A stretch of 64,000 nucleotides of DNA from Tragulus kanchil. Taxonomy: Eukaryota > Chordata > Mammalia > Artiodactyla > Tragulidae. The DNA lies in contig JAIOJX010000025.1 of the NCBI GenBank assembly GCA_022376925.1, positions 183,147,801-183,211,800 of the forward strand, written 5' to 3'. Below are positions 1 to 64,000 of this stretch, one piece after another. Each line of letters starts with the position of its first letter. Position 1 is the first letter of the stretch. The notes beneath the pieces are model-generated. The model ran no database searches, was not told the origin of the DNA, and saw nothing but the letters and a program-made list of their open reading frames with translations. The position numbers and the translations under genes were made by a program.

Positions 1-880
1 TTTTCCCTTTTTCTAATTACACTTTTGAGGATCACTGCTCCACTGATGTTTCTATCTCTTTAAATTCTTGATCCAGATCAACAATTTAGAATGAACGTTT
101 TTCAGGAAGAGACTGTTAGCCAGTAGACTAGGAGACGACAAGGCATAAGTAGGTCCAACTGGCAAGACTTTGACAAGCATATCTTGTGAAATGAAATCTT
201 CACACCAGAAGATGAGAGGTGAAAAATAGAAAATAAAACATGGAGATTAGAACAGGAGGAAAAAAAGCCGGCTCACTTGAGAATTAAGACTAAAAATCTA
301 AAATAATGGTATTTGTGTTTTATATTATAGGAGTAGCTTGTAGTTCCATTTGTAAATTGAGCAATTTATTGTTAGTTAGGTGTCTGCTATGTGATGGGGA
401 CTCCACCACGAACATTTTAAAATATTATATCAATTAATTGCAATCGAGAGTTGCAGTCTGTGACCTTCTTAACTGCATAAACTTGTTTTATTTATTTTTT
501 CTCTAACATAACCAAGCAGTGATTGCTAGGCATGCTTGTGAATTTTCTGAACTGCGTTTCTGTGGTTGAGGACTTTCACAGATTATGAAATTCACCTTCT
601 AAGCTGTCCTTGCTGGAATGTGACTTCAGCTCTGGATCAAACACAATTGTGTGAGATTTCGGTTCAGAAGCTAGAAAAGTGAAGACTTAGATGCCGGGCA
701 GGATCCATCCTGGTGAAACTAAGCTCATGAGCATCCAGTGGGCAGAGGTGTCAGAAGCAGAGGTCCTCATGGTGCCATCCAGCACTAGACATCATGGTAT
801 CTGAGCCAAGAAGTGGGAGTACTGGAGTCACCAAGAGAGCAGCCCTTTGCTAGGATGGGAACCATATTACCAGGTGAGTA
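1..880. other. Unassigned intergenic sequence
   Basis: A/T-rich left edge. I recognise no gene, RNA or repeat family here. Confidence 0.5.
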
Positions 881-881
881 C

Positions 882-1076
882 ATATTTGCTCAATTGCTCT
901 TGCAAGCCCACGGATTGTAGCCTGCCAGGCGCCTCTTGGGACTTTTCAGGCAAGAATCCTGGAGTGAGCTGCCATTTCCTCATACAGGGGATCTTCCTGA
1001 TCCAGGGATTGAACCTGCATCTCCTGTGTCTCCTGCATTGGCAGGCAGATTCTTTACCACTGAGCCACCCGGGATG
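882..1076 (-). mobile_element. Bov-tA-type SINE, minus orientation
   Basis: The plus strand reads the reverse of the ruminant tRNA-Glu/Bov-A SINE: CAGGCAAGAATCCTGGAGTG, then a reversed B-box-like GGGATTGAACCTGCATCTC and the head ACTGAGCCACC. The 3' half is diverged. Confidence 0.85.
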
Positions 1077-1465
1077 AGTAGTAGCCACCAAATGTTATTC
1101 TCTCAACTGTCCCAAAGCTCGCTGAGCTTTTCTGATTAAATCAGTTAGAATAATTTTATAATGGAGTTAACCTTGTGATCAGATTTCTGATTTCAAGATG
1201 GTGACCTGAGAATTCTTAGCAATATCCCTCTTTCACAGCAAAGACCTATAAAAGGTAAAAAAAATTAAAATTGTAAATAAACACCTATGAACATACAATA
1301 ATAAAGAAATAAGTAATATTAGCACTTGAAAACAAGATAAGATTCTTCATGGGCCAGAAGCTGTGAATAATTTTTAGTAGAAGAGATAAGATGTCAATCA
1401 ACTATTGTATAATACACACAAAACTTGCAATAGCCTAGAGGAATAAATATTTACTTTTTGTTCAT

Positions 1466-1865
1466 GTACTGATGTTTGAGTTGGACCATAAAGAAGGCTG
1501 AGCATCAAAGAATTGATGTTCTTTATTTGTGGTGCTGGAAAAGACTCTTGAGAGTCCCCTGGATTGCAAAGAGATCAAATCAGTCAATCTCAAAGAAAAT
1601 CAACCCTGCACATTCATTGGAAAGACTGATGCTGAAGCTGAAGCTCCACTACTTTAGCCATCTAATTCCAAGAGCCCACTCATTGGAAAAGACCTTGATT
1701 CTGTGAAAGATTGAAGGCAGGAGGAGAAGAGGGCAAGAGAAGATGAGATGGATGGATGGTATCACTGACTCAATGGACATGAGTTTGAACAAACTCTGGG
1801 AGATGCTGAAGGGCAGGGAAGCCTGGGGAGCTGCAGTCCACAGGGTTCAAAAGAGATGAACATGG
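1466..1865 (+). mobile_element. BovB LINE 3' end (ORF2 remnant)
   Basis: Translates in pieces as the BovB reverse-transcriptase C-terminus: WTIKKAEHQRIDVL, then CWKRLLRVPW and later LMLKLKLHYF with stops and frame breaks. 5'-truncated, inactive. Confidence 0.88.
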
Positions 1866-1905
1866 ATTAACAACCTCACTCATAAGCCTGAGAGGAGCCC
1901 TCTGG

Positions 1906-2694
1906 GTGGTATATTTTTTCAAGTGATGGGATGGGAATTGGCTGGCACACAGCTGGCCACAGGCTTAGTTTAGATCTTTCCTCATTTTCTTTCTTCTGGG
2001 ACCAGCAATTGTCCAGGGCATGTGCTTCTCATGGGGATGACAAAAGATAAGAAAGTGAGATTAGCCATCAAAGCAGGCCATTACTTTTATTGAGCTTGAT
2101 AATAACATCTCACTGGCCAGGGAAAGTCACATGATCAAGCCTAACATCAAAGGTTCAGGGTATATATTCATTTCATGGAGGTTGGATGTGGAAGGAGTGA
2201 ATATTTGCTGAATCCAATGCAACACCACAGGACATCATGTCTATTAATGAAGGTTATCACTCAGTCCAGGTCACAAAAGGGAGATCCCAAATGAGGAAAT
2301 AGAATGAATACTTCAGAATAAGCAGAACAAAACTTTAAAAAGTGTTCTCAATATAATTTGAAAGATAAGACAGATTAAACCTAAAGGGGGTGTTATGTGG
2401 ACAGACTAAGCAGGTAACAAACATCAGAGATTTTGAAAAATTAAAAAAATATATATGCAACTGTTAGAATAGAAATGGATACAGCTGGATAATAAACTGA
2501 TGAGTCTGAATATAATATTTACATACAGTAAATGAATGTTGAATGAATTCATGAATGACAAGATCAAAGGAGAATCTTATTAGATCATGCAGTGCAATGT
2601 TTCCTAGTGTTCAACATGTGTCAGTATTCCAGTGTGACCAGATGTACTCAGTTATACATAAATATCTCAAATCTGTTCCACAGCCTCACTTCCT
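1906..2694. other. Unassigned intergenic sequence
   Basis: A/T-rich and non-coding. I see no recognisable family. Confidence 0.4.
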
Positions 2695-2876
2695 AGGGCA
2701 AGCCTCCATTACCTTGTCCAGAACGGGTGACATCACTACCTTCCTAGTCTCCTCTCATCTACTCCTGTTCTGTCCTGATCTATGTAGAGCAGCCATCACT
2801 ATCTTTTCTATTTAGAGTCTTTCTGTGGCTCCCATTGCATCCAGGATCAAGTCCTACATCTGTAGCATTGTCTAAA
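2695..2876 (+). mobile_element. L2 LINE fragment
   Basis: Resembles the L2 3' region: TGGCTCCCATTGCATCCAGG followed by ATCAAGTCCTACATCT and TAGCATTGTCTAAA. Old and diverged. Confidence 0.5.
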
Positions 2877-3350
2877 GGACTACCTGGTAGTTCAGATAGC
2901 CAAGAATCACCTGCAATACAGGGGACCTGGGTTCAACCCCTGGGTTGAGAAGATCCCCTTGGGAGAAAGGAATGGCTACCCACTCCAGTATTCTTGCCTG
3001 GAGAATTCCATGGAATGAGGAACCGTGGTGCTGGAGAAGACTCTTGGACAGCAAGGACATCAAACCAATCAATCCTATAGGAAATCAACCCCAAATATTC
3101 ATTGGAATGACTAATGTCAACTTCCAATACTTTGGCTACCTGCTGCAAAGAACAGGCTCACTGGAAAGACCTTGATGCTGAAAAGTATTGAGGGCAAGAG
3201 AAAAAGGGGGTGACAGAATCAGATGGTTGGATGGCATCACAACTCAATGGACATGAATTTGATCAAACTCTGAGACATAGTGAAGATCAAGGGAGCCTGG
3301 AGTGCTAGAGTCATGGAGTCGTGAAGGGTGGGACACGACTGAGAGACTGA
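2877..3350 (+). mobile_element. Composite Bov-tA SINE head joined to BovB 3' end
   Basis: 2877-3020 reads as a SINE (GGGGACCTGGGTTCAACCCC, then ACTCCAGTATTCTTGCCTGG). From about 3025 it continues as BovB ORF2 remnant (GTGCTGGAGAAGACTCTTGG, IGNQPQIFIG-like peptide) and ends with GACACGACTGAGAGACTGA. The switch occurs where the SINE tail would normally be. Confidence 0.75.
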
Positions 3351-3702
3351 ACAATGGCATCTAAACTTGATTACATCTGTAAAGACCTTCCTATAAAATA
3401 AGATAAAAGAAGGTATGGTTGATAGGTGGTGGAAGTGAGGATCTGAACACACCTTTTTAGGAGATATAATTCAATCTGTTACACATTCTTCTGAAATTGA
3501 AAGGCTGTTATTATTTTTCACTATTATATGGCCCACAGTATCTAACATCTTCATTTATAGAACATTTTCTACATCTAGAATTATTTACTTAAGATAGATT
3601 CCCAGAAATGGAATATCTGGGTCAAAGTATGCAAATGAGCATTTAAAATTTTCTCTACAAATTGCTGTTTCTTTCCAAAGCTATCAGTTTAAATAGAGAT
3701 TA

Positions 3703-3905
3703 GTTGGCTCAGATGGTAAAGCATCCACCTGTAACGCAGGGGACCTGGGTTTGATCCCTGGGTTGGGAAGATCCCCTGGAGAAGGGAATGGCAACCCACT
3801 CCAGTATTCTTGCCTGGGAAATTCCATGAATAGAAAAGCCTGGTGGACTACAGTCTACGGGATCACAAAGAGTCAGACATGACTGAGCAATTAACACACA
3901 CAATA
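3703..3905 (+). mobile_element. Bov-tA SINE inserted in antisense L1
   Basis: Reads GTTGGCTCAGATGGTAAAGC, then GGACCTGGGTTTGATCCC, CCACTCCAGTATTCTTGCC and CAGACATGACTGAGC, with an ACACAC/ATAT tail. Confidence 0.93.
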
Positions 3906-5092
3906 TATATATGAGGGTGTCTGTTTTTTCTTCAATCTTGCATGATAAATTTTTAGTTTTCTTTTTTTTTTCTTTTAAAGGCAAACACATATAAAATAGA
4001 CAATCAGCAAGTAAATACCTTATAATGTGTATTGAGGTTGAACATTTTCTCATTGGGGTTCCTTTCTTCTATTTAATTTGGTAATTACATTTTCCTTTTC
4101 GGTAACTTTTTCTTTCCTTTGCTAACTCACCTGTGGGAGTCTTCATGCTTTGCTTGTTTGTTTCTCATATTTGTTGAATTATTTTCCTAGTTGTCTGGTT
4201 ATCATTATATTTTCACTTTTGCCTTGGAAATATTTTAATTGATATACAATTGTTTGGAAGAGTGATTTTCAAATATAAACACCAGGTGTAATGCAGGTAC
4301 AAGCCTATAAGTTTGGATGCTGTCTGTGTACGTTACCTACATCCATCCATCCATCTTTCCCTCTATGAATTATGCTATCATTTCTGAGAGTAGAAAATTT
4401 TCTCCCTGCAAAACAAGGGAATTAAATGGAATCATATTTTAATTTTTATTTATATAGGTTATTTTCTCTAATTCACCAGAAATGGTTTTGTTGTATGGAA
4501 TTGTATAATTATCTAAATATATTGTGTTCCAAGTTGTTGGCTAATTGTCCTAGCTCTGTTTCCTGAAAAATCCTAGTTTTTCTGGGAATTGACTTACGGT
4601 TAATTATTTATCATATATTAGGATGTAATAAGGTCTTTTTTCTGACTTACTATTCTTAATGGTATTTTCCCACCAATATCACATTATTTCTATTTTTATA
4701 GCTTTATAAAATATAGTGTAATTCCCCTTTAAAAATTTCTTGACTATCCTGTTTATTTTTATAGGCTAACCTTAGAATCATTTGGTCAAAATCAAAGGGG
4801 GATTTTTACTAGAATTGTAGCAAACCACACATTCATTTAGGAAGAATTTAAACCTTTTCAACACTCAGCACTTCCATGTGATCTGTCTCTCTCCTTTTAT
4901 GTAAGGTTTCATTTATAGATCTCCTCAAAGTCTTCTACCTTTCTTTACATAGGTCACACAGTTTCCATCAGAATTATTTATGATATATCATTTTTGTTAT
5001 TGGAAATAGGATATTTTAAATTACTTTTTACATTATTATTTTTTAATTTTGGTCCCTTTTATTGATTTTTTAAATTTGTTTATTTTAATCCA

Positions 5093-5311
5093 TCTTTATT
5101 CTTCGACCTGTGTGGGCCTCCCATTGCACTGGCCTCTTTTGTTACAGAGCACCCACTCTGGGCACATGTGCTCCAGAGCACTGGCTCGTAATTGGACACA
5201 CTGGCCTAGCTCCTCCTCAGCATGTGGGATCTTCCCCAGCCAGGGATGGAACCGGTGCCCCTTGCACTGCAAGGTGGACTCTTTACCCACTGAATCACCA
5301 TGGAAGCCCTG
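5093..5311 (-). mobile_element. CHR-type tRNA-derived SINE, first copy
   Basis: The reverse strand begins GGGCTTCCATGGTGATTCAG and contains GGGAAGATCCCACATGCTGA, GCTCTGGAGCACATGTGCCC and GGGAGGCCCACACAG. The same family is at 45326-45560. Confidence 0.75.
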
Positions 5312-6206
5312 ATTTTTGACATTATTTTTCATAATCTTTGTCTATTTTGGATTCAAACTCCTAAATTTTATTAAATTTTGATAGTTTCTACCTCACTACT
5401 TTAGATTTTCTAGATGCACGAGTACATGAGCAATAAAGAATTCTTTCATTTTTCAATATTTATCTTTGTTTTTAATTATTTTTCCTTTGGTCAAAATTTC
5501 TCAAATGATGTAAAATATAATGATAAGAAGCTGGATTTTGGTTCTTGACTTTGCTGTCTTACCTTCTACTGACTGTCAGCTATTACTATGAAATATACAT
5601 ATTTTTCATGATAGGCAGATTTTCTAATATTTCTACTTGGATTTTTGAAATAGAAATTGGTCACAAATTTTATGAAATGTGTTTGTACTGTTTGTTCAAA
5701 TGATATACCTTTTTGTTGCCTTTGACCTATTGCTGTAGTATATGCTAATATAACATATTATTTGCAGATCATTGCTGAAGTACTACATTATATCATGTTT
5801 AGCTCAATCAGAAATTTTTATAAAATATAGTGTAATTCCCCTTTAAAAATTTCTTGACTATCCTGTTTATTTTTATAGGCTAACCTTAGAATCATTTGGT
5901 CAAAATCAAAGGGGGATTTTTACTAGAATTGTAGCAAACCACACATTCATTTAGGAAGAATTTAAACCTTTTCAACACTCAGCACTTCCATGTGATCTGT
6001 CTCTCTCCTTTTATGTAAGGTTTCATTTATAGATCTCCTCAAAGTCTTCTACCTTTCTTTACATAGGTCACACAGTTTCCATCAGAATTATTTATGATAT
6101 ATCATTTTTGTTATTGGAAATAGGATATTTTAAATTACTTTTTACATTATTATTTTTTAATTTTGGTCCCTTTTATTGATTTTTTAAATTTGTTTATTTT
6201 AATCCA

Positions 6207-6425
6207 TCTTTATTCTTCGACCTGTGTGGGCCTCCCATTGCACTGGCCTCTTTTGTTACAGAGCACCCACTCTGGGCACATGTGCTCCAGAGCACTGGCT
6301 CGTAATTGGACACACTGGCCTAGCTCCTCCTCAGCATGTGGGATCTTCCCCAGCCAGGGATGGAACCGGTGCCCCTTGCACTGCAAGGTGGACTCTTTAC
6401 CCACTGAATCACCATGGAAGCCCTG
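6207..6425 (-). mobile_element. CHR-type SINE, second copy (segment 1)
   Basis: Same element as 5093-5311, carried in the right copy of doubled segment 1. Confidence 0.75.
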
Positions 6426-6927
6426 ATTTTTGACATTATTTTTCATAATCTTTGTCTATTTTGGATTCAAACTCCTAAATTTTATTAAATTTTGATAGTT
6501 TCTACCTCACTACTTTAGATTTTCTAGATGCACGAGTACATGAGCAATAAAGAATTCTTTCATTTTTCAATATTTATCTTTGTTTTTAATTATTTTTCCT
6601 TTGGTCAAAATTTCTCAAATGATGTAAAATATAATGATAAGAAGCTGGATTTTGGTTCTTGACTTTGCTGTCTTACCTTCTACTGACTGTCAGCTATTAC
6701 TATGAAATATACATATTTTTCATGATAGGCAGATTTTCTAATATTTCTACTTGGATTTTTGAAATAGAAATTGGTCACAAATTTTATGAAATGTGTTTGT
6801 ACTGTTTGTTCAAATGATATACCTTTTTGTTGCCTTTGACCTATTGCTGTAGTATATGCTAATATAACATATTATTTGCAGATCATTGCTGAAGTACTAC
6901 ATTATATCATGTTTAGCTCCAATCAGA

Positions 6928-7665
6928 AAGCAAAGAGGAACTAAAGAGCCTCTTGAGGAAGGTGAAAGAGGAGAGTGAATAAGCTGGCTTAAAACTCAAC
7001 ATTCAACAAATTAAGAGCATGGCATCCGGTCCCATCTCTTCATGACAAATAAAGTGGGCAAACAATGGAAGCAGTGACAGACTTTGTTTTGGGAGGCTCC
7101 AAAACCACTGCAGATGGTGACTGCAGCCATGAAATTAAAAGACACTTGCTCCTTGGAAGGAAAGCTATGAAAAACCTGGTCAGGATATTAAAAAGTAGAG
7201 ACATCATTTTGCTGACAAAGGTCTGTGTACTTAACGCCATGGTTTTTCCAGTAGTCATGTACAGATGTGAGAGTTGGTTCATAAAGAAGGCTGAGCACCA
7301 AATAATTGACGCTTTAGAACCATGGTGCTGGAGAAGACTCTTGAGAGTTCCTTGGACTGCAAGATCAAACCAGTCAATCTGATAATTGAATACTCAAATT
7401 AACTCTGAATATTCATTGGAAAGACTGATGCTGAATCTGGAGCTCCAATCCTTTGGCCACCCGATGAGAAGAGCTGACTCATTGGAAAAGATTCTGACAC
7501 TGGGAAAGATTGAGGGCAAGAGAAGAGGGCGACAGAGAATGAGATGGTTGGATAGCATCACTGACTCAATAAGTCTGAGCAAACTCCAGGAGATGGTGAA
7601 GGACAGTATGCTACAGTCCATAGGGTCACAAAGAGTCAGATACAACTTAGTGATGACAAAACACC
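6928..7665 (+). mobile_element. BovB LINE 3' portion (~740 bp)
   Basis: Longest BovB piece in the window. Frame pieces include LGGSKTTADGDCSHEIKRHL, LLGRKAMKNL, VLNAMVFPVVMYRCESW, then CWRRLLRVPWTA and RQRMRWLDSI, matching the C-terminal part of BovB ORF2. The frame is broken near 7384. Ends AGTCAGATACAACTTAGTGA. Confidence 0.92.
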
Positions 7666-7690
7666 ACACCCTACACACCCACTAACCCTT

Positions 7691-8615
7691 GAGGGTATGC
7701 ATAAAAATAGGGTTGGTAAAGTTTTTCCAGTGTCTGCATGTTCAATCTTCCATACAGGTTCTTAGGGTGCTCTTCCTACATCCTGGAGACAAAGATGAGG
7801 TAGTCTGGGCACTGTGAGGGGTGCAGAGGGAATGTGCTCACTGCTAATCACCCAGTTCTTCCAAGACCTCCACTTTTCCAACTTCCATAATTAGGCTCCA
7901 TTTCCCTCCACACTCCTCCCATCTGCACATACATCCCCGGTTCCCCACCCCGATCCCCCACGCCAAGTCTGCTGGATAAGAGAAAGACCAGTTTGAAGAC
8001 TACAGGAGATGCATGAGCCTGATAGTCAAGTCGCGTGTGCCATGACAGCTGAAGAGCTCTTGGCTGGGGAAGCTGCAGTGAGTCTGTTTCTATTAAATGT
8101 ACAAGCAGGGCAGTGCCCTGAATGCTCACTTCCCACTTAAAGCTCCCACCTGACGTTTTCAAGCATGCATCAGGAGCTCCAGCTGCAGAAAACACTCAGA
8201 ACTTTCAGATGGCTGTGCTTTCTCCAAAGCTGTCTTGACATCCCGTTGCACAAGCTAAGCGACAGAGGTCTGGCCTCAATTGCCTTTGAACAAGTGCCCT
8301 CTGCAAACCATGGGCCCCATCAGTATCACCAAGGATGGCTGGCTATGACTTTCCTGGTGAGTGGGATGATTTATTGTGTTTTGCAAAAATGACTTAGTGT
8401 TTTGACCTCTACACCTTTGGAGAAGCTTAGTTGAGTTGTCTTGTGCCCTTGCCCTTTGCCCCAGCCCTTTATAACAAGTCACACTTCAGAGGCCCTCTTC
8501 TCCCCATGGGTAATCGAGAGCTCTCTAGCTGTGGAATGGTATCAGCCTGAGAAACTTGAGGTTTGTTTTGAATAGTGTGTCAGCTGCAGACATAATTCAC
8601 GAAACTATCTCAGAC
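7691..8615. other. Unassigned intergenic sequence
   Basis: Mixed composition. I see no repeat family and no convincing frame. Confidence 0.4.
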
Positions 8616-10917
8616 ACGGGGACGTCACCAAGCAATGGTTCTATTTGCAATGTCTCAGGGCTCCAGTTGGCAAACAGTGCTGGGAAGAAGCTGGGGAGAT
8701 TTCAAAACCTCGGGGCATGCTTTTCAGCCCTTGGTCCCCCTCCATCTTGCCTCTTTCTTCCCATTTTCTCTGGGTTAGCTGAGTGCTCCCAATGTTTCTA
8801 AGGTCAGTTAGCAGGTTAGAAACTCTCAAGGCATACTGACCTGCCTCATCACAGTATTTACTGTCACTATACTGTCTCATAACACAGAAGCTTCTACTGG
8901 CCCTCTCTGTGGCTTTGTTCACAGCCTGCCGGCAAAAAGGTCGTTTATATATTATAATCGAAATCCTTGAGCTGAACTATTTTTTAATTACAGCTTCGAT
9001 AGTGGAAGTTGTTACGGGATGGGAAAGGAGGCCAGCTGGGGCTTTGCCTCTCTTTGATCACAAGGCCCTGCTTTGATCAGAGAGACAACAGCTCGTAAAA
9101 GAGGCTGGCCTCTTCTTGAAATGTGCAGGTAAACAGAGGGATCCTTTGAAACGATTATGGAATGAGCAATCAGATCTCAGACAATGGTCTTCTTTAAACT
9201 GGATTTAGGGGGTATGGATGAACACAGCATAGGGGACTGGATGGATGAAAAAAAAAATGGTGATTTTTGTCCCTGGGGAAGGTGCATTGAGAGGTCACCA
9301 AGGTGGTGCTCTGGGGTTAGATTTCTGGGTCTCCCTTGGTTCCTGAAGGGTGTTCAGGCGAACTGGTCTAAGGTGAACACCACAAGTAACCTTAAGGAGA
9401 AGAACTCCTTAAGAGAAGGGAGAAAGCCTGCAGACTTTGGAGTCAAGAAACACTTGAGATAAAATCCTAGTCTCTCCCAAATAGAAGTGTCCTGTATTAT
9501 GTACAGATAAAAATGTCTGTGCACAAGGCTTGTAAAGTTTGCTGGGTCAATGTTTCTAACCTAAATTGATGTCATTTTCATTTTAAATGTAATCCTATTT
9601 GTTAAGTGATATATTTTGTACTTTTCAAAATTTGTAACATTTTGTGATTTTTTTTCGTTCAGTACTGTGTTTGTTCTTGTTCTTGCTGTTCAGTCATGTC
9701 TGACTCTTTGAGACCCCGTGGATATAGCCCACCAGGCTCCTCTGTCCACGGGATTCTCCAGGGAGGGGGCCAAACGGGGACGTCACCAAGCAATGGTTCT
9801 ATTTGCAATGTCTCAGGGCTCCAGTTGGCAAACAGTGCTGGGAAGAAGCTGGGAGATTTCAAAACCTCGGGGCATGCTTTTCAGCCCTTGGTCCCTCCAT
9901 CTTGCCTCTTTCTTCCCATTTTCTCTGGGTTAGCTGAGTGCTCCCAATGTTTCTAAGGTCAGTTAGCAGGTTAGAAACTCTCAAGGCATACTGACCTGCC
10001 TCATCACAGTATTTACTGTCACTATACTGTCTCATAACACAGAAGCTTCTACTGGCCCTCTCTGTGGCTTTGTTCACAGCCTGCCGGCAAAAAGGTCGTT
10101 TATATATTATAATCGAAATCCTTGAGCTGAACTATTTTTTAATTACAGCTTCGATAGTGGAAGTTGTTACGGGATGGGAAAGGAGGCCAGCTGGGGCTTT
10201 GCCTCTCTTTGATCACAAGGCCCTGCTTTGATCAGAGAGACAACAGCTCGTAAAAGAGGCTGGCCTCTTCTTGAAATGTGCAGGTAAACAGAGGGATCCT
10301 TTGAAACGATTATGGAATGAGCAATCAGATCTCAGACAATGGTCTTCTTTAAACTGGATTTAGGGGGTATGGATGAACACAGCATAGGGGACTGGATGGA
10401 TGAAAAAAAAAATGGTGATTTTTGTCCCTGGGGAAGGTGCATTGAGAGGTCACCAAGGTGGTGCTCTGGGGTTAGATTTCTGGGTCTCCCTTGGTTCCTG
10501 AAGGGTGTTCAGGCGAACTGGTCTAAGGTGAACACCACAAGTAACCTTAAGGAGAAGAACTCCTTAAGAGAAGGGAGAAAGCCTGCAGACTTTGGAGTCA
10601 AGAAACACTTGAGATAAAATCCTAGTCTCTCCCAAATAGAAGTGTCCTGTATTATGTACAGATAAAAATGTCTGTGCACAAGGCTTGTAAAGTTTGCTGG
10701 GTCAATGTTTCTAACCTAAATTGATGTCATTTTCATTTTAAATGTAATCCTATTTGTTAAGTGATATATTTTGTACTTTTCAAAATTTGTAACATTTTGT
10801 GATTTTTTTTCGTTCAGTACTGTGTTTGTTCTTGTTCTTGCTGTTCAGTCATGTCTGACTCTTTGAGACCCCGTGGATATAGCCCACCAGGCTCCTCTGT
10901 CCACGGGATTCTCCAGG
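8616..10917. repeat. Doubled segment 2 (offset 1155-1158)
   Basis: 8616-9762 recurs at 9774-10917. Differences are homopolymer lengths, for example four versus three G near 8695/9850 and five versus three C near 8733/9893. The left copy breaks off in the middle of a Bov-tA SINE, and the right copy continues through the complete SINE. No gene in either copy. Confidence 0.95.
9672..9762 (-). mobile_element. Bov-tA SINE cut off by the segment-2 junction
   Basis: Reads TCATGTCTGACTCTTTGAGA to GGGATTCTCCAGG and stops at the junction. The complete element is at 10826-11033. Confidence 0.85.
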
Positions 10918-11033
10918 CAAGAATATTGGAGTGGGTAGCCATTCCTTCTTCAGGGGATCTTCCCAACCTAGGGATCAAGCTTGGGTCTCCTGCATTGCAG
11001 GCGAATTTATTTACCATCTGAGCCACTGGGGAA
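10826..11033 (-). mobile_element. Bov-tA SINE, complete
   Basis: Reverse-oriented SINE: TCATGTCTGACTCTTTGAGA, GGGATTCTCCAGGCAAGAAT, GGGGATCTTCCCAACCTAGG, head CATCTGAGCCACTGGGGAA. Confidence 0.93.
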
Positions 11034-11052
11034 CTGTGTTAGTGAATCTGTA

Positions 11053-11251
11053 TTGTTGTCTTTAAGTTGTTAAGTCACGTCGGACTCCTTTGTGACCCCA
11101 TGGTCTATAGCCCACCAGGCTCTCTGTCCATGGGATTCTCCAGGTAAGAATCCTGGAGTGGGTTGCCATGCCCTCCTCCAGGGGATCTTCCTGACCCAGG
11201 GATCTCCTACATGGCAGGTGGTTCTTTACCACTGAGCCACCAGGGAAGTCT
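11053..11251 (-). mobile_element. Bov-tA SINE, second in tandem
   Basis: Another reverse SINE about 20 bases after the previous one: CACGTCGGACTCCTTTGTGA, CCAGGTAAGAATCCTGGAGT, ACTGAGCCACCAGGGAAGTC. It is clearly diverged from its neighbour, so this is an independent insertion. Confidence 0.93.
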
Positions 11252-12194
11252 GGCAAAGGAGCTATTCTCTGTTGAAGAAATTTTAGTTAAGAAAAAAATT
11301 CTTGTCTCTCCATTTATGAGGTGTCATTACAGGACTTAGCTGCTTTAGCTTTTCTGTACTAAGTATCCTTATCCATACAAATTGGACATAAATACTTCAG
11401 TGGTCATTTTTATGGTTTAGTGATGTGCCTTTTGAGAAAGGAGCCCTGCTAGATGCCAGGCCTTTGGGGAAAGAGGAAAATGCCTCAGTGTCCTCGGTCA
11501 GCCTTTATCATCTTCCCATTGTGTCCTTATTTACCTGGAGGAAGCTTTGGAACGCCTTCTCGACATGCAGCTGTCACTTCATAGAATGCTTGGCTTTTCC
11601 AAGCTAATTATTTCAAAGTGATGCTTTGAATTGTGTTCTGACGGGACTGGCTGGAACATTCACAGGCAGGAATTTCATTTGTTTAGAGAGTCCGAGATTT
11701 GGGAGGTGGGTCTAGAGCGTGCTGCCTCGTGGGGGAACTGCTTAATGAGTGGTGGTCAGTTTTAGAAATGCTGGCTGAGCGGAGAGTATGCAGCGTTTGA
11801 AGTCCTGAGGTCCTGTTGGTTGTGAATCTGGAGTGTGTGATTTGGTCAGTTTCCCGGGCGTGACCTTCTGACATTCGTCAACTGACATCTGGCTGCAATA
11901 TAAGTAAGTCCCTGAGATCTGATAGTCCTTGCAAAAGAGACCTGGTCTTGAGCGAGTAAGCCAGTCGCCATGGTCGACAAGGCAAAGGCCCAGCGTCGCC
12001 TCTGGCCTGAGACTTTTCAGCCCCTCGGCTCCTCAGGAGGAGACACTCTCTGAAGAGGGCATCAGACACCCTTGCTTGTGCCTCTCCTGACAGGTGCCTG
12101 CAGCTCCACCTCTGGGCACCTGTGCTTCGGTGGCATGGCTATGGCCGTCATGGAGGGCTCTCAGAAGCCTGGGGCAAGTGGGCAGGTATGGAGT
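11252..12194. other. Unassigned intergenic sequence
   Basis: No gene or repeat recognised. Confidence 0.4.
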
Positions 12195-12301
12195 GAGTGT
12201 GTGTGTGTGTGTGTGTGTGTTTTAGTCACTGGGTTGTGTCTGATTCTTTGAGACCCCGTGAACTCTAGCCCTCCAGTCTCCTCTGTCCATGGAATTTTCG
12301 G
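12195..12301 (-). mobile_element. Truncated Bov-tA SINE with (TG)n tail
   Basis: A (GT)n run at 12197-12222 followed by CACTGGGTTGTGTCTGATTC, TTTGAGACCCCGTGAACTC and TCTGTCCATGGAATTTTC. The head half is missing. Confidence 0.8.
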
Positions 12302-12455
12302 ACCAGAGAGCGGGTAGCCAAAACTTCCTGCTACACCAGAAGCAGCAGAGGCCAGTGGAGTGAGGTGTGGGACCACCTGCCAAAAATTGGAGTGAGATCT
12401 CTGTGCTGCACCATCCACTGAGCTCTAGGGGCTGACTTTTCCCTTTGGCTCCTTC

Positions 12456-14722
12456 TAGCCTTGCAGGACACAGCTTCTGTGAAAACTCTGCACACTGTCG
12501 ACTTCTAAGACAAAAGCCGCTTTTCAAAATTGATGGTCCTATAGGTATATACTGTGAACCCACATTTTTTTTTTCTCCTCAGTAGTTTTCCTTGGAGGCT
12601 GGAACATTCTAGAACCTTGCTGCTTACAGTGTGGTCTGTGGATCAGCAGCATCAGCTGCACCTGGACCTTGTAAGACATACCACCTCTCAGGTCCTGCCC
12701 GCGAGCTGTGGAACTGTTCTCTGGATTTCTCGCCAGAACCCCAGGTGCCTTGTGGGTCCATGAGAGCGTAGAAGTGTGGTCTCTGGATGTGAGCTCCCAC
12801 CGCTTCTGGCCACCTGTCCACCTCTCACCTCCAGAGTCCAGCCTTCTACCAACTTCCACTCCTGTAGGAAGCTGCCCGCCCAGCGTCCCCAAGGTGTTCC
12901 ATGGGCGTGGCCACGTGTTGCGCCCCATCGAGTTCCTCCTCCTGTCTCCTCTGAATGCCCACTTCCTTCCTTTCTTCTGTCCTGGATGGAGCCACAGTCT
13001 GTCCAGGGTGGGCCGGTGCTTGAAGCCTCTTTGTCTCCTTCTGTATCTAATCCAGCAAGTACGGCTGACTTTCTTCTTTCAAAATGTTCTCTGTGTCTGT
13101 TTCCCCTCTCTTTTCTCACTGTGCTTGACCAGTGTGGGTTTTCATCCCCGACCCTCTGGATTAGTAAAAGCTATTTACAGTAGATTTACTGACTTGCAGC
13201 TTAGGATTCCTTTGTTTCTGATGGCAACCTCTGCTTCCCTTTGGTTGCCTGGCAACGTTCACTCCTTCCTTAGGATTCTGCTCAAAAACCTTCTACAGAA
13301 CTTTTTCCTGACCTGCATATTCACCCCAGGAATCCTTTTTTGCTCCTGTTTCCTTAGTAACTGTGCCTCAGTGTCCTCATCTGTGAAAGAGGTTGTATAG
13401 AAGTGTGTACAGAATGAATGGGTGAAGTTCATGGAGCAGTAGCTGACACAAAACATTTCATAAGCCTTAACTGTTATGTTTGCAAACATTTTCAACTTCC
13501 TGACAAGTGGTCTGCGCCTTCTCTTTCCCTTGGTCGATACCAGGTTTCTGAAACTAGCCAGGGGTCTACTAGAGTTACCAGAGGTAGCCTTGCAGGACAC
13601 AGCTTCTGTGAAAACTCTGCACACTGTCGACTTCTAAGACAAAAGCCGCTTTTCAAAATTGATGGTCCTATAGGTATATACTGTGAACCCACATTTTTTT
13701 TTTCTCCTCAGTAGTTTTCCTTGGAGGCTGGAACATTCTAGAACCTTGCTGCTTACAGTGTGGTCTGTGGATCAGCAGCATCAGCTGCACCTGGACCTTG
13801 TAAGACATACCACCTCTCAGGTCCTGCCCGCGAGCTGTGGAACTGTTCTCTGGATTTCTCGCCAGAACCCCAGGTGCCTTGTGGGTCCATGAGAGCGTAG
13901 AAGTGTGGTCTCTGGATGTGAGCTCCCACCGCTTCTGGCCACCTGTCCACCTCTCACCTCCAGAGTCCAGCCTTCTACCAACTTCCACTCCTGTAGGAAG
14001 CTGCCCGCCCAGCGGCCCCAAGGTGTTCCATGGGCGTGGCCACGTGTTGCGCCCCATCGAGTTCCTCCTCCTGTCTCCTCTGAATGCCCACTTCCTTCCT
14101 TTCTTCTGTCCTGGATGGAGCCACAGTCTGTCCAGGGTGGGCCGGTCTTGAAGCCTCTTTGTCTCCTTCTGTATCTAATCCAGCAAGTACGGCTGACTTT
14201 CTTCTTTCAAAATGTTCTCTGTGTCTGTTTCCCCTCTCTTTTCTCACTGTGCTTGACCAGTGTGGGTTTTCATCCCCGACCCTCTGGATTAGTAAAAGCT
14301 ATTTACAGTAGATTTACTGACTTGCAGCTTAGGATTCCTTTGTTTCTGATGGCAACCTCTGCTTCCCTTTGGTTGCCTGGCAACGTTCACTCCTTCCTTA
14401 GGATTCTGCTCAAAAACCTTCTACAGAACTTTTTCCTGACCTGCATATTCACCCCAGGAATCCTTTTTTGCTCCTGTTTCCTTAGTAACTGTGCCTCAGT
14501 GTCCTCATCTGTGAAAGAGGTTGTATAGAAGTGTGTACAGAATGAATGGGTGAAGTTCATGGAGCAGTAGCTGACACAAAACATTTCATAAGCCTTAACT
14601 GTTATGTTTGCAAACATTTTCAACTTCCTGACAAGTGGTCTGCGCCTTCTCTTTCCCTTGGTCGATACCAGGTTTCTGAAACCTAGCCAGGGGTCTACTA
14701 GAGTCAGAGTTACCAGAGGTAG
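12456..14722. repeat. Doubled segment 3 (offset 1128-1135)
   Basis: 12456-13584 recurs at 13585-14722. Differences: G/T near 12889/14018, a lost G near 13018, a lost C near 13555, and a six-base CAGAGT present only in the right copy near 14705. Content is unassigned sequence plus an L2/MIR-like stretch. Confidence 0.95.
13250..13400 (+). mobile_element. L2/MIR-like fragment
   Basis: TTTTTCCTGACCTGCATATT resembles the L2 3' end. GTGCCTCAGTGTCCTCATCT resembles the MIR core. Repeated at about 14378-14528 by segment 3. Confidence 0.4.
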
Positions 14723-16833
14723 GCTCAGTGCACAGTATTTAAAAAACAATAGAGGCTACAAGGACTTTGGGGTGTTACCTAAAGGAGGAAGCCGACACGA
14801 ATGTGCCATCAGTGTGGTCGATTTATGGCTTTGAATTGGTGCCCGGAAGCTGTTTACAGAGTGAGTATTTTTAAAAATGAGAAAAAAATATACAATTAAA
14901 GAGATGTGTCAAGACGCTTCTCCTGTGTATTGAGAGTTTTCTCTGACTGACACACTTAGGTAATGACGGCTCTTTGAATAATGGTGCTGTCTTCCTAATT
15001 AAACCATCAAGAACACCAGTTATTACTTCAGTAAGGCTAGGGGTCAAAAGTCTAGAACGTCAAAGAAAAGAGATTTTAAATGGACAGAAATGGTAATAAA
15101 ATGGAAATTTGTTCCCTGATGCTTTTCTTTGTCTTAGTAACTCTTTGTGGCCTGAGTATATGTCTCTCCTTCCATTTAAATAGCTTTTGGTCACTCCATA
15201 TAAAAGCCAGCTTGGGAAGTACAGAGAACACACTCTCACTGGAATCAGATGGAGCCGAGTCCAGGCCTATTCGTTGTGTGGCCTTAAACCGATCGCTTAA
15301 CCCCTCAAAGCCTCCGTTTCCCCCTCTTTAGAGAGGGGAGATTCAATCCCAAACCCTAAACGTGGCTGTGGGGTGAAGCTCGATGACAGGCGTGCCATGA
15401 ACACACGTGCGGCTCCTTCGCGGTCACGCCGGCAGGAACTCTGCTTCACTTTGTTTCTAAACCAAATCAAATCTGGCTCAACCGGCACTCTCAGAGTCAA
15501 AGGAAAAGCTAGACACGTTTTTAGGGACTCCTTCCTAGGTTGTTCCAGGAGTGGGAGGAAGAACTACAGGCGTTTCTTGGGCTGAGGACGCCATTCTGAG
15601 TCTGTCTGGCCCAGGGCCAGGTGGCGCAGAGCTCCGCTGCCCACCGCCTCCTCGTGGAGCTGCACAGCTGCCGGGGGCAAATCTCATGCACAAAACATTT
15701 CATAAGCCTTAACTGTTATGTTTGCAAACATTTTCAACTTCCTGACAAGTGGTCTGCGCCTTCTCTTTCCCTTGGTCGATACCAGGTTTCTGAAACCTAG
15801 CCAGGGGTCTACTAGAGTCAGAGTTACCAGAGGTAGGCTCAGTGCACAGTATTTAAAAAACAATAGAGGCTACAAGGACTTTGGGGTGTTACCTAAAGGA
15901 GGAAGCCGACACGAATGTGCCATCAGTGTGGTCGATTTATGGCTTTGAATTGGTGCCCGGAAGCTGTTTACAGAGTGAGTATTTTTAAAAATGAGAAAAA
16001 AATATACAATTAAAGAGATGTGTCAAGACGCTTCTCCTGTGTATTGAGAGTTTTCTCTGACTGACACACTTAGGTAATGACGGCTCTTTGAATAATGGTG
16101 CTGTCTTCCTAATTAAACCATCAAGAACACCAGTTATTACTTCAGTAAGGCTAGGGGTCAAAAGTCTAGAACGTCAAAGAAAAGAGATTTTAAATGGACA
16201 GAAATGGTAATAAAATGGAAATTTGTTCCCTGATGCTTTTCTTTGTCTTAGTAACTCTTTGTGGCCTGAGTATATGTCTCTCCTTCCATTTAAATAGCTT
16301 TTGGTCACTCCATATAAAAGCCAGCTTGGGAAGTACAGAGAACACACTCTCACTGGAATCAGATGGAGCCGAGTCCAGGCCTATTCGTTGTGTGGCCTTA
16401 AACCGATCGCTTAACCCCTCAAAGCCTCCGTTTCCCCCTCTTTAGAGAGGGGAGATTCAATCCCAAACCCCTAGCGTGGCTGTGGGGGTGAAGCTCGATG
16501 ACAGGCGTGCCATGAACACACGTGCGGCTCCTTCGCGGTCACGCCGGCAGGAACTCTGCTTCACTTTGTTTCTAAACCAAATCAAATCTGGCTCAACCGG
16601 CACTCTCAGAGTCAAAGGAAAAGCTAGACACGTTTTTAGGGACTCCTTCCTAGGTTGTTCCAGGAGTGGGAGGAAGAACTACAGGCGTTTCTTGGGCTGA
16701 GGACGCCATTCTGAGTCTGTCTGGCCCAGGGCCAGGTGGCGCAGAGCTCCGCTGCCCACCGCCTCCTCGTGGGCACACCTGTCTGCACAGCCTCAGTTCC
16801 CAAGGAAGTGGTGATAAAGGCAAATCTCATCAT
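14575..16833. repeat. Doubled segment 4 (offset 1114)
   Basis: 14575-15688 recurs at 15689-16833. The left copy ends with a scrambled, shortened version (15655-15688) of what the right copy reads at 16770-16833. The first ~130 bases also occur at 13447-13577, so that stretch is present three times. Both copies contain a MIR. Confidence 0.93.
15230..15340 (+). mobile_element. MIR SINE (copies at 15230 and 16344)
   Basis: GAGTCCAGGCCTATTCGTTG, TGTGGCCTTAAACCGATCGC and AGCCTCCGTTTCCCCCTC follow the MIR core order. Second copy 16344-16455 through segment 4. Confidence 0.65.
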
Positions 16834-16861
16834 GCAATCAAATCAACCTGAAGTTTTGGAA

Positions 16862-16972
16862 TTTTTTTTTTTTGGCTCTGCTGCATGGCCTGTGTGATCT
16901 TAGATCCCTGACCAGGGAGTGAACCAGGAAGCGCAGAGATCTAACCACTAGACTGCCAGGGAAGTCCATTTT
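16862..16972 (-). mobile_element. CHR-type SINE, short, minus orientation
   Basis: T-run, then GGCTCTGCTGCATGGCC, GATCCCTGACCAGGGAGTGA and the reversed head ACTAGACTGCCAGGGAAGTC. Confidence 0.7.
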
Positions 16973-16985
16973 ATATATGTTTGCT

Positions 16986-17102
16986 TTCTTTTTTGGTGGC
17001 ACTGAATGGCATGTGGGATGTTAGTTCTCAGACCAGAGACTGCCCTGAGCCTCCGGCATCGGCAGCGCGGAGTCTTGACCGCTGGACCACGAGGGAAGTC
17101 CT
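16986..17102 (-). mobile_element. CHR-type SINE, second in tandem
   Basis: Same architecture as its neighbour: T-run, GCACTGAATGGCATGTGGGA, CAGACCAGAGACTGCCC and the head GACCACGAGGGAAGTCCTGA. Diverged, so a separate insertion. Confidence 0.65.
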
Positions 17103-17492
17103 GAAGCCAACTGCTAGCTATGCCGTCTGGAAGGTGCTTGAACATACGTTGGGCTATACAGTTTGATTCTGTGTGTGTGTGCATGTGTGTGGGGGGTGTT
17201 AATCTATCACCTACACGTTGCTCACTTTCTCACCAGAGTGCCCTCACTGATGCAGACAGAAGCAAATGTCTGCTAACCATACTGGATTAATAGCTTGGGC
17301 TTTACTGAGTAACTCAGTGAACGTCTGAAGTGGTTTTTTATTAGGGAATGAATCTGTTAACCTGAATGACGCATATTAGAGATGGACTCCCAGTGGTGAC
17401 ATTAAACATATGTGATCCACTAGAACACTTTGCAGACACTCCCTGCCACACGGAGGGAATCCTGCAAGGTCCCCAGCCTGCGCCCTGGGGGT
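17103..17492. other. Unassigned sequence with a short TG-rich run
   Basis: A GTGTGTGTGTG run at about 17170-17191. Nothing else recognised. Confidence 0.4.
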
Positions 17493-17872
17493 GACGTCCC
17501 AGGCTATCACAAGCTCCCTTCCTGTCCACATCACCTTCTTTGCGTCTCTGTTCTTAAAGAGCTAGCCCAAGGCATCCTTCCAGAGAGAAAATCGTGCTAT
17601 GTCCTCCTCCTGCCCGTGCTCGCAGCACCCAGCTGTGGCGTTGTTGGGATGTGGCCCACAGCCGGCAGGCAGCTCCTCCTCTCGACCCAGATGTGGTGGC
17701 CTGAGAGCGCCTCATCTTGAAAACTTCGGCTTGGATTCCCACCTGCTTTTCGTGGGTCTCCTTAGCCTATGATCAGTTTAGGGACTCTGATCCTACCACC
17801 GAGTCATGACAGGTTCACCTTCTGTGTTGGTCTGGAGCACCAGGTAGATTTCTGTTTTGGCCTTTGGTCTCT

Positions 17873-18090
17873 GTGCTTCCCAGGGAGCGCCGTGGTAAAG
17901 AGCCCGCCTGCCAGTGTAGCAGACATAGGACACATGAGTTTGATTGCTGGGTTAGGAGGAGCCCATGGAGGACAACCCACTCCATATTCTTGCCTGGAGA
18001 ACCCCTATGGACAGAGGCGCCTGGTGGGCTGCAGTCCATAGGGTCGCAAAGGGTCGGACACGACTGAAGCAACTCAGCACATACACACTC
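17873..18090 (+). mobile_element. Bov-tA SINE, first copy
   Basis: CTTCCCAGGGAGCGCCGTGG, GTTTGATTGCTGGGTTAGGA, TATTCTTGCCTGGAGAACCC, GGTCGGACACGACTGAAGC. Confidence 0.92.
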
Positions 18091-18289
18091 TATGACAACA
18101 GGACCCCTCACTGAATGAGCTCTTACGTGGTCCATGACTGTCCCTCCTTCCTCGAGCCTGGTCTTTTCTTCTCTTGGTCCTGCTTACTCTCTCACCTACT
18201 AATGTAAGGCTAGAAAATAGAAGGAATACTTTTTCAAATGATTCTGTCCTTTCACTTAGTTTCATTGATCACAGGGGCTGGCGATTCAG

Positions 18290-18641
18290 AGGCGATGTGA
18301 CAGACCCCAGACCTAGCCCCTTGGTCTTAAAATCAACGGCCTTTGTTAAGCTATAGTCACTGGCACCTATGTGACTATAGATAAGCATACCTGCGTCACC
18401 CCCTCCTTAATCTCCATAAACAATGTATGTGGTGGGAAAATAGAAGTGGGAAAATTCAAGATTGTGTGAAAAACGTGATGATTGCCTATAAAACCATGTA
18501 CCCTCTTTCAGTCGGGGCTGCACATTTGAGCCGCTTTTAGGCCGTGTGCAGTTGCCGGTGGCAATAGACTCCTAATTTGGCTTTTTCCTGCTAAGAGTGG
18601 TCTCTGTTTCTTCTCAGCACAACAGTAACACAGCCTGAAGG
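18290..18641 (+). mobile_element. Putative solo LTR remnant (old endogenous retrovirus), first copy
   Basis: A CCTATAAAACC TATA-like box near 18485 is followed by CAGTCGGGGCTGCACATTTG and later GGCAATAGACTCC and CTCTGTTTCTTCTCAGCACA, an arrangement like U3-R-U5 of a mammalian LTR. There are no internal retroviral genes, and I could not fix either boundary or the family. It could instead be an unrelated non-coding stretch. Confidence 0.35.
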
Positions 18642-19029
18642 GTCTAAGGGGGGACGTCCCAGGCTATCACAAGCTCCCTTCCTGTCCACATCACCTTCTT
18701 TGGTCTGTTCTTAAAGAGCTAGCCCAAGGCATCCTTCCAGAGAGAAAATCGTGCTATGTCCTCCTCCTGCCCGTGCTCGCAGCACCCAGCTGTGGCGTTG
18801 TTGGGATGTGGCCCACAGCCGGCAGGCAGCTCCTCCTCTCGACCCAGATGTGGTGGCCTGAGAGCGCCTCATCTTGAAAACTTCGGCTTGGATTCCCACC
18901 TGCTTTTCGTGGGTCTCCTTAGCCTATGATCAGTTTAGGGACTCTGATCCTACCACCGAGTCATGACAGGTTCACCTTCTGTGTTGGTCTGGAGCACCAG
19001 GTAGATTTCTGTTTTGGCCTTTGGTCTCT

Positions 19030-19247
19030 GTGCTTCCCAGGGAGCGCCGTGGTAAAGAGCCCGCCTGCCAGTGTAGCAGACATAGGACACATGAGTTTGA
19101 TTGCTGGGTTAGGAGGAGCCCATGGAGGACAACCCACTCCATATTCTTGCCTGGAGAACCCCTATGGACAGAGGCGCCTGGTGGGCTGCAGTCCATAGGG
19201 TCGCAAAGGGTCGGACACGACTGAAGCAACTCAGCACATACACACTC
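19030..19247 (+). mobile_element. Bov-tA SINE, second copy (segment 5)
   Basis: Same element as 17873-18090 in the right copy of doubled segment 5. Confidence 0.92.
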
Positions 19248-19446
19248 TATGACAACAGGACCCCTCACTGAATGAGCTCTTACGTGGTCCATGACTGTCC
19301 CTCCTTCCTCGAGCCTGGTCTTTTCTTCTCTTGGTCCTGCTTACTCTCTCACCTACTAATGTAAGGCTAGAAAATAGAAGGAATACTTTTTCAAATGATT
19401 CTGTCCTTTCACTTAGTTTCATTGATCACAGGGGCTGGCGATTCAG

Positions 19447-19798
19447 AGGCGATGTGACAGACCCCAGACCTAGCCCCTTGGTCTTAAAATCAACGGCCTT
19501 TGTTAAGCTATAGTCACTGGCACCTATGTGACTATAGATAAGCATACCTGCGTCACCCCCTCCTTAATCTCCATAAACAATGTATGTGGTGGGAAAATAG
19601 AAGTGGGAAAATTCAAGATTGTGTGAAAAACGTGATGATTGCCTATAAAACCATGTACCCTCTTTCAGTCGGGGCTGCACATTTGAGCCGCTTTTAGGCC
19701 GTGTGCAGTTGCCGGTGGCAATAGACTCCTAATTTGGCTTTTTCCTGCTAAGAGTGGTCTCTGTTTCTTCTCAGCACAACAGTAACACAGCCTGAAGG
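19447..19798 (+). mobile_element. Putative solo LTR remnant, second copy (segment 5)
   Basis: Same sequence as 18290-18641, displaced 1157 bases. Confidence 0.35.
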
Positions 19799-20004
19799 AA
19801 CTGCTGTAAAAATCGATTTGCCCTAAGTTAGCTCAAAAGTGCCCCATGAATATACACTCGAAAGAGATTACAATTTATAAACATTTAGCTCAGGGACAAC
19901 TCCTTATCCCATTCATTCTGCCCACAGACATTTTCTATGAAGGCTTATCAGGTAATTGATGCTGGGAACACATCGGTTCCAGCCTTCAAAAAGCGGAGCG
20001 TTGT

Positions 20005-20221
20005 CGGGTGTGCTGTGTGCTTAGTTGTATCTGACTCTTTGTGACCCCATAGACTGTAGCCCCCCACCCTCGCCCCAGGCTCCTCTGTTCCTGGGATTCT
20101 CCAGGCAAGAATACTGGAGTGGGTTGCCATTTCCTCCTCTAGGGGATCTTCCTGAGCCAGGGATCGAACCTGCATCTCCTGCATTGGCATGTGGATTCTT
20201 TACCACTGAACCACCAGGACG
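20005..20221 (-). mobile_element. Bov-tA SINE
   Basis: Reverse element: GTATCTGACTCTTTGTGACC, CCAGGCAAGAATACTGGAGT, GATCGAACCTGCATCTCC, head ACTGAACCACCAGGA. Confidence 0.93.
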
Positions 20222-20926
20222 TGGTTGGGTATAGTGATGAGTAACCATCAGTCCCCAAATCATGGGCTAAGTGCCCCAGAGGAAATGAAGGATGGAGAGT
20301 GAGGGCGGGACACTAGAGCTGGATGGGGCCCTTGTAAATGGTGCCAATACGGTTTCACTCAGGTAGGTTGGCTTCCTTGTAGATCCTATAAACCAAAGTT
20401 GAGTCTAGAGGTTCTACTACTTCATCTATAGGACAAGGCATAGTTCCATGTGCTGTACTTATCCCTGTAAAATGACATTTGTTATTCTGGAAATGCAGGC
20501 ACATAAGTTATATTCTATGGGTAAGTAGAACACAGTGCTATTTTTAACCTTAAAATTGAAATGAACAGGAAGGATTATGAAATGAGACCACCTGGAAAGA
20601 AGAGAAAATCATCATTAAGACCTCCTGACAACCGAAAGTGAAAGTTTGAGGAAGTGTCTGGAAGCCAGTTTGGGTGGGGGTAGGGGTAGGGGTGTCTGCC
20701 GAGACCACTCAGAGCTTCAGAGCGGGGATGACAGAGGACCAAACGGCCATGGCACACGCCTGCAGCCTTGGAGCGGAAGGAGGAGGTCCCGGGACTCTCA
20801 CCATATCGCGTGCCTTTCTGTCGTTCTGGTGGTCTACCTGGATGTGCAGACAGACACCCGGACATCTCAGGAGAGGGCTGTCATGGAAGATCCATAAAGT
20901 CCCTGCTTTCCTAGGGAAGAGGCTTC
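20222..20926. other. Mostly unassigned; possible antisense L1 3' fragment
   Basis: 20400-20470 (AGTTCCATGTGCTGTACTTA) weakly resembles the antisense L1 3' UTR. The rest is unassigned, and frames here do not look coding. Confidence 0.35.
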
Positions 20927-21127
20927 CCTGCTGACTCAGCTGGTAAAGAATCTGTCTCAATGCTGGAGACCTGGGTTCAATCCCCGGGGTCAGCAAAATC
21001 CCCCTGGAGAAGGGAATGGCAACCCACTCCAGTACTCTTGTCTGGAGAAGTCCATGGACAGAGGAGCCTGGGGGGCTACAGTCCATGGGGATTGCAAAGA
21101 GTTGAACATGACTCAGTGACTGACACA
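20927..21127 (+). mobile_element. Bov-tA SINE
   Basis: GCTTCCCTGCTGACTCAGCT, GAGACCTGGGTTCAATCCCC, GAATGGCAACCCACTCCAGT, GAGTTGAACATGACTCAGTG. Confidence 0.93.
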
Positions 21128-21289
21128 CTTCCCAGGGGAGGCTGTTTGTCCTCCAAGGTACCTTTCATTGAGTTGGGTGAGTCACATCTGCCAGGGACTC
21201 ACACCAATTTTTCTCTACATACAAGAGTTTGATGTCCCCAAGTGCCTATGGGATATTTCATGTTTCAAGAGGGAGGGGACATATGTGTA

Positions 21290-21475
21290 CCTATGGCTGA
21301 CTCAGGCTGATGTGTGGCAATAAACAACAAAACTCTTAAAAAAAAAGTGTTGTAATTTCCTATTAAAAAAAAGAATGTATTGCATATGCATAGCTGGGTC
21401 ACTCTGTCATACAGCAGACATGAACACTGCTGCACGTCAGTTAAAAAACATGAATGAGTGAAAAAAAAGAAAAGA
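21290..21475 (+). mobile_element. Possible L1 3' UTR fragments
   Basis: GCATAGCTGGGTCACTCTGT and CATACAGCAGACATGAACAC resemble the L1 3' UTR seen more clearly at 27357-27552, with A-runs. Weak. Confidence 0.35.
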
Positions 21476-21499
21476 ATTACTTATAGCTTACAAAAAAGT

Positions 21500-21602
21500 T
21501 TTGTAGTCTCATTGACCTGGGATAGAGTCTGAGGATTGATTTCCCTGGGATTCAGGCAAATTATTTAATCTCTTTGAGCCAGTTTCTCCATTAGGATATA
21601 TA
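21500..21602 (+). mobile_element. MIR SINE fragment
   Basis: GGCAAATTATTTAATCTCTT and GAGCCAGTTTCTCCATTAGG follow the MIR core. Confidence 0.6.
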
Positions 21603-22289
21603 CGAAGGAAGCTTGTTAAATATTCAGAATATTTACAATTAGTCCAGCAACGACACTGATCTATCCATTCAGACACCCCGCCGTGCTGGGTACCTGGAGG
21701 GGGCAGTGCGAGGGGCCTCTGAACCCAGGAGAGGTCAGAGCAGCGCTGCCTGCTAGGACCTTCCTGTCCGTTTCTCTGCTTCTCGCCAGAGGGACGGTGG
21801 CCATGGACTTGGAGTGGGTAGGGAGTGACCTGGACGATGGAGGAAGAAAAGGAAGATGGATAGCTGGTGAGAGACACTCAGGAGATGCACATGTTAGGAG
21901 AAACTTTCCATGAATAGCTGAGGGGAAGTCTCAGTTCAGATCAGAGAACAGGAAGGTACGGAGGCGCTGGCCCTGGGGCGGGTACTCTGTGCCGCACTTG
22001 CTGCAGGGTGGGACGACCCAGGGCCGGCCCCGGAGGCAGACGGAAAGTAGAAACATGGCCTAGCCTCTGTGTGATCGCTTTCTCCGTGTGTGAAGTGACG
22101 ACAATATCGTACACGCCTCATTTTGATGGTGTGAGTAGTACACGCCTCATATTTGATGAAGTGAGTGAATCTAGGTTAAATGCCAAGAATGGTGTCTGGA
22201 AAAAATCCAACACTCAATAATGCTGGCTGCTGAAATCATCATCTTATATTATATGTGCACACTTTGTTGCAAGGTATTAAACCATAAAC
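21603..22289. other. Unassigned sequence with a 29-bp local tandem repeat
   Basis: The tract is otherwise unassigned. TACACGCCTCAT at 22110 recurs at 22139 with similar following bases (TTTGATGGTGTGAGT versus ATTTGATGAAGTGAGT). Confidence 0.5.
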
Positions 22290-22420
22290 TTTTGTTATGG
22301 TTTCCATTTCATCAATTAGGAAATTGAGGCTCAGCCAAAGATCACACACATTAAAGGTCCCGCATCTTTTTGAATTTCAAACTGAACTCTCTTGTAAGTC
22401 CACACTTAGGGAAAAAGTGG
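22290..22420 (-). mobile_element. MIR-like fragment, minus orientation
   Basis: AGGAAATTGAGGCTCAGCCA and AAGATCACACACATTAAAGG resemble the reversed MIR core. Confidence 0.5.
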
Positions 22421-23082
22421 AAAGTCAGGTGACACGAAATGAAATAGAGAAGGAAGAGGTCCTATGCACTTACACATTGATGACTTTCCGGAATCTAACC
22501 AACTAAGAAGGAGAAAAACAAAACCAAGGCTCAGAGCGGCTTACTCCCTCTGCAGCTGGGAGGCGGAGAGAGAGGCAAAGGTGTGCCGGAGGCAGCTCGT
22601 CCTAGCTTCTCAGGCTGATTGTTAAATTTTCAGGCATTCTGCCAGCTAATGGGCATCTCCACGGGAGATTGAAATAGGCATGTTAAGAATACTTATTCCA
22701 TGGAAACTGGAATATACCCTGGAAAGATAAAAACGGTTACAAAAAGATCAGCTACGATGGAAAGGAGAAAGAGTGGAAACATGTCTTTTCCGGATAGAAC
22801 TTTCCATATAGTTTTGGCTTTTAGATCATGCAAATATGCTGCCATTTAAAAAAAATGCCTCTTTAACTGAAAGTAATAAGCAAAAGAATCTAACCATATG
22901 TCACACTGGCATTACCGGTACAAAGCGCAAATTTATTTTATGGACTTTAGGGCACCGTGATCCTCAGTGGAACATTATTCTAAGGATTGGGCGAGGTATT
23001 AAGGAATTCTCAACTTCCACAAATATTTTTATTGGTTATAGTAACTTCAGTATTATACTCTGAAACTAATTTCAGAGAGCAA

Positions 23083-23404
23083 GGGGATCACACCAGCCAA
23101 TCTTAAGGAAATCAGCCCTGAATATTCATTGGAAGGCTGATGCTGAAGCTGAAGCTGAGGCTCCTATACTCTGACCACCTGATGTGAAGAGCTGACTCAC
23201 TGGGAAAGACCCTGATGCTGGGGAAGACTGAAGACAAAAGAAGGGGGCAGCAGAGGATGAGATGGTTGGATGGCATCACCAACCCAATGGACACGAGTGT
23301 GAGCACACTCTGGGAGATGGTGTAGGACGGGGAGCCAGGTGTGCTGGCGTCCATGAGGTTGCAAACAATCAGACATGCCTTTGTTACTGAACAGCAATGA
23401 CAAC
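23083..23404 (+). mobile_element. BovB LINE 3' end, first copy
   Basis: AAATCAGCCCTGAATATTCA, GGATGAGATGGTTGGATGGC and AATGGACACGAGTGTGAGC match the BovB 3' region. Frame broken. Confidence 0.9.
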
Positions 23405-23754
23405 AAAAGGTCATTATTCCACCCAGCACAAGGAAGAACGGCAGCGGGCACTCAAGTTGGTATTCCCTAGGACCGGGCCCGTCTCTGGATAAATTGTTTC
23501 CTTAGGTGAAACGCTCTGGGATCTAACGTGTACCTGCGAGCACTTCACCAGGCAGGCACAGCAGGTGTCCCATGTGCCTACGTAGCAGTCCCCCTGCACC
23601 TGGTCTGAAGGTCAACATGCTTGACAGAAGTCCCTCTATTTCCACTCTAGCTTTTTGTTTCCCTTCTTTGTGCTTTTAAAGAACTTTCATTCGTGAATTT
23701 TAAAATGCAAGTGTCTATCGGGTTGGTATGATTGGGCTTCTGGCCACATGATCT

Positions 23755-23925
23755 AATACAGTGGAAACGGCACTAGAAGGTCATGTCTGTTGCTCATTAG
23801 CTGGTGCTCAACTCCAGACCTCAGCTTCACCCCTTTTCAATGGGGTCCATAATAGTGGTTGTGAAAGTTAAATCAGATTATGCACTGTCTACTCAGCACC
23901 TACTCATGTGACCCTTAGCATTGTT
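23755..23925 (+). mobile_element. MIR-like fragment (also 24907-25078)
   Basis: CAACTCCAGACCTCAGCTTC, CAATGGGGTCCATAATAGTG and GTGAAAGTTAAATCAGATTA follow the MIR order. The last part occurs a third time at 26104-26198. Confidence 0.5.
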
Positions 23926-24234
23926 AGCTGGAAACATGTCTTTTCCGGATAGAACTTTCCATATAGTTTTGGCTTTTAGATCATGCAAATATGCTGCCAT
24001 TTAAAAATGCCTCTTTAACTGAAAGTAATAAGCAAAAGAATCTAACCATATGTCACACTGGCATTACCGGTACAAAGCGCAAATTTATTTTATGGACTTT
24101 AGGGCACCGTGATCCTCAGTGGAACATTATTCTAAGGATTGGGCGAGGTATTAAGGAATTCTCAACTTCCACAAATATTTTTATTGGTTATAGTAACTTC
24201 AGTATTATACTCTGAAACTAATTTCAGAGAGCAA

Positions 24235-24556
24235 GGGGATCACACCAGCCAATCTTAAGGAAATCAGCCCTGAATATTCATTGGAAGGCTGATGCTGAAG
24301 CTGAAGCTGAGGCTCCTATACTCTGACCACCTGATGTGAAGAGCTGACTCACTGGGAAAGACCCTGATGCTGGGGAAGACTGAAGACAAAAGAAGGGGGC
24401 AGCAGAGGATGAGATGGTTGGATGGCATCACCAACCCAATGGACACGAGTGTGAGCACACTCTGGGAGATGGTGTAGGACGGGGAGCCAGGTGTGCTGGC
24501 GTCCATGAGGTTGCAAACAATCAGACATGCCTTTGTTACTGAACAGCAATGACAAC
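24235..24556 (+). mobile_element. BovB LINE 3' end, second copy (segment 6)
   Basis: Same element as 23083-23404, displaced 1152 bases. Confidence 0.9.
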
Positions 24557-25081
24557 AAAAGGTCATTATTCCACCCAGCACAAGGAAGAACGGCAGCGGG
24601 CACTCAAGTTGGTATTCCCTAGGACCGGCCAGTCTCTGGATAAATTGTTTCCTTAGGTGAAACGCTCTGGGATCTAACGTGTACCTGCGAGCACTTCACC
24701 AGGCAGGCACAGCAGGTGTCCCATGTGCCTACGTAGCAGTCCCCCTGCACCTGGTCTGAAGGTCAACATGCTTGACAGAAGTCCCTCTATTTCCACTCTA
24801 GCTTTTTGTTTCCCTTCTTTGTGCTTTTAAAGAACTTTCATTCGTGAATTTTAAAATGCAAGTGTCTATCGGGTTGGTATGATTGGGCTTCTGGCCACAT
24901 GATCTAATACAGTGGAAACGGCACTAGAAGGTCATGTCTGTTGCTCATTAGCTGGTGCTCAACTCCAGACCTCAGCTTCACCCCTTTTCAATGGGGTCCA
25001 TAATAGTGGTTGTGAAAGTTAAATCAGATTATGCACTGTCTACTCAGCACCTACTCATGTGACCCTTAGCATTGTTAGCTT

Positions 25082-25781
25082 CTTTCTTTCCTAATGAACA
25101 CAAAATAGGAGGAGACCCAAACCAGGACAGAGAGGGTAGAAAAGGAACCAGTAGTTAATATGAAAGAACATATTTTCTTCATCTGGATGATTCTGGGGAG
25201 GAAGAACTCTGCACTGAGATCTATCAATACAATTCATAAGGACTATAAACGACTATGTCTCTCATTTTTTTTTCCTGCCAAAAGCTACCCACATCAGTAG
25301 AATCAGCTGAGATACATTTTTTTAAGATGCTGCAGCAAAGGCTGCCTTAAGTGATACTATTCCAGAATATGACAGAATTCAGTCTAACCTTGGGTGTCTG
25401 ATCTTGGAGAAGAACATTTGCAAAACAGAATCGATAATGCTTCTCATCTCTGAAAGCCACTGAAGGGTTAATTCACTAAGTCAAGATTTAAAAATAGCAC
25501 CTGAATTATTTCAGAGCCATTTTCCTAAAGAAGCTGGTGGAGCTACTGAAACAATCATTCTTAAAAGGTTTTTTAGTCCTTCAACCCCCCAGAGATGGTT
25601 TAAGGAGAAGAATATAACTCTATGTGAGGAAACGAGCACTGAAGGAGGATATGATAAGAAGAACCAAACGACTGCTCCAAGCCGAGTGCTTGCTAAATGT
25701 TCTCTAAATGCACCGGCAGAAAGAAACGCCAGGAACCTCCACATGGGCGTTCAAGAGACGCGTTTCCTGGCCCTGGAGACT
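25082..25781. other. Unassigned intergenic sequence
   Basis: No family or gene recognised. Repeated at 26197-26895 by segment 7. Confidence 0.4.
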
Positions 25782-26003
25782 GTCTTACAGAGTGAAATAA
25801 GTCAGCAAGAGAAAAACAAGCATCATATGTGAACATATATATGTGGAGTCTAGAAAAATAGTACAGAGGAACCTATCTGCAAAACAGCAGTAGAGCCACA
25901 GACATAGAGAACAAATGTCTGGATACCCCGGGGAAGGGGACAGGGTGGGGGGAATGAATTAGGAGATTGGGATTGACATTTACACCCTACTGTGTATGAA
26001 ACA
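25782..26003 (+). mobile_element. L1 3' UTR, first copy (upstream of the SINE)
   Basis: GAGTGAAATAAGTCAGCAAG, CATATATATGTGGAGTCTAG, GAGCCACAGACATAGAGAAC and GGAGATTGGGATTGACATTT are typical of artiodactyl L1 3' ends. Confidence 0.7.
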
Positions 26004-26103
26004 GGGCTTCCTGGGTGGCGTAGTGGTAAAGGATCTGTCTGGAAGTGCAGGAGACATAAGAGATGTGGATTTGATCCCTGAGTTGGGAAGATCTCCTGGA
26101 GGA
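26004..26103 (+). mobile_element. SINE head cut off by the segment-7 junction
   Basis: GGGCTTCCTGGGTGGCGTAG to GGGAAGATCTCCTGGAGG. The complete copy is at 27118-27334. Confidence 0.85.
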
Positions 26104-26895
26104 CAATGGGGTCCATAATAGTGGTTGTGAAAGTTAAATCAGATTATGCACTGTCTACTCAGCACCTACTCATGTGACCCTTAGCATTGTTAGCTTCTTT
26201 CTTTCCTAATGAACACAAAATAGGAGGAGACCCAAACCAGGACAGAGAGGGTAGAAAAGGAACCAGTAGTTAATATGAAAGAACATATTTTCTTCATCTG
26301 GATGATTCTGGGGAGGAAGAACTCTGCACTGAGATCTATCAATACAATTCATAAGGACTATAAACGACTATGTCTCTCATTTTTTTTTCCTGCCAAAAGC
26401 TACCCACATCAGTAGAATCAGCTGAGATACATTTTTTTAAGATGCTGCAGCAAAGGCTGCCTTAAGTGATACTATTCCAGAATATGACAGAATTCAGTCT
26501 AACCTTGGGTGTCTGATCTTGGAGAAGAACATTTGCAAAACAGAATCGATAATGCTTCTCATCTCTGAAAGCCACTGAAGGGTTAATTCACTAAGTCAAG
26601 ATTTAAAATAGCACCTGAATTATTTCAGAGCCATTTTCCTAAAGAAGCTGGTGGAGCTACTGAAACAATCATTCTTAAAAGGTTTTTTAGTCCTTCAACC
26701 CCCCAGAGATGGTTTAAGGAGAAGAATATAACTCTATGTGAGGAAACGAGCACTGAAGGAGGATATGATAAGAAGAACCAAACGACTGCTCCAAGCCGAG
26801 TGCTTGCTAAATGTTCTCTAAATGCACCGGCAGAAAGAAACGCCAGGAACCTCCACATGGGCGTTCAAGAGACGCGTTTCCTGGCCCTGGAGACT

Positions 26896-27117
26896 GTCTT
26901 ACAGAGTGAAATAAGTCAGCAAGAGAAAAACAAGCATCATATGTGAACATATATATGTGGAGTCTAGAAAAATAGTACAGAGGAACCTATCTGCAAAACA
27001 GCAGTAGAGCCACAGACATAGAGAACAAATGTCTGGATACCCCGGGGAAGGGGACAGGGTGGGGGGAATGAATTAGGAGATTGGGATTGACATTTACACC
27101 CTACTGTGTATGAAACA
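26896..27117 (+). mobile_element. L1 3' UTR, second copy (upstream of the SINE)
   Basis: Same as 25782-26003. Continues after the SINE at 27350. Confidence 0.7.
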
Positions 27118-27350
27118 GGGCTTCCTGGGTGGCGTAGTGGTAAAGGATCTGTCTGGAAGTGCAGGAGACATAAGAGATGTGGATTTGATCCCTGAGTTGG
27201 GAAGATCTCCTGGAGGAGGGCACGCCAGCTCACTCCGGTATTCTTGCCAGAGAATCCCACGGACAGAGGAGCCTGCCGGGCTACAGTCCAGTGGGTCGCA
27301 AAGAGTTGGTCATGACTGAAGTGACTTAGCACACACACACACACACACAT
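27118..27350 (+). mobile_element. Bov-tA SINE with (AC)n tail inserted into the L1 3' UTR
   Basis: GGGCTTCCTGGGTGGCGTAG, GATTTGATCCCTGAGTTGGG, GGTATTCTTGCCAGAGAATC, TTGGTCATGACTGAAGTGAC, then an AC run. L1 3' UTR lies on both sides in the same orientation, so the SINE is younger. Confidence 0.92.
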
Positions 27351-27552
27351 GCATGCATAAAATAGACAACTAATGACGACCTACTGTATACCACAGGGAA
27401 CTCAACTCAGTGCTCTGTGGGACCTAAATGGGAAAGAAATCCGAAAAAGAAGGGATATATGTAAATATACAGCTGATTCACTTTGCTCTGTAGCAGAAAC
27501 TAACACACTATTGCAAAGCGACTATACTCCAATACATTTATTTTAAAGAGAG
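27351..27552 (+). mobile_element. L1 3' UTR, distal part, first copy
   Basis: CTACTGTATACCACAGGGAA, CAGCTGATTCACTTTGCTCT and GCGACTATACTCCAATACAT close the element. Confidence 0.8.
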
Positions 27553-27714
27553 AGGTGACTAAAAAAAATTAAAAATGAAAAAGAGGGGTTCCAGACTGGA
27601 TAAGATACCTATAGGGTTTAGGAGACTGTGTTTTTAAATTAAAACAGTGCAAGAGAAATCATGTCTCCAGAGAAACAGTGGCTAGTTATTCAATAATGTG
27701 ATCATGATTGATTC

Positions 27715-27840
27715 TTAATCTCAGTGTTCTGATCTGTACAATGGGTTCACTTTTAAGGGATATTATATTCAATGAGGAAATTAAGATGTCTTAAAAGGGT
27801 GCCCAGTATACAGTTATTGCTCAATAAACTGCATCTTCTT
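27715..27840 (+). mobile_element. MIR fragment (also 28796-28921)
   Basis: CTCAGTGTTCTGATCTGTAC, CAATGGGTTCAC and TGCCCAGTATACAGTTATTG, then CTCAATAAA, follow the MIR 3' order. Confidence 0.6.
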
Positions 27841-28205
27841 AATTTTATTAATTGCCATGTGACAGGCTTAGCTGCCCTAGCTGCAAGGGAATCTGGTGAG
27901 TTTCTAAAAGCCATGCTGAACATCCATTACACCTAGTCTGTGCCTTGCAAGAATGCAGTCTCGTGCTAATATCAAAAACATAAATGCATTATTACAACAT
28001 TAGGAGCGTGGAAGGCTGTATTTTTACCAGCAAATACTCACTCACACTCCCTCAGATGGGCAGTCTGCTTGACGTTAGACTTGGCTATGTGAACTTGCTT
28101 TTGTCTTTGGAATTGTGTGGTGAGGATTTGTCATACCCCAGCAGACTGTTAAGAGGTGTTATACATTTTCCCTCTTTCATGTTTGCACCCTTTACCGTGG
28201 GATTG

Positions 28206-28431
28206 CTGGGTGGCGTAGTGGTAAAGGATCTGTCTGGAAGTGCAGGAGACATAAGAGATGTGGATTTGATCCCTGAGTTGGGAAGATCTCCTGGAGGAGG
28301 GCACGCCAGCTCACTCCGGTATTCTTGCCAGAGAATCCCACGGACAGAGGAGCCTGCCGGGCTACAGTCCAGTGGGTCGCAAAGAGTTGGTCATGACTGA
28401 AGTGACTTAGCACACACACACACACACACAT
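28206..28431 (+). mobile_element. Bov-tA SINE, copy in segment 8
   Basis: Same SINE as 27118-27350 but lacking its first bases because the doubled segment starts inside it. Confidence 0.9.
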
Positions 28432-28633
28432 GCATGCATAAAATAGACAACTAATGACGACCTACTGTATACCACAGGGAACTCAACTCAGTGCTCTGTG
28501 GGACCTAAATGGGAAAGAAATCCGAAAAAGAAGGGATATATGTAAATATACAGCTGATTCACTTTGCTCTGTAGCAGAAACTAACACACTATTGCAAAGC
28601 GACTATACTCCAATACATTTATTTTAAAGAGAG
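28432..28633 (+). mobile_element. L1 3' UTR, distal part, second copy (segment 8)
   Basis: Same as 27351-27552, displaced 1081 bases. Confidence 0.8.
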
Positions 28634-29280
28634 AGGTGACTAAAAAAAATTAAAAATGAAAAAGAGGGGTTCCAGACTGGATAAGATACCTATAGGGTTT
28701 AGGAGACTGTGTTTTTAAATTAAAACAGTGCAAGAGAAATCATGTCTCCAGAGAAACAGTGGCTAGTTATTCAATAATGTGATCATGATTGATTCTTAAT
28801 CTCAGTGTTCTGATCTGTACAATGGGTTCACTTTTAAGGGATATTATATTCAATGAGGAAATTAAGATGTCTTAAAAGGGTGCCCAGTATACAGTTATTG
28901 CTCAATAAACTGCATCTTCTTAATTTTATTAATTGCCATGTGACAGGCTTAGCTGCCCTAGCTGCAAGGGAATCTGGTGAGTTTCTAAAAGCCATGCTGA
29001 ACATCCATTACACCTAGTCTGTGCCTTGCAAGAATGCAGTCTCGTGCTAATATCAAAAACATAAATGCATTATTACAACATTAGGAGCGTGGAAGGCTGT
29101 ATTTTTACCAGCAAATACTCACTCACACTCCCTCAGATGGGCAGTCTGCTTGACGTTAGACTTGGCTATGTGAACTTGCTTTTGTCTTTGGAATTGTGTG
29201 GTGAGGATTTGTCATACCCCAGCAGACTGTTAAGAGGTGTTATACATTTTCCCTCTTTCATGTTTGCACCCTTTACCGTG

Positions 29281-29993
29281 AGAACTCCATGGTCCTGATT
29301 GGGGGATTGCTCCTCAGTCTAGGTACTTAAATGAGAAAACTTGAAGGTCAGACCCAGATTCCATCATAAGCTGGCAGAACCCCAGGATTTAACCCTCTGC
29401 TGCTAAAATGTAACATGAGCAAGAAAGAAGTATTTGTGCTTGTCAGTCTTTGACTTTTGGAGGGAGGTTGTTAGCTATGCATCATTATTGCAGTTAGAGC
29501 TGACTGATACAAGGAGGCAGAGGCAGATACAGATCTACACCGAGTGCTGAAGGAACCAGGTACTGGGGGTCATGGCTTCAACATTCTTTTGGAGAATGCA
29601 ATTCAATCCATCTCATGTCCATCTCTTCAGGTTGTTCTATCACATGTCATGCATGGATACAGACTGGAAAATCAGATGCTGAGGTGGGAAGTGGAAGGCA
29701 TGTATGCTGGTACAACCATGGAAGAGAAGACAGCACTCTTAAGAAGCAAAGAGTGATGGGACAGGAACGTTAAGCCATGAGACAAGATACTGTCACTCAC
29801 CAGCCTGTGTCTGGGTAAGCCCCTTCCTTGATTTCAGGTCAGTTTCCACAACCGTAAGATGAAATAATTAATCACAACTGGTCCCTCTCTGCCTAGCTTT
29901 TTGATGTGGTTGGATGTTCTAGGTGTGTACCCCCCACTCTGTGTCCTCCCCTCTGCACTTTCATTGAAACCTTTCCTTCCTCAGGGCTTTCTG
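29281..29993. other. Unassigned intergenic sequence
   Basis: No family or gene recognised. A short frame at 29544-29756 lacks any supporting similarity. Confidence 0.4.
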
Positions 29994-32278
29994 ACCTTTA
30001 ATCCATGACCTTCGCCGGGTGGACTCTGGGTATCAGACCTGAGTATTAGAGCACTCAATGGTGATAATGAAAGCAGCAAACTTATAACCATAATAAAGCC
30101 AATTGGACCACTCTGAGGAAGGTCTAAGATATTATTTATCTAGCTGATGAGAGGATTAGCTGGAGCTGAGCTGCTTTCTGTGAAACAGAATCATTGATTA
30201 AGTTAGATGCTGGGGAATTCTGTGCCGTGTGAACTCTGTTTGTGGTGGAAAACTTTTGAGTAAACAAGCGATGAAAATGCAAGCCAAGCAATTTCATCCT
30301 TTATTCCTAGAAAAGGCGTCCTATTTCTTGTTCAGTTTATTTAATTGCTTTATGAGAAAGACTTGTTTCCCCAGAGTAAAGTGTTTTAAATATTGCCTAG
30401 ATTTAAAATTGGTTAAGGAGGTCAGGCCAGAGCGACCCAGCTTAAATTTCCGAAGAGCCAATAGCAAAGCATATTACACATCGACTCAGCTGGCTGCACA
30501 GATTTTCTTTCCATGATGACAGTTTCATTTTAGGCCATTCCCCTCACTTGGAAGGGGAAAAGGTTTGCTATGAAATTAACCACACACCATTTCTTATTCT
30601 GCCTTTGCTTTTCTAATCAAGGATTCATGCTTGTGGTTGCCCTTCCAGCCAGGTTTACTCCAAACTGCCCGACTCAGCTCTTCGGAAATTAAAACTTGAA
30701 CTTTGGAGTTCAATAGTCCTTCGTTCAAATCCAGGTTATACCACTCATAAGCTCTGTGATTTTGGCACTGCGTCTCGGAGATTCTCATAAGATGTGGACA
30801 AGAAAACAAAACAGCAAGTTCAAGTTGACCTGCGCAGTAGGTGTCCAGTAAAATTTTAGTTTCCTTTGCTTTCATTTGCTGACTTTACCTCTTAAGATTC
30901 TGCTCCACCAGATGAAACTTTGAACCTGCTGCATTTAGTAAACTGTCAGTCTACCTATCTATCTTTCTACCTCCATCCACCCATGCATGCATCAGTCCTT
31001 AATTTGACCATTTCTTCTTTCCTTTTCCTACCATCTCCAAATGATTCTTTCTGTATTCTGTCCCTGAGGCTTCCCAGATGCCTGAAACTTCTTGTAAAAT
31101 CGTATTCACAGGAATGTTTACAGACGTAGAAAAATAAAAGGGGAACCTTTAATCCATGACCTTCGGGTGGACTCTGGGTATCAGACCTGAGTATTAGAGC
31201 ACTCAATGGTGATAATGAAAGCAGCAAACTTATAACCATAATAAAGCCAATTGGACCACTCTGAGGAAGGTCTAAGATATTATTTATCTAGCTGATGAGA
31301 GGATTAGCTGGAGCTGAGCTGCTTTCTGTGAAACAGAATCATTGATTAAGTTAGATGCTGGGGAATTCTGTGCCGTGTGAACTCTGTTTGTGGTGGAAAA
31401 CTTTTGAGTAAACAAGCGATGAAAATGCAAGCCAAGCAATTTCATCCTTTATTCCTAGAAAAGGCGTCCTATTTCTTGTTCAGTTTATTTAATTGCTTTA
31501 TGAGAAAGACTTGTTTCCCCAGAGTAAAGTGTTTTAAATATTGCCTAGATTTAAAATTGGTTAAGGAGGTCAGGCCAGAGCGACCCAGCTTAAATTTCCG
31601 AAGAGCCAATAGCAAAGCATATTACACATCGACTCAGCTGGCTGCACAGATTTTCTTTCCATGATGACAGTTTCATTTTAGGCCATTCCCCTCACTTGGA
31701 AGGGGAAAAGGTTTGCTATGAAATTAACCACACACCATTTCTTATTCTGCCTTTGCTTTTCTAATCAAGGATTCATGCTTGTGGTTGCCCTTCCAGCCAG
31801 GTTTACTCCAAACTGCCCGACTCAGCTCTTCGGAAATTAAAACTTGAACTTTGGAGTTCAATAGTCCTTCGTTCAAATCCAGGTTATACCACTCATAAGC
31901 TCTGTGATTTTGGCACTGCGTCTCGGAGATTCTCATAAGATGTGGACAAGAAAACAAAACAGCAAGTTCAAGTTGACCTGCGCAGTAGGTGTCCAGTAAA
32001 ATTTTAGTTTCCTTTGCTTTCATTTGCTGACTTTACCTCTTAAGATTCTGCTCCACCAGATGAAACTTTGAACCTGCTGCATTTAGTAAACTGTCAGTCT
32101 ACCTATCTATCTTTCTACCTCCATCCACCCATGCATGCATCAGTCCTTAATTTGACCATTTCTTCTTTCCTTTTCCTACCATCTCCAAATGATTCTTTCT
32201 GTATTCTGTCCCTGAGGCTTCCCAGATGCCTGAAACTTCTTGTAAAATCGTATTCACAGGAATGTTTACAGACGTAGA
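29994..32278. repeat. Doubled segment 9 (offset 1148-1151)
   Basis: 29994-31130 recurs at 31145-32278. A three-base indel is seen near 30014, and a short A-rich filler (31131-31144) lies at the junction. Includes a plus-strand MIR, otherwise unassigned. Confidence 0.95.
30690..30805 (+). mobile_element. MIR SINE (also 31838-31953)
   Basis: ACTTTGGAGTTCAATAGTCC, TTCGTTCAAATCCAGGTTAT and AAGCTCTGTGATTTTGGCAC match the MIR 5' half. Second copy through segment 9. Confidence 0.7.
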
Positions 32279-32588
32279 TAATAAAACATTCCAAAGCAGG
32301 AGAGACTTTGGAGTTTTGATCCATATCTCTTAATTTACTTATGAAAGAGAGCTTGAGAGAAGTGGGTGATGCTTCTTGGTCCAGTGGGAACAATTCGCTA
32401 ATTTGTATAAGTTCCCTTGGCCTTGAATCTAAACAGAAAAAGTGTTTTTTTCCATGCTTGTCTTTTGCCAGGAAGAATGATAATGATGATAATGTTCATA
32501 GTGGTAAAGATGATGGTGATAAAAAATTTTGTTTTTAGCCCTTGTTTTATACCCAATGTTACCCACCATGTATTATTTGATTTTATTC
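32279..32588. other. Unassigned sequence with a GATAAT/GATGAT-rich patch
   Basis: 32477-32521 is an imperfect GAT-rich simple repeat. No gene. Confidence 0.45.
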
Positions 32589-32715
32589 TCCACAAAAGCC
32601 TTTGAGGCATATCTGTAAGAATGTTACAGATAAGAAAACTAAGGCTTAGAGAGGTTAAGTAATTTGCTGAAAGTAACACAGCTGGTAAGTGGAGAAGCCA
32701 AGACTTGAACATGGC
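32589..32715 (-). mobile_element. MIR SINE, minus orientation
   Basis: GAAAACTAAGGCTTAGAGAG, GTTAAGTAATTTGCTGAAAG and TAACACAGCTGGTAAGTGG are the reversed MIR core. Well preserved. Confidence 0.85.
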
Positions 32716-32854
32716 TTTGTCTGAATTCATATTCTTCATCTCGTCCTTCTGGTCTCATCAGGCCAGAAAGTGATACTGTGGCTGGTGCTTGTACCAGATG
32801 TTTCTTGAGCTTTTACTACCTGCCAAGGGCAGCAGTGCTCCTGGTTGTGCTCTA

Positions 32855-32995
32855 CCATATTTAGTCCTCACACCAACCCAGAGAGGTCAACACTATTAGT
32901 ATCCCTGATTTTTAGGCGTGGTTGCCAAGGCACAAGGGGAAGTTAAGGAACTTGTCTCTACAAAGGTAGACCAGAATCCCAGCCAAGGCATTCTG
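32855..32995 (-). mobile_element. MIR fragment, minus orientation
   Basis: TAGTCCTCACACCAACCCAG, then AAGGCACAAGGGGAAGTTAA and GGAACTTGTCT. More diverged than the preceding MIR. Confidence 0.6.
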
Positions 32996-33137
32996 GTTTC
33001 AGTCTTCACTCCCAACTACTGCAGCCTATTTTGAAAAGGATAAGACTCGTGCAGACTGGGCCATGGATTGAGAAACAAGGCACTGGAGGCAAGCAATGGG
33101 CACTTCCCTGGCTAATGAAATAATCCACGCAAAGGTA

Positions 33138-33217
33138 TTGGGTTGGCTCAAATGTTCATTTGGCTTTTTCCATTTCATCTTATGGAGAAACCCAAATGAA
33201 GTTTTGGGCCACCTCAA
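33138..33217. mobile_element. Mariner-type MITE with near-palindromic ends
   Basis: Opens TTGGGTTGGCTCAAATGTTC and closes GAAGTTTTGGGCCACCTCAA. The two ends are imperfect inverted repeats, flanked by TA at 33136-33137 and 33218-33219, the target duplication of Tc1/mariner elements. About 80 bp, non-coding. Confidence 0.85.
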
Positions 33218-33226
33218 TACTTTGTG

Positions 33227-33430
33227 GGCTTCCCTGGTGGCTCAGCTGTAAAGAACCTGCCTGACAATGCAGGAGATGTGGGTTCAGTCCTTGAGTTGGG
33301 AAGATCCCCTGGAGTAGCAAATGGCAACCCACTCCAGTATTCTTGGCTGGAAAATCCCATGAGGAGCCTGGAAGGCTACAGTCCATGGTGTCACAAAGAG
33401 TCAGACATGACTTAGCAACTAAACAACAGC
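33227..33430 (+). mobile_element. Bov-tA SINE
   Basis: GGGCTTCCCTGGTGGCTCAG, GGAGATGTGGGTTCAGTCC, CCACTCCAGTATTCTTGGC, AAGAGTCAGACATGACTTAG. It begins ten bases after the mariner MITE. Confidence 0.95.
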
Positions 33431-33842
33431 ATACTTTGTAAATGCTAAAACATCTTCATAGCTATCATTATTCATCCTTGGTCTCACCTGTAACATGATC
33501 TACCTCCAGCTCTTCACCAGTCAGGAGGTCCTTGGCTGCCCCTGGGATGCGTCATCCATACTCTGAGAAATCATACCCAGAACAGTCTGGAAGACTGCAG
33601 GCCCACATGCCTAGAGGGCCCAGGGGAACAGTGGGATTGAGTGAAGGTACTGGATCAGCAGCACGGCTACTATTTACCGGCTAAGTCTATAAGAAGAGGC
33701 TTTACTTCCTCAGAGAAAAAACAGGCCGTTCACGTTTTACTTGATACACAAAATCAGCCATTTCACTTATTTTCCAACTTTTGGAGAAGGAACCATTTAT
33801 TGGAAACATCTTTGTCATCATAATTCTACCCAAACGAAGTGG
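33431..33842. other. Unassigned intergenic sequence
   Basis: No family or gene recognised. Confidence 0.4.
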
Positions 33843-33896
33843 TAAATCAAAACCTATTTGCTATTCAGCCTGAGAATTGGGAAGAGGTAGGGTCTG

Positions 33897-34112
33897 GGGT
33901 TTCCCAGGCGGGACTCTTGGTGAAGAACCCACCTGCCAACACAGGAGATGTAAGAGATGCAGATTCGATCTCTGGGTTGGCAAGATCCCCTGGAGGAGGA
34001 CATAGCAACCCACTCCAGTCTTCTTGCCGGGAGAATCCCATGGACGGAGGAGCCTGGAGGGCTAAGTCCATGAGTTGTACAGAGTCAGACATGACTGAAG
34101 CGACTTAGCACG
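33897..34112 (+). mobile_element. Bov-tA SINE, first copy
   Basis: GGTTTCCCAGGCGGGACTCT, GATTCGATCTCTGGGTTGGC, CTTCTTGCCGGGAGAATCCC, CAGACATGACTGAAGCGACT. Confidence 0.93.
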
Positions 34113-34997
34113 CGAAGGGTCGGGGATACAGGCCGAGTCGTGGACTCAGAGGGCAGCTGCTGCTCAGCCGCTGTTGGTTCAAGTACCATGTTGGTCAGGC
34201 TCTCTCAGGAGACCTGAAGTGATTCTCATGTCAAAGTAGAGAATTATAAGGAATGGTCAAATAGAGACGAGGGGACCGAGAAACCCTAACTAAGGAGCAC
34301 GTGGAGACAGTGGTGAGTTAATAACTTCAGGAAGCTGCTACACTGCAGCCCGGGAGGAGTGCCTCCGGCTGCCGCATCCAGTCTGGTGGCCATGCACTCC
34401 GCTTGCCTTTTGAGTGCTTGAACTGTAGCCAGTCCGCAAGGTGGATTCCTCTAAGTGGAAACTGCATCCTAGATTCATAGTCTCTATTACATTGAAAACG
34501 ATGCCATGACATCTAAATCATGCCATTAATGATGTTTCTAATATTGACGCTGTAGTGTGATAACATTTGGATAAATTGAGATGAGCAAAAGTGATTTGTA
34601 AAATAAATGGCTCCTATTTCTTTTTATCCTTTTGAAGTAGTGAGTAGAAAATTTTAAATTACACATGTGACTCACATTTGTGGCTCTCCTTATCCTTCTG
34701 TTGGACATCACTACCCTAGAAGCTAGGAGCAGGAGCCCCATCGCGTGGGGACCCAGACCTCCAAGGAGGGCTCTCGGGCTGGCTGGAGCTTCAAGCTCAG
34801 GGAGGGACCCAGCCACGCTGGTTTGGAGGGTTTGGAAAACCATGACAGCAGCCCCCTGCTCTGCAGGAGTAAGACCCCCCTGCTAAGGTGATAGTGACAG
34901 GAAGTAGAAGGACCCCAAAAGCTCTGTGTCCAGCCTTCTAGACTAAATCAAAACCTATTTGCTATTCAGCCTGAGAATTGGGAAGAGGTAGGGTCTG

Positions 34998-35213
34998 GGG
35001 TTTCCCAGGCGGGACTCTTGGTGAAGAACCCACCTGCCAACACAGGAGATGTAAGAGATGCAGATTCGATCTCTGGGTTGGCAAGATCCCCTGGAGGAGG
35101 ACATAGCAACCCACTCCAGTCTTCTTGCCGGGAGAATCCCATGGACGGAGGAGCCTGGAGGGCTAAGTCCATGAGTTGTACAGAGTCAGACATGACTGAA
35201 GCGACTTAGCACG
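34998..35213 (+). mobile_element. Bov-tA SINE, second copy (segment 10)
   Basis: Same element as 33897-34112, displaced 1101 bases. Confidence 0.93.
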
Positions 35214-35709
35214 CGAAGGGTCGGGGATACAGGCCGAGTCGTGGACTCAGAGGGCAGCTGCTGCTCAGCCGCTGTTGGTTCAAGTACCATGTTGGTCAGG
35301 CTCTCTCAGGAGACCTGAAGTGATTCTCATGTCAAAGTAGAGAATTATAAGGAATGGTCAAATAGAGACGAGGGGACCGAGAAACCCTAACTAAGGAGCA
35401 CGTGGAGACAGTGGTGAGTTAATAACTTCAGGAAGCTGCTACACTGCAGCCCGGGAGGAGTGCCTCCGGCTGCCGCATCCAGTCTGGTGGCCATGCACTC
35501 CGCTTGCCTTTTGAGTGCTTGAACTGTAGCCAGTCCGCAAGGTGGATTCCTCTAAGTGGAAACTGCATCCTAGATTCATAGTCTCTATTACATTGAAAAC
35601 GATGCCATGACATCTAAATCATGCCATTAATGATGTTTCTAATATTGACGCTGTAGTGTGATAACATTTGGATAAATTGAGATGAGCAAAAGTGATTTGT
35701 AAAATAAAT

Positions 35710-37875
35710 GGCTCCTATTTCTTTTTATCCTTTTGAAGTAGTGAGTAGAAAATTTTAAATTACACATGTGACTCACATTTGTGGCTCTCCTTATCCTTCT
35801 GTTGGACATCACTACCCTAGAAGCTAGGAGCAGGAGCCCCATCGCGTGGGGACCCAGACCTCCAAGGAGGGCTCTCGGGCGGGCTGGAGCTTCAAGCTCA
35901 GGGAGGGACCCAGCCACGCTGGTTTGGAGGGTTTGGAAAACCATGACAGCAGCCCCCTGCTCTGCAGGAGTAAGACCCCCCTGCTAAGGTGATAGTGACA
36001 GGAAGTAGAAGGACCCCAAAAGCTCTGTGTCCAGCCTTCTAGACTTTCTCTTTGTCTAAGAGCTGCTATGGGCAGAGCCTTACAGGGGACCAGCTGGCAC
36101 ATGCGCCCACAGCAGTGGCAGGCAAATTCTTAACCACTGAACCATTGGAAGCCCAGATGCCAGGTGTTTATTAAACTCTAGGCTCTCCTCTACTCTTGAG
36201 CCCCCCTCTGGGACCCATGCTCCCCAAGAGGAGAAGCCACCAGTGAGTAATACAGCAACAACAAAGATGATCAAAGTTCCCTGGAGAGAGAATACAGTGG
36301 GCTGTGTTCCAGGAAAGCTTCCTAGTGGGGTCAGAGGACCGGACTGAGTCCTTGGATAGTCTTGTACAAAGACCCTCATATATTCCTGGTCAATTATTAG
36401 GTGTTTTTCAGCTGGTTGTTCTCGTGGGACTGCAAATACTGGTCCCCGCATGCTTTATATCCGAGGGTGAGATTTGGCTTGGGCCAAGCACGGAACTTCT
36501 GGTCCAGGGGTCCACTGACAACTTCTCCCAGAATCCCTCAGAACCAAGTAACAACTTCCAGGTGGGGAAGTGGGGCGTCTTGAAAATGCCTAGAAGAGAA
36601 GGCTCTTCTCTACTGAGCTTCTTTGTTGTTCATGTCAAAAGGGGTGAATCTCAAACATACAAGTGTTTTCATTTCCAACTGTTTGTGTTTGTTTACTGAT
36701 AAGGGAGGCCTAATATCATGTAACAAATCTCTCAGAAATTAAAATGCTAATGCTAATCTTTAATCCTTTTGAAGTAGTGATTTTTTCAAGAAGTGAAATT
36801 TGTAAATTATAAAAAAAAATTTTGGCTCCTATTTCTTTTATCCTTTTGAAGTAGTGAGTAGAAAATTTTAAATTACACATGTGACTCACATTTGTGGCTC
36901 TCCTTATCCTTCTGTTGGACATCACTACCCTAGAAGCTAGGAGCAGGAGCCCCATCGCGTGGGGACCCAGACCTCCAAGGAGGGCTCTCGGGCTGGCTGG
37001 AGCTTCAAGCTCAGGGAGGGACCCAGCCACGCTGGTTTGGAGGGTTTGGAAAACCATGACAGCAGCCCCCTGCTCTGCAGGAGTAAGACCCCCCTGCTAA
37101 GGTGATAGTGACAGGAAGTAGAAGGACCCCAAAAGCTCTGTGTCCAGCCTTCTAGACTTTCTCTTTGTCTAAGAGCTGCTATGGGCAGAGCCTTACAGGG
37201 GACCAGCTGGCACATGCGCCCACAGCAGTGGCAGGCAAATTCTTAACCACTGAACCATTGGAAGCCCAGATGCCAGGTGTTTATTAAACTCTAGGCTCTC
37301 CTCTACTCTTGAGCCCCTCTGGGACCCATGCTCCCCAAGAGGAGAAGCCACCAGTGAGTAATACAGCAACAACAAAGATGATCAAAGTTCCCTGGAGAGA
37401 GAATACAGTGGGCTGTGTTCCAGGAAAGCTTCCTAGTGGGGTCAGAGGACCGGACTGAGTCCTTGGATAGTCTTGTACAAAGACCCTCATATATTCCTGG
37501 TCAATTATTAGGTGTTTTTCAGCTGGTTGTTCTCGTGGGACTGCAAATACTGGTCCCCGCATGCTTTATATCCGAGGGTGAGATTTGGCTTGGGCCAAGC
37601 ACGGAACTTCTGGTCCAGGGGTCCACTGACAACTTCTCCCAGAATCCCTCAGAACCAAGTAACAACTTCCAGGTGGGGAAGTGGGGCGTCTTGAAAATGC
37701 CTAGAAGAGAAGGCTCTTCTCTACTGAGCTTCTTTGTTGTTCATGTCAAAAGGGGTGAATCTCAAACATACAAGTGTTTTCATTTCCAACTGTTTGTGTT
37801 TGTTTACTGATAAGGGAGGCCTAATATCATGTAACAAATCTCTCAGAAATTAAAATGCTAATGCTAATCTTTAAA
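35710..37875. repeat. Doubled segment 11 (offset 1111-1114)
   Basis: 35710-36762 recurs at 36824-37875. 36763-36823 is an error-rich approximation of sequence that should precede the right copy. About 335 bases are shared with segment 10 and so occur three times (34609, 35710, 36824). A C-run near 36200 is two bases longer than in the right copy. Confidence 0.94.
36095..36160 (-). mobile_element. Short tRNA-derived SINE head (also 37206-37271)
   Basis: GCAAATTCTTAACCACTGAA then CCATTGGAAGCCC is the reversed head of a ruminant SINE. The body is lost. Confidence 0.5.
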
Positions 37876-39952
37876 GTTTAATAAGGAAGACCCTTTAAGT
37901 GTGCTTATGTAAATCTAATGCAGAGTGATTATTTGCATTTTAAAATTCTGCAAAGTACAGCCTGGATCACAATGTTGTCGAGGCCACAATTTTCTCTGAG
38001 GGGAAGCAGTGGGCATCCCATTGTCTGCAGGAAAAGACTGTCGCAGAGAGACAATTTCTTGTCAAGTCCGTCCTGATTTTGATTCTTGAGTGTTGGAGCA
38101 GTCCTCTTGTCCTGGATGGTCACTTCAGCCTCTCCATTAGAGCCAAATGAAGGCTCCAGCTTTTGGAATCCCACAGCCCTGAAAGGACTGGAACCTGTTA
38201 AGTTTCGGTATGTGTGTGTCTTTCAGTTTGTGTTCTGTGTCCATGTGGTTGATTGGAGGCTACCTTTGAGTCTGGTTGGGATAAGCTGATGGGCAAGTCT
38301 GTAAAGGCTCTGCATTCAGTGGTCAGAAACTTGTTTCATTTTATGGATTGGGACCTTCCCACTTCAACATACGAGTCATCATTCAGAATTGTCATAACCA
38401 TCAGGATACTCAAACATCTAAATGCTCAGGTGGTCAACTTACGTGCAACAATACACAGCCCAAAGCAAGCAAAAGACAAAGGGATTTGGGTGTGCTTTTC
38501 CTACTTTTCTTGTATAAAGGCAAAGTTGCGAGGTCAGCTGTGAATAAAGGAACCATCTGCATTTGCTCTGGTCCCAGTTCTTCTTTCCTCAGGTTCTGCT
38601 GGTTCTTACCAGCTTTTCCCCTGCAGCTTCTGTCTCGGGTTGGTTGCCACGATGTGAGCTTGCCCTTGAAAACTGACATAATGGAAGACTGCTGACTGAA
38701 ATCTTAGCTTCTGAATACTGTAATTTAAAAATAAGTTTGTAAATACAAGCACTTGATGGAAAATATTTCTGTCGAGGGTTTGTCCCAGGAAAGGGTGCCC
38801 TGTGCTTTCACATGGCCCTGCCCGTCTGTCTCTGAGAACGTCTTTAACTGCCTTTCTTCCTTTTGAGCCTGGTTTTCAGTTGTATCTCAAACATCAAGTG
38901 TTTTCTTTAACAAATTCTCCCCAGAAATTAAAATGCTAATGCTAATCTTTAAAGTTTAATAAGGAAGACCCTTTAAGTGTGCTTATGTAAATCTAATGCA
39001 GAGTGATTATTTGCATTTTAAAATTCTGCAAAGTACAGCCTGGATCACAATGTTGTCGAGGCCACAATTTTCTCTGAGGGGAAGCAGTGGGCATCCCATT
39101 GTCTGCAGGAAAAGACTGTCGCAGAGAGACAATTTCTTGTCAAGTCCGTCCTGATTTTGATTCTTGAGTGTTGGAGCAGTCCTCTTGTCCTGGATGGTCA
39201 CTTCAGCCTCTCCATTAGAGCCAAATGAAGGCTCCAGCTTTTGGAATCCCACAGCCCTGAAAGGACTGGAACCTGTTAAGTTTCGGTATGTGTGTGTCTT
39301 TCAGTTTGTGTTCTGTGTCCATGTGGTTGATTGGAGGCTACCTTTGAGTCTGGTTGGGATAAGCTGATGGGCAAGTCTGTAAAGGCTCTGCATTCAGTGG
39401 TCAGAAACTTGTTTCATTTTATGGATTGGGACCTTCCCACTTCAACATACGAGTCATCATTCAGAATTGTCATAACCATCAGGATACTCAAACATCTAAA
39501 TGCTCAGGTGGTCAACTTACGTGCAACAATACACAGCCCAAAGCAAGCAAAAGACAAAGGGATTTGGGTGTGCTTTTCCTACTTTTCTTGTATAAAGGCA
39601 AAGTTGCGAGGTCAGCTGTGAATAAAGGAACCATCTGCATTTGCTCTGGTCCCAGTTCTTCTTTCCTCAGGTTCTGCTGGTTCTTACCAGCTTTTCCCCT
39701 GCAGCTTCTGTCTCGGGTTGGTTGCCACGATGTGAGCTTGCCCTTGAAAACTGACATAATGGAAGACTGCTGACTGAAATCTTAGCTTCTGAATACTGTA
39801 ATTTAAAAATAAGTTTGTAAATACAAGCACTTGATGGAAAATATTTCTGTCGAGGGTTTGTCCCAGGAAAGGGTGCCCTGTGCTTTCACATGGCCCTGCC
39901 CGTCTGTCTCTGAGAACGTCTTTAACTGCCTTTCTTCCTTTTGAGCCTGGTT
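37844..39952. repeat. Doubled segment 12 (offset 1078)
   Basis: 37844-38874 recurs at 38922-39952. The junction at 38875-38921 looks like a condensed, error-rich copy of about 37750-37843. Content is unassigned, with no gene. Confidence 0.94.
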
Positions 39953-39980
39953 GGCAGTGGGCTTATCTTCCGCTCTTCTC
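37876..39980. other. Unassigned sequence, most of it doubled segment 12
   Basis: Frames of 96 and 115 codons at 38253-38695 recur unchanged in the second copy only because the DNA is doubled. No similarity or codon structure supports a gene. Confidence 0.4.
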
Positions 39981-42187
39981 AGCAATGAGAGCATCCCTTT
40001 CATTGTGGTGTGATCTGAAAATGGATTCCTCTTTTCAGCAGAAGTTCAGATACTATTATATCGGCTGTAAAAAATGATTAAATATGTTTGCCTCTTTCCC
40101 AAACACAGGAGCTGGGGTTTTATTGTTTAACCAATCCATGCCCACTATGATGGGATTACAATCTCCCCTCCCTGAGACTCAGATTTTCCATCCACAAGGA
40201 GCCAAATATAGGTCTTCTGGCTCCTGAGCGCCTTGTTTCTCCCTCCTTCATTTCTAAGTGAATCAGGTATCCATGGAAACCACAGAAGATTAATACTCAA
40301 AATAGACAATCATTTATTTCTCTCTGAACAATACAACAGAAATGAAGATTGTGTTACGGACACTCTGAATTCCTACAACAAATTATGAGGGCCAGTTGTG
40401 GAATAAAATTGTAAGGGAAGAAGCCATTCCCATAAACATTTTATTGAGCATTTGAATGCAAAACTCATGGAAGGCCAGAGGTAATGCATTTATGATACAA
40501 GGGAGCATCAACTTTCATGAGTGCTTGTGGATTTCTCCTAGAACTGGGTCCAGCTGGACTTCAATGGAGCTGAGGTGTCGCTCCTGTTTTTACAGTAAAG
40601 GTGACCCAGGGCTAAGCCTGTCCTACTGTGTCCTCACCCCCTAGCTAGGGAAGCTAGAGGCAGGTTCTGGTCTCCTCTCTTGTGTTTTTTGTGGCCCCAT
40701 GGCCATCTAAGTTTATTTATTCATTTTCTTTCTCCCTCAACTTGATTCCCTGGGTGCAATATTCTGAATGGTCTGTCTGGACCACAAGCCACAGCCTTGG
40801 CTAGAGAAGAGAAGGACTGCTGGCTTTGGCATCCTGTCAATGTGTCACCCAATCAAGAAGAAGTCAAAATCCACACAGAGCAAAGTCAATCAGAAAGAGA
40901 GCAACACATACCCCACGTTACTACATATACGTGGAATCTAGAAAATGGTACAGATAAACTCATTTGAAAACAAAAGTAGAGGCACAGATATAGAGAACAA
41001 GTCTCTGGATACCAGATAGGAAGGGGAGAAGGAGGAGTTAGGAGATCGGGATATATGTATGATATATACTGCAATGTGTTAAATACGTAGCAATGAGAGC
41101 ATCCCTTTCAGGGATAAATTCCTCTTTTCAGCAGAAGTTCAGATACTATTATATCGGCTGTAAAAAATGATTAAATATGTTTGCCTCTTTCCCAAACACA
41201 GGAGCTGGGGTTTTATTGTTTAACCAATCCATGCCCACTATGATGGGATTACAATCTCCCCTCCCTGAGACTCAGATTTTCCATCCACAAGGAGCCAAAT
41301 ATAGGTCTTCTGGCTCCTGAGCGCCTTGTTTCTCCCTCCTTCATTTCTAAGTGAATCAGGTATCCATGGAAACCACAGAAGATTAATACTCAAAATAGAC
41401 AATCATTTATTTCTCTCTGAACAATACAACAGAAATGAAGATTGTGTTACGGACACTCTGAATTCCTACAACAAATTATGAGGGCCAGTTGTGGAATAAA
41501 ATTGTAAGGGAAGAAGCCATTCCCATAAACATTTTATTGAGCATTTGAATGCAAAACTCATGGAAGGCCAGAGGTAATGCATTTATGATACAAGGGAGCA
41601 TCAACTTTCATGAGTGCTTGTGGATTTCTCCTAGAACTGGGTCCAGCTGGACTTCAATGGAGCTGAGGTGTCGCTCCTGTTTTTACAGTAAAGGTGACCC
41701 AGGGCTAAGCCTGTCCTACTGTGTCCTCACCCCCTAGCTAGGGAAGCTAGAGGCAGGTTCTGGTCTCCTCTCTTGTGTTTTTTGTGGCCCCATGGCCATC
41801 TAAGTTTATTTATTCATTTTCTTTCTCCCTCAACTTGATTCCCTGGGTGCAATATTCTGAATGGTCTGTCTGGACCACAAGCCACAGCCTTGGCTAGAGA
41901 AGAGAAGGACTGCTGGCTTTGGCATCCTGTCAATGTGTCACCCAATCAAGAAGAAGTCAAAATCCACACAGAGCAAAGTCAATCAGAAAGAGAGCAACAC
42001 ATACCCCACGTTACTACATATACGTGGAATCTAGAAAAATGGTACAGATAAACTCATTTGAAAACAAAAGTAGAGGCACAGATATAGAGAACAAGTCTCT
42101 GGATACCAGATAGGAAGGGGAGAAGGAGGAGTTAGGAGATCGGGATATATGTATGTATATATATACTGCAATGTGTTAAATACGTAA
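39981..42187. repeat. Doubled segment 13 (offset 1093-1118)
   Basis: 39981-41098 recurs at 41099-42187. About 25 bases near 40003-40028 are collapsed in the right copy. A TATG/TA-run near 41056/42152 also differs. Both end in an L1 3' UTR. Confidence 0.94.
40878..41098 (+). mobile_element. L1 3' UTR, first copy, cut by the segment-13 junction
   Basis: CATATACGTGGAATCTAGAA, AGAGGCACAGATATAGAGAA and GTCTCTGGATACCAGATAGG, ending at the junction. Confidence 0.7.
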
Positions 42188-42366
42188 GTAATAAGAACCT
42201 GCTTGAGAGCAGCAGGGACTCTACTCAAGGCTCTGCCGTGATCTAAACGGGAAGGAAATCTAAAGCAAGAGGCTGCAAATGTATACATATAGCCGAGCCA
42301 TTTTGCTGTTCAGCAGGACCTAACCCACTGTAAAGCAACTATACTCCACAAAAATTAATAAAAAAA
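41971..42366 (+). mobile_element. L1 3' UTR, fuller copy
   Basis: As the first copy, then continuing through GGGACTCTACTCAAGGCTCT, CCATTTTGCTGTTCAGCAGG and AAGCAACTATACTCCACAAA to an A-rich end. Confidence 0.75.
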
Positions 42367-42587
42367 TTAAGAAGTAAAGGAAATGCACCCTTGTTACTAG
42401 AAGAAATGGGGTGGATGCTCCAAGACGAGAAGGCAATTCAAATCAATTTCAGGGTAAGAGAGGAGCCGCTACAGATGCAGAAAGCCTGCGCTGAGCCATG
42501 ACACCTGGATGCCTGTGGCTCCTGGAAAAGGCGGGTAGGGCCCTGGAATCCTTCAGGCTGTGACACTGGACATTGGAGTCTAGTTAG

Positions 42588-42868
42588 AGGATTGCCCCCA
42601 GTGACCCAGTAGTAAAGAATCTGCCTGCAATGCATGAGATGTGGGTTTGATCCCTGATCTGGGAAGATCCCATGCTGCAGACCAGCTAAGCCTGTGTGCA
42701 CCACAACCGCTGAGTCTGTGCCCTAGAGCCCAGGAACACAGCTGTTGAAGCCTGAGCACCCCAGAGTCTGTGCCCTACAACAAGAAAAGCCACTGCAAGG
42801 AGAAGCCCATGCACAACAACTAGAGATTGCCACAACTATAGAAAAGCCCATGCAAAGCAAGGAAGACC
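42588..42868 (+). mobile_element. CHR-type SINE
   Basis: ACCCAGTAGTAAAGAATCTG, GGGTTTGATCCCTGATCTGG, GGAAGATCCCATGCTGCAGA, then the repetitive ACAACAAGAAAAGCCACTGC region and GAAGACCCAGC. Confidence 0.8.
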
Positions 42869-42869
42869 C

Positions 42870-42998
42870 AGCACCAGGCAAGAGGACTGGAGTGGGTTGC
42901 CATGCCCTCCTCCAGGGGATCTTCCCAACCTGGGGATCCAACCCAGGTCTCCCACGTTGTAGGCCAATTCTCTATCTTCTGAGCCATCAGGGAAAGCC
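42870..42998 (-). mobile_element. Bov-tA SINE, partial, abutting the CHR element
   Basis: AGGACTGGAGTGGGTTGCCA, GGGGATCTTCCCAACCTGG, head TCTGAGCCATCAGGGAAAGC, opposite in orientation to the preceding SINE. Confidence 0.85.
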
Positions 42999-43064
42999 AA
43001 AAAAATTTTTTTTTCAAAGCCATGGGCATAGAAGAGAAAACACAGCCTGGCAATCCATCACCTG

Positions 43065-43265
43065 GAGGACTAGATCTTGGCTCTGTTTCTAGTTAGCTGG
43101 AGGAAATTGGGCATCTTCCTTCATGGTGTTTTTTGGGTTTTTTGGCTTCAGTCTTCTTACCCGTAACATGAACATTAAGGGCTCCGCACCCAGGGTGGCT
43201 GTGTTAGAATCAATACCCATAAGGCATCGGGAATGAAAAAGATGCTCAATAAGCAGCAACTGTTG
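43065..43265 (+). mobile_element. MIR-like fragment (also 44204-44404)
   Basis: CTAGATCTTGGCTCTGTTTC, TCAGTCTTCTTACCCGTAAC and GATGCTCAATAAGCAGC follow the MIR order loosely. Confidence 0.5.
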
Positions 43266-43576
43266 CAATTTTGCACATGTCTGTTTTGTCACAGGTGTGG
43301 GCAGCTTTACCTGGAACAGAGGAACTTCCCGGAAAGAGGGGTGTTCAGTGTTAAAGCTGGGACAGACCCAGAAAAGTGGAGGTAGGCCCTGTACTGGGGG
43401 GAAACAGTCATGGTGAATTCCGGCAGGTGTTGCTAATGTGATTCATATCTATCTTCCCCGGAGTGAGGGCCCCTTAGAAGCTTTCCCAACACATGGTCCA
43501 AGTTGCCACGATCAACACAACAGCTGTGATTCCTTACATAGCACCTACGTTTTCAAAAATTCCCTCTCTATCTTGG

Positions 43577-43902
43577 AGTGCAAGGAGATCAACAAAGTTG
43601 ATTCTAAAGGAAATCAACCCTGAATATTCATTGGAAGGACTGAAGCTGGAGCTCCAATACTTTGGGCACCTGATGGGAAGAGCTGACTCACCCGGGAAAA
43701 AACCCTGATGCTGGTGAAGACTGAGGGCAGGAGGAGAAGGTTACGCCGGAGGATGCCACGGTTGGGTGGAATCACGCCAACAAACATGAATTTGAGAAAA
43801 CGCCAGGAGATCGTGGAGGACAGAGGAACCTGGTGTGCTGCAGTCCAGTGAGGTGCAACAGTTGGTCGGACATGACTTAATGACTGAACAACAACAATAA
43901 CC
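43577..43902 (+). mobile_element. BovB LINE 3' end, first copy
   Basis: GAAATCAACCCTGAATATTC, GGAGCTCCAATACTTTGGGC and GGTCGGACATGACTTAATGA. Frame broken near 43690. Confidence 0.92.
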
Positions 43903-44715
43903 AAATGTAAGTGTTTATTTTTAAAATTTCATTTTTGTGACAATTGACTTCAGCTAAGTCTCAGGAGTTCTATCCATTTCACACTCATTCATGAATTTTC
44001 ACAGTTTTCACTTAAAGCATTAACAGATTCATTAGAACATAACAGAAGAATTTGCAAACCTCCCCATAGTGAACTTAATGCTTTGAATAAATTAAAAATG
44101 AAAAGGGAGAGAATGACTTTTTTTTGACAAAGAGCTCAAGATAATAGTGTGTTAGAAGAAGCCAAAAATTTTTTTAAACAGGCCCCTGGCAATCCATCAC
44201 CTGGAGGACTAGATCTTGGCTCTGTTTCTAGTTAGCTGGAGGAAATTGGGCATCTTCCTTCATGGTGTTTTTTGGGTTTTTTGGCTTCAGTCTTCTTACC
44301 CGTAACATGAACATTAAGGGCTCCGCACCCAGGGTGGCTGTGTTAGAATCAATACCCATAAGGCATCGGGAATGAAAAAGATGCTCAATAAGCAGCAACT
44401 GTTGCAATTTTGCACATGTCTGTTTTGTCACAGGTGTGGGCAGCTTTACCTGGAACAGAGGAACTTCCCGGAAAGAGGGGTGTTCAGTGTTAAAGCTGGG
44501 ACAGACCCAGAAAAGTGGAGGTAGGCCCTGTACTGGGGGGAAACAGTCATGGTGAATTCCGGCAGGTGTTGCTAATGTGATTCATATCTATCTTCCCCGG
44601 AGTGAGGGCCCCTTAGAAGCTTTCCCAACACATGGTCCAAGTTGCCACGATCAACACAACAGCTGTGATTCCTTACATAGCACCTACGTTTTCAAAAATT
44701 CCCTCTCTATCTTGG

Positions 44716-45035
44716 AGTGCAAGGAGATCAACAAAGTTGATTCTAAAGGAAATCAACCCTGAATATTCATTGGAAGGACTGAAGCTGGAGCTCCAATACT
44801 TTGGGCACCTGATGGGAAGAGCTGACTCACCGGAAAAGACCCTGATGCTGGTGAAGACTGAGGGCAGGAGGAGAAGGTTACGCCGGAGGATGCCACGGTT
44901 GGGTGGAATCACGCCAACAAACATGAATTTGAGAAAACGCCAGGAGATCGTGGAGGACAGAGGAACCTGGTGTGCTGCAGTCCAGTGAGGTGCAACAGTT
45001 GGTCGGACATGACTTAATGACTGAACAACAACAAT
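44716..45035 (+). mobile_element. BovB LINE 3' end, second copy (segment 14)
   Basis: Same element as 43577-43902. Here the frame stays open through LMLVKTEGRRRR, showing the break in the other copy is an indel. Confidence 0.92.
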
Positions 45036-45325
45036 AACCAAATGTAAGTGTTTATTTTTAAAATTTCATTTTTGTGACAATTGACTTCAGCTAAGTCTCA
45101 GGAGTTCTATCCATTTCACACTCATTCATGAATTTTCACAGTTTTCACTTAAAGCATTAACAGATTCATTAGAACATAACAGAAGAATTTGCAAACCTCC
45201 CCATAGTGAACTTAATGCTTTGAATAAATTAAAAATGAAAAGGGAGAGAATGACTTTTTTTTGACAAAGAGCTCAAGATAATAGTGTGTTAGCTCTGAAA
45301 GAGATATAAACAAGAACGTCCTCCC

Positions 45326-45592
45326 GGGCTTCCCTGGTGGTCCAGTGGATAAAGACACCACCTTGCAGTGCAAGGGGCGCTGATTCGATCCCTGGCCTGG
45401 GAAGATCCCACGTGGCGCGGAGCAGCTGGACTGATGTGTCCAATTACTGAGCCAGCACTCTGGAGCACGTGTGCCCAGAGCTGGTGCTCTGCAGTGAGAG
45501 AGGCCACTGTGATGGGAGGCCCACAAAGGCCAAAGAACAAAGGTGGAAATAAATGAAAGACCAATAGAAGTGGCCAAGAAAAAAAAAAAAAA
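45326..45592 (+). mobile_element. CHR-type SINE with A-tail
   Basis: GGGCTTCCCTGGTGGTCCAG, GATTCGATCCCTGGCCTGGG, GCACTCTGGAGCACGTGTGC, GATGGGAGGCCCACAAAGGC, then an A-run at 45579-45592. Confidence 0.85.
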
Positions 45593-45639
45593 GAACTTCC
45601 TCCCAAACAGGTTTGCCTAACTCAGGAATAAATAAATCT

Positions 45640-45907
45640 GGCCCTCTATAGCTGCGGTTTCCACAGCTGCAAATTAAACTAACCACAGATCAAAAACATG
45701 TGAAAAAAGTTCCAGAAAGTTCCAAAATGCATAATTTGAATTTGCCCACTAACGGTAAGTTAACAGAGAATTTACATTGTATTAGGTATTGTAAGTAAAC
45801 TAGAAATGATTTAAAGTATATGGAAGCGTACGAGAAGGTTATATGAAAACACCATGCCATTTAATGTAAGGGGCTTGAGCACCCTGGAGTTTGGTACTAT
45901 AAGAAAA
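45640..45907 (-). mobile_element. Tigger-class (MER2-type) DNA transposon fossil
   Basis: GGCCCTCTATAGCTGCGGTT, AAAAGTTCCAGAAAGTTCCA, TTACATTGTATTAGGTATTG, AATGATTTAAAGTATATGG and GGGGCTTGAGCACCCTGGAG match the known order of MER2-like elements. Internally deleted, non-coding. Confidence 0.7.
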
Positions 45908-45939
45908 GTGTAAAAGAAAGACAGAGAAGACAGGGATTG

Positions 45940-46460
45940 CAGGGAGGAGGAATAGGCTTATGTATATTCAGGCCTGAGGGGAGCCAAGGGATGCCAGGGA
46001 GAAGGCCCGGATTTATTCATATTGGGCTTAGGTAGGAGCCACCACCAGGGATCTGGCTACACAGGCATGACCAGAGAGAGGCGAGCAGGGAAGAGCGAGG
46101 GGGGTCAGGGCGGGGGTTCCAGAGGGAAGAAGGACCCAGGGAGGAAGGGAGAGAGGGGCCAGGCAGGCCCAGAGGCCAAGAGCCTGCCAGTAGGCTGAAA
46201 GAGACGCTGCGGCCCAGAGTGGGGTCAAGTCTCTGGGGGTGGCCAGGGGTGGCCAGGGGAGGGGCTGGTGCGGATGGAGTCCGCAGGAAGGAAAGCTCTG
46301 TGTCCGCAGGGGTCAAGGGCGGAAGAGACCACGGGAGGGCAGGACTGACTCTGCTCTTTGCAGATTTTCGGTTCCAACAGGTAAGGTAGGGCTGGGAGTT
46401 TTGAGGGGGGCGGGAGGGTACAGGGGGCCAGTGCTGGAACCAGTCACTTGCTGACGATGA
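45940..46460. other. Purine/G-rich tract with a G-quadruplex motif
   Basis: The plus strand is strongly G/A-rich. Four G-runs at 46235-46264 (GGGGG, GGGG, GGGG, GGGG with loops of 6, 6 and 1) meet the usual G4 motif. No gene or repeat family recognised. Confidence 0.6.
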
Positions 46461-46924
46461 CCGGTGACTGTATTTTCTGGAGATTCATTGAAGGCTACTG
46501 GAAAACAAGAAAACTTTTGGTTTTCTAGGATGGTAAATTTCCAGACTGTATCCGAACTGAAAATAAAACAGGAGTGAACAAGGTCATAACCATCACTTTA
46601 ACGGTTTATTTAATTGACAGTCTTAATCACCTTTCTGGGCCTTTTCTAGATCAATGGCTTGAAGTGCAAAAAAACACCTTTATAGACTCACCAACAGCGC
46701 TGACGCAGTAAGTTAGGTTCAAAACACTCACTCCTCAGTATTCTTGATGATCAGAGGCTTTGTGCTGACAGCAGTGATGGATCAAAGGCGGTGAATGGTG
46801 GATGAAAGGTGGTGACAGCCACTCAGATCGAAGCATCACCCCCTGTCGTGGAGGCACTCCCGCCAACACACAACCACAGTGCTGGTGTCTCCCCAGGGAT
46901 TTCCTGTGGCTCACCAGAGGAAGG

Positions 46925-47030
46925 ACAGGCCTTGGAGTCAGGCACTGATTCAAACTTGACCTTGCTGGTTGGGGTTCATGTGACTTTGGGGAAGGAGTCA
47001 TCCTCTCTGATCTTCATGCCTGGAACAGCC
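46925..47030 (+). mobile_element. MIR SINE fragment
   Basis: CCTTGGAGTCAGGCACTGAT, TTCAAACTTGACCTTGCTGG and ATGTGACTTTGGGGAAGGAG follow the MIR order. Confidence 0.6.
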
Positions 47031-47189
47031 AGCGTCCCTGGTTGTAAGAGGCAGAGTTCCACAGGAGGGCGCAGTGAATGTGAGCGCCATTCCTGTAGCC
47101 TCCTGGAGCTTTATTCCCAACACTTGGTGGACACTTGGCATATATTCAGTCTCACATGCTTGGGTAGGATTTCCTGCACTTGTGTTCCA

Positions 47190-47290
47190 TCTCGGCTGTA
47201 AGCACCTTGAGGGTAGGACCAGGTGCAGGAACCCCTTAGAAAGCCCAGCATCGTGCTGGGTATAGGCAAACAGCCACTAAGTGAATTTCA
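47190..47290 (+). mobile_element. L2 LINE 3' end
   Basis: CTGTAAGCACCTTGAGGGTA, then CCCAGCATCGTGCTGGGTAT and CCACTAAGTGA, typical of the L2 terminus. Confidence 0.65.
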
Positions 47291-47654
47291 ATTTAATACA
47301 TTCTTATCATCCTTCAACCAGCTTATTATTCATGATTATGAAGTTCTAATGGGATGTAAAAAGGGAGCTGACCAGCCACAAATAAATGGCTTAATACATT
47401 ACAGTATATTCCATTAGTGGGTCATTATATCGAAATTAAAATCATGTCTTAAAGAATAGTTAATGAGGTAGCTCATGATATAATAGTATATGAAAAGGGT
47501 GGGATAGGTTATTATCTATTCTGTGTATTACCAACATTGTAATGTAGATGAGCCACAAAGGAAAAAAAACAAAAAACAGAAGAACTGGCATCAGAATATT
47601 AGCCATGGTTACATTAGGCTAGGGAGATGACTTTATTTTTCTTCTTGTCCCTAT
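47291..47654. other. Unassigned A/T-rich sequence
   Basis: No family or gene recognised. Confidence 0.4.
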
Positions 47655-49894
47655 TTGTTCAAAAGATCTACATGAGCATGTGTAGCTGAACAATCAGAAA
47701 AAAATAGCCTAGCAATTTTTAATGGAAGATGGAGTGGGTATCCCAGTATGCAATGAATTTCCAAGGAGGCCTCCCGTCCTGCTCCAGGGAAATGGCTCTC
47801 TTTGGCCTGGTTCTCACAGTGCCCTGCCCGCCGTAACACCAGGGTGGGATGTGTTATGCTATTGCACTACGAGCTCCCCTCAAGGTAAAAGAGAGATGGG
47901 AGAAAGACAGACAATTTTCCAAAGGGACTGGGCCATTTGTTATAAACCCCTTGTCAGATGTCCTGAGATTTCAAGGCTCTAAAAGGACCTGCTTTGTTTA
48001 ATTATTAGGCGAGTGGCAAGTTGTGCTCTCCGGCCATGCTCTCTGACATTCTCTGAAATACTCTATGAATGACAGAAAGATGGATGCCAGGATCCCTCTC
48101 TCAGGCTAGAGATCACCTCAAACACCCCATCTATCAACTGTACTCTTGGCAATACGTCTAATAAGGTGGATCAGAGTCAAGGAGACACGATGGTGTCCTT
48201 TGTGAGCTCTGTGACCTCGGACTAACTATTTGGGTGCCTTATACTCCATCTGCAAAATTGGGAAAAATAACCTCTCCTTGTCCACTTGGAGAGGCACCTG
48301 TTACTTACCTATCAAGAAGTGAAGTCTGTGCCTCCACACCTTGAATCTGGGCTTCCGTGAGGAAGAGCACAGAGACACAATGATATTTCAGTTCGAGGCA
48401 TTGGTAATTTGTTTCTCCTCTCCTGGGAATCCAACCATCATTCTGTGGAAGACCCATGGAGAGGCTGTAGAGGAAGGCGCTCCTGTCAGCAGCCCTGCCT
48501 CAGTTCCACCCTAACCACCAGCTATGTGACTGACTGCATCATCTTCAATGTCCAGTGCAGCCGAACCTCTGATGCCTCCCTCTCCGGCCAGCACCTGTGC
48601 CCCGAAGCACAGACTGCCTGGCACAGACCCATGAGCTCTCAGAATGGTCACCCACAGCAATAAATTGTCTCTTGAGTCTCTGAATTTGGAGTTGACTGGC
48701 TATGTAACTATAGACAACTGGAACAGCGTCAAACAAGCTGTCACTGAATCATCAATCAGGGGGTTAAAATGAAAATATATTTTTTCCTTTTGTTCAAAAG
48801 ATCTACATGAGCATGTGTAGCTGAACAATCAGAAAAAATAGCCTAGCAATTTTAATGGAAGATGGAGTGGGTATCCCAGTATGCAATGAATTTCCAAGGA
48901 GGCCTCCCGTCCTGCTCCAGGGAAATGGCTCTCTTTGGCCTGGTTCTCACAGTGCCCTGCCCGCCGTAACACCAGGGTGGGATGTGTTATGCTATTGCAC
49001 TACGAGCTCCCCTCAAGGTAAAAGAGAGATGGGAGAAAGACAGACAATTTTCCAAAGGGACTGGGCCATTTGTTATAAACCCCTTGTCAGATGTCCTGAG
49101 ATTTCAAGGCTCTAAAAGGACCTGCTTTGTTTAATTATTAGGCGAGTGGCAAGTTGTGCTCTCCGGCCATGCTCTCTGACATTCTCTGAAATACTCTATG
49201 AATGACAGAAAGATGGATGCCAGGATCCCTCTCTCAGGCTAGAGATCACCTCAAACACCCCATCTATCAACTGTACTCTTGGCAATACGTCTAATAAGGT
49301 GGATCAGAGTCAAGGAGACACGATGGTGTCCTTTGTGAGCTCTGTGACCTCGGACTAACTATTTGGGTGCCTTATACTCCATCTGCAAAATTGGGAAAAA
49401 TAACCTCTCCTTGTCCATTTGGGAGAGGCACCTGTTACTTACCTATCAAGAAGTGAAGTCTGTGCCTCCACACCTTGAATCTGGGCTTCCGTGAGGAAGA
49501 GCACAGAGACACAATGATATTTCAGTTCGAGGCATTGGTAATTTGTTTCTCCTCTCCTGGGAATCCAACCATCATTCTGTGGAAGACCCATGGAGAGGCT
49601 GTAGAGGAAGGCGCTCCTGTCAGCAGCCCTGCCTCAGTTCCACCCTAACCACCAGCTATGTGACTGACTGCATCATCTTCAATGTCCAGTGCAGCCGAAC
49701 CTCTGATGCCTCCCTCTCCGGCCAGCACCTGTGCCCCGAAGCACAGACTGCCTGGCACAGACCCATGAGCTCTCAGAATGGTCACCCACAGCAATAAATT
49801 GTCTCTTGAGTCTCTGAATTTGGAGTTGACTGGCTATGTAACTATAGACAACTGGAACAGACGTCAAACAAGCTGTCACTGAAATCATCAGTAA
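47655..49894. repeat. Doubled segment 15 (offset 1133-1135)
   Basis: 47655-48756 recurs at 48789-49894, with a T-rich, A-rich filler at 48757-48788. Small indels occur in A- and T-runs. Contains a plus-strand MIR, otherwise unassigned. Confidence 0.95.
48170..48290 (+). mobile_element. MIR SINE (also 49303-49425)
   Basis: GATCAGAGTCAAGGAGACAC, AGCTCTGTGACCTCGGACTA and ACTCCATCTGCAAAATTGGG follow the MIR core. Second copy through segment 15. Confidence 0.7.
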
Positions 49895-50477
49895 TGACTA
49901 TAGGTTGGTGGCTTTAAAGAACTGATAAAAGAAAACCTAAACTGATGAGGTGCTAGGGGATAAGCTGGCAGTTCTCAATTACTGGGGAAGCCATCTCCCT
50001 CAGTTTCTTTTGGCTCTGTTGCTAGTGTACTGCATACTTTCCTCCCGACGCTGCTGTCGTAGGGAAGCAACATGGCGCTCTAGAAAGAACCCAGGCTTTA
50101 CTGTCAAGGGAGATGCAGCAGCACATTCCACCTGGGCCACCCGGGAGCTCTGAGGTGGGGAAGGTCACTTAATGAAGAAGACTGCTGCAGCTCTGCCCAG
50201 ATGCCCTTTCTGGGATGAGCCGATCCATGCCAAGATGCTATGACTGCTGCCTTCCAGCTGACCTCACCTCTGCAGGATAACCCTTGGCTGACGGAAGCCA
50301 CGTTGTTCTGAAGCTACCACCTCCCGCCTACCTAGGGAGTGGTCCCAGCCAGTGACTGACTGACTGGCACATGTGCACAGAAGGACGGTGGCTGAGTCAG
50401 GAGGGTTGGATGACTCCGCACCCTGAGACTTCCCTGTGTCATGGACCAGGCTCGGGAAGTAGGCTTGCAGAGTTTTC
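49895..50477. other. Unassigned intergenic sequence
   Basis: No family or gene recognised. Confidence 0.4.
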
Positions 50478-50907
50478 CACTTTCCTAGCTCTTTTCTCCG
50501 TCTTACCCCCTCCACTCCCTTAAAGATTTACTGAAGAAGAACCTCTCCATAAATCTGTGCTTGGAACTCTGGTCTCAAGCTCTGCTTCTGGGAATCTCAG
50601 CCTAAGGCACACTCTCCCTTCTCTGCTCTTTTTCAATTCCCTCTTCGCCAGAACTGGCTGAAATGACCTATCACTGTGGCCTGGCACCATATACACAGTT
50701 AACGCTAAAAAATTTCTTCTCTCATCCTCCTCATTCACACAGGGTGGACAAAGGAGATGAAAGTCCTTGAAGCCCAGAGCCCTCAAACGAGGTTTTCATG
50801 ACCTTCGTATAACAAATCGTTTAGAAAAATAGGCAAGTGGAGGCACTGATTTGTAATAATGGGGAGATGAAGGCCTCCTGGGTGGAGCTGCGAGGATTAG
50901 CTGAAAT

Positions 50908-51057
50908 AAAGGCTCCTCTGTCCATAGGATTCTCCAGGCAAGAACACTGGAGTGGGTAGCCACTGCCTTCTCCAGGGAATCTTCCCAGCCCCGGGACCAA
51001 CCTTGGGTATCCTGCATTGGAGGCAGATTCTTTGCTGTCTGAGCTACGAGGGAAGCC
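50908..51057 (-). mobile_element. Bov-tA SINE, 3'-truncated, first copy
   Basis: GGCTCCTCTGTCCATAGGAT, CCAGGCAAGAACACTGGAGT, head GTCTGAGCTACGAGGGAAGC. Confidence 0.9.
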
Positions 51058-51074
51058 TGAAATCAAGTCTGTGG

Positions 51075-51130
51075 ACTTTACAAGGTGTTTGGTACAGGGT
51101 AAGCACTCAGTGAGCGCAAGCCACTGCCCC
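51075..51130 (+). mobile_element. MIR 3' fragment (also 52203-52258)
   Basis: TTTGGTACAGGGTAAGCACT then CAGTGAGCG resembles the MIR tail. Short. Confidence 0.45.
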
Positions 51131-51410
51131 TGTATCTGACCAGCCGCAGGAAGCCAGGTCAGTCCTTGCTTTCCTGTCCTTGTGTCCAAGGGCAGCAGAG
51201 TTCATGGCAAAGAGGAGGCACCTCTGAATCTGCCCACGCTGCAGTGAGTGGGGAAGAATCTGTACTTTATAAAGATGGGCTGTTGTCGCAGTTCCAGTCC
51301 ACGTGGAATTTGGGTCATAAATTCATGCTCAGTGCTTCTCATCACTTTGGGCAGATTTCTCTGCCAGGCTCACAAACACCCAGACTCACTCGCTCTGGTC
51401 ATTAACACAG

Positions 51411-51416
51411 TTTATT
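51411..51416 (-). terminator. Second copy of the LDB2 poly(A) signal
   Basis: Same AATAAA hexamer and same flanks as 52539-52544, displaced 1128 bases inside a doubled segment. Not counted as an independent alternative poly(A) site. Confidence 0.45.
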
Positions 51417-52035
51417 ATTGGCACACTTATCAGTAAAGCATACATAAAATACAGCTGTTTTATAACACATGGAGCCACTGTGTCTTTACATGTATAGAGG
51501 AACATATTAATATGCGAATGGAAAAATTAGTTCTTTTATAAAGTTTCACATAAATACACTGGAATTGCCCCAAAGAAAAGTCCCCATAAAAATGAAGTAT
51601 TCTTCACTTTCCTAGCTCTTTTCTCCGTCTTACCCCCTCCACTCCCTTAAAGATTTACTGAAGAAGAACCTCTCCATAAATCTGTGCTTGGAACTCTGGT
51701 CTCAAGCTCTGCTTCTGGGAATCTCAGCCTAAGGCACACTCTCCCTTCTCTGCTCTTTTAAATTTCCCCTCTTCGCCAGAACTGGCTGAAATGACCTATC
51801 ACTGTGGCCTGGCACCATATACACAGTTAACGCTAAAAAATTTCTTCTCTCATCCTCCTCATTCACACAGGGTGGACAAAGGAGATGAAAGTCCTTGAAG
51901 CCCAGAGCCCTCAAACGAGGTTTTCATGACCTTCGTATAACAAATCGTTTAGAAAAATAGGCAAGTGGAGGAACTGATTTGTAATAAGGGGGAGATGAAG
52001 GCCTCCTGGGTGGAGCTGCGAGGATTAGCTGAAAT

Positions 52036-52185
52036 AAAGGCTCCTCTGTCCATAGGATTCTCCAGGCAAGAACACTGGAGTGGGTAGCCACTGCCTTCTC
52101 CAGGGAATCTTCCCAGCCCCGGGACCAACCTTGGGTATCCTGCATTGGAGGCAGATTCTTTGCTGTCTGAGCTACGAGGGAAGCC
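52036..52185 (-). mobile_element. Bov-tA SINE, second copy, just beyond the LDB2 3' end
   Basis: Same element as 50908-51057. It lies about 350 bases beyond the LDB2 poly(A) signal in the direction of transcription and in the same orientation as the gene. Confidence 0.9.
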
Positions 52186-52519
52186 TGAAATCAAGTCTGT
52201 GGACTTTACAAGGTGTTTGGTACAGGGTAAGCACTCAGTGAGCGCAAGCCACTGCCCCTGTATCTGACCAGCCGCAGGAAGCCAGGTCAGTCCTTGCTTT
52301 CCTGTCCTTGTGTCCAAGGGCAGCAGAGTTCATGGCAAAGAGGAGGCACCTCTGAATCTGCCCACGCTGCAGTGAGTGGGGAAGAATCTGTACTTTATAA
52401 AGATGGGCTGTTGTCGCAGTTCCAGTCCACGTGGAATTTGGGTCATAAATTCATGCTCAGTGCTTCTCATCACTTTGGGCAGATTTCTCTGCCAGGCTCA
52501 CAAACACCCAGACTCACTC

Positions 52520-53622
52520 GCTCTGGTCATTAACACAGTTTATTATTGGCACACTTATCAGTAAAGCATACATAAAATACAGCTGTTTTATAACACATGG
52601 AGCCACTGTGTCTTTACATGTATAGAGGAACATATTAATATGCGAATGGAAAAATTAGTTCTTTTATAAAGTTTCACATAAATACACTGGAATTGCCCCA
52701 AAGAAAAGTCCCCATAAAAGAAGCAGATGAGGGCTTTACAAAATATTATACAGGAAATATACTATGAAAAGAAACAACAGTCAACTCAGATACAATAAAA
52801 AAAAACACAAAAGAGTTTCATATTTATTAAACTGCCCACAAAATTAATGGATTACATGGCTTGAAAAATATTTGGATCGACAGCAATTTTACAAATGCAT
52901 ACATTCTCAAGGGGCCAAGTGCCTTTCTTTACATACAAATCTGCCTTGGTGTCTTTGATGACAAAAAGACATTTCTTGTTTCAGCACTCGGGCTCGAGGA
53001 CCGATTGACATTAGTTCGGCCATAAATTACCCTGCTGGGTCCTCTTAGCTGTTACCCAATGAAAGAAGAGGTGAAAGAGAGGGAGGGGGAAAAAAAAAGG
53101 TACATTTAAATTACTTTCCAAAAGCAGATATTTTTTCCTTTTCTTTTTTACTGAAACAAGAAACTCTCAGATGCAAGTCGAAAAGCAGAAAATATTTTAC
53201 AATATTAAAAAGTCATCTGTAGCTGGGTTCAGCATAGAGTGGGGTCCTGAGCACTGAGGGTTTACTGACAGATGGCCTTCGCTGGATGGCTGGATGCGGG
53301 GTGGAGAGAGAAAAGGAACAGCGTGGATCACACGGAGCTGGGAGAAGCGCTCGTATTGGCTCTGGTCTCAGTTACGGTCAGTGCCAGCATCTGTTACCTG
53401 TGAAGGCCTCCAGGCAGGGAGGGGTCATGGAGGTTTGTTTGGAATGGTCCTCTCAATTTAAAAAAAAAAGAGAAAAGAAAAACTCAGATCACGGCTGTTT
53501 AGACCTCGGCATTTGCGTGGCAACGTTTGAATGTCTGGTCCTTCCTCTCCTGTAAGTAAGGATCTGAAATAGTGAGCGTGACCCCCGGGGGCTATGGACA
53601 GTGGATCTGGAGCCAGTCCCTC
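52520..53622 (-). other. LDB2: LDB2 3' untranslated region (approximate extent)
   Basis: From the stop codon the minus strand continues about 1.1 kb without another long frame to an AATAAA hexamer at 52539-52544. The sequence is A/T-rich, with T-runs and A-runs around 52796-52806 and 53091-53099, and holds no SINE between 52719 and 53622. The distal 200 bases (52520-52718) are repeated at about 51392-51591 because of segment doubling. The end position is inferred from the poly(A) signal and was not observed from transcripts. Confidence 0.65.
52539..52544 (-). terminator. LDB2: Candidate LDB2 poly(A) signal AATAAA
   Basis: The plus strand reads TTTATT, so the minus strand carries canonical AATAAA. 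About 20-45 bases further along the minus strand is a G/U-rich stretch (GTCTGGGTGTTTGTG), as expected downstream of a cleavage site. It lies about 1.08 kb past the stop codon. Confidence 0.6.
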
Positions 53623-53853
53623 TTACTGGGAGGCCTGGGGAGGGGGGTTCTCTGATTTGGTCTCTTGAGTGGCCGGAGGTTTACTGTTCCATGGGCTGCT
53701 GTTCCCCAGGGCGGGTGAACTGGTGAAGTCTTCCTCGTCGTCCATGCCGTTGGCCGCATCATACTGCGTGTTTTCTAATCTAGTGATTAGCCTTTCGTCC
53801 TCGTCCCCAAACTCACCTCCCATCAGAGTTGGTTCTCCTACCACCATCACATC
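53623..53853 (-). CDS. LDB2: LDB2 terminal coding exon (LIM interaction domain and C-terminus)
   Basis: This exon encodes the last 76 residues and stop of LIM domain-binding protein 2, a nuclear adaptor that binds LIM-homeodomain and LMO proteins and self-associates to bridge enhancer complexes. The translation starts DVMVVGEPTLMGGEFGDED, the LIM interaction domain shared by LDB1 and LDB2, and ends SENPPPQASQ followed by the stop. LDB2 rather than LDB1 is indicated by Tyr in ENTQYDAANG, by GMDDEEDF, and by PPATQETKSENPPP. The splice acceptor is visible: on the minus strand the intron ends TTCACAG and the exon opens GATGTGATG at 53853, in phase 0 with the preceding exon. Near the end it reads DFTSSPALGNSSP, where I recall NN at both TS and NS in the human protein, so these may be lineage changes or base errors. 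This exon occurs once, unlike its upstream neighbour. Confidence 0.95.
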   Translation of the reverse strand, partial: DVMVVGEPTLMGGEFGDEDERLITRLENTQYDAANGMDDEEDFTSSPALGNSSPWNSKPPATQETKSENPPPQASQ

Positions 53854-54439
53854 CTGTGAACAGCAGCTGACATTATTACAGGGAACCTTGGGAGAGAGAA
53901 GCTCAGCTTAAAACCCTAGCGGGAGGCGCTGGGGGGCCTGGGTCAGACACGCGTAGCCTGTACACAGGGGTCACGTCTCAGTGTCGGGGGCCAAGACGCG
54001 TATTGGATTTCTACAGGAAATAAACATCGCCTCCTGACGGGAAACAACCACGCGAGTTTATGTCCTTAGTGTGCAGCCTGACACCGGAGAACGAGCAATG
54101 CTAGCAATCTGCAGAAATAAAAAAATGGATTTTTCAAAATTAAAAAAATCCACGCTTTGCAACTTGCCGACACTGGGGACTCAGGAGAGGGCAGTGGGCG
54201 CTGGGCGAGACCTCGGAGACGCCCCCAGTTTCTCTTAGGGTCTCGGGGTGGCTTTGGAAGCTAGTCAGGACAGTGGCCAACAGAGGGAGGAGTCGGTCCC
54301 ACCATCGTCGCGCCACTCATCCCGAACAGCGTTTCCTCTGTCCCAAGGACGTATATATGTGATAACTGAAGACAGATCCCTCTTTTCTCTACTCAGCCAG
54401 GCCCTTTTATACAGCCAACATCCTTGACATTCTGCTACT

Positions 54440-54520
54440 TAATTATGGTAATTAATTTAGGTAAAGTTTTCGATAAAAACAATGTTCACACTGATTTGAC
54501 AATTTGCATAGCTAATTAAG
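54440..54520. promoter_or_regulatory. Candidate homeodomain/POU motif cluster in the LDB2 last intron
   Basis: TAATTA occurs at 54440-54445, 54449-54454 and 54513-54518. A perfect octamer ATTTGCAT lies at 54502-54509, and a further CATTAG follows. The stretch is unique, A/T-rich and free of recognised repeats. Function is inferred from motif density only. Confidence 0.35.
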
Positions 54521-54530
54521 TCATTAGCAA

Positions 54531-56752
54531 AAACCTGCTGATTGCCAACAAGCCCTGAATTTACCATCTGTTATTCCATGGCGCCTGTCACCTAGCCCCA
54601 CGCAGGCAACCCTGCCACCAATCTGGGCCGTAAAGAGAACCAGCCTGTCCAGCTGGTGCCGTGAAAGGAGGATGAAGAACGCTAATTGGAATTACATCTA
54701 TGAAGCCGGTCGTCGTCAGAGACGGAAGCATGCAGAAAGAATCCATCTAATCCCTCCTTTAAGTACAAACTGTCCTTCCATGCAAACAAGGAAGCCACCT
54801 CCTCGAGCTGGGGGCTTGGTGGCCACCGAGGCAGAGGCTCAGGGACCGGGGAGAAGGACTCCTGCACAAAGGCCCTGGCCTCTGAGCTCCAAGAGCACCC
54901 TGTGGGGGTGATGGCCGGCCTCTGCACGGGCCGGGGCGTCTGTCAGGGGGATCCCGCTGTGCCGGCTCTGAGCAACTGTCTACCTAAGAGTGCCCAACTG
55001 CCGTCGGCCTCCGCCGAGGCTGGAAAATCGGGCCGGCCAGATGCTTTTGGAGATGTAAGTACGCGTTCCTTGATAGGGAGGCAAACTTGCCTTGACAACT
55101 GTGCAAACATTCTTTTCACTGGGACAGGAGAGGCTTCCTGGGGCAGTCTATGAGTAGAACACTGCTGTGGTCAGGAGGTCCGCGGTCCCTCCAGGGCCCT
55201 TCCAGAATTCTGAAGGTGTTAGTGGGACAGATCCCTTCGTGACCTTCTGGTCTATTCTGGAATGGAAAACCTTGTCTGTTTGCTAGATCGATTCCCCTCA
55301 AATTAGAGGGGAGAGCATCAGTAAGTTTCACATTGTGTTTTAAGACTAATCACTCTTACAAATGGATAACAATGATGTTAAACAGAAATGTCTCCAATGG
55401 AGTAAATGGCCTATAATGGAAACCTGGGTAGACTCGGCAACGAGGTACCAGCAGGGTATTCCATTGTGTGTCCCCAAGAATGTACTGATGATGCCACCAA
55501 GAGCTAGGGGTGATGCCGACTTGGAAGAGGCTCCCGAGGACTCTTAAAGTGAGATGCAGAATAGACAAGGACTCCGAGTGTCAAGAATACCAGTGGGATG
55601 CTAAGTGAACATGGCTTCCACCTGACCCCTTGGGTTGTTGGGGACACAGAAACCTGTATTGCAAAACCTGCTGATTCCATGGCGCCTGTCACCTAGCCCC
55701 ACGCAGGCAACCCTGCCACCAATCTGGGCCGTAAAGAGAACCAGCCTGTCCAGCTGGTGCCGTGAAAGGAGGATGAAGAACGCTAATTGGAATTACATCT
55801 ATGAAGCCGGTCGTCGTCAGAGACGGAAGCATGCAGAAAGAATCCATCTAATCCCTCCTTTAAGTACAAACTGTCCTTCCATGCAAACAAGGAAGCCACC
55901 TCCTCGAGCTGGGGCTTGGTGGCCACCGAGGCAGAGGCTCAGGGACCGGGGAGAAGGACTCCTGCACAAAGGCCCTGGCCTCTGAGCTCCAAGAGCACCC
56001 TGTGGGGGTGATGGCCGGCCTCTGCACGGGCCGGGGCGTCTGTCAGGGGGATCCCGCTGTGCCGGCTCTGAGCAACTGTCTACCTAAGAGTGCCCAACTG
56101 CCGTCGGCCTCCGCCGAGGCTGGAAAATCGGGCCGGCCAGATGCTTTTGGAGATGTAAGTACGCGTTCCTTGATAGGGAGGCAAACTTGCCTTGACAACT
56201 GTGCAAACATTCTTTTCACTGGGACAGGAGAGGCTTCCTGGGGCAGTCTATGAGTAGAACACTGCTGTGGTCAGGAGGTCCGCGGTCCCTCCAGGGCCCT
56301 TCCAGAATTCTGAAGGTGTTAGTGGGACAGATCCCTTCGTGACCTTCTGGTCTATTCTGGAATGGAAAACCTTGTCTGTTTGCTAGATCGATTCCCCTCA
56401 AATTAGAGGGGAGAGCATCAGTAAGTTTCACATTGTGTTTTAAGACTAATCACTCTTACAAATGGATAACAATGATGTTAAACAGAAATGTCTCCAATGG
56501 AGTAAATGGCCTATAATGGAAACCTGGGTAGACTCGGCAACGAGGTACCAGCAGGGTATTCCATTGTGTGTCCCCAAGAATGTACTGATGATGCCACCAA
56601 GAGCTAGGGGTGATGCCGACTTGGAAGAGGCTCCCGAGGACTCTTAAAGTGAGATGCAGAATAGACAAGGACTCCGAGTGTCAAGAATACCAGTGGGATG
56701 CTAAGTGAACATGGCTTCCACCTGACCCCTTGGGTTGTTGGGGACACAGAAG
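54531..56752. repeat. Doubled segment 17 in the LDB2 intron (offset 1100)
   Basis: 54531-55651 recurs at 55652-56752. The right copy skips about 20 bases near its start, and a G-run is five in the left copy and four in the right (near 54810/55911). No repeat family or exon recognised. Confidence 0.95.
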
Positions 56753-56855
56753 TGCCACTTCATTCCAGGTAATCAGGAGGTGATCAGGAACAAAGACAGG
56801 TGAGAAGAGTGGGCTAAGATGTGGTGGAGGACCACACGAGTGTGAATTCCATCTC

Positions 56856-59082
56856 GTGACCTACGTGCAGCACACTTTGAAGGGCTGGGGAAACACATAC
56901 ATCAGGTGTCATGGGGCAGGAGAAGAATGTCAGAACCGACACGTGGGTCTGCATTAGTCTTGTGAGTCCAAGGTCACCGAGAGAGGCTGGGGGATGGGAG
57001 GAGGTGAGCATCATTTGAAAGCAGAAGAAGCCAACTTAAGCGTGATATGAGCCAAGAAGCTCTCCGCCCTCCAGACGCCTTCCTTGTATCAGCAAAGAAC
57101 AGTCATTCCAGAAAAGTCACTATGAAAATAATGATTTGAATCTCTTCAGAGGGGGCTCCTACAGGTTCATAATATGCATGGTGTATCTTTGTTCCAGGAA
57201 CAACTAGAAAAGATGCCCAGGCATAGATACTTCTGAATGTCTGAAATTTCACAGAGATGCCACATTTGCCTTACTGATTATAAAACATCTCCTTAGCCAG
57301 ATGCATGATCATGTGTGTATGTGTGTGTGACTGTGTGTACACACGTGTGCACGTGTGAGTGGTGACCAGATGGCAGGCTATCAAGCAGACATGTGCTAAG
57401 GACTTGGCACACGCCAGGATGCTTGAGACAGTTCCACAGCTGTGCCCAGGACTCCACCCGGCTCTGCTACACTTGCCGGCGAGGACACGGGCTCTCCACT
57501 TGGGTGGGCTTCCCTTGCTGTCCTCACATAACACGAGTGGAGACACAATGCATGCTCAGGGCTCCCTCTACCTAGGGGGTGTTGGCACCCTTTATCCCAC
57601 ACTCCCACATCTTTAAACCTCCCCCCTCATTTAACATCTGGAGGGACACTGCATTTCCTTCTGGTCCCTGCAGGCTTGTGGACCCCCAGGGGGTGAAACT
57701 GGGCCACCTCAGAGTGACCCGTGTGGTCTCAGTGCCCCCTGAGGCAGCCCCTTCTGCTCCTCCCTGCAAACCTTGAGGCACCACCAGCTCTTGCCTGTGT
57801 CACATCTTCTCACTAACGTGTGTTTGTTCCCCGTGGAAAGACCACCCACCTCTGAGAAGGACTGGGCGGGACTCCTTTCAGAGCCCCTCCATGCTCGTCC
57901 TTAAACTGGCCAGAAGGGGTCACTGCTGTTGAGTGACAGGTCTCCATCCCTCCTGGGGTTGAGGCTATCTGTGACCTACCGTGCAGCACACTTTGAAGGG
58001 CTGGGGAAACACATACATCAGGTGTCATGGGGCAGGAGAAGAATGTCAGAACCGACACGTGGGTCTGCATTAGTCTTGTGAGTCCAAGGTCACCGAGAGA
58101 GGCTGGGGGATGGGAGGAGGTGAGCATCATTTGAAAGCAGAAGAAGCCAACTTAAGCGTGATATGAGCCAAGAAGCTCTCCGCCTCCAGACGCCTTCCTT
58201 GTATCAGCAAAGAACAGTCATTCCAGAAAAGTCACTATGAAAATAATGATTTGAATCTCTTCAGAGGGGGCTCCTACAGGTTCATAATATGCATGGTGTA
58301 TCTTTGTTCCAGGAACAACTAGAAAAGATGCCCAGGCATAGATACTTCTGAATGTCTGAAATTTCACAGAGATGCCACATTTGCCTTACTGATTATAAAA
58401 CATCTCCTTAGCCAGATGCATGATCATGTGTGTATGTGTGTGTGACTGTGTGTACACACGTGTGCACGTGTGAGTGGTGACCAGATGGCAGGCTATCAAG
58501 CAGACATGTGCTAAGGACTTGGCACACGCCAGGATGCTTGAGACAGTTCCACAGCTGTGCCCAGGACTCCACCCGGCTCTGCTACACTTGCCGGCGAGGA
58601 CACGGGCTCTCCACTTGGGTGGGCTTCCCTTGCTGTCCTCACATAACACGAGTGGAGACACAATGCATGCTCAGGGCTCCCTCTACCTAGGGGGTGTTGG
58701 CACCCTTTATCCCACACTCCCACATCTTTAAACCTCCCCCCTCATTTAACATCTGGAGGGACACTGCATTTCCTTCTGGTCCCTGCAGGCTTGTGGACCC
58801 CCAGGGGGTGAAACTGGGCCACCTCAGAGTGACCCGTGTGGTCTCAGTGCCCCCTGAGGCAGCCCCTTCTGCTCCTCCCTGCAAACCTTGAGGCACCACC
58901 AGCTCTTGCCTGTGTCACATCTTCTCACTAACGTGTGTTTGTTCCCCGTGGAAAGACCACCCACCTCTGAGAAGGACTGGGCGGGACTCCTTTCAGAGCC
59001 CCTCCATGCTCGTCCTTAAACTGGCCAGAAGGGGTCACTGCTGTTGAGTGACAGGTCTCCATCCCTCCTGGGGTTGAGGCTG
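56856..59082. repeat. Doubled segment 18 in the LDB2 intron (offset 1115-1116)
   Basis: 56856-57966 recurs at 57971-59082. Single-base C differences are near 56862/57978 and 57067/58182. Both contain the TG-rich E-box patch. Confidence 0.95.
57308..57360. repeat. TG/CA alternating tract with two CACGTG boxes (also 58423-58475)
   Basis: Alternating purine-pyrimidine run containing the perfect palindrome GTGTGTACACAC at 57333-57344 and CACGTG at 57342-57347 and 57350-57355. Confidence 0.7.
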
Positions 59083-60077
59083 TGATTCCGGAACGCGCCT
59101 AGCCCCTGCTCACGGAGTGAGAGCAGAAGCCAAGGGGTAAACCCTAGCCCTCGCCAGGACCCACACGCTGCTGCCGTCGCAGCTGGCGGACCACAGCTGT
59201 GGGCGTGGTAACACACCCGATCTGTCTGTGTCTTCGGACAAGGCAGCTAAGGCCAGCAAATGGCATTTCTATTTAAACAGGAAAGGTGTGGGTCGTTCAG
59301 GAGACAGGGTTGTAAGAGGTGATCGTTTCAAGCCAGCCAGGGCTTATCATTTGACACCCAACCAGCTGGAGGACATACAGAAAGAGACACGCTTGCCTAA
59401 CCTGGGGGACTTCCCCGTTCTTTCTGGCATCTATAAATTTTCCTCAATGAAAACATTATTGATTGCATGGTGGGCATAGTGCTAACCTTCTGCTTGCACT
59501 TTCTAATGGCGCCTTGTTCTTGTCCAAAAGGTCTCAACTCATCAAAAACCCTCTCGACACAGGCATCTTTCAGTGAAATGCAATTGTTGGTTGGGAAGAC
59601 AAGAGTGTAATGGAGTAGACACAGTTAGGTGCTCTTAAAAAAAAAAAAAGACCAGTGATTCAGACCAGGCTCAGTAGGTCAAAACACACGGAGTTGTAGT
59701 TGCTTTTCTGTACCTGTGGCAGACATCACTAATGGATGGCCTACCAATCACAGTCCAAGCCTCAGAATCCTTCCGGACATGCTCCCCTGTGAGATGACCC
59801 CAGGAGACTCAGCTGGTAGGAGAGAAGAAGCCTCTTGATCATCCCTCCATTAGACAGGGAGCTCTTCAGTGACAGAGCTTAGGCCTCTTTTGGTTTCTTT
59901 TTTTTTTTTTTTTCTTTTCAAATCTTGGGATTACCAATACCTGGTGTAGGTAGAGCACCTAGTAGGAACTCAGAAAACACTTGATGAATTGATCTGAATT
60001 CTTGTAGTCTCTGTGCCTTTAAGTAGCTTTGCCAGAGTTCCAGAAGCCTATGAAATGCACTTTCATTTGTTTATGGA
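59083..60077. other. Unassigned LDB2 intron sequence with a MIR tail and A/T-runs
   Basis: 59925-59995 resembles a MIR 3' end (CACCTAGTAGGAACTCAGAA). An A-run is at 59637-59650 and a T-run at 59899-59914. An 83-codon frame at 59228-59479 has no recognisable domain. Confidence 0.4.
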
Positions 60078-60290
60078 AACTGCTGTTTAGTCTCTTTAGT
60101 CATGTCCAACTCTGCGTGACTCCATGGACTGTAGCCCACCAGGTTCCTCTATCCATGGAATTCTCTGGACAACAATACTGTAGTGGGTTGCCATGCCCTC
60201 CTCCAGGGGATCTTCCCAACCCAGGGATCGAACCCCGGTATCCTGCATTGCAGGCAAATTTTTTAGCACTCAGCCACCAGGGAAGCCCCT
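60078..60290 (-). mobile_element. Bov-tA SINE in the LDB2 intron
   Basis: TCATGTCCAACTCTGCGTGA, GGGTTGCCATGCCCTCCTCC, GATCGAACCCCGGTATCCTG, head ACTCAGCCACCAGGGAAGCC. Same orientation as LDB2 transcription. Confidence 0.95.
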
Positions 60291-61118
60291 TGTGGAAACG
60301 AACAGTCTTTAGTTTCTAAAACTCCCTGATGAAACTAATAAATGGGCTACTTGTGCATGTGTGTTGGGGTTTCTTTATTTATACTTGCCCATTTTTCTTC
60401 TATGAATTTTCCCATTTGACCAGGAGGAGATATAACTTCCTGGCACCTTAATAAAAAGACCTGTTTTCTCTCCTTTGATTCTCCCCCACCCCGACTCTTC
60501 AGGGATGATAGCCAGGTTCAAACACAGAGAGGACCCTGGCGTCATTTAAGGACTGAAATTCCTAACACTCTTAAAACTAAAATGACACCCACCCCTGAGG
60601 CTGGCCCCTCTCTCCTGACGCTTTCTAGTGCACTGAGAGTGACAGCCATACCCTGTCTCTGGAGCACAAGAGAGGAAGGGTGACTCTCAGCTACTGAGGG
60701 GGCTGGTTTCAGCCAAAGAAAATGAACCACGGGAAGGGGGAGAGAGTGGGTGGGCGCAGATTAGAAAAGCACATCGAGAAGTAAATGGAGAACCTGCTGG
60801 AAAGGACAGTCCACTCTCAGAGGGACAGAGACGGGGCAGGATCAGACCCTGAAGGAAGAGGACCACAGACCAAGAAGGGGGAAGAATGAGGAAGAGGGAA
60901 CAGGTAAAACTTCTTTGGGGGAGAGCAGTTGCAAGAAAGGGCAGCCTTTGAAAGTGTCTGCATGGTGCCTATGGAGCACCACGGAAATCCCAGGGGTGGA
61001 AGGACAGACAAAAGCCTGTGGAGGTGGGCTGACACCGGCAGCAAAGAAGGAAACCCCACAGGTTATTATGGGGAGGAGGGGAAGAGGCAAGAGGTGCCTA
61101 AAGGAACGTGAGAATTTA
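60291..61118. other. Unassigned LDB2 intron sequence
   Basis: The right half is purine-rich (GAGGAAGAGGGAACAGG type). No exon or repeat family recognised. Confidence 0.4.
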
Positions 61119-61918
61119 TCAATGAAGGCAGTTAGGTGGTCGAATACTGGGAGAAGGAATTCATTGCCAGGAATCAGGCAGAAGGGACGGAACTGGGGTA
61201 GGTATCAAGAGGAGAGGAAGAAAGTTCTGGCCCAGCTTACCCTCCCGGGGACTACCTTAGCTTTGAGGTTTGGAGTTCAAAGAAGCCCTCCTCTGAGGAC
61301 CTTTTCCTTTGTCAGGACCCAGAAAGAAAGGGGTCGAGAGGTCAAGAGAGATGAGACCAAACCTGGGCTGAACCTCCCCTTAAGCTAATGAACCAGGGAA
61401 AGCAAAATCCACTGAGCTGCATTTTGAGTGGCCTGGAGACCATTACCTGAATCTTCAAATGAGGGGTCACCCCCGTCTGGGGCCGGGGTGTGTGCTGGGA
61501 ACAATTAAATGACCATCTGGAGCCTGAGTGCCCGGAGCCAGCCTCCAGGGCAGCAGAGGGTCCCAGCGATGCGGCCCACAGGCCCCGCCTGTGCCACTGG
61601 GCACGCCACGAAGTGATATTTTAATTAAACCTTCAGTGACATATCTCCTGTCTGTGACTCTCATGGCTTTTTAATTCCGTCCCACTGCAGCACAGACTCT
61701 TCTTCGTATTGCTTTCTAGTTGCCAGTGTGCAGGGGAGGGCTTCCGGACGAAATTCCTCCCCCTCCTCCCAACCGGGTGCCTGCCTGCCTTGCCCTCCCC
61801 GTCTCCAGCCCCGCCTGTTCCAGAAGGTCTTTGCAACTAGAAGAGCCTTTTCTAAGGGCGCCAGGAATGGGGAGTCGGTCGAGGCGGGATTTCAGCCTAA
61901 AAGGAAAGCGAGACTTAC

Positions 61919-62069
61919 AGGTACCTGACTGGACAGACTCAGGTTGGCGGCCGTGGTCTTCTTCTTGCCCCCTGTGCTGTTGGCGGCATTGCCAGCGCTG
62001 CTGTTGGAGGTGCTGCTGGTGGAGTTTTTCCTTTTCTCCGTTTTGTCGTCGGTTGCCTTGTGGGTTCTG
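61919..62069 (-). pseudogene. LDB2: Second copy of the LDB2 penultimate exon, frameshifted
   Basis: This is the same exon with the same splice sites as 63024-63175, displaced by 1105 bases, but 151 nt long. One base is missing from the A-run in the KRRKRK codons (four T at 62032-62035 on the plus strand, five in the other copy), so the frame is lost from the second Lys onward and downstream residues read KGKTPPAAPP. It sits inside one of the 19 doubled ~1.1-kb segments. The likeliest reading is an assembly artefact with a homopolymer error rather than a true exon duplication. If real, inclusion of both exons would disrupt the protein. Confidence 0.85.
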
Positions 62070-63023
62070 CTGCGATACAGGAAAGGGAAGGCAGATCAGT
62101 TCCCTGGGTGAGAGCCACGGTCCCTCCAGGGACGCTGTTTTTGTCAACTAAAAGGAGTAATTGACATTTCGTTCCCATTTCTTTTAACTTGGAAAGCATC
62201 AAAGGACGGAACTGTAAAGGGTAGTTTCAATGAAGGCAGTTAGGTCGAATACTGGGAGAAGGAATTCATTGCCAGGAATCAGGCAGAAGGGACGGAACTG
62301 GGGTAGGTATCAAGAGGAGAGGAAGAAAGTTCTGGCCCAGCTTACCCTCCCGGGGACTACCTTAGCTTTGAGGTTTGGAGTTCAAAGAAGCCCTCCTCTG
62401 AGGACCTTTTCCTTTGTCAGGACCCAGAAAGAAAGGGGTCGAGAGGTCAAGAGAGATGAGACCAAACCTGGGCTGAACCTCCCCTTAAGCTAATGAACCA
62501 GGGAAAGCAAAATCCACTGAGCTGCATTTTGAGTGGCCTGGAGACCATTACCTGAATCTTCAAATGAGGGGTCACCCCCGTCTGGGGCCGGGGTGTGTGC
62601 TGGGAACAATTAAATGACCATCTGGAGCCTGAGTGCCCGGAGCCAGCCTCCAGGGCAGCAGAGGGTCCCAGCGATGCGGCCCACAGGCCCCGCCTGTGCC
62701 ACTGGGCACGCCACGAAGTGATATTTTAATTAAACCTTCAGTGACATATCTCCTGTCTGTGACTCTCATGGCTTTTTAATTCCGTCCCACTGCAGCACAG
62801 ACTCTTCTTCGTATTGCTTTCTAGTTGCCAGTGTGCAGGGGAGGGCTTCCGGACGAAATTCCTCCCCCTCCTCCCAACCGGGTGCCTGCCTGCCTTGCCC
62901 TCCCCGTCTCCAGCCCCGCCTGTTCCAGAAGGTCTTTGCAACTAGAAGAGCCTTTTCTAAGGGCGCCAGGAATGGGGAGTCGGTCGAGGCGGGATTTCAG
63001 CCTAAAAGGAAAGCGAGACTTAC

Positions 63024-63175
63024 AGGTACCTGACTGGACAGACTCAGGTTGGCGGCCGTGGTCTTCTTCTTGCCCCCTGTGCTGTTGGCGGCATTGCCAG
63101 CGCTGCTGTTGGAGGTGCTGCTGGTGGAGTTTTTCCTTTTTCTCCGTTTTGTCGTCGGTTGCCTTGTGGGTTCTG
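63024..63175 (-). CDS. LDB2: LDB2 penultimate exon, intact copy (basic NLS-like region and Ser/Asn linker)
   Basis: The exon is 152 nt and encodes 50 full codons after two bases of a split Ala codon: EPTRQPTTKRRKRKNSTSST, then an Asn/Ser/Gly-rich stretch, KKKTTAANL and LSSQVP. The KRRKRK cluster matches the basic nuclear-localisation region between the dimerisation domain and the LIM interaction domain of LDB proteins. On the minus strand the acceptor is a pyrimidine-rich tract ending GTATCGCAG before CAGAACCC, and the donor is CCT followed by GTAAGT. The donor phase fits the terminal exon at 53853 exactly. A frameshifted second copy lies about 1.1 kb towards the terminal exon. This in-frame copy is contiguous with sequence leading out of the window and is the one to use in a gene model. 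Confidence 0.92.
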
Positions 63176-63178
63176 CTG
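63173..63178 (-). promoter_or_regulatory. LDB2: NAGNAG tandem splice acceptor of the LDB2 penultimate exon
   Basis: The minus strand reads CAGCAG across the intron/exon boundary, giving two possible acceptors three bases apart. The first keeps the Ala of the expected PPAEPTRQ sequence. The second would remove one codon. A pyrimidine-rich tract precedes both. The motif is also present in the duplicated copy at 62067-62072. Confidence 0.6.
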
Positions 63179-63404
63179 CGATACAGGAAAGGGAAGGCAG
63201 ATCAGTTCCCTGGGTGAGAGCCACGGTCCCTCCAGGGACGCTGTTTTTGTCAACTAAAAGGAGTAATTGACATTTCGTTCCCATTTCTTTTAACTTGGAA
63301 AGCATCAAAGGAGAAAGCTGATGATTTACTGTTAGCACAAAATAATGGAAACTCTTTTCTTGAACATCTGTATAAGATGGGTTGTATTTGTTCTGATTTC
63401 ATTG

Positions 63405-63598
63405 ATATGTCTTATGCTCGGTTGTGTCCTACTCTTGGTGACCCCAGCCGTCTCTGTCCATGGGATTTTCCAGACAAGAATACTGGTGTGGGTCGCCACT
63501 CTCTCCTCCAGGGCATCTTCCCAGCTCAGCAGCTGACCCGGAGTCTCCTGCCACACCTGCAGGTGGATTCTTAACCACTAACCCTACCCTGGAAGCTC
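63405..63598 (-). mobile_element. Bov-tA SINE, diverged
   Basis: GTTGTGTCCTACTCTTGGTG, GGGATTTTCCAGACAAGAAT and ACTGGTGTGGGTCGCCACTC. The head is degraded (CCACTAACCCTACCCTGGAAG). Confidence 0.85.
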
Positions 63599-63773
63599 AT
63601 TTACGTGTCTGGAATCTATTACTACGTCTTAGGGGTGAATTACACCCTTATCACAGGTGAAACTTAAAATATTGCCATTATGAATTTTGGAAAATAATTT
63701 TTATGGTCTACCCTCTTTATAAAATAAAGAGAGGGCTCTGAGACTCCTAGGGAGACTCCAAGGACTGAGAGAA

Positions 63774-63955
63774 GTGTGTGTGTGTGTGTTTGTGCATGTG
63801 CACTAGTCATGTCTGACTCTCTGGGATCCCGAGGACTACAGTCCACCAGCCTTCTCTGTCCGTGGAAATTTCCAGGCAAGAATACTAGAGTGGGTTGCCA
63901 ATTCTCCAGGGCATCTTCCCAACCCAGAGATCTCCCAGAGAGAACTCCTGCTCTC
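63774..63955 (-). mobile_element. Bov-tA SINE with (TG)n tail
   Basis: A TG run, then AGTCATGTCTGACTCTCTGG, CCAGGCAAGAATACTAGAGT and GGGCATCTTCCCAACCCAG. The head is lost. Confidence 0.88.
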
Positions 63956-63960
63956 CTGCT

Positions 63961-64000
63961 TTTATTATTATTATTTATATTTATTTTCATCCATCTTTGT
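63961..64000 (-). mobile_element. Possible start of another CHR-type SINE, cut by the window edge
   Basis: TTTATTTTCATCCATCTTTG resembles the tail side of the CHR element at 5080-5105. Too short to be sure. Confidence 0.3.

Follow-up and report, generated by a model that had tools for sequence, protein, structure and literature searches.

The homotype false duplication is described by Rhie et al. (2021, PMC8081667) as 'overlapping sequences at contig boundaries', with a unit of about read length whose copies are separated by a gap introduced in scaffolding; the marks named there include a difference in consensus quality. Duplicated overlapping contigs are treated by Kelley and Salzberg (2010, PMC2864568), according to whom duplications inside one contig were rarely misassembled single-copy sequence with the read-overlap assemblers of 2010. 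As the stretch of Tragulus kanchil DNA analyzed here (64 kb, hereafter the window) is without N, its doublings look intra-contig, and this earlier experience is counted against an assembly artefact.

When the window is compared with itself by plus-strand BLAST over its full length (E <= 1e-10), 19 direct head-to-tail pairs emerge between 4703 and 63312, and no further direct repeats >400 bp. The pairs are listed below, with the bases between copies A and B (the fillers) given as the gap.

4703..6929, + strand: doubling 1 (A 4703-5814, B 5817-6929), offset 1114, gap 2 bp
8616..10917, + strand: doubling 2 (A 8616-9762, B 9774-10917), offset 1158, gap 11 bp; filler test not significant
12456..14704, + strand: doubling 3 (A 12456-13575, B 13585-14704), offset 1129, gap 9 bp
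14575..16772, + strand: doubling 4 (A 14575-15657, B 15689-16772), offset 1114, gap 31 bp
17487..19798, + strand: doubling 5 (A 17487-18641, B 18648-19798), offset 1161, gap 6 bp; filler test not significant
22774..25080, + strand: doubling 6 (A 22774-23929, B 23929-25080), offset 1155, no bases between
24989..27217, + strand: doubling 7 (A 24989-26103, B 26104-27217), offset 1115
27118..29280, + strand: doubling 8 (A 27118-28199, B 28199-29280), offset 1081
29994..32286, + strand: doubling 9 (A 29994-31139, B 31145-32286), offset 1151, gap 5 bp; filler test not significant
33843..36045, + strand: doubling 10 (A 33843-34944, B 34944-36045), offset 1101
35709..37874, + strand: doubling 11 (A 35709-36763, B 36823-37874), offset 1114, gap 59 bp
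37832..39952, + strand: doubling 12 (A 37832-38874, B 38908-39952), offset 1076, gap 33 bp
40025..42196, + strand: doubling 13 (A 40025-41098, B 41118-42196), offset 1093, gap 19 bp
43046..45292, + strand: doubling 14 (A 43046-44155, B 44185-45292), offset 1139, gap 29 bp
47650..49890, + strand: doubling 15 (A 47650-48754, B 48786-49890), offset 1136, gap 31 bp
50478..52719, + strand: doubling 16 (A 50478-51591, B 51605-52719), offset 1127, gap 13 bp; filler test not significant
54573..56751, + strand: doubling 17 (A 54573-55651, B 55674-56751), offset 1101, gap 22 bp
56851..59081, + strand: doubling 18 (A 56851-57966, B 57967-59081), offset 1116, no bases between
61119..63312, + strand: doubling 19 (A 61119-62206, B 62227-63312), offset 1108, gap 20 bp; LDB2-like exon twice

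In all 19 pairs the copies adjoin on the same strand, with -1 to 59 bases between A and B. The whole window holds no N letters, so none lie between copies. The copies are 1043-1156 bp long and 99.35-99.91% identical, with identity above 99.5% in 16 of the 19 pairs. The offsets range from 1076 to 1161 bp (mean 1120.5, sample SD 25.0, CV 0.022, n = 19) and sum to a surplus of 21,289 bp, the remainder being 42,711 bp. The original prediction had likewise counted 19 doublings; its unit of 1078-1160 bases agrees with the measured range within 2 bp, and its estimate of ~21 kb of surplus matches the summed offsets.

The overlap length is constant regardless of sequence (the GC of the A copies ranges from 0.33 to 0.54). 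In 100,000 simulated sets of 19 sizes per range, sampled log-uniformly over 0.3-10 kb or 0.5-3 kb, the CV never fell below 0.46 and 0.25, respectively, versus 0.022 observed. Nineteen recent head-to-tail events of ~1.1 kb at the locus, that is, real tandem duplications, would fit copies that truly stand head to tail in the record, nearly identical and without N between them. Such an origin is extremely improbable, as it does not account for one size at 19 sites with a CV of 0.022.

One of the 38 outer boundaries comes within 10 bp of where dispersed self-similar sequence starts or stops (1.0 expected). Of all 76 boundaries, 7 fall inside sequence of this kind, to which 11% of the window belongs; the repeat map was built from self-similarity within the window only. 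By this map the boundaries do ignore repeat ends, as had been claimed. TRF reports 5 small arrays in the window; with its period limit of 500 it is blind to a 1.1-kb period.

The 53 differences between A and B in the 19 pairs comprise 36 indels and 17 substitutions; dispersed repeats of the same window (<= 96% identity) show 0.19 gap openings per mismatch. Twenty-two of the 53 are found no more than 50 bp from a copy end (9% expected, p 3e-10). Of the 15 indels in the left 80 bp of the copies, 13 are losses from B, and of the 7 in the right 80 bp, 6 are losses from A (Fisher p 0.002 for the asymmetry); the end-of-copy losses thus lie mainly in whichever copy would form a block end. Such indel-led, end-loaded differences point to consensus error, and some of the interior substitutions could be haplotype variants. 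The substitution-led, evenly spread divergence expected of biological tandem duplication was not found, and the indel-led clustering at copy ends argues further against real tandem events. A few interior substitutions, nine at a distance of at least 200 bp from the copy ends, could also be heterozygous sites if two parental haplotypes had been placed consecutively (heterotype false duplication), an error known to produce false adjacent duplications in cattle and other vertebrates (PMC2864568). We consider this very unlikely: no fixed length is expected of it, the differences are mostly indels loaded at the ends rather than single-base variants, and the median identity given in PMC2864568 is 98.1%, with few pairs >99.5%, versus 16 of 19 here. 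Both real tandem duplication and haplotype duplication were rejected on the fixed size and the indel-led, end-loaded differences.

Junction bases were compared with the sequence flanking the doublings. A first scoring with expensive gaps gave no clear signal for the 13 fillers (at the lowest, 11 of 200 random places reached the own score). Gap-tolerant scoring was chosen after inspecting the fillers, and the random-place and permutation controls were run under the same scoring. At 8 of the 11 testable junctions, the doubling's own flank ranks first among the 11 compared, and none of 100,000 permutations reaches the observed sum. Individually, the first gap-tolerant test gives p <= 0.008 at 7 of the 11 junctions, doublings 2, 15, 16, and 19 being not significant; in the second, on 13 fillers, four (doublings 2, 5, 9, and 16) are not significant. 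The filler of doubling 15 moves from p 0.09 in the first test to 0.02 in the second, and that of doubling 19 from 0.13 to 0.02.

Two fillers correspond to the tail of the left block: that of doubling 3 (9 bp) has an exact match 6 bp past the end of B, and in doubling 4, 28 of 31 bp correspond to bases 11-58 beyond B, some pieces of which are missing. Others correspond to sequence before A. The last 21 of 33 bp in doubling 12 match bases 48-70 before A (the head of the right block), the 19-bp filler of doubling 13 starts with an exact 12-mer found 34 bp before A, and the flank preceding A is the best match for the 59 bp of doubling 11. The same flank, with bases missing, accommodates 25 of 29 bp in doubling 14 and 18 of 22 bp in doubling 17. 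The junction bases resemble a run-on of the left or right block with bases lost, significantly so in 7 of 11, and deletion-ridden flank continuations at most testable junctions are a further point against real tandem duplication. Contrary to expectation, adding the reach of the frayed bases to the overlaps does not make them more uniform (SD 26.7 vs 25.0, range 1082-1172).

Where neighboring doublings overlap, all five overlaps (43-337 bp) are present in three copies. Copy A of doubling 4 overlaps copy B of doubling 3 by 130 bp; the corresponding values are 92 bp for doublings 7 and 6, 100 bp for 8 and 7, 337 bp for 11 and 10, and 43 bp for 12 and 11.

The doubled DNA also includes part of an LDB-family gene, which we take to be LDB2 rather than LDB1.

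61919..62070, - strand: LDB2-like exon, copy A, in doubling 19; A run of 4 instead of 5, the one-base loss breaking the frame
63024..63176, - strand: LDB2-like exon, copy B, in doubling 19; frame open
53626..53853, - strand: last coding exon of the LDB2-like gene, LIM-interaction region, stop codon directly after; one copy found

Among PDB entries, LDB1 chains match the last exon, the best with E 4.5e-20. The LDB exon expected within doubled DNA is found, as an LDB-family exon, twice in doubling 19. That copy A of a coding exon is frame-broken by a homopolymer change while copy B is intact counts for an artefact, and a frame lost through homopolymer length is evidence against real tandem duplication as well. 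Viral and prokaryote contigs, which say nothing on mammals, yielded no independent copy of the locus when searched with the last exon: one scan gave 14 pattern matches and another 69, none of them confirmed.

Judged from the sequence, the 19 doublings are almost certainly an assembly artefact, in which consensus blocks sharing ~1.1 kb would have been concatenated with the overlap left untrimmed. The window would then be a chain of blocks of varying length (1.8-5.3 kb, 18 of them complete) built separately by a long-read assembler, and neighboring blocks would share ~1.1 kb because both span the same fixed-length anchor. If the step that aligns neighbors on the anchor and keeps one copy failed or was skipped, and the blocks were then pasted end to end, every anchor would appear twice. 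Poorer consensus and dropped bases at the block ends would give the frayed junction bases and the end-loaded differences. Untrimmed overlap explains the fixed size and orientation of the doublings; it also predicts indel-led, end-loaded differences, losses at block ends, frayed junction bases, and triple copies, all of which were then found, in support of the cause proposed in the original prediction. From the overlap geometry and the frayed ends at most testable junctions we infer that software, not biology, generated the doublings. The true sequence here would be ~42.7 kb.

The assembler was probably of the wtdbg/wtdbg2 type, with the anchor as graph node and the blocks as edge sequences. 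If consecutive edge sequences have fixed-length nodes in common, overlaps should be uniform in length and blocks variable, as seen here. Points against are that the unit in the window, at 1120 bp, departs from the 1024-bp default node of wtdbg2, for which a staggering of read intervals, or reads prone to deletion, might account, and that one of the five node overlaps (doublings 10 and 11, 337 bp) is above the permitted node overlap of 256 bp. The steps between successive overlaps have a minimum of 765 bp (n = 18), which would be compatible with anchors that overlap only slightly (5 overlaps of 43-337 bp). Ruan and Li are said to have described the wtdbg2 layout of nodes and edges in 2020. The wtdbg2 --node-len values given in PMC11087460 are multiples of 256. 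Among bovids, the swamp buffalo assembly CUSA_SWP is listed in PMC9635665 under Wtdbg 1.2.8, and a goat version was built with wtdbg2 in PMC8434745, where the work then continued with Flye; neither has any tie to the window. No report of a node-doubling failure was found in the portions covered of the literature on wtdbg/wtdbg2 and false, tandem or spurious duplications. The same block-overlap error could have been made by a program of another type, since any fixed overlap with failed stitching gives the same geometry. This form of the explanation is unlikely, its limited chance being shared jointly by a chunk-wise polisher or gap filler and a consensus from tiled amplicons or clones whose overlaps are fixed; known chunk-wise polishers cut at regular distances, whereas the blocks here measure 1.8-5.3 kb.

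With untrimmed block overlaps as the cause, about a third of the window would be surplus (~50% over the inferred true locus sequence), the second LDB2-like exon copy would be false and the broken frame an error, and some 3.3 kb of the intron preceding the last exon would be excess. The doublings would not be a biological feature, and their value lies in a warning for assembly curation: the signature of fixed offset, end-loaded indels, frayed junction bases, and no N would allow such joins to be found and trimmed from sequence alone. A systematic fault, in which every block join in the assembly, or in the assembler release, kept the shared node, is conceivable and rather doubtful. It would inflate the genome record by up to half its true length, and would create very many gapless false tandem duplications and exon doublings, missed by gap-based or haplotype-based curation. 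A correctly trimmed join leaves no trace, and the window is therefore silent on whether the fault was systematic or local.

Among the known types, duplicated overlapping contigs (PMC2864568) are alike in that overlapping ends of neighbors were both kept, cow included, and differ in that they concern divergent haplotypes in separate contigs, of variable size and with a median identity of 98.1%. The homotype false duplication (PMC8081667) is alike in that a stretch occurs twice in tandem, the overlapping ends of neighboring pieces both being kept, and the frayed ends suggest that both copies here represent one locus. It differs from the present case, where a constant 1.1-kb unit recurs 19 times in 59 kb with no N. 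The doublings are adjacent and on the same strand but gapless, and are therefore homotype-like in their working, in a gapless form, rather than plain members of that type.

Self-comparison of the 64-kb window (E ≤ 1e-10) reveals 19 head-to-tail pairs spanning 4703-63312, each composed of a left copy (A) and a right copy (B) of 1043-1156 bp, with 99.35-99.91% identity between A and B. The same comparison shows no other direct repeats longer than 400 bp in the window. The offsets, measured from the start of A to the start of B, range within 1076-1161 bp (mean 1120.5, CV 0.022) and total 21,289 bp. Sizes this even were never approached when 19 sizes were drawn at random from two log-uniform ranges (100,000 trials each). 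The GC content of the A copies varies from 0.33 to 0.54, and one of the 38 outer boundaries lies within 10 bp of an edge of dispersed self-similar sequence, as defined by the self-similarity map only (1.0 expected). The doublings seem indifferent to sequence content. The original prediction, which described a near-constant unit with boundaries ignoring repeat ends, holds. A 29-bp tandem repeat (22109-22166, two copies, TRF score 93), located outside the doublings, is apparently ordinary.

The copies follow one another as A1 B1 A2 B2 and so on, as in a tiling path. Of the 18 neighbouring pairs, five share 43-337 bp, the later overlap starting ahead of the end of the earlier one. The shared part is present three times in all five, which is what would be required of blocks (separately made consensus pieces) that each contain two whole anchors, i.e. 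the ~1.1-kb stretches common to neighbouring blocks. The step between successive overlaps is 765 to 4126 bp (mean 2013, 18 steps). It seems to have a floor, since for exponential steps of this mean the probability that none of 18 falls below 765 bp, a value taken from the data, is ~0.001; this fits fixed-length anchors allowed slight overlap only. Complete blocks number 18 and measure 1.8-5.3 kb. Self-comparison shows no 1.1-kb doublings in 1-4702 and 63313-64000, and each of these is compatible with a single block extending past the window. In the stretch covered three times by doublings 10 and 11, the same base (34780, 35881, 36994) reads T, G and T in three successive blocks; this reflects either an error of the consensus or heterozygosity that was called block by block.

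The A and B copies of the 19 pairs differ at 53 places in 21,020 aligned columns (36 indels and 17 substitutions), and 19 of the indels are 1-2 bases in size and sit at runs of at least three. For dispersed repeats of the same window there are 0.19 gap openings per mismatch (451 matches of at most 96% identity, reciprocal counting). The differences are concentrated at copy ends: the outermost 50 bp carry 22 of the 53 (9% expected, p 3e-10) and the outermost 100 bp carry 27 (against 18% expected). The interior, at least 200 bp from the ends, holds 18 (9 indels, 9 substitutions). Such end loading is not expected of evenly ageing duplicates; it is expected of a consensus that drops bases near block ends. 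At the left end copy B would form a block's raw start, and of the 15 indels lying up to 80 bp from that end, 13 are bases lacking in B. At the right end it is copy A that would form a block's raw end, and over the same distance A is the copy with the loss in 6 of 7 indels. The direction of loss depends on the end (Fisher p 0.002 for 80 bp, 0.0006 for 200 bp).

The junctions between A and B contain from -1 to 59 extra bases. If it is left over from overlapping blocks, this filler should resemble either the sequence after B, as the left block's frayed tail, or the sequence before A, as the right block's frayed head. With expensive gaps, no clear filler-flank signal was seen. The second scoring, which tolerates long deletions, was chosen after inspection of the fillers, with the controls scored identically. 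Junction 3 is an exact 9-mer found 6 bp past B, junction 4 aligns, less some pieces, with bases 11-58 past B, and junctions 11, 12, 13, 14 and 17 correspond to the flank preceding A apart from lost or extra bases. Compared with random places, all seven have p ≤ 0.008 under the gap-tolerant scoring. Junctions 2, 15, 16 and 19 did not reach p 0.05 in this comparison. Eleven fillers measure 9 bp or more; for eight of them the best-matching of the 11 sets of flanks is the filler's own, and none of 100,000 permutations reached the observed own-flank sum of 283.5. Loci shifted 500 bp outward show no excess (sum 167, permutation mean 184.8). Under an anchored variant of the scoring, 9 of 13 junctions have p ≤ 0.02, the exceptions being 2, 5, 9 and 16. 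Overlap lengths were no less scattered once the inferred frayed reach was added to them (mean 1136, SD 26.7).

The sequence of the window shows consensus blocks that overlap, are frayed at their ends and have been joined untrimmed. The proposal that ~1 kb shared by such blocks was left untrimmed is supported, and sharpened, by the end-loaded directional indels, the frayed junctions and the triple copies. We know of no biological process that combines a single size with frayed flanks and base loss in a preferred direction, and we infer that software made the doublings; the 19 doublings are no real feature of the genome. The best fit is likely an assembler of the wtdbg type, in which consecutive edges have fixed-length nodes in common and the edge sequences are built separately and joined later. 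In wtdbg2 the default node is 1024 and the permitted node overlap 256. The attribution is no firmer than likely because the observed 1120 bp exceeds the former and one node overlap (337) the latter.

The doublings also affect a LIM-domain-binding protein gene, which we take to be LDB2:

53626-53853, minus strand, last coding exon (PDB LDB1 chains, E down to 4.5e-20)
61919-62070, minus strand, upstream exon, copy A of doubling 19 (one base of an A run missing, frame lost)
63024-63176, minus strand, upstream exon, copy B of doubling 19 (frame open)

The assembled intron between the last coding and upstream exons is ~9.2 kb, of which ~3.3 kb would be surplus (offsets of doublings 17-19). The base missing from copy A of the exon also appears among the differences in the alignment of the two copies. 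From the doubled exon with its frame break, automatic annotation could call a false exon or pseudo-exon.

According to PMC9516828, false duplications are recognised by depth that is halved or very low, by gaps or gaps in depth, and by discordant reads. Overlapping contigs kept twice, with cow among the cases, are described in PMC2864568, which also states that duplications lying within a single contig seldom prove to be misassembled single-copy sequence; this argues against an easy extension to a gapless case. Searches of the open-licence literature, chiefly at abstract level, gave no description of a gapless fixed-unit form. Of the kinds described, the closest is homotype false duplication at contig boundaries, in which a gap separates the copies after scaffolding and the unit is about the read length (PMC8081667); a hummingbird example is attributed there to a FALCON bug. 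As the window differs by the absence of N gaps and by its fixed 1.1-kb unit, it represents a gapless relative of the homotype kind.
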